Origin: a virus
IMG/VR virus record: IMGVR_UViG_3300042691_049018
Span: 1-22,659 of that record
DNA length: 22,659 nt
Direction: 5' to 3' (one strand)
Position 1 is the first letter of the stretch. Each line of letters begins with the position of its first letter. The position numbers and the translations under genes are program-made. Under the pieces are notes generated by a model. That model saw nothing but the letters and a program-made list of their open reading frames with translations. It did no database searches and was not told the origin of the DNA. Below are positions 1 to 22,659 of this stretch, piece by piece.

Positions 1-1157
1 AAGCGGACTGGATTGAACCTCACTTGCTAGAAAGTTTTTGGGCTTCTGTGTATCCTATCATTTCAAATTCAAAGAAGTCTAAAATTATTATGGCTTCAAC
101 ACCTAGAGATACCTCTGGTTTGTTTTTTAAATTATATGACGGTTCTGTAAAGAATGAAAATAGTTGGGTGCAAATGAAAGTACCTTGGTATGACGTTCCC
201 GGAAGAGATGAAAAGTGGAAGAAAGAAACAATGGGTTCTATGGCTTCTCCAGAAGACTTTTTAAGAGAATTTGAATGTATATTTGATGAAGTAGGCGAAG
301 CATCAATCAATGCAGCTACTTTTGATACACTAAGAACAAAAGCATCATCACCTGAATATGTTTACATGGATGGTTCTTATAAGATTTGGGATCTTCCAAA
401 AGAAGGTAGGCTATATGTAGCTGGTGTTGATGTTGCAGAAGGTGTAGGCAAGGACAATACTGTTGTGCAAATTTTAGATCTAACTGATTTGCATGCCATT
501 AATCAGGTTGCTGTATATTCATGTAATACTATTACTCCTATTGAATTTACTAGTAAATTGCATGAAATACTATTGCAATGGGGATCACCATTGCTACTTA
601 TAGAGAGAGACAAGTGCGGTGCTCAAGTAGTTGATAATTTAAGAAAAGATTATCAGTATGAGAATATTATTTCTCATGGTTATAAAGAATTGAATCGAAG
701 CGTTATTCCATTGGGCGTCGTTTGTCATACTAATACAAAATATGATAATGTTATCAATCAAAGATATTGGATTAATACATTAGATGCTGTTAGAATAAAT
801 GATGTACATACAGTAGAAGAACTAAGGGACTTCGTAAGGATGCCGAATGGGACATGGAAAGCTAAGAATGATAAACATGATGACCGCGTTATGTCTTTAG
901 GTTGGGCATTATTAATATTACATGAAAAACTTGTCACAAAATATTTTGAAGTCATTACTATGGATGAGAATAATAAACCAGCGGTTATTCGTCCATATGA
1001 TTGGGGTGTAGGTTCATTTAAGAATCCAGGTGCTTTTTATATGAATGAAAAAGATTCTAGTCAATATAATGTTATTCCTACTTTTGTTGGGAGTCATTTT
1101 GGGTTTGATGATGATTTAAATGATTTATTGCAGTCTGGTTGGAAACCTCTACAATGA
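1..1157 (+). CDS. 17: Terminase large subunit (T4 gp17-like), C-terminal part, 5' truncated by window edge
   Basis: This is the packaging motor subunit that pumps and cuts DNA at the portal. The frame is open to the left edge (in frame from base 3, reading ADWIEPHLLES), so the N-terminal ATPase Walker motifs lie outside the window and the TTG at 24 is not the real start. The visible part begins at the end of the ATPase domain; SKIIMASTPRDTSG at about 78-119 resembles the gp17 coupling-motif region (SKIIITTTPNG in T4). The RNase H-like nuclease domain follows. Its three acidic positions appear conserved: Asp of GVDVAEG at 429-431, Glu of LIERDKCGAQ at 603-605, and HDD at 876-884, matching T4 D401, E458 and D542 by motif. 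The stop overlaps the next start (ATGA, 1154-1157). Family assignment is secure. Confidence 0.95.
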   Translation, partial: ADWIEPHLLESFWASVYPIISNSKKSKIIMASTPRDTSGLFFKLYDGSVKNENSWVQMKVPWYDVPGRDEKWKKETMGSMASPEDFLREFECIFDEVGEASINAATFDTLRTKASSPEYVYMDGSYKIWDLPKEGRLYVAGVDVAEGVGKDNTVVQILDLTDLHAINQVAVYSCNTITPIEFTSKLHEILLQWGSPLLLIERDKCGAQVVDNLRKDYQYENIISHGYKELNRSVIPLGVVCHTNTKYDNVINQRYWINTLDAVRINDVHTVEELRDFVRMPNGTWKAKNDKHDDRVMSLGWALLILHEKLVTKYFEVITMDENNKPAVIRPYDWGVGSFKNPGAFYMNEKDSSQYNVIPTFVGSHFGFDDDLNDLLQSGWKPLQ

Positions 1158-2422
1158 TAAATAGAAGCATGAAGAGCTTTAAGGATTATTTTATTTTAAT
1201 GGAAAATGCAGATGCTACTAATAAGCATCTCACACATTTAGATGAATTAATTCTTAAAAAGGGAAAAGAAGGTGCTATTAAAACTTTGCAATATATTTCA
1301 GTTTTACTGGATATGTTAAAAAGTAATACTGATAGAAAGATTAACATGACTGTTAAGATTGATGGCGCACCTGCAGTTATATGCGGTAGAGACTCTTACG
1401 GTAAATTTTTTATATCTACTAAAAGTGCATTTAACAATGAACCATTACTATCTTATAGTGTAGTAGATATTAAAAAGAATCATGGCGAAGCTCCCGGACT
1501 GATTGAGAAATTAATATATGCTTTTAATGCATTGAAAAGCGTAAATTTTGACGGCGTGTATCAAGGTGATTTATTGTTTTGGCCCGGATTAGTGCAAAAA
1601 TACGTTATAGGTGGTAAAAATTATTTGGGGTTTAGACCAAATACTATTTTGTATACATTCCCCGAAGATTCAAAAGAGGCTAAAGATATTAAGAAATATC
1701 AAATAGGTATTGCCTTCCATACAAAATATGATCCTTCTGTAGATGAAGAAGGCAAACAACGATTTGTTAATAAAAAATTTGGCATCTCTGCAGAACATTT
1801 AAAATCTAAAACAGCATATATCATAGATGCATTATTTGAAAATAAAGCCGGTACTATTAGTTTAACTGAAGAAGAAACAAACTTTGTGAGAAGAACACTA
1901 CAAAATGCTGAAACTCATATCAATTTAATAAATTTCTCTTTCATAAATGGGAAGGTCGCCGACTTAATAAACATATTTTTAAACACGAAAATTAAAGAAG
2001 GTGAATTTTTAAATGATCTTCGTTATTCATTGAATGAATTCATACAATGGGTTGGCGCCCGACTAGACAAAGAAATAGAAAAAGCTAAAAGAAAAGAATC
2101 TAAAATAGCAGCTAAAAATGAAATGACTAAACTTCTAGAACGGCACGCTGATACTATTTTACACCTATTTAACTATATTAGAGATGTGAAGCAAATTAAG
2201 GATATTTTTATACAAAAATATAATTCAATCATGCAAGGTGCTATGATGGGAACATTCTTGATAATGCCTAATGGTGATATTAAGGTGACAAATCCCGAAG
2301 GTTATGTTGCATTTGATCAAGATCAAAATGGTGTAAAGTTTATTGATCGACTAGAATTCAGCAGAGCTAATTTTTTAATGCCGAAGAATTGGGTAAAACC
2401 AGAAACACAACCAATTGAATAA
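1154..2422 (+). CDS. Predicted nucleotidyltransferase/ligase-like protein, conserved phage family of unknown role
   Basis: I do not recognise a characterised homologue. The 422-residue product carries motifs reminiscent of the covalent nucleotidyltransferase (DNA/RNA ligase, capping enzyme) superfamily: VKIDGAPAV with Lys68 (KxDG, motif I-like), FDGVYQGDLLF around Asp139 (motif III-like), EGYV at 382-385 (motif IV-like EGxV) and VKFIDR with Lys395 (motif V-like). Between about 145 and 375 lies a long, lysine- and glutamate-rich, mostly helical-looking insertion. The start at 1154 is chosen for the ATGA overlap with the terminase stop; an in-frame TTG at 1139 is less likely, and ATG at 1169 (MKSFKDYF) is a real alternative. 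No Shine-Dalgarno is visible. It could be a nucleic-acid end-repair or tagging enzyme, or a catalytically dead relative; its place between terminase and tail genes does not settle this. Confidence 0.6.
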   Translation: MINRSMKSFKDYFILMENADATNKHLTHLDELILKKGKEGAIKTLQYISVLLDMLKSNTDRKINMTVKIDGAPAVICGRDSYGKFFISTKSAFNNEPLLSYSVVDIKKNHGEAPGLIEKLIYAFNALKSVNFDGVYQGDLLFWPGLVQKYVIGGKNYLGFRPNTILYTFPEDSKEAKDIKKYQIGIAFHTKYDPSVDEEGKQRFVNKKFGISAEHLKSKTAYIIDALFENKAGTISLTEEETNFVRRTLQNAETHINLINFSFINGKVADLINIFLNTKIKEGEFLNDLRYSLNEFIQWVGARLDKEIEKAKRKESKIAAKNEMTKLLERHADTILHLFNYIRDVKQIKDIFIQKYNSIMQGAMMGTFLIMPNGDIKVTNPEGYVAFDQDQNGVKFIDRLEFSRANFLMPKNWVKPETQPIE

Positions 2423-2425
2423 AAA

Positions 2426-3022
2426 ATGATAGGCAATCACACAACTTCTAATGATCAGGCAATCCTAAACAAAGCATTAGGAGATAAGTTTCAAATGTTT
2501 TTTGATATACCTCCTATATTAAGAAACATTAATAAGAGATTTGAACGCAAAAATACATCCATATCGTTAGATACAATGGCATTTTCTGTATATGGTGCTA
2601 TAGTACCTGCCATTAATGTACCTTCTGTTGATTTAAACTATAGTGGATCGCCGTTTAGTATCACATCACATACACATCCTAAGTATGATCCACTGAAGGT
2701 TAGCTTCACGGTTGATAATATGTTTAATAATTATTGGGTAATTTACACATGGCTCAATGCTTTGAGAGAAGCTCAAGAAGGAACATATGCAACTTCTTTA
2801 AGATGTAATGATATTACTGGATTAGAAGGTACTATTGCAGAATATAGTACCGATATCACTATTGTAGGTAAAGATGAATTTAATAATGACGTCATTAAAT
2901 GGATGTATAAAAATGCATTTCCTACAACATTAGATGGTATTAGTTACACATATCGACAATCCAATGAAATAGAATCTTCTTTTACACTTGCATTCTCAGA
3001 ACTATATTGTGCTTTAGTATAA
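2426..3022 (+). CDS. Tail-tube-fold protein (gp19-like paralogue)
   Basis: This 198-residue protein has the features of the T4 gp19/gp54 tube fold. A central strand-helix unit (PLKVSFTVDN followed by YWVIYTWLNALREAQ) resembles the 'FTLTFY.D.....R' region of tube proteins. The C-terminus (AFPTTLDGISYTYRQSNEIE, then SSFTLAFSEL) parallels the gp19 C-terminal hairpin 'WPTNVGELQLDWDSNNEIQ'. It lies three bases after the preceding stop and just upstream of the sheath gene, so a tail role is likely. Since the better gp19 candidate is at 5718, this is probably a second tube-like component such as a terminator or connector ring, or a minor tube protein. That sub-role is inference. Confidence 0.55.
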   Translation: MIGNHTTSNDQAILNKALGDKFQMFFDIPPILRNINKRFERKNTSISLDTMAFSVYGAIVPAINVPSVDLNYSGSPFSITSHTHPKYDPLKVSFTVDNMFNNYWVIYTWLNALREAQEGTYATSLRCNDITGLEGTIAEYSTDITIVGKDEFNNDVIKWMYKNAFPTTLDGISYTYRQSNEIESSFTLAFSELYCALV

Positions 3023-3025
3023 AAA

Positions 3026-3054
3026 AGGACTCAAAAAAAGTATAAATAAGTCCT
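3026..3054. repeat. Inverted repeat flanking the sheath-gene promoter box
   Basis: AGGACT (3026-3031) and its reverse complement AGTCCT (3049-3054) are separated by 17 bases that contain the TATAAATA box. A 6-bp stem with an A-rich loop is weak as an RNA hairpin. It could equally be a dyad operator, or chance in a short gap. Confidence 0.35.
3041..3048 (+). promoter_or_regulatory. T4-type late promoter box TATAAATA
   Basis: Exact match to the T4 late -10 consensus TATAAATA in the 34-base gap before the sheath gene, 8 nt before its ATG. In T4 the start of transcription lies about 6 nt after this box, so the 5' leader here would be only a few bases. It shares ATAAATAAGT with the box at 5705. 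Confidence 0.65.
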
Positions 3055-3056
3055 AT

Positions 3057-5693
3057 ATGAGAACTATTCAGTCACCTGGCGTGGAAATTCGCGAAATTGA
3101 TGCATCACAAGTCGCCTTCCAACCAGTAGGAACAAACGTATTTTTAGCGGGGTTTGCCCAACGCGGGCCAACCGATGAAGTATTGCAAATTACTTCAGTA
3201 CAAGAATTAGAACAAATTTATGGCACACCAGTTACACCAGCTGAAAGATATTTTTATCATTCTGCAAAACAAATTGTAACAGATTCTAATGCCAATTTAT
3301 ATGTAAATAGATTGCCATATGGCCCTGGTGCTGGTTATGGATATGGTTCATCTTATGGTGCATTAGTGTATCCTCTTGTGACATTAGAAGAAGATAAGAG
3401 TTCAACAGTATGGCGTGCTACAAAATCTGTCCCATCCAGTGCATTTGATTTTGCGGACAGTGGGTTGGATTTATCTTTTTTGGGTGGTATTTCGGTTGAA
3501 TGGAATGATGCTCAAATCAGCACATTAACAAGTCAAGGTATATCTTTATACAATAAAGATCTAGCAGTATTGAATGATGCAAAGTATAATGATTTGTTCA
3601 TAATAATGGGATATGCGTCAAATCCATCAACCATAATAGAAGCACAAGAGACAGTTATGGCTTCGTTTTTATCCGGCAACCAAATTTCCGTGACTGACAA
3701 TATAGCTGTATCTGCGGGAACTTACGTTTTAGGCGCGCCAAAATTCTTTGAATTATCTTTAGATCAATATAATGCAGTAATTGAAGGGACAGCGTTTAAT
3801 TGGTCCACAACGTCAGCTGTTTTAAGTGATATTAATTCAGTAGCTGATTTTGGAAAAGCTGGCTTGATTATTCTTAATAAAGGACAGACTGTAACAGAAG
3901 CACAAGCAGAAGGATTCTATGCTGCGATTACTGATAATACAAACGCAGAACCAACAACTGATCATGACAGCATTTTAAATGCATATACAGTAACTCAAGC
4001 AGCACCCCCAACAGGATTATTTGGTGACGGATTTACTCAAATCCCCGCAGAAAGATTAAATTTCTCATTATCTGGTGGTTCAGACACCGGTGTTGTACGC
4101 GATGATTCGAACATTTCATATAATCTCGAGCGTACTTTTTATAATTTCCCTGATTCAACCACAGAAAAATTTGACGATACATTATCAATCAGTGTTTATA
4201 AATTGAGAAGATCCATTTATACGCCAGATGCTATTAAGATGGATTATGTTCTAGAACGCAATCATATAGGATCACTTGATTTTAATCGTAAAATACAAGA
4301 TGTAAATGGCGGTGAAGCAGTATCTTATTTCATTTCAGCACCTCAAAAAGAAAGCAGAGCTATTAAAATCATTGTTAATGATAATATCACAAATAGAGGC
4401 GGTGATACATGGTTGAATGAAGTTGGAATTCCACGCAAGAAGGTAAGGCTTTATACAAGATCAACATTAAAGGCTCTAGAGGCAGATAATACATCCGGAT
4501 ATAGATTCGGTGGTTACTATCATGATTTCGTATCATTATCAGCAAAACTAGGATATAGTGATGCATTGTATCCAACTGGTCCATATACAAATTTAAATAT
4601 CAAAACAAAAGATATAGGAAATTTACCGAATAAGATTGAAAATGCGTTATATAAAGTTGAAAATGACGAATTATTTGATTTAGATCTTGTCGTCGAAGGC
4701 GGACTTGGTACAATCTATACAACATGCTGTGCAAATAAGGTCACTTACTTTGATGATACCGTAGTATCTGATAATTTTGCCACCGGATTAACTAATTTAA
4801 AAACAACCGGTGAATATTTCGAACCTTCTGATGGTAGTCAGGATCTAAGAGGACTCTATCATACCATTTTCTCACGATTTGATACATTCTGTTCCTCAGC
4901 TAGAAAAGATTGCATGTTTATTGCTGATCCTTTAAGACAAATATTTGTTAAAGGTGAAAATAGTAAAGTGTTACCTAATGCAAGTAATTCATTCTCACGT
5001 GACATTTACACTGCATTAAAGAATCTTTTCGGACTAGCTAATACAAATTATTCATGCTCTTATGGCAACTGGGCCAAGGTATATGATCCGGTAGCAGGAT
5101 TAAACATTTGGGTGCCTTTTTCACCATTTGCAGCTACAAGCTTTGTTAATACTGATGCTAATTACTATCCATGGTATGCTCCAGCCGGATTCACACGCGG
5201 TAAAGTACGCAATGTTCTCGAATTAGCCATAGCACCTAAACAAAAAGAAAGAGATCAATTATATAAAATTTCAGTAAATCCCGTAGCATTCTTCCCCGGA
5301 GATGGTATTACGATCTTCGGTCAAAAGACAATGCAGCGTCAACCCAGTGCTTTTGACCGCATTAATGTAAGAAGATTATTCTTATATCTCGAAAAAGCTA
5401 CAAAGAAGACAGTCAAATACTTCGTATTTGAACCTAATACAACATTTACGAGAACACGTTTAGTGAATACGCTGAATCCGATCTTCAATTTTGCTAAATC
5501 AACCCAGGGAGTAGCTGATTATATGATTGTAAGCGATAAAAGAAACAACACTCCTGATTCAATCGATAGTAACGAATTGGTAGTTGATATATACATCAAG
5601 CCTGTTCGAGCATCTGAATTCATTTTAGTGAACTTTATTGCTACTAGAACTGGAGCTAATTTCAGTGAATTAATCAGTGGTCCACGTCTCTAA
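3057..5693 (+). CDS. 18: Tail sheath protein (T4 gp18-like)
   Basis: This is the contractile sheath subunit that stacks around the tail tube and shortens to drive it through the cell envelope. The N-terminus has the classic sheath arm sequence SPGVEIREIDAS (residues 6-17), followed by a conserved strand region to about residue 85. The sheath signature YYPWYAPAGFTRG lies at 702-714, and the C-terminal domain ends with a strand (VDIYIKPVRASEFILVNF) like that used for subunit interlinking. At 878 residues it is about 220 longer than T4 gp18 (659), with the excess apparently between about residues 85 and 340, consistent with an inserted outward-facing domain. A late-promoter-like box precedes it. 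It is followed by the tube gene as in T4. Confidence 0.95.
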   Translation: MRTIQSPGVEIREIDASQVAFQPVGTNVFLAGFAQRGPTDEVLQITSVQELEQIYGTPVTPAERYFYHSAKQIVTDSNANLYVNRLPYGPGAGYGYGSSYGALVYPLVTLEEDKSSTVWRATKSVPSSAFDFADSGLDLSFLGGISVEWNDAQISTLTSQGISLYNKDLAVLNDAKYNDLFIIMGYASNPSTIIEAQETVMASFLSGNQISVTDNIAVSAGTYVLGAPKFFELSLDQYNAVIEGTAFNWSTTSAVLSDINSVADFGKAGLIILNKGQTVTEAQAEGFYAAITDNTNAEPTTDHDSILNAYTVTQAAPPTGLFGDGFTQIPAERLNFSLSGGSDTGVVRDDSNISYNLERTFYNFPDSTTEKFDDTLSISVYKLRRSIYTPDAIKMDYVLERNHIGSLDFNRKIQDVNGGEAVSYFISAPQKESRAIKIIVNDNITNRGGDTWLNEVGIPRKKVRLYTRSTLKALEADNTSGYRFGGYYHDFVSLSAKLGYSDALYPTGPYTNLNIKTKDIGNLPNKIENALYKVENDELFDLDLVVEGGLGTIYTTCCANKVTYFDDTVVSDNFATGLTNLKTTGEYFEPSDGSQDLRGLYHTIFSRFDTFCSSARKDCMFIADPLRQIFVKGENSKVLPNASNSFSRDIYTALKNLFGLANTNYSCSYGNWAKVYDPVAGLNIWVPFSPFAATSFVNTDANYYPWYAPAGFTRGKVRNVLELAIAPKQKERDQLYKISVNPVAFFPGDGITIFGQKTMQRQPSAFDRINVRRLFLYLEKATKKTVKYFVFEPNTTFTRTRLVNTLNPIFNFAKSTQGVADYMIVSDKRNNTPDSIDSNELVVDIYIKPVRASEFILVNFIATRTGANFSELISGPRL

Positions 5694-5704
5694 TATAGTT
5701 AACC

Positions 5705-5712
5705 CATAAATA
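5705..5712 (+). promoter_or_regulatory. Late-promoter-like box CATAAATA
   Basis: One mismatch to TATAAATA, in the 24-base gap between sheath and tube genes, ending 5 nt before the tube ATG. With T4 spacing, +1 would be the A of the start codon. The ten bases ATAAATAAGT are identical to those upstream of the sheath gene. A separate promoter would suit the high copy number of the tube protein. Confidence 0.55.
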
Positions 5713-5717
5713 AGTAT

Positions 5718-6320
5718 ATGGCAGACACAATACAAACAATCAGAGGGTTTTACGACAGAGCAGCTGTTGCAGATTTCGCGCGTGATTACTTATTTCGCGT
5801 AATGATGATCCGCACAGGTACCATGTTTCTAGGTGAAGAAGAGTTAGTATATGTAAAAACAGCTACTCTTCCTGGCAGAAATATTGAAAATGAAGCTGTC
5901 AAGTACATGGGGATGAATTTTAACATTCCCACGATTGCAACATATCCCAATTCTGAAGCATTTACTTTGACTTTTTATTGTGATGCCAATTCACTCTTGA
6001 GAGAAAGACTCATGTCTGAATCCCGTGCTGTGTTTAATGATGCAACTAGCACTGGTACGTATAATACACCGGGACGTGATAGCTATATTGAATTGTTACA
6101 ATTAGATAAAAAACTGGAACCCGTCATGCAATATACATTATTCGGCGCATCTATTCGCAATGTAGGTGAAATTGCTTATGAAATTGCAGAAGGCACTGGC
6201 AGTGTTAAAACATTTGATGTAACGTTTGCTTACCATTTCTTCGAAGAAAAGAGACCAGGCCAGTTCGCTTTAAATAATATCACCAATGCATTCCCAAATA
6301 TTAATGCTTTCTTGACATAA
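5718..6320 (+). CDS. 19: Tail tube protein (T4 gp19-like)
   Basis: This is the major tube subunit, whose hexameric rings form the DNA conduit inside the sheath. The 200-residue length is near that of gp19 (163 in T4). Family-like features are an N-terminal FARDYLFRVMM strand, the loop KTATLPGRNIE, a central TLTFYCDANSLLRERLMSE strand-helix unit and a C-terminal strand GSVKTFDVTFAYHFFEE that matches the terminal strand of the fold. Its position directly after the sheath gene repeats the 18-19 order of T4. A late-promoter-like box stands 5 nt before the ATG, with no Shine-Dalgarno. The related gene at 2426 is more divergent, so this one is the better candidate for the bulk tube protein. Confidence 0.9.
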   Translation: MADTIQTIRGFYDRAAVADFARDYLFRVMMIRTGTMFLGEEELVYVKTATLPGRNIENEAVKYMGMNFNIPTIATYPNSEAFTLTFYCDANSLLRERLMSESRAVFNDATSTGTYNTPGRDSYIELLQLDKKLEPVMQYTLFGASIRNVGEIAYEIAEGTGSVKTFDVTFAYHFFEEKRPGQFALNNITNAFPNINAFLT

Positions 6321-6329
6321 CTAATATAA

Positions 6330-7001
6330 ATGGCAGAAAACATTAACTCACCCAGAGAACATTTTCTTAGTAATATATCTGTTTGGGAATTAGATGTTCC
6401 TTTACAGACTCAATGGGTAGTTAGAATTGCACCCAAAGCTAGTTTAATAGATTTTTTTAGCTCCGTTCTTAGACATACTACTGTAGATCATTCACTGTTA
6501 GGTGATGTAACAAAATATTCACATTTTGAAAAGTTTCTGGGTACACGTGGTAATGCATTGGAAGAAGGGTTGGGATTGTATTTTGCACAAGGTGTTGAAA
6601 TACCCGGTGAATCTCTAGATTTGGAAATGGCATCGATGCAAGGAGACAATGGTTTTTTACAAGGTAATTTAGTCAAAAACAGGGCTTCTGGAAACAAAAG
6701 AGAACTTTCCATAAAACTATTAGAAACAAATTTAGATTTTATGGACGGCCTAATTAGACCATGGATAATTGCTGCTGGCTACATGGGCACATGTGCCGCT
6801 CCCGGGAGAACCTCAATTAAGTGTGATATACAAATTGTTCAATATACTAAAGGTCCTACCAAACCTGTTAGAAAAATACATAATTTTATAGATTGCGTGC
6901 CATACTCATGTGAGGGTAGTACATTGCAATATGACCAAGAAAACATAGTTGCAAAAAACGTATCATGGATTTATAATTATTATCATTATAAATTAATATA
7001 A
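6330..7001 (+). CDS. Tail tube initiator-like protein (T4 gp54-like candidate)
   Basis: The 223-residue product looks like a further member of the tube-fold family. It has an N-terminal PLQTQWVVRIAP strand, a YFAQGVEIPGESL loop of the sort seen in tube proteins, a central ELSIKLLETNLDFMDGLIRPW strand-helix unit and a C-terminal set of strands ending in VAKNVSWIYNYYHYKL. In T4, gp54 starts tube polymerisation on the baseplate hub and has this kind of fold. Position after gp19 and before hub-assembly genes fits that job. The gp54 label rests on fold-like pattern and context, not on strong identity; gp48 or another tube-like baseplate protein is possible. The ATG is preceded by an A/T-only leader; the stop overlaps the next start (TAATG). 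Confidence 0.5.
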   Translation: MAENINSPREHFLSNISVWELDVPLQTQWVVRIAPKASLIDFFSSVLRHTTVDHSLLGDVTKYSHFEKFLGTRGNALEEGLGLYFAQGVEIPGESLDLEMASMQGDNGFLQGNLVKNRASGNKRELSIKLLETNLDFMDGLIRPWIIAAGYMGTCAAPGRTSIKCDIQIVQYTKGPTKPVRKIHNFIDCVPYSCEGSTLQYDQENIVAKNVSWIYNYYHYKLI

Positions 7002-7837
7002 TGATCAAATCAAATTTTTATACAACCTTATATCTACCGGGTTGTAAAAAAAATATTAGAGTCAATGAAATTAACAATTTCTATTATCTAGATATTTTAA
7101 AATTTATTCAAAATAATGATATATCTGATTTAAATCACTTTCTGGATAAAGTAATTAAAGAAAATACAGATGCAGATATTAATGAATTGAGTAATGTAGA
7201 CAAATTTTGTATTTTAGTTGAAATGCGATCTATTTCTATAGGTAATATCATAGAATTTTTTATTGACAATACACACATAAAATATAATTTGTCTGATATC
7301 TGTAAAAATATTCAAAATTTAGAATTAAAATCTACAGAAATAGAATTTTGTGGAATTCCTATCATCATAGATATGCCTAGAAATTTTATTTTTAATGAAA
7401 ATGAAGACATATTGTTTCAATGCATTACTACTGTTGGTGATTTAAATTTAAATATTGTAAATGAATCAGAAAAAAAATTAATTTACAGTGCATTGCCGGC
7501 ACATGTATATTCTGATATTAAAAAATTTATTACAGATACATCTGATTTTTTTGATCAAAAAAATATTTTTTCAATATTAAATATTGATTCTTTCAAAAAT
7601 TTCAAACTAAATCCATTTAATACAACATTTATTGAATTTTTGAAATCTATATATAATGATAGTTTAACAAATTTTTATGATTTGCAATTTAGTTTAATAA
7701 CAAAATTAAACATATCATATGAACATTTTATGTCTATGACATTTAATGAATCAAGAATGTATGTTGCCTTACAAAACAAAGAAATAAAGAAACAAGAAGA
7801 GTCACAAAAGAAATCAGGTGGAAATTTGGCATTATAA
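7001..7837 (+). CDS. Baseplate hub assembly protein (gp26/gp51-like family), first copy
   Basis: This 278-residue protein resembles the T4 baseplate family that contains gp26 and gp51, which help assemble the central hub. The N-terminus (YTTLYLPGCKKNIRVNEINN) has the family's opening strand pair. A helical stretch follows with 'DKFCILVEMRSISIG', like the conserved '..L...R...IG' block. Later comes 'LIYSALPAHVYSDIKKFI', the family's short Pro-Ala helix. The tail is charged (KKQEESQKKSGGN). It overlaps the preceding stop by one base (TAATG) and has TATAAATT at 6987-6994, six bases from the ATG. The next gene appears to be a paralogue. Which corresponds to gp26 and which to gp51 cannot be decided by reading. 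Confidence 0.6.
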   Translation: MIKSNFYTTLYLPGCKKNIRVNEINNFYYLDILKFIQNNDISDLNHFLDKVIKENTDADINELSNVDKFCILVEMRSISIGNIIEFFIDNTHIKYNLSDICKNIQNLELKSTEIEFCGIPIIIDMPRNFIFNENEDILFQCITTVGDLNLNIVNESEKKLIYSALPAHVYSDIKKFITDTSDFFDQKNIFSILNIDSFKNFKLNPFNTTFIEFLKSIYNDSLTNFYDLQFSLITKLNISYEHFMSMTFNESRMYVALQNKEIKKQEESQKKSGGNLAL

Positions 7838-7851
7838 GCATATATAATTTT

Positions 7852-8586
7852 ATGGGTATTAATGATATTCTTCATAAATTAAATGAAATTAACAACGAAG
7901 ACAACATTAAAATATTAATCCCCTCATTAAATCGACTAGTTGCTTTTAAGCCATTATCGTTACAACAACAAAAAGATATATTAAAAGCTGGTATTTCATC
8001 TGAAATTTTTAATATATTGGAATTTAATGCTATTTTTAATAATATTATTGAACAAAATAGTTTAGAAAAAAATAATTATCTACTGCACGATAGACCCACG
8101 ATAGCCATGGCTTTTAGAAATAAATTTACGACACATGCTTTAGAAATTGATGAACAAACTATAGATACTAGCATTTTTAATGACAGACACATTTCTTTTG
8201 ACAAAGAAACATTTAATGAATTTTATATTGAAGAAGGTTTATTAAAAATAACAGCACAGGCACCTTCTTTACATGAAGATCAAATTATAACAAAATTACA
8301 ACTATCAAAAATTAAAAAAACAAATAATATTGATATTACAAATGTTATAGGAGAAATGTATGTATTCGAAATTTTAAAATACATAAAATCTATACAAGTC
8401 GGTGAATTAAAACAAGAATTAATTACTCTTTCAATTGAAGATAGAATCAAAGTTGTTGAACAAATACCCGCGTCTATAATTACTAAATTAAATGATCTAA
8501 TCACAGAAAAATTCAAAAACCCCGAAGATGAATATTTGACCGTAGGTAGCAAAAAAATTACGTTAGACGCTAGACTCTTTGTTTGA
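7852..8586 (+). CDS. Baseplate hub assembly protein (gp26/gp51-like family), second copy
   Basis: This 244-residue protein has the gp26/gp51-type start: 'IKILIPSLNRLVAFKPLSL' followed by 'QQQKDILKAG', i.e. strand, Pro-Leu turn and helix. The C-terminal part contains 'VVEQIPASIITKLNDLI', which parallels the LPAHVYSDIKKFI segment of the neighbour, supporting paralogy. It probably acts in hub assembly and may not remain in the virion, as reported for some T4 hub-assembly proteins. It is in a run with the gene before it (14-base gap) and the tape measure gene after it. There is no Shine-Dalgarno; the ATG follows TATATAATTTT. Confidence 0.65.
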   Translation: MGINDILHKLNEINNEDNIKILIPSLNRLVAFKPLSLQQQKDILKAGISSEIFNILEFNAIFNNIIEQNSLEKNNYLLHDRPTIAMAFRNKFTTHALEIDEQTIDTSIFNDRHISFDKETFNEFYIEEGLLKITAQAPSLHEDQIITKLQLSKIKKTNNIDITNVIGEMYVFEILKYIKSIQVGELKQELITLSIEDRIKVVEQIPASIITKLNDLITEKFKNPEDEYLTVGSKKITLDARLFV

Positions 8587-8596
8587 AGATTTTGCC

Positions 8597-8604
8597 ATTA
8601 AATA
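8597..8604 (+). promoter_or_regulatory. Late-promoter-like box ATTAAATA
   Basis: Two mismatches to TATAAATA with the TAAATA core intact, in the 24-base gap before the tape measure gene. It ends 6 nt before the ATG, the same geometry as the other late-like boxes in the window. Confidence 0.45.
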
Positions 8605-8610
8605 ATTATA

Positions 8611-10581
8611 ATGGCAAAATCTGATCCTACACAAGATATATTATCAGAATTAAAATCTCTAAATAAATCAAATAATTCATTTAGAGATAAAATTCTCGAA
8701 TATAATAGGATAACTGCTAGTGCCGCAGGCACCACAGCAAATGCTTCGAAGTCCCTCTATGATATTTCGGCACATCTTGCTAATTTAACAGATGCATTTA
8801 ACAATTTAACTAAAACAGTATCTGATATATCAGATACTGTAATGGAAGTTGCAGTTAAACCAGAGACAGGCAATCCTCTTTTAATGCCTTGGGAAAGAAA
8901 ACGATTCCAAGCAATTGCAAATATTTTTAAAAATATTTTATATGGTGCAGACAAAAATAAAAATAAACTCCAATTACTACCCAATTCCACTAATACGCAA
9001 GCAGTATCTTCCACAGAAAGCATTGATAAAAAAAATACTGAATCATATGAAAACATAGCAAATATTTTTGATAAAGTATTAAAAATTTCATCTTTACCTA
9101 TTGCTTTGGATAAAATTAGTAACATTCTCTTAAGAGCTGAATTGAATAGAATAGAAGAAAGAAAAGATACTGAAAGAAGTAGTAGTTTTAAAGAATATGA
9201 AAGAGAACCAGTAATCTCGAAAACGCCAATTGGCGATAAAACAAAAGAAAAATCAAATTTTTTAACAGATTTTTTAAAAAAAATACCACTTATAGGTGAT
9301 TTATTTAGAATTATGCAAGGATTGGGTACAATGCTAATTGCAGCTAGCCCGGTTATAGCATTCCTTTCACATTTTTTATCTGATGAAATATCACCATGGC
9401 AAGGTACCCTAGATTTAGTAGCTAAACTAAAAACTCTAGGTGGCAAAACTTTCGGTGAACTAAGTGAGTTAATTTTAGCTAAAACTACATCTATTATTCA
9501 ATGGCCGTTTAAATTTTTAAAAGAAAAAATTCCATCTATTTTTGAAAACATAAAAATACCGTTTGCAAAAACGGGTGAGAAAACAGCAGTTGCAGCAACA
9601 GAAGGCGCATCTAGTTTGTTAAAGGTTGGAACTAAGGGTGGTATTTTATCTAAATTATTAGGATTTGCCGGGACAGGTATTAAAGCTGTCGCTAAAGGAT
9701 TATCCAAAATACCAATATTAGGATCATTACTCACACTTTATTTTGCATATGATAGATATAAAAAGGGTGATTATTGGGGTATGTTGCTAGATCTCGCAAG
9801 TATTGCTGTTTTAGCGATTCCCGGCTACGGCCCGTTTATTAGTTTAGGGCTAGGAATTTTATCAGGATTAAGAGATCTTACTGATAATGAAGAAGATAAT
9901 AAACAATTTAAGTTGAATGCAGAAAAAGGTTTTGGCAATTGGATAAAAGATGGCATGTCTGATATATATAAGACGGTTGCAGAGTATTTTAGTAAAAAAA
10001 TGCAAGGCCTGATTAATCTATCCAAAGATGCTATTAAAAAAATAAAAGATTTTTTTGGATTTACAGATGAAACACCACAAGTAAAAACATTGCCCAATCC
10101 AATAAAACAAATAGAAGATAGCTATAATAAAAAAATAGAAGAATCTAAACAGGCTATGAAAAGTGTTTCCGGTCGCAACAGTTTGGAAGCTAAGAAAAAA
10201 TATCAAAGTGACATTGAAAAGTTGGAAAAAGACAGAGATGCAGCAATTGAAACTATAAAAAAAACTAATAGTGAATTGCCATTGCCTAGGTCAATACCAC
10301 CAACAACTACTTTAGAATCAAAGCCCGGTAATCCTGAAAAGGATTCAAAAATGTCTTATGCAGAAATTCAATTAATGATGGACCAAAATAAAATATTAGC
10401 CGATCAAACAAATATATTAAAACAAATAGCAGAAAAAGATACTAAAGTTACAGTAAATGCTAATTCAAATAACAACCGCGTAATTGATAATGATGTGAAA
10501 ATTAAACAAAATATTTCTGAAAGCCGTAAAAATTATCTCAAAGCATCAGAAGTAGCAACTTATTTATTAGGAGACAAATAA
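8611..10581 (+). CDS. Tape measure / baseplate hub protein (T4 gp29-like candidate)
   Basis: This 656-residue protein fits a tail length ruler by size, composition and place among hub genes; T4 gp29 has 590 residues. The first 200 residues are helical and Ser/Asn-rich, with several amphipathic runs. Two hydrophobic regions follow: about 224-254 (IPLIGDLF...LIAASPVIAFL) and about 367-423 (IPILGSLLTLYFAYDRYKKG, then LLDLASIAVLAIPGYGPF). Such Gly/Ile-rich membrane-seeking helices are typical of tape measure proteins, which are expelled into the envelope at infection. Residues about 500-560 form a Lys/Glu-rich coiled-coil-like helix. If wholly helical (0.15 nm per residue) it would set a tail of roughly 100 nm at most. 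Identity with gp29 is inferred, not seen by direct alignment. Confidence 0.65.
   Translation: MAKSDPTQDILSELKSLNKSNNSFRDKILEYNRITASAAGTTANASKSLYDISAHLANLTDAFNNLTKTVSDISDTVMEVAVKPETGNPLLMPWERKRFQAIANIFKNILYGADKNKNKLQLLPNSTNTQAVSSTESIDKKNTESYENIANIFDKVLKISSLPIALDKISNILLRAELNRIEERKDTERSSSFKEYEREPVISKTPIGDKTKEKSNFLTDFLKKIPLIGDLFRIMQGLGTMLIAASPVIAFLSHFLSDEISPWQGTLDLVAKLKTLGGKTFGELSELILAKTTSIIQWPFKFLKEKIPSIFENIKIPFAKTGEKTAVAATEGASSLLKVGTKGGILSKLLGFAGTGIKAVAKGLSKIPILGSLLTLYFAYDRYKKGDYWGMLLDLASIAVLAIPGYGPFISLGLGILSGLRDLTDNEEDNKQFKLNAEKGFGNWIKDGMSDIYKTVAEYFSKKMQGLINLSKDAIKKIKDFFGFTDETPQVKTLPNPIKQIEDSYNKKIEESKQAMKSVSGRNSLEAKKKYQSDIEKLEKDRDAAIETIKKTNSELPLPRSIPPTTTLESKPGNPEKDSKMSYAEIQLMMDQNKILADQTNILKQIAEKDTKVTVNANSNNNRVIDNDVKIKQNISESRKNYLKASEVATYLLGDK
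10569..10574 (+). promoter_or_regulatory. Shine-Dalgarno-like AGGAGA before the gp48-like gene
   Basis: AGGAGA lies 8 nt before the ATG at 10583. It is the only strong Shine-Dalgarno-like match before any start in the window. It also encodes the Leu-Gly-Asp end of the preceding protein, so it may be coincidental. Confidence 0.4.
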
Positions 10582-10582
10582 T

Positions 10583-11863
10583 ATGGCAGATCAAAATATA
10601 GAAAGAATAAAATCTGAATCAATAAACAGCAGATCTCCTGGGAATGCAGCTATAGCACAAATTAATACAAAAAAAAGACCAACAATTGAAGCTGTAACAA
10701 AACAACAAATAATTGAAGAATTTAATATATTAAAAAATTATATATGGACTCTGTCTGAAAATAAAAATATTATTATCAATAATATACCTAAATTAATTGC
10801 AACAGAATATAATATTGAAACTTCGCCTCTTGTTCAAAATTTAAAGTCATCCTTTGCAATATCATCATATTTATTTTCTGAAAATAAAAAAATTTTAGGT
10901 AGTGCTATTGAAAGTGTAATACCAAATGCTAAAGGATTAACAGATGTTGCATCTCCAGAATGGGTCTCAACATTTCTAGAAGGTAAAACATCTAGTGATA
11001 TAGTAAATAAAGTTGTAAATTCAACAAAAAATATTTTTGACAAAATAGGTGCAGCTACTAAAGCATCTGCACCTGACGATCATAAATGGCAATCAGAAAA
11101 ATTGCGTGAATTATACAAAAATTTATACACTTTGAAATCTACAGGTAAAAAATTTATTTTTCCTTACATGGATGATGAGTTTTTATCAATAAACAACAAT
11201 TTCTCTGAAGGTAATGAATACCTCCAATTTGAAGGGGGGCTATTCTCTTTGGATATGAATAATACTAGAGGTAATTTAAAGAAATTTTCAAACTTACCAG
11301 CATTATTAAGTCCTGGTGCGTATATACAGGCACCTCAATTTTATGATTTTTCTTCTTCAGGTAGCCCAGTTATAACAATTAAATTTCCCCTTTATAATAA
11401 TATCGATAGTTATGAAACGGCAAAGAACATGAAATTTGTTAAATTATTTGGTTTAAACAACATGCCATATAGACAAAATCTTTTAGCAGTTGACCCTACT
11501 AAAATATATGATATCATAATACCCGGAAAAGCAAATTTTCCTTTATGTTACGTTTCAAATTACATAGTAGATCATATAGGAACAAAAAGCCTGTTTGGCG
11601 ACGACATATACCCCGAAGCATATAGTGTACAAATAACATTTACATCATTAATTAAATATGATGTAAATATGTTCTTGGAGACTATGAATATGAAAGGAAA
11701 ATATACACCACCACCCGGTAGAAAATCTGAAACAGTTGAAATTTCACAAGCAGAACAATTTAAGCTAAATGCGATAGAAAAACAACAACAACAAGATGCA
11801 TTTGCTGCTAAAATGGAACAAGCACAAAAGCAAAAAAAAGCAACGGGTGATGCCGTGCCTTAA
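10583..11863 (+). CDS. 48: Baseplate tail tube cap protein (T4 gp48-like)
   Basis: The 426-residue product resembles gp48, the cap that sits on gp27/gp54 and templates the tube and tape measure. T4 gp48 has 364 residues. As in gp48, a long low-complexity, Ser/Asn-rich N-terminal half (to about residue 185) precedes a compact C-terminal domain. The end of that domain reads 'YVSNYIVDHIGTKSLFGD' then 'IYPEAYSVQITFTSLIKYD', similar to the last strands of gp48 and tube-fold proteins. A charged Gln/Lys-rich tail follows. It starts two bases after the tape measure stop, the only gene here with a plausible Shine-Dalgarno. Assignment rests on C-terminal pattern, size and neighbours (gp53, gp27). Confidence 0.65.
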   Translation: MADQNIERIKSESINSRSPGNAAIAQINTKKRPTIEAVTKQQIIEEFNILKNYIWTLSENKNIIINNIPKLIATEYNIETSPLVQNLKSSFAISSYLFSENKKILGSAIESVIPNAKGLTDVASPEWVSTFLEGKTSSDIVNKVVNSTKNIFDKIGAATKASAPDDHKWQSEKLRELYKNLYTLKSTGKKFIFPYMDDEFLSINNNFSEGNEYLQFEGGLFSLDMNNTRGNLKKFSNLPALLSPGAYIQAPQFYDFSSSGSPVITIKFPLYNNIDSYETAKNMKFVKLFGLNNMPYRQNLLAVDPTKIYDIIIPGKANFPLCYVSNYIVDHIGTKSLFGDDIYPEAYSVQITFTSLIKYDVNMFLETMNMKGKYTPPPGRKSETVEISQAEQFKLNAIEKQQQQDAFAAKMEQAQKQKKATGDAVP

Positions 11864-11892
11864 CAACAGAAGGCATTAATAACAATTAATAT

Positions 11893-12243
11893 ATGGAATC
11901 CTACAATATATCACACCCTAACGAATATTACGAAAACATTTTCAATATGTATAAAGATACTAATGAAAATGGTGATATGTATTATTTTTATAATATAGGA
12001 AAAAAAGTTACTTTGCCTGAAAATATTGATGACGGTGTTTTTGATTATTTTTCTGTGCCTGACACTTTGCCGCTGACAACCATAAGCTATCAAGTATATG
12101 GTTCAATTCATTTGTGGTGGTTGTTATTACTATGTAATAATATTCAAAATTCATTAAAATTAATAACACCCGGATCAGTTATAAAAATAATAAAAAAGGA
12201 ATATTTGGCTTCTGTTTTAAATTCATTAAAAGTAAAAGAATAA
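11893..12243 (+). CDS. 53: Baseplate wedge protein (T4 gp53-like), short form
   Basis: This 116-residue protein matches the core of gp53, the wedge protein that clamps the wedge to the hub. The motif 'TTISYQVYGSIHLWWLLLLCNN' with its Tyr-Gly and paired Trp, followed by 'LITPGSVIKIIK', is the LysM-like signature of the family (S-Y-x-V-Y-G ... W-W-x-L-x-x-x-N ... G-x-x-I-x-I). T4 gp53 is 196 residues, so the N-terminal or peripheral part is reduced here. It sits between gp48-like and gp27-like genes. The ATG is preceded by an A/T-only leader with no Shine-Dalgarno. Confidence 0.75.
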   Translation: MESYNISHPNEYYENIFNMYKDTNENGDMYYFYNIGKKVTLPENIDDGVFDYFSVPDTLPLTTISYQVYGSIHLWWLLLLCNNIQNSLKLITPGSVIKIIKKEYLASVLNSLKVKE

Positions 12244-12244
12244 T

Positions 12245-13759
12245 ATGGCTATATCAAATTATATAGGTAGTGATCAAGAATTATTTAAATACCAATATAA
12301 TGGCGATGATTATCTTGTTTGCGGATCATTCGTATCATTGGATGATTCAGGAAATGGAATTTTATTAAAAGGAAACGCATTTAAATATATTGAAATTGTT
12401 GACAATATATATCATCCATTTCATACTGCTGAAATTATTGTTAACAATAATTTAAACTTTTTTGATAAAGAATATAATTTTCTAGGCAATGGTAGAGATA
12501 TGTTGGTATTGACTATATTGCCAAATTCTGATCAAGATGCAATATTGCCGCATAATAATGAAGATTTTGTTTTAAAATTTGAATTTATAATAACAGAATG
12601 TATTGATATCAATTATGAAAATGCTTTATGCAAGAGATTGAAATTAGTCGAAGCAAAGGAGTATAAATTATCAGAAACATTTTTTAATATCGCAGGTGTA
12701 CAACGTTCTTTGGGCGGATTCTCCTATTTGAGTTCTAATGAAGGCAACGCAAAACCAACTAGTAGTTGGATAAAATCAATCTTAAGTAATGTTTACACAG
12801 AAATGAATGATAATATCTTCATTAAAGATAAAGAAGGAAAAGATTTTTTTGAAGAGTCAAATTGCATAAACATAGATATCACACCACATGGTGCAATACC
12901 AAATATTTCTGTATTAAATTATGTATTACAATTTCATACACATAACGAAAGTCCATGTATATTAAGATTCGATAGAGTAAAAAAGAAATTTTTTGTTTTA
13001 TCATATAATACATTATTCTCAAATAGTGAATTATTTTGCAAAGACGAAATACACTTCGGGCGGCAATCAAATGAAATTGAAAAAAATACACCTGATATAG
13101 AATATGATTATTTTTCGAGGATCTGGGGTGAATATGCATTGTTAGGTAATAGTGGAAAAAATTCACAAATTATAGAATTTTATAGAGAAAATCCCGATGC
13201 TGCTCTTATTTTGAAGTTCTTTTCAAAAGAAGGCATGTCCAGCTATTCAAGAGCACATGGTGCATTTATGTACAACACACAAGCACTGGCACCCGAAGAA
13301 ATAATACAAAAATATAATAAATTATTTGTTGAACCCTTTAAAAAACTTTTTAATAAAAACGAACTTACATATAATTTCATATTACCACAAAGTACTGCTC
13401 ATATGCAAAATGCATGGAAAACCGTCACAGATTCTTTGCCTCCGGAAATGAATGAAGAAAAAATTAAAATTAAAAAATTATCAAATCTATTAAATTTAAA
13501 TTATACGTATATGTTCAAGCTTAAAGGTTCGACAGTTAGGAAGGCGGCAACATTTGTAGATGTATTAAAATTTAATAATATTGATACAGATGAAAGGTAC
13601 GATTTTAATAATTTGGGTAGACATCTAGTAACCACTGTAAAACATATTTTTACTGAAAATACCTATTTTAATAAAATAGAAACTATAAAGCCATATAAAC
13701 TAACACCGAGCCAATCAAAATATGGCATGAATTCAATTAACAATTTGTTAAAGTCATGA
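12245..13759 (+). CDS. 27: Baseplate hub subunit (T4 gp27-like)
   Basis: This 504-residue protein has the form of gp27, the trimeric ring that connects the tail tube to the spike protein. An N-terminal strand-rich domain (LLKGNAFKYIEIVDNIYHPF, then TAEIIVNN) reads like the first tube-like barrel of gp27. Later 'VLKFEFIITECIDINYENAL' and 'KRLKLVEAKEYKLSE' resemble the region that leads into 'SFxYLSSNEG...SWIKSILSN', a pattern common in gp27 homologues. T4 gp27 has 391 residues, so this copy is longer, mainly C-terminally. It starts two bases after gp53 and its stop overlaps the next start by ATGA, implying translational coupling with the protein it should bind. Confidence 0.75.
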   Translation: MAISNYIGSDQELFKYQYNGDDYLVCGSFVSLDDSGNGILLKGNAFKYIEIVDNIYHPFHTAEIIVNNNLNFFDKEYNFLGNGRDMLVLTILPNSDQDAILPHNNEDFVLKFEFIITECIDINYENALCKRLKLVEAKEYKLSETFFNIAGVQRSLGGFSYLSSNEGNAKPTSSWIKSILSNVYTEMNDNIFIKDKEGKDFFEESNCINIDITPHGAIPNISVLNYVLQFHTHNESPCILRFDRVKKKFFVLSYNTLFSNSELFCKDEIHFGRQSNEIEKNTPDIEYDYFSRIWGEYALLGNSGKNSQIIEFYRENPDAALILKFFSKEGMSSYSRAHGAFMYNTQALAPEEIIQKYNKLFVEPFKKLFNKNELTYNFILPQSTAHMQNAWKTVTDSLPPEMNEEKIKIKKLSNLLNLNYTYMFKLKGSTVRKAATFVDVLKFNNIDTDERYDFNNLGRHLVTTVKHIFTENTYFNKIETIKPYKLTPSQSKYGMNSINNLLKS

Positions 13760-15360
13760 TAGTAAAAACCGGTTTTCCAGAATATATTGAATCAATAGCT
13801 ATTGGTGAAAATATTGATTTTATAAAAGATAATACAGATCTCTGTCATATGGCGGAAGATTTTCCTGCAGAAATGAATCTTGCTTATTTGTGGAAAAAAA
13901 TTGCTACTGATTCAGATACTATAGCAGCCTCTAGAGAATTTATGAAAAATTTTCTACTAGATGCACCCGGATTAACTACAGAACATTTATTGTTTTACAG
14001 ACAAAAAATAGACCAGCTTCCTAATGATGTAAAACAAGTATTAAAAAGAGAAGTTAATTCAGCATTTGCAAAATCAGAAAATTTATCTGAGAGAGTAACT
14101 ACTACTGAATCACAAAGAAATTTTAATAGATCAACTCCTATAGACAAAGATAAGGATTTTCTGCAAAAGATATCTGATTTGATGAATCAGTGTGAATCAG
14201 CTTGCAATTATTTTAAAAATTTATCACAAAGAGTAGGTTCAATTTATGATTATAGTGCTGTGAATACAATTCATAATTCACCGCCGCAAGATACTGATTT
14301 AAATTCACCCCCACCAACAGGTCTATCTTTGGAAAAGGTAAACAAAATCCCCTCTGCTTTACTTGATTCTATTACAGAAGCATACACTAGTATGAAAACT
14401 TTTATGGATAAAGCAAAATCATCTTTGCATAATTTTGTTTCAAACTATAATTTAGAAAAATTGGGAAAAAATGCATTTGCTCCAGACGAAAAAGGCGCAG
14501 TATATATTGGCGCAACTAGTCCAACACTATTTCAAAGCACAATGGAGGCATATTCTAAAGGTGTTGCAAACAATAAAATGTTGCTGGGCGACTGTTTCAG
14601 AATAGTTGATTATATGTCTAGATATAATCCTTTCAATCCCGAAATGAATATAGCAAAGCCCATTGACAAGGACATAGGGATTAAAACATTAGAAGCCGTA
14701 AATGGAGAATATGTTCCAACAACCATAAAAGTTAAGGTAAATGGTGTTACTACTTCTTCACATAATGGCAGATCTTTTGGTATGTCAGATACGCCATCAA
14801 ATACAATTAAATTACATGATGAGCTCAAAAAGAAAAAAACAAGCAAGAATCATTCACAGACTCAAGAAGAAGTAAGAGAAGCGTTAGACAAATATTTAGA
14901 AGGTTCACCTCTCGTCACTAATTTCGAAAATTTATCACCCGAAACGAGAGCACAAATGGCTTCATATGGAATAGTAACAGGATCTAAAGAAGAATGGTCA
15001 AATTTCTTTATGCGCCTAGGTAATGTAGAGTCTGGATTTAATCAAAGCAATGTTTCAGACATAAATGGATTTAGCCCGGGGCAAAAGGGGTATAATGGTA
15101 ATCCCACTTCTTATGGTGTATTTCAAATTGGACTAGCGGCTGGTCCTGGTTATAAGCTTAATGGTGGCAAAAGTTTCACACCTGAACAATTATTTGATGT
15201 CAACACTAATACACAAGCTGCAGTTAAAATTTGGGAAACAAATTTATATAAATCCAATTATGGTTTTATAAAATCTTCAAACGGTGCTGGAGTGGGGTAT
15301 TTTGGTAAAGCAAGTATGAACAAAATACGTAACGACTATTCTTCTAACACCTATTATTAA
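13756..15360 (+). CDS. Baseplate hub/spike protein with C-terminal lytic transglycosylase domain (occupies gp5 position)
   Basis: The 534-residue product sits where T4 has gp5, the lysozyme spike, but its enzyme domain is different. Residues about 410-534 look like a soluble lytic transglycosylase (SLT/goose-lysozyme-like fold): Glu425 in NVESGFN is the likely catalytic acid, followed by YGVFQIG at 453-459, the family's G-[VLM]-[FM]-Q-I motif. Residues 1-170 are mainly helical. A Pro-rich linker (SPPQDTDLNSPPPTG, about 176-190) and a central, partly strand-rich region (VPTTIKVKVNGV) follow. I see no T4-lysozyme motif and no octad repeat of a gp5 beta-helix, so the needle tip must be encoded elsewhere. 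ATGA coupling to gp27 supports hub membership. The likely role is cutting peptidoglycan at DNA injection. Confidence 0.8.
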   Translation: MIVKTGFPEYIESIAIGENIDFIKDNTDLCHMAEDFPAEMNLAYLWKKIATDSDTIAASREFMKNFLLDAPGLTTEHLLFYRQKIDQLPNDVKQVLKREVNSAFAKSENLSERVTTTESQRNFNRSTPIDKDKDFLQKISDLMNQCESACNYFKNLSQRVGSIYDYSAVNTIHNSPPQDTDLNSPPPTGLSLEKVNKIPSALLDSITEAYTSMKTFMDKAKSSLHNFVSNYNLEKLGKNAFAPDEKGAVYIGATSPTLFQSTMEAYSKGVANNKMLLGDCFRIVDYMSRYNPFNPEMNIAKPIDKDIGIKTLEAVNGEYVPTTIKVKVNGVTTSSHNGRSFGMSDTPSNTIKLHDELKKKKTSKNHSQTQEEVREALDKYLEGSPLVTNFENLSPETRAQMASYGIVTGSKEEWSNFFMRLGNVESGFNQSNVSDINGFSPGQKGYNGNPTSYGVFQIGLAAGPGYKLNGGKSFTPEQLFDVNTNTQAAVKIWETNLYKSNYGFIKSSNGAGVGYFGKASMNKIRNDYSSNTYY

Positions 15361-15818
15361 TCCTGAGTCAATTCAGGCGTATTCTCAATTATAGTAGCAT
15401 TAATTAATTGTTTCATTAATTCTTCTCTAGTAGATCTCAATTTTAATCCCACAACAGCATCTAATTCTTTTTGCCTGCTCTTATTATCCATTTCTTTGAT
15501 CTTAATAGCAGTACTAGTCTTCTTGTCAGTGATAAGGATGCGATTCAAACTTTCAACAGCGGAAGAGGTGGCCTTAATTAATTCAGCCAATGCAGTCACC
15601 TCTTCAGCATTAGGTGCTGCTTCTACGTAGTCTCTAACTAATGTAACAGATTCTGATGCTTGTTTGACCAAATTGCCTGTATGTTTTAAAATGAATTCCT
15701 CGAGATTTTCCTTTGTTAGGGTATCTTCTACTTGTTCGACTTCTTTCGTCGCTTTAGGAATAGATTTTAGTTGATTTATGAGCGAATCTACAGAGTCTAA
15801 TGAATCATCTTCTGACAT
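15357..15818 (-). CDS. Probable terminase small subunit (T4 gp16-like)
   Basis: This 153-residue, almost wholly helical and acidic protein has the outline of T4-type gp16, the ring-forming DNA-recognition partner of gp17 (164 residues in T4). A disordered acidic N-terminus (about 1-35) precedes a helical hairpin. The segment 'YVEAAPNAEEVTALAELIKA' and then 'LNRILITDKK' resembles the gp16 pattern of a Pro-led helix containing 'E.V.TLI..' followed by 'LL.LHK..K'. The identification is by pattern only; another coiled-coil structural protein is possible. It lies on the opposite strand, about 14 kb from gp17. Its stop overlaps the preceding plus-strand stop (TTAA). A TAAATA box lies 6 nt before its ATG, so late expression is expected. 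Confidence 0.5.
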   Translation of the reverse strand: MSEDDSLDSVDSLINQLKSIPKATKEVEQVEDTLTKENLEEFILKHTGNLVKQASESVTLVRDYVEAAPNAEEVTALAELIKATSSAVESLNRILITDKKTSTAIKIKEMDNKSRQKELDAVVGLKLRSTREELMKQLINATIIENTPELTQD

Positions 15819-15824
15819 AAAAAT

Positions 15825-15832
15825 TATTTATT
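15825..15832 (-). promoter_or_regulatory. Late-promoter-like box AATAAATA for the minus-strand gp16-like gene
   Basis: Read on the minus strand, AATAAATA ends 6 nt before the ATG at 15818, with an ATTTTT spacer. It keeps the TAAATA core and spacing of the plus-strand boxes. It overlaps the -35 element of the divergent dUTPase promoter, so the two may compete. Confidence 0.5.
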
Positions 15833-15859
15833 GATAATTTACTAAGCATCACCTATAAT
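15831..15859 (+). promoter_or_regulatory. Sigma70-type promoter for dUTPase-gp44
   Basis: TTGATA (15831-15836) and TATAAT (15854-15859) are separated by exactly 17 bases, a near-ideal host sigma70 promoter. The -10 ends 6 nt before the dUTPase ATG, so +1 would fall at or next to the start codon. This contrasts with the late-type boxes elsewhere and suits early or middle expression of DNA-metabolism genes. Confidence 0.65.
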
Positions 15860-15865
15860 TTATAT

Positions 15866-16300
15866 ATGATTAAATTCTTAAAGACTCATCCAGATGCTGT
15901 TTTACCAAAGAAAAACAATCCAGATCCTTCTATTGGAGATAGTGGATATGATATGACCGCAGTTGATGAAACAATTATTCCGGCAAGAGGATCTGCTGTC
16001 GTTCCGGTAGGTTTAACATTAGCATATCTATCACCAGAATTTTGGGTCCGAATTGAAAGCAGATCGGGTTTGGCATTTAAACACAATATTACTGCATTTA
16101 ATGGTATTATTGATAATCCATACCGCGGTGATTTGGGCGTGAAATTATTCAATCATTCTGATGTTGACTATGTTGTAAAAAAGGGTGATCGCTGTGCACA
16201 GTTAGTTATCTATCCATTAGTACATATGACGGCAGACTGGTCTGATTCAGTATCAGAAACAAGTCGCGGTGCTAGGGGATTTGGTTCTTCTGGAAAATAA
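15866..16300 (+). CDS. dut: dUTPase (deoxyuridine 5'-triphosphate nucleotidohydrolase)
   Basis: Hydrolyses dUTP to dUMP and pyrophosphate, keeping uracil out of phage DNA and feeding dTMP synthesis. All five motifs of the trimeric dUTPase family are present in 144 residues: motif 1 DSGYDMTA (25-32), motif 2 RIESRSGLAFK (62-72), motif 3 NGIIDNPYRGDLGV (79-92) with Asp83 as the water-activating residue and Tyr86 for uracil discrimination, motif 4 KGDRCAQLVIYP (106-117) and motif 5 RGARGFGSSGK (134-144), the C-terminal arm that closes the active site. The gene looks complete and functional. It lies between a probable late packaging gene on the other strand and gp44, with its own sigma70-like promoter. 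Confidence 0.97.
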   Translation: MIKFLKTHPDAVLPKKNNPDPSIGDSGYDMTAVDETIIPARGSAVVPVGLTLAYLSPEFWVRIESRSGLAFKHNITAFNGIIDNPYRGDLGVKLFNHSDVDYVVKKGDRCAQLVIYPLVHMTADWSDSVSETSRGARGFGSSGK

Positions 16301-16305
16301 TTATT

Positions 16306-17223
16306 ATGAATTTTGATAATATTTGGGTAGAGAAGTATCGACCCAAGACATTAGATGATATTGTTCTTCCGGTTGATACACGGAAGGTCATTGAATCATA
16401 TAAAGCAAAGAAGGAGATCTCGAATCTCCTTCTTATTTCATCACCAGGCCAAGGAAAGACTACATTAGCTAAGATGATTGTAAATCATATCTTAGAATGT
16501 GATTATCTTTATGTAAATGCCTCTGATGAAAATGGCATTGATACTATCAGAACAAAAGTAATTTCATTTGCACAAACCAGATCATTGACTGGTGATATTA
16601 AAGTCATTATTTTGGATGAAGCAGATGGTATCTCAGCCGAAGGTCAAAGAGCGTTGCGTAACGTAATGGAAGAATATGCAGCAAATACGCGCTTTATTCT
16701 AACAGCAAATTATAAACACAAGATCATTCCCGCAGTTCAATCACGTTGTGTTAGCTTGAATTTTAATCATAATATTCAAGATGTTATTAAACATTGCTTT
16801 GGTATCCTTAAAAAGGAAGGTATTGCTGTACCAGAAGAGCAAAAGCCTCTGTTTATTGAATTAGTGAAGCACAATTTTCCTGATTTTAGAAAGATCATTA
16901 ATGAATTACAAAAAAATTCTACGTCAGGTACTCTATCAATTGTTAATCAGGCTACACAAAATGAATTTGTTAAAGAAGTTTTTGATAAGATCAAAGAAAA
17001 TCCTTTTGAATGTAGAAAGTTTTACATTCAAAATGAAAGTACCTTTCAGTCTGATTACCATAACCTAATGAAAAATATGGTTCAGTATGTTTACTCTTGG
17101 CAGAATGAACCAAAGAAAGCAGAAACCATCTTAGTAATTACAGAATACATGTATAGACATGCATTTGTTGTTGATCAAGAGATCAATTTCTTTGCATTAA
17201 TATTGCAAATAGCAAAATTATAA
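16306..17223 (+). CDS. 44: Sliding clamp loader ATPase subunit (T4 gp44-like)
   Basis: AAA+ ATPase that, with gp62, loads the gp45 clamp onto primer-template DNA. The 305 residues (319 in T4) start with the clamp-loader signature WVEKYRPKTLDDI (7-19). The Walker A is SSPGQGKTT (45-53, Lys51). The Walker B is VIILDEAD (100-107). Sensor 1 lies in LTANYKHKI with Asn135. The arginine-finger motif SRC is at 146-148. The C-terminal half is the helical collar. It follows dUTPase by five bases and probably shares its promoter. The partner gp62 and clamp gp45, adjacent in T4, are not in the window. The stop overlaps the convergent minus-strand gene (TTATAA, 17218-17223). Confidence 0.95.
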   Translation: MNFDNIWVEKYRPKTLDDIVLPVDTRKVIESYKAKKEISNLLLISSPGQGKTTLAKMIVNHILECDYLYVNASDENGIDTIRTKVISFAQTRSLTGDIKVIILDEADGISAEGQRALRNVMEEYAANTRFILTANYKHKIIPAVQSRCVSLNFNHNIQDVIKHCFGILKKEGIAVPEEQKPLFIELVKHNFPDFRKIINELQKNSTSGTLSIVNQATQNEFVKEVFDKIKENPFECRKFYIQNESTFQSDYHNLMKNMVQYVYSWQNEPKKAETILVITEYMYRHAFVVDQEINFFALILQIAKL

Positions 17224-17778
17224 TTCTTGAAAACTCTTAAGATACCTGGCAGTAGTTGGTTGTTGCGCGGGTATCTTAATATTTTGAGTAGGTAACTTAT
17301 GTTCAATGCTTGTAAGTTTACCTTCTCCCTTGTCAGATTTAAAAGATTCTGTTTCTTTTACAGAATATTCAAGTGGTTTGATTTGTGTGCCATTCGGTCT
17401 TACTAAAGAAGAGTCAAAAGCGGGATAATTAATTCCATCTGTTTCCATTTGTTCAACACAACAAGCAGGAATCTTTGTATAATGCGTATATCTTCCACCA
17501 CCATTATCCAAAGCAATATCTAAAGTAACATTACCCGTCATGGTATCTGGATTTCCTGGATATCTTGGTGTGTTATTATCTACAATACCAACTACACGAA
17601 GATGTAATTTGGATGATTCCATCTCGTCAAGCAATTGTTTGATATTAGTTCCAAGCATTTTGTAAGCTTCATTAGTTTTGAAATTTTTAGCAAATTTAAC
17701 ATAGTCACCAACTAAAAATCCACCGCGGGAATAACGGGTCAAGGCTGCTTCAAAAATAGCATGAAACTTCTTCTTCAT
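17218..17778 (-). CDS. Hypothetical protein, minus strand, between gp44 and gp25
   Basis: I do not recognise this 186-residue protein. The N-terminal part has a basic-aromatic stretch followed by RYSRGGFLVGDYVKFAKNF (15-33), whose GGFxVGDxVxF looks like an SH3-like or small beta-barrel opening. A helix follows (IKQLLDEMESSKLHLRVVGI). A Gly/Asn/Pro-rich middle comes next, with CCVEQM, and a long Lys/Thr/Gln-rich C-terminal tail without predicted fold. It has no signal peptide or membrane segment. A TAAATA box lies 5 nt before its ATG, so it is probably a late gene and possibly a virion or head-assembly protein, by inference from timing only. It runs convergent to gp44 with overlapping stops and divergent from gp25. 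Confidence 0.65.
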   Translation of the reverse strand: MKKKFHAIFEAALTRYSRGGFLVGDYVKFAKNFKTNEAYKMLGTNIKQLLDEMESSKLHLRVVGIVDNNTPRYPGNPDTMTGNVTLDIALDNGGGRYTHYTKIPACCVEQMETDGINYPAFDSSLVRPNGTQIKPLEYSVKETESFKSDKGEGKLTSIEHKLPTQNIKIPAQQPTTARYLKSFQEL

Positions 17779-17783
17779 GCTAT

Positions 17784-17791
17784 TATTTACT
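17784..17791 (-). promoter_or_regulatory. Late-promoter-like box AGTAAATA for the minus-strand hypothetical gene
   Basis: On the minus strand AGTAAATA ends 5 nt before the ATG at 17778 (spacer ATAGC). It forms a divergent pair with the plus-strand box at 17797-17804 within a 31-base intergenic space. Confidence 0.45.
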
Positions 17792-17796
17792 TAATT

Positions 17797-17804
17797 GTTA
17801 AATA
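17797..17804 (+). promoter_or_regulatory. Late-promoter-like box GTTAAATA before gp25
   Basis: The TAAATA core ends 5 nt before the gp25 ATG at 17810 (spacer TTTTT). With T4 late-promoter spacing, the first transcribed base would be the A of ATG. It would drive gp25, gp6 and the following large gene. Confidence 0.45.
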
Positions 17805-17809
17805 TTTTT

Positions 17810-18286
17810 ATGGCATCAATTAAAATAAGTGGATTACCTGAACCTCGCGTTCAGATTAAAGCATTTACTTATTCTGATTTGCATTTGGATTTACAAAAAA
17901 AATATTTAATAAAAGATAATTTCAAACAATTACCCGAAATAAATGATCTAGTACTAGATTATGATTTTAATGCTATAAAAAATTCTATTAGAAATATTTT
18001 TAATACATCACCTGGTGAAAAGGTATTGAACCCAGAATTTGGCTTAGATTTAAAACAATTTTTATTCAGTCCCATGAGTGATCTGGTTGCTATGGATATT
18101 GCGGGTGTTATTAGATCTAAATTAACTTTTTTTGAACCAAGGATATATTTGAATTATGTCAATGTATATCCAATGTATGACACATCAGAATATAACATAG
18201 AAATTTCATTTTCATTACCCCAAATAAATACACCAGCACTCACAATGTCTGGTGCATTAAATAGTATTGGTTACACAAACTACTAA
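17810..18286 (+). CDS. 25: Baseplate wedge subunit (T4 gp25-like)
   Basis: The 158-residue protein belongs to the GPW/gp25 family, which forms the base of each wedge and nucleates the sheath. The family core is clear: 'DLVLDYDFNAIKNSIRNIF' then 'NTSPGEKVLNPEFGLDLKQF', containing the T-x-x-G-E-x-x-x-x-P-x-x-G-x-x-L signature, followed by LFSP. An EPRI-Y segment (FFEPRIYLNYVNVYPMYD) and a final strand pair (YNIEISFSLPQI) complete it. T4 gp25 has 132 residues; the extra is mainly N-terminal. The start at 17810 (ATGGCATCA) is preferred over the in-frame TTG at 17795, because the late-like box lies just before it. Confidence 0.9.
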   Translation: MASIKISGLPEPRVQIKAFTYSDLHLDLQKKYLIKDNFKQLPEINDLVLDYDFNAIKNSIRNIFNTSPGEKVLNPEFGLDLKQFLFSPMSDLVAMDIAGVIRSKLTFFEPRIYLNYVNVYPMYDTSEYNIEISFSLPQINTPALTMSGALNSIGYTNY

Positions 18287-18288
18287 TT

Positions 18289-20109
18289 ATGGCAATATCT
18301 AATTTTACAGAATTTAATTTACCCAGAAATGCATATGCAGCATTTGATGCTGTAAGCATGAAACAATTAATAGTAAATCGATTAAAAGCGTCTGAAAAAT
18401 TTCAAGATATTGATTTTGAAGGTAGTAATATCTCAGCTTTAGTCGATGTAATTGCTTACATGTATCACGTTCTGATGTTTTATCTTAACCAAACATCTTC
18501 TGAAGCAACATTTTCACAAGCAGAATTATTCGAAAATATTAATAAAATAGTTTCATTGATAGGTTATAAACCACATGGGTATCATACAGCATCAGTTGCA
18601 TTGAGTGAATTTACTGTTAGTTCAGACCTAGCACCAGGTTCTTACTTACTTCCTAGATTTTCATATATCAATGTTGATGGTTCAACTTACACATTCACAG
18701 AAGATGTATTTTTTGAAAAAACAAACAGCAGTAGTGAAAATATAGAGAGTGTTATTAACAATAATATATTGTATCAGGGAGACGTAAAAGAATTTCCAAT
18801 TACAACTGCATTAGGCGAAGCGTTTGAATTAAAAGTTATCGCCATTCAAGATTTGATTAATAATACAACAATTATTGATAATAACAATATATTTGTATTT
18901 GTCCGAGATGTCTATTCAGAGAAGTGGGTAGAATGGGTAGAGGTTGATACAGTATATGGACAAGAGCCTAATGCGCGTGTATTTGAAAAGAGATTTAATG
19001 AGAATTTGAATTATGAATTAAAATTTGGTAATAATGTCAACGGAAAGCAATTAAATCTTGGTGATCAAATAGCAATTTATTATATACAAAGCAAAGGTTC
19101 ATCAGGACGTATAGGATCTAATCTATTAACAGGCAGACAATTGTCTATATACAATACAAATAGATGGAATGAAATTTATTCTGATATAAGAACAACTACC
19201 ACAAATAAATTAGAATCATATCAATTGAATTATATAAATTTAGATAATCAAACAGCATCAACTAATTTTAAAAATTATGAAACAGTTGATGAAATTAAGA
19301 AAAATGCACCACTTATGTTAATGTCACAAAACCGTTGTGTGACAGTAGGTGATTTTGAATCTAAAATTTCATCAAAATTTTCAAATTTAATTCAAGATGT
19401 AAAAGTAGTCAACAATCAAAATTATACAAAATATTTTCTAAAATATTTTTATGATATTGGATTAGAAAGGCCCAACCAAGAAGAAAGGGTTTTGATGAAT
19501 CAAGTATTATTTTCTGATAGTTGTGATTTCAATAATGTGTATTGTTTTGTTGTACCTAAGTATGGTGCTATCTTAAATGAAGAAACACCGCAAACATTGC
19601 CCATTTCTCAAAAACAATCTATTGTTGAATCATTTGCAAATACAAAATTAATTAATCAGAATGTAGTAGTATGTGATCCCATATATAATGCATTTGATAT
19701 TGGATTACCTTTTCCAGAAGAAACAGACTCAGAAACAGTAAGAAGTGAAACATACTTGAGGATATATCGTGAAACTGGATACAACACATCTAAAGAATTA
19801 ATAAAAAGTAGTGTCTTATCTAAAATAGAACAATTTTTTAATTTATCAAATAATAAATTAGGTGGTATTTTAAATTTTGCACAACTATCACAAGATATTT
19901 TAAATATACCTGGTATAGCAAAAATAGAAACATTTAGAAATAATCCAGGTAACGAATTTTCAGTTTCTAAAATCAATGTTATAACATGGAATCCACTTTA
20001 TCCTGATTCTACACTAGAATCAACATCACAAAATTATGCATTGGCATATTTTCAATTTCCATTCTTTTATCAAATAAGCAATTTAATTAATAAAATTGAA
20101 GTCATTTAA
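18289..20109 (+). CDS. 6: Baseplate wedge subunit (T4 gp6-like)
   Basis: The 606-residue protein is a good match in size and order to gp6 (660 in T4), the J-family wedge protein whose dimers form the inner ring holding the baseplate together. Family-like features are the N-terminal block 'MKQLIVNRLKASEKFQDIDF' then 'EGSNISALVDVIAYMYHVLMFYLNQTSSEA', which recalls the conserved start of gp6/J proteins. A central domain has 'RVFEKRFNENLNYELKFGNNVNGKQL' split across two strands. The block 'APLMLMSQNRCVTVGDFESKI' is the typical 'A...l....R.vT..Dy....' motif. It follows gp25 with a two-base gap and overlaps the next gene by one base (TAATG). Confidence 0.92.
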   Translation: MAISNFTEFNLPRNAYAAFDAVSMKQLIVNRLKASEKFQDIDFEGSNISALVDVIAYMYHVLMFYLNQTSSEATFSQAELFENINKIVSLIGYKPHGYHTASVALSEFTVSSDLAPGSYLLPRFSYINVDGSTYTFTEDVFFEKTNSSSENIESVINNNILYQGDVKEFPITTALGEAFELKVIAIQDLINNTTIIDNNNIFVFVRDVYSEKWVEWVEVDTVYGQEPNARVFEKRFNENLNYELKFGNNVNGKQLNLGDQIAIYYIQSKGSSGRIGSNLLTGRQLSIYNTNRWNEIYSDIRTTTTNKLESYQLNYINLDNQTASTNFKNYETVDEIKKNAPLMLMSQNRCVTVGDFESKISSKFSNLIQDVKVVNNQNYTKYFLKYFYDIGLERPNQEERVLMNQVLFSDSCDFNNVYCFVVPKYGAILNEETPQTLPISQKQSIVESFANTKLINQNVVVCDPIYNAFDIGLPFPEETDSETVRSETYLRIYRETGYNTSKELIKSSVLSKIEQFFNLSNNKLGGILNFAQLSQDILNIPGIAKIETFRNNPGNEFSVSKINVITWNPLYPDSTLESTSQNYALAYFQFPFFYQISNLINKIEVI

Positions 20110-22659
20110 TGAATACCCCTGACTACAGATTTTTATATTTTGATGTGTTGGACTATACAAATAGTCATACTACATCTGGGTATACGTTACCAATTACACC
20201 ATTTACTTTTTTACCTAAATTTGATTCCGGTGATGATAAAAGTGTATCAAACACAAGAATTTTGTGGGATTTTGGTGATGGAACTACAAGCAGAGATATT
20301 ACAGCTAGTCACTATTATAAAATACCAGGCACATATAGTGTAAAGTGTTATTTTTATGGTGCTAGTGGGATTGGTTATGAGTCATCTTTTTGTCAAAATA
20401 TTCTAGTAAAGGATTATATATCTGATACTCTTGTATTATCAGCTAAAAATAATGCAATAATAAGAGCTTCACACTACGAAAATCCATTTATTTTAACTAG
20501 ATTCAATAGTTGGCAAACATATAACTCACTTTCAAGTCAAGGCGCGAGTATTACATTGCATGTATCGGGTAATTCAGCACCTCTATTGGATTTTGAAAGT
20601 TATCAAAATGACAAGTATGCACATTTAAAATCTAGTTCTAGATTCGTTGTTATAGAATTTAACGAATTATTATCTTCATATGACGCAATACCAGTAAATG
20701 AAATTTTTACAAAAAATAATAAAGAAATTTATGTGAAATTAGATTCAAATAAAAATATTGTTTTTTGTAATTCATCTGATTTGGGATCAGTGATAGCAGG
20801 TACTTCGGGTCAAAGAACAATTTACTATACGGATGATTATTCAAAATCACCCCAAGGCAGTGTCATTCCTCAAACATTAATAACCGCATCATTTAATTTC
20901 AAAAATTTTTATGATAATGACAGTATAAAATACAACATTAATAGTGATTATACTGTTTTAAATAGTTTGTATACAGTGTCATATGCACCTAGGATATATC
21001 CTCAGGATAAATTAGGCTGCATTAAGTTCTCAGCTAATGGCATTGATTCTGAAGGAAATTTTAATACATCGACATTTAATATAGGTAAAAATAAATTTGT
21101 AGGTCAAAAAATTCCCTTTATAGCAAAATTAAAAGATGAAGATAATTTCTCTTCAAAGTCGTGGCCAAAATTTACTTTAAAGAAAGAAGATGAACGCTTA
21201 TCACAAAATTCAATCAAATTTTATTTAAAAGATACAAATACTAATGTGATTATACCTTCGGCTTTTGATATATATGAAGATTATGATGAATTTGACACAT
21301 ATGATAAATTAGGATTTTTTAAAGGATATATAATACCAAAAATACCAGTAAAAAATGCTACTATTTGTTGTGATTTTGCTACAACTAGCGAATCATTTTA
21401 TATTGCAAATACTGAACATGTAATTGTGACTAATCCACAATCTACTTATCTATTTAAATTTGACTTAGCATACAATATAATTGATAATTTAATTATTGAA
21501 AGCAATGTAATTAAAACATTATTCGATACTTCTAGCTTATCTGGAATGTATGCTTCTATAATTGTCCCGCGATATGAATCTAATAGTATAGAATATAATT
21601 ATTGGACAATTGATTCTGATCAAGACTTAGTAGCAAAAATTGATATTGAAAACAATATCATAACAACAATAAATTTATCATCAGGTTCATCACCCAGTTT
21701 TTTAGCAGCTGATGGTAACGGCGATATCTGGGTGACACTATATGATAGTATTAGCGTTTGTAAATTAAGTAGCAGTGGTGATATTTTATTTTATACTGTT
21801 CCTGATTTGTTAAATCAGGACTATAGTAGTAATACATTTTACATATCACAAAACGGTGCAGCCGGTTCAAATTCTATACTACCCGCTATAGTAGATATAG
21901 ACACAAACAACAATGCTTGGGTCGCTTATAATTATACATTATCATCATTTATTTGTGTATATGATACTAATGGAAATTTTAAAACAAGAATCAATATTGA
22001 TTATCCCTTTATAGCAAATGGTATTATTTGCACTAGCAAAGGAATTTCATGGGTTCTTTTAAAAAATCTAAACAATAATGGATTTGATTCATTATTAAAA
22101 ATAAATCAAACAAATTATCAAAAATCTATATACAACTTTGATTATAAATTATGGGATTTTACTAATGACATTGATGGTAATCTTTGGTTTACAGCGAATA
22201 CAAACCAAATAGTAAAATTTGATACTACTTTTAGTGAAATTTCATTATTCACAACCTTGACATCTGTTTCGGGTCAATCAATAGATTGTAATTTTAATGG
22301 TATAGCTACTACAACACAAAGAGATTTATTAGTATTTGATAATGTAGATCGCGAAATTAAAGTTTTGAAGATTGATGATACTACAGGTAGTCCTGAAACC
22401 AATTTAAAGCGAATTAAACTAGATGGTATATCTACAACTGGATTTTATCAAAATTTTATAAATTCAAAGGGTGATTCGACAGGTTTTAGATATTCAGAAA
22501 AATATTTGAATGGTCCTGTATTTTTTACAAAAATTGGGTGTTGTAGCAATCAGTTTGATATATATCCAACTGCTGGCGAATATGATATCGCAAAATTAAA
22601 TGAAAATTTTGATATGCATGCGCAATTGAAAAATTTTGCATTTCAAGAAACATTGAGAG
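20109..22659 (+). CDS. Large baseplate protein in gp7 position with PKD domain and predicted beta-propeller, 3' truncated by window edge
   Basis: From ATG at 20109 the frame stays open for 850 codons to the right edge, so the gene is incomplete. Residues about 30-105 form a PKD-like Ig domain with the hallmark WDFGDGTT (53-60), then HYYKIPGTYSVKCYF. Residues about 110-480 are strand-rich without a family I recognise. From about 490 there are repeats with a 'G(N/D)xxW(V/F)' core: Trp499 (YWTIDSD), 541 (GNGDIWVT), 604 (NNNAWVAY), 648 (KGISWVLL) and 693 (DGNLWFTA). The spacing of 42-63 residues resembles virginiamycin-lyase/SMP-30-like propellers. The position after gp6 is that of T4 gp7 (1032 residues), the wedge organiser. 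PKD and propeller domains often bind glycans or proteins, so a surface-exposed or receptor-facing role is possible. Confidence 0.75.
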   Translation, partial: MNTPDYRFLYFDVLDYTNSHTTSGYTLPITPFTFLPKFDSGDDKSVSNTRILWDFGDGTTSRDITASHYYKIPGTYSVKCYFYGASGIGYESSFCQNILVKDYISDTLVLSAKNNAIIRASHYENPFILTRFNSWQTYNSLSSQGASITLHVSGNSAPLLDFESYQNDKYAHLKSSSRFVVIEFNELLSSYDAIPVNEIFTKNNKEIYVKLDSNKNIVFCNSSDLGSVIAGTSGQRTIYYTDDYSKSPQGSVIPQTLITASFNFKNFYDNDSIKYNINSDYTVLNSLYTVSYAPRIYPQDKLGCIKFSANGIDSEGNFNTSTFNIGKNKFVGQKIPFIAKLKDEDNFSSKSWPKFTLKKEDERLSQNSIKFYLKDTNTNVIIPSAFDIYEDYDEFDTYDKLGFFKGYIIPKIPVKNATICCDFATTSESFYIANTEHVIVTNPQSTYLFKFDLAYNIIDNLIIESNVIKTLFDTSSLSGMYASIIVPRYESNSIEYNYWTIDSDQDLVAKIDIENNIITTINLSSGSSPSFLAADGNGDIWVTLYDSISVCKLSSSGDILFYTVPDLLNQDYSSNTFYISQNGAAGSNSILPAIVDIDTNNNAWVAYNYTLSSFICVYDTNGNFKTRINIDYPFIANGIICTSKGISWVLLKNLNNNGFDSLLKINQTNYQKSIYNFDYKLWDFTNDIDGNLWFTANTNQIVKFDTTFSEISLFTTLTSVSGQSIDCNFNGIATTTQRDLLVFDNVDREIKVLKIDDTTGSPETNLKRIKLDGISTTGFYQNFINSKGDSTGFRYSEKYLNGPVFFTKIGCCSNQFDIYPTAGEYDIAKLNENFDMHAQLKNFAFQETLR

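Follow-up and report, generated by a model that had tools for sequence, protein, structure and literature searches.

TAAATA boxes a short fixed distance before start codons as predicted T4-type late promoters of leaderless mRNAs in an uncultured relative of T4

Boxes and genes of the window

The window, the whole stretch of 22,659 nucleotides that was analysed, is part of a 98.6 kb contig (G001, 99.96% identity) whose source virus is an uncultured T4 relative. Each called gene is the longest ATG open reading frame, with a minimum of 60 aa and limited overlap; GTG and TTG starts and shorter genes were excluded, as were starts so near a contig end that the required upstream sequence was incomplete. 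An earlier note had claimed the hexamer TAAATA ahead of six start codons, and it is present before all of them, with gaps between box and ATG of 8, 5, 6 and 5 nt on the plus strand (ATGs 3057, 5718, 8611 and 17810) and of 6 and 5 nt on the minus strand (ATGs 15818 and 17778). No Rfam RNA family was found at gathering scores in the window or in G001.

The homologue counts that follow include the G001 copy and some near-identical contigs, and they leave out unaligned N-termini and upstream sequences shorter than 30 nt. The first predicted late promoter box (3043–3048, plus strand) lies before the tail sheath gene (3057–5693; phrog_23, E 2.8e-70). Among 28 sheath sequences the gap of 8 nt is found in 10, with 72–100% identity, while the more distant ones have a gap of 5 nt in 12 cases and of 13–21 nt in 6 (L031, L033, L048–L050 and G017). 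The box at 5707–5712 (plus strand) precedes the tail tube gene (5718–6320; phrog_45, E 7.9e-18), whose 67 homologues have gaps of 5–6 nt (28), 7–10 nt (16) and 11 nt or more (13), or no box (10). The third plus-strand box (8599–8604) stands before a 656-aa gene with peptidase/endolysin-type matches at ATG 8611, and its four homologues have a gap of 5–6 nt in three cases and of 7 nt in one.

On the minus strand, the box at 15825–15830 belongs to a 153-aa gene (ATG 15818) that has no PHROG match; a gap of 5–6 nt is seen in three of its four homologues and no box in the other. The box at 17784–17789 belongs to a 186-aa gene (ATG 17778), also without a PHROG match, and here the gap of 5–6 nt is kept in 5/5 homologues, down to 28% protein identity. 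Back to back with it lies the plus-strand box (17799–17804) of a gene encoding a baseplate wedge gp25-like protein (ATG 17810), with gaps of 5–6 nt in two of five homologues, 7 nt in one and no box in two; the HTVC008M gene at 31132–31575, annotated as a baseplate wedge subunit, has a gap of 5 nt too. These two predicted promoters share a divergent intergenic region of 31 nt (17779–17809), which leaves little room for leaders. A set of ten related contigs has 16 divergent pairs in which each start has its box; the distance is exactly 31 nt in 6 of them and 31–33 nt in 9.

With regard to the sequences that had been listed as near matches of TAAATA, TATAAT at 15854–15859 (plus strand) is better read as the -10 element of a sigma-70-type promoter, with a -35 element, TTGATA, 17 nt upstream (15831–15836). 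It lies 6 nt before the ATG of a dUTPase gene (15866–16300, plus strand; phrog_135, E 9.8e-37), a predicted early-type leaderless start with +1 placed on the A of the ATG. Among the five other dUTPase homologues, TATAAT is found 6 nt before the called start in G002 (TTGAAA-N17-TATAAT-N6-ATG) and G015, and not in the other three. The pattern TTGANN-N16–18-TANNNT occurs at gap 6 before 13 starts of G015 and 5 of G001, and before none in T4, Syn9 and S-PM2. TATAAT at gap 6 is unevenly distributed, with 12 cases in G015, one in G013 and none in G012 and G011. As for the gene behind TATAAATT at 6987, exact TAAATA is found at 5–6 nt in 2/22 homologues, and for the gene behind AAAATA at 16294 in 0/12.

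Spacing of the box and the predicted transcription start

The earlier note held that chance would seldom place so many boxes at this distance, and the counts bear this out. A box at 5–8 nt is found before 6 of the 20 called starts of the window. When the upstream 40-mers were dinucleotide-shuffled 1000 times, the mean count was 0.23 and the highest 3. With every hexamer scanned in every 4-nt gap window, the window gave 6, and none of 300 shuffles exceeded 4. Outside the window, 18/89 G001 starts have a box at 5–6 nt (shuffle mean 0.61, maximum 4), and none of 1000 shuffles reached the observed count in the window, the rest of G001, G015, HTVC008M or Mosig. TAAATA is the top-ranked hexamer at gap 5 in G001. 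At ATGs other than called starts it is rare at 5–8 nt, as seen in 3/896 cases in the window and 5/4008 in G001, and over all of G001 the codon lying at gap 5 from a box is GTG 4 times versus ATG 17 times. The upstream sequences are very AT-rich, which could in principle bring TAAATA close to starts by composition; however, the hexamer is rarer than expected across the window (31 versus 66 in shuffles) and the most depleted of the 15 A4T2 hexamers in G001 overall. Together with the shuffles, the rarity at other ATGs and the counts from ten contigs, this leaves chance a negligible probability.

A histogram of distances to the ATG, which had been proposed as a check, peaks at 5–6 nt genome-wide. 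In ten related contigs (795 starts, one of 796 having been dropped near a contig end), the box is found at 0–4 nt in 14 cases (2 of them at 4 nt), at 5 nt in 82, at 6 nt in 58, at 7 nt in 8 and at 7–10 nt in 43 altogether; these counts are not independent, since G001 is closely related to G006, G002 and G007. The contigs also differ, with G021 spread broadly over 5–10 nt and G017 peaking at 6 nt, not 5.

In T4, a textbook case of late transcription, the late box occupies positions -13 to -6, as given in the available text of PMC1524935, and a gap of 5 nt therefore sets +1 on the A of the AUG. The agreement of the gap with this spacing supports the earlier proposal of T4-like geometry with +1 on or near the AUG. 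Thus +1 is predicted on the A of the ATG for 5718, 17778 and 17810, at 8610 or 8611 for the 656-aa gene, and at 15819 or 15818 for the 153-aa gene. The sheath gene refines the prediction, as its gap of 8 nt would put +1 at 3054 and give a leader of 3 nt rather than zero, still within the roughly 3 nt allowed for. Below 5 nt the gap counts drop sharply, and this edge coincides with the point at which +1 would cross the AUG.

The bases around the predicted start are informative as well. In leadered late promoters purines make up 0.76 (T4), 0.79 (Aeh1), 0.84 (cyanophages) and 0.79 (loci from metagenome-assembled genomes, MAGs) of the bases at the sixth nucleotide behind the box, which is an independent sign of +1 at this position. 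At gap-6 sites the fraction is just 0.44–0.48, suggesting that these transcripts begin at nucleotide 7 or without that preference, and in the leadered sites of HTVC008M and Mosig positions 7, 9 and 10 exceed position 6 for purine. At gap 5, a pyrimidine precedes the AUG in 49/57 clade genes versus 254/408 genes without a box (p 3e-4; Fisher test omitting G006, G002, G007 and G011), and in 16/17 versus 139/290 genes of HTVC008M and Mosig (p 2e-4). Positions -13 and -12 of the clade boxes are mostly A and A/C, not TA, and across 52 gap-5 sites (G001, G015, G012 and G013) every column between -14 and -41 has 0.49 bits or less, so that no conserved -35 element was seen.

Late-transcription proteins, translation and alternative explanations

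The search for late-transcription proteins that had been suggested yielded a gp55 homologue in G001 (33033–33533, 166 aa; phrog_234, E 6.9e-23), and gp55 was found in 9/25 records searched, Mosig included. A sliding clamp (gp45) match in G001 (50039–50773; phrog_223, 47.9 bits) is weak, and gp45 was found in 2/7 contigs searched. For gp33, matches were found in 0/7 contigs versus 13/14 reference phages; gp33 is short and the contigs may be incomplete.

PHROG scans covered 56 of the 109 G001 genes, comprising all 24 boxed at 5–8 nt and 32 others. A late box is found before 0/14 genes matching replication, recombination, transcription or nucleotide metabolism and before 5/11 clear virion matches, counts that omit a PhoH-like gene and the 8611 gene (both boxed) and a glycosyltransferase gene (not boxed). 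Lateness is established for few of the boxed genes, as 16 of the 24 match no PHROG; one further gene falls in a functionally uncharacterised family, and another is the PhoH-like one. In HTVC008M, 7 of the 10 gap-5 genes whose annotation was read are virion genes; annotations among its gap-5 genes include baseplate wedge subunit, DNA end protector, head closure, baseplate tail tube cap and tail completion.

An SD-like (Shine-Dalgarno) sequence is found at only 1/180 clade starts boxed at gap 5–10, and at 26/30 T4 starts boxed at gap 11–40. Within single genomes, the SD-like counts at gaps 5–10 and 11–40 are 1/14 versus 8/10 in HTVC008M and 0/9 versus 15/20 in Mosig. In the clade contigs SD is rare generally (60/572 starts without a box, 6/43 at gap 11–40), and hence a missing SD says less there than it does in HTVC008M and Mosig. 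In G001, 30/109 starts have neither late box, sigma-70 promoter, abutting gene nor SD. Two possible translation aids were considered and set aside. A phage initiator tRNA is not indicated, as the sole tRNA in 16 stretches of G001, G006 and G015 is one with a CAT anticodon in G015, whose anticodon stem, read by eye, is without the initiator GGG/CCC pairs. For ribosomal protein S21 no simple correlation emerged, since it is present in just 4/14 records (G015, G017, HTVC008M and Mosig) and absent from G001.

The spacing might also reflect short real leaders, if the clade gp55 directed initiation at an unusual distance, giving leaders of a few nucleotides, or if translation used a later in-frame codon. 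T4 spacing is indeed assumed here for a diverged gp55, the 43 of 795 starts with gaps of 7–10 nt would suit such leaders, and the sheath gap of 8 nt is kept in 10/10 close sequences. However, the edge at gap 5 and the pattern of a pyrimidine at -1 and a purine at +1 fit a start on the AUG, the sheath ATG is right because orthologues with longer gaps share the same N-terminus, and divergent regions of 31 nt leave little space, all of which makes this explanation unlikely.

Alternatively, TAAATA could be a translation-initiation element, such as an unstructured AT-rich standby site for the ribosome, with the promoter farther upstream. The motif is fixed to the AUG within 1–2 nt, and the rarity of SD throughout the clade calls for another signal. 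Nevertheless, the hexamer lies 11–40 nt away, often with an SD, in T4, Aeh1 and MAG-derived relatives, as it does before other HTVC008M and Mosig genes and, at 13–21 nt, before the six distant sheath genes, and it is absent before the 14 replication-type genes examined in G001. It is found at 10/264 starts that abut an upstream gene versus 60/162 divergent genes. Moreover, a distinct motif, the -10 element with its -35, has a modal gap of 6 nt, one nucleotide longer, as its own promoter geometry would require. A role in translation initiation is therefore disfavoured and seems a decidedly slim prospect.

The boxes are probably gp55-type late promoters giving leaderless or nearly leaderless mRNAs, and leaderless starts are likewise probable for early-type genes. 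This reading draws on positional and comparative evidence: the box, its spacing and genome-wide enrichment, gp55, the absence of SD and recurrence in relatives. The spacing histogram, the rarity of boxes at other ATGs, gp55 and the T4 geometry thus favour the leaderless interpretation of the earlier note. The six TAAATA boxes would act as late promoters of the T4 type for host RNA polymerase equipped with the gp55-like sigma factor of the phage, and transcription would set in at the start codon itself or no more than about 3 nt ahead of it. The late mRNAs, being leaderless or nearly so, would therefore offer no Shine-Dalgarno sequence for their translation, which presumably relies on 70S ribosomes binding directly to the 5'-terminal AUG. 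The same layout would apply to early-type genes through -10 boxes about 6 nt before the ATG.

A broader picture, in which a T4-like lineage has leaderless early (host sigma) and late (gp55) genes, many others coupled to an abutting gene and SD nearly unused, with more than one switch between leadered and leaderless late genes, could equally well hold or fail. A lineage in which the T4-type promoter has shifted onto the AUG, together with cultured phages that mix both kinds of mRNA in one genome, would make it possible to test directly how leaderless mRNAs compete for ribosomes during infection. The spacing of the box would also offer a simple rule for finding gene starts and operons in uncultured members of the group. 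Late-promoter prediction by the methods used for cyanophages was unsuccessful in pelagimyophages, according to the available text of PMC7029224, and boxes close to the AUG are a possible reason for this failure.

Comparison with known systems

Gap counts were obtained for 11 named phages; for P-SSM2, KVP40, pf16, nACB2 and phiW-14 the searches were confined to gp33 and gp45. In T4, two cyanophages and Aeh1 no box was found at 5–6 nt, and most lie at about 20–40 nt. The system described here resembles that of T4 (TATAAATA, with gp55, gp33 and gp45) in its TAAATA core, in having no conserved -35, in its position before some virion genes and in the gp55 homologue and weak sliding clamp match in the same genome. 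It differs in that the box lies 5–6 nt from the ATG, whereas 17 of 21 listed T4 TATAAATA sites are at 17–29 nt, in that boxed clade starts are without SD and gp33 was not detected in seven contigs, and at positions -13/-12, which are TA in T4.

The cyanophages S-PM2 (NATAAATA) and Syn9 share the core motif with a relaxed -13 position (PMC2984593 and PMC1524935, in the parts available), and a relaxed -13/-12 is described for S-PM2 and Aeh1 in the available text of PMC1524935. Unlike in the clade, a box at 5–6 nt is found in 0/180 Syn9 and 0/207 S-PM2 starts, and boxes within 60 nt of starts lie at 21–40 nt in 22/31 and 29/43 cases, respectively.

Parallels are found in the Pelagibacter phages HTVC008M and Mosig and the methylophage Melnitz, where the starts with a box at a gap of exactly 5 nt number 11, 6 and 3, respectively; of the 11 in HTVC008M, the 10 compared with RefSeq (all except 142360) agree in 10/10 cases. 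Unlike in the clade, gap-5 starts are a minority in these phages, and boxes at 11–40 nt mostly come with SD leaders, in 21/25 cases for Melnitz in addition to the counts given above for the other two. Relatives were also sought with regard to the host. A tail tube protein scan of genome contigs for host relatives found none. A sheath alignment led to 50 loci spread over many phyla (MAGs, one single cell and one isolate), which were too distant to indicate a host. Where 5 or more genes had been called (44 sheath loci), a hand count gave 117 boxes at 21–40 nt and 21 at 5–6 nt. The sigma-70-type promoters speak against a host from Bacteroidota, a phylum with a different -10 element.

Beyond phages, leaderless bacterial genes whose -10 box lies about 12 bp before the start have been described in Actinobacteria and Deinococcus-Thermus (PMC3160421, in the part available). 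The present genes share with them a box at a fixed short distance, there of the -10 type, the lack of SD and an AUG start. They differ in belonging to a T4-like phage and in having two promoter classes, one of which is presumably read by a phage sigma factor.

Probable late promoter boxes in the window and its enclosing contig

The window, which is one entire virus record of 22,659 bases, has gene matches to the large terminase, tail tubes, sheath, baseplate wedges, dUTPase and clamp loader of T4-like phages. Megablast of the window gave no matching phage record, and among 2,606 phage records the best 25 sheath matches listed share 34-42% identity over 30-37% of the protein's length. The window was found, at 99.956% identity, within a 98.6 kb contig, G001, the remainder of which therefore provides an out-of-sample test.

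The six TAAATA boxes described in the earlier note, before the plus-strand ATGs at 3057 (sheath), 5718 (tube), 8611 and 17810 (gp25-like) and the minus-strand ATGs at 15818 and 17778, were all confirmed. Its claim that they exceed chance also holds, with 6 of 20 window starts boxed at 5-8 nt against a mean of 0.23 and a maximum of 3 in 1000 shuffles; allowing any hexamer at any position gave at most 4 in 300 shuffles. Outside the window, 18 of the 89 G001 starts are boxed at 5-6 nt (shuffle mean 0.61, maximum 4), and across G001 such boxes precede 23 of 109 starts, in contrast to 5 of 4008 non-start ATGs. In the rest of the genome TAAATA is depleted, with 118 copies where shorter words lead one to expect 245, and it ranks lowest in observed versus expected among the 15 hexamers that share its composition. 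This would agree with stray promoters being selected against, although depletion also occurs in T4 and Cr30, with none in Syn9, Aeh1 or the related contig G021.

Among homologues whose N-terminus could be aligned, counting the G001 copy itself, a gap of 5-6 nt between box and ATG is found in 5/5 for the 17778 gene, 3/4 each for the 15818 and 8611 genes, 28/67 for the tube and 2/5 for gp25. This gap is rare for unboxed window genes (clamp loader 0/12, 7001 gene 2/22), with the exceptions of the 7852 gene (7/29), gp53 (4/19) and the first tube (4/51).

Spacing, predicted transcription start and the role of the box

In ten contigs with 795 starts between them, the distance-to-ATG histogram peaks at 5-6 nt, as the earlier note would predict, with 0, 7, 2, 3, 2, 82, 58, 8, 14, 12 and 9 boxes at gaps of 0 through 10 nt. 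Since the T4 box reportedly occupies -13 to -6 (PMC1524935), a gap of 5 places +1 on the A of AUG, and anything shorter would intrude on the start codon. A sign of +1 independent of the T4 literature is the purine at base 6 after the box, present in 0.73-0.84 of leadered late promoters in five sets and exceeding positions 1 to 5 in each, with positions 7, 9 and 10 above position 6 in the leadered sites of the Pelagibacter phages HTVC008M plus Mosig. In gap-5 genes base 6 is the A of AUG, directly preceded by a pyrimidine in 49/57, compared with 254/408 starts without a box (16/17 and 139/290 in HTVC008M plus Mosig). Gap-6 genes have a purine at position 6 in only 0.44-0.48 and, lacking this preference, would probably start at position 7, also on the AUG, or variably.

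A Shine-Dalgarno (SD)-like sequence is present at only 1 of 180 starts boxed at 5-10 nt in the clade of G001 and related contigs. With boxes at 11-40 nt, such a sequence accompanies 26/30 starts in T4, 26/28 in Aeh1, 8/10 in HTVC008M and 15/20 in Mosig, but just 6/43 in clade contigs, 8/25 in Syn9 and 12/37 in S-PM2. The most telling SD evidence is the contrast within HTVC008M, 1/14 for close boxes (gap 5-10) versus 8/10 at gaps of 11-40. There are 16 divergent pairs boxed on both starts, several of which look orthologous to one another, the starts being exactly 31 nt apart in 6 and 31-33 nt apart in 9; window 17779-17809 is one such region, and two SD-bearing leaders would hardly fit into 31 nt.

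The sheath is a single orthologous gene occurring in both short-gap and leadered forms, as its 28 sequences have gaps of 5-6 in 12, 8 in 10 and 13-21 in 6, and the leaders at loci L031 and L033 contain AAAGG. An inverted repeat, AGGACT...AGTCCT, surrounds the sheath late box (3026-3054) and is kept in 8 of 10 close sheath sequences. Read-through RNA could fold there just upstream of the ATG, and late RNA with the predicted start at 3054 would be without the repeat. Comparable repeats precede G001 5993-6697 (minus) and 28428-29081.

The box might instead work in translation initiation and not as a promoter, which we consider improbable. Its frequency varies with transcription-unit position, from 10/264 abutting starts to 60/162 divergent starts, a contrast that is partly inevitable, since coding sequence would have to contain any box next to an abutting start. 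Furthermore, late boxes in G001 precede 0/14 genes whose matches are to replication, recombination, transcription or nucleotide metabolism versus 5/11 whose matches are clearly to virion proteins (chance of this split 0.009, hand calculation), and a second promoter class, of sigma-70 type, leads to the same answer on the predicted +1. Of the 24 G001 genes boxed at 5-8 nt, 16 are without a PHROG match and one is PhoH-like; the HTVC008M gap-5 genes checked are virion genes in 7/10, the others being an oxygenase, CsgF and a cyclase. The search for late-transcription factors proposed in the earlier note succeeded for gp55 (166 aa, E 7e-23) and failed for gp33, which was detected in none of seven contigs (G001, G006, G011, G012, G015, G017, G021), each of which has gp55; gp33 may be lost, too diverged or beyond the contig. 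The gp45 match in G001 is weak. The window boxes are very probably late promoters, and leaderless or nearly leaderless late mRNAs are the likely prediction.

Sigma-70-type promoter patterns at a comparable spacing

The sigma-70 -10 hexamer ends at -7, so a gap of 6 likewise sets the predicted +1 on the AUG. TATAAT lies 6 nt before 12 late-box-free starts in G015 and 3 in G001; counts elsewhere are 3 in G021, 1 each in HTVC008M, Mosig, G013 and G017, and 0 in T4, Syn9, S-PM2 and G012 plus G011. The fuller pattern (-35 TTGANN, spacer 16-18, TANNNT) occurs at gap 6 in G015 (13), G001 (5) and Mosig (3), against shuffled means of 0.14, 0.04 and 0.07, and G001 has further cases at gaps of 5 (3) and 7 (2). 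The native box-to-start distances differ by 1 nt, and the modal gaps of 5 (late) and 6 (sigma-70) differ likewise, with late gaps themselves divided between 5 and 6 (82 vs 58). The window dUTPase belongs to this class (TTGATA, 17 nt, TATAAT, 6 nt, ATG; kept in G002): the 6-nt spacing that the earlier note gave for its TATAAT stands, although the hexamer reads better as a sigma-70-type -10 with a -35 than as a late box.

Within 15819-15865, the rightward dUTPase gene has an early-type promoter whose -35 (15831-15836) immediately adjoins the leftward late box (15825-15830); simultaneous binding of two polymerases would therefore hardly be possible, and the arrangement may serve as an early-to-late switch. 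In G015 4038-8988 (L114), five small genes with TATAAT at 6 nt begin ATGATG, three of them with AGGAG between TATAAT and ATG.

The 109 G001 starts comprise 27 with a late box at 5-10 nt, 10 of sigma-70 type at 5-7 nt, 40 abutting an upstream gene, 2 with SD only and 30 unexplained. Three late-box-free genes (L095-L097; G001 3191-4813 (-), 28428-29081 and 48802-49656), two of which encode GTP cyclohydrolase and a gp32-like protein, are preceded by a CGAAACC motif whose end lies 15-17 nt away. The GTP cyclohydrolase (28428-29081) and QueC-like (42189-42932) genes suggest a 7-deazaguanine pathway, perhaps used in phage DNA modification.

Comparison with known phages

Among the open PMC papers listed, titles and abstract openings contain no description of leaderless late mRNAs in T4-like phages. 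Leaderless transcripts are described as frequent in phages in a paper on AR9 (PMC5312081), bacterial leaderless genes have been inferred likewise from a -10-like signal ~10-12 bp upstream (PMC3160421), and translation of leaderless mRNAs begins chiefly via direct 70S binding (PMC9031893). Late-promoter prediction with earlier methods was unsuccessful in pelagimyophages, according to the authors (PMC7029224). For the methylophage Melnitz 15 late promoters are given, in passages that leave leaderless mRNAs unmentioned (PMC9004378).

Ribosomal protein S21 homologues are encoded by G015 (84906-85037), G017 (51591-51728), HTVC008M (91237-91392) and Mosig (9983-10132), all of which have at least some leaderless-type starts.

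No box lies at 5-6 nt in phiM12 and DLP6. Unlike the clade, T4, Syn9, S-PM2, Aeh1, Cr30 and phiM9 also have 0 boxes at 5-6 nt, with 22, 15, 14, 16, 1 and 3, respectively, at 21-30 nt, and the sigma-70-type pattern of Syn9 clusters at 22-23 nt instead. HTVC008M has 11 boxes at 5-6 nt, each at exactly 5, and 2 at 21-30 nt; Mosig has 6, each at 5, and 9 at 21-30 nt; Melnitz has 3 at exactly 5 nt, with longer gaps in most others.
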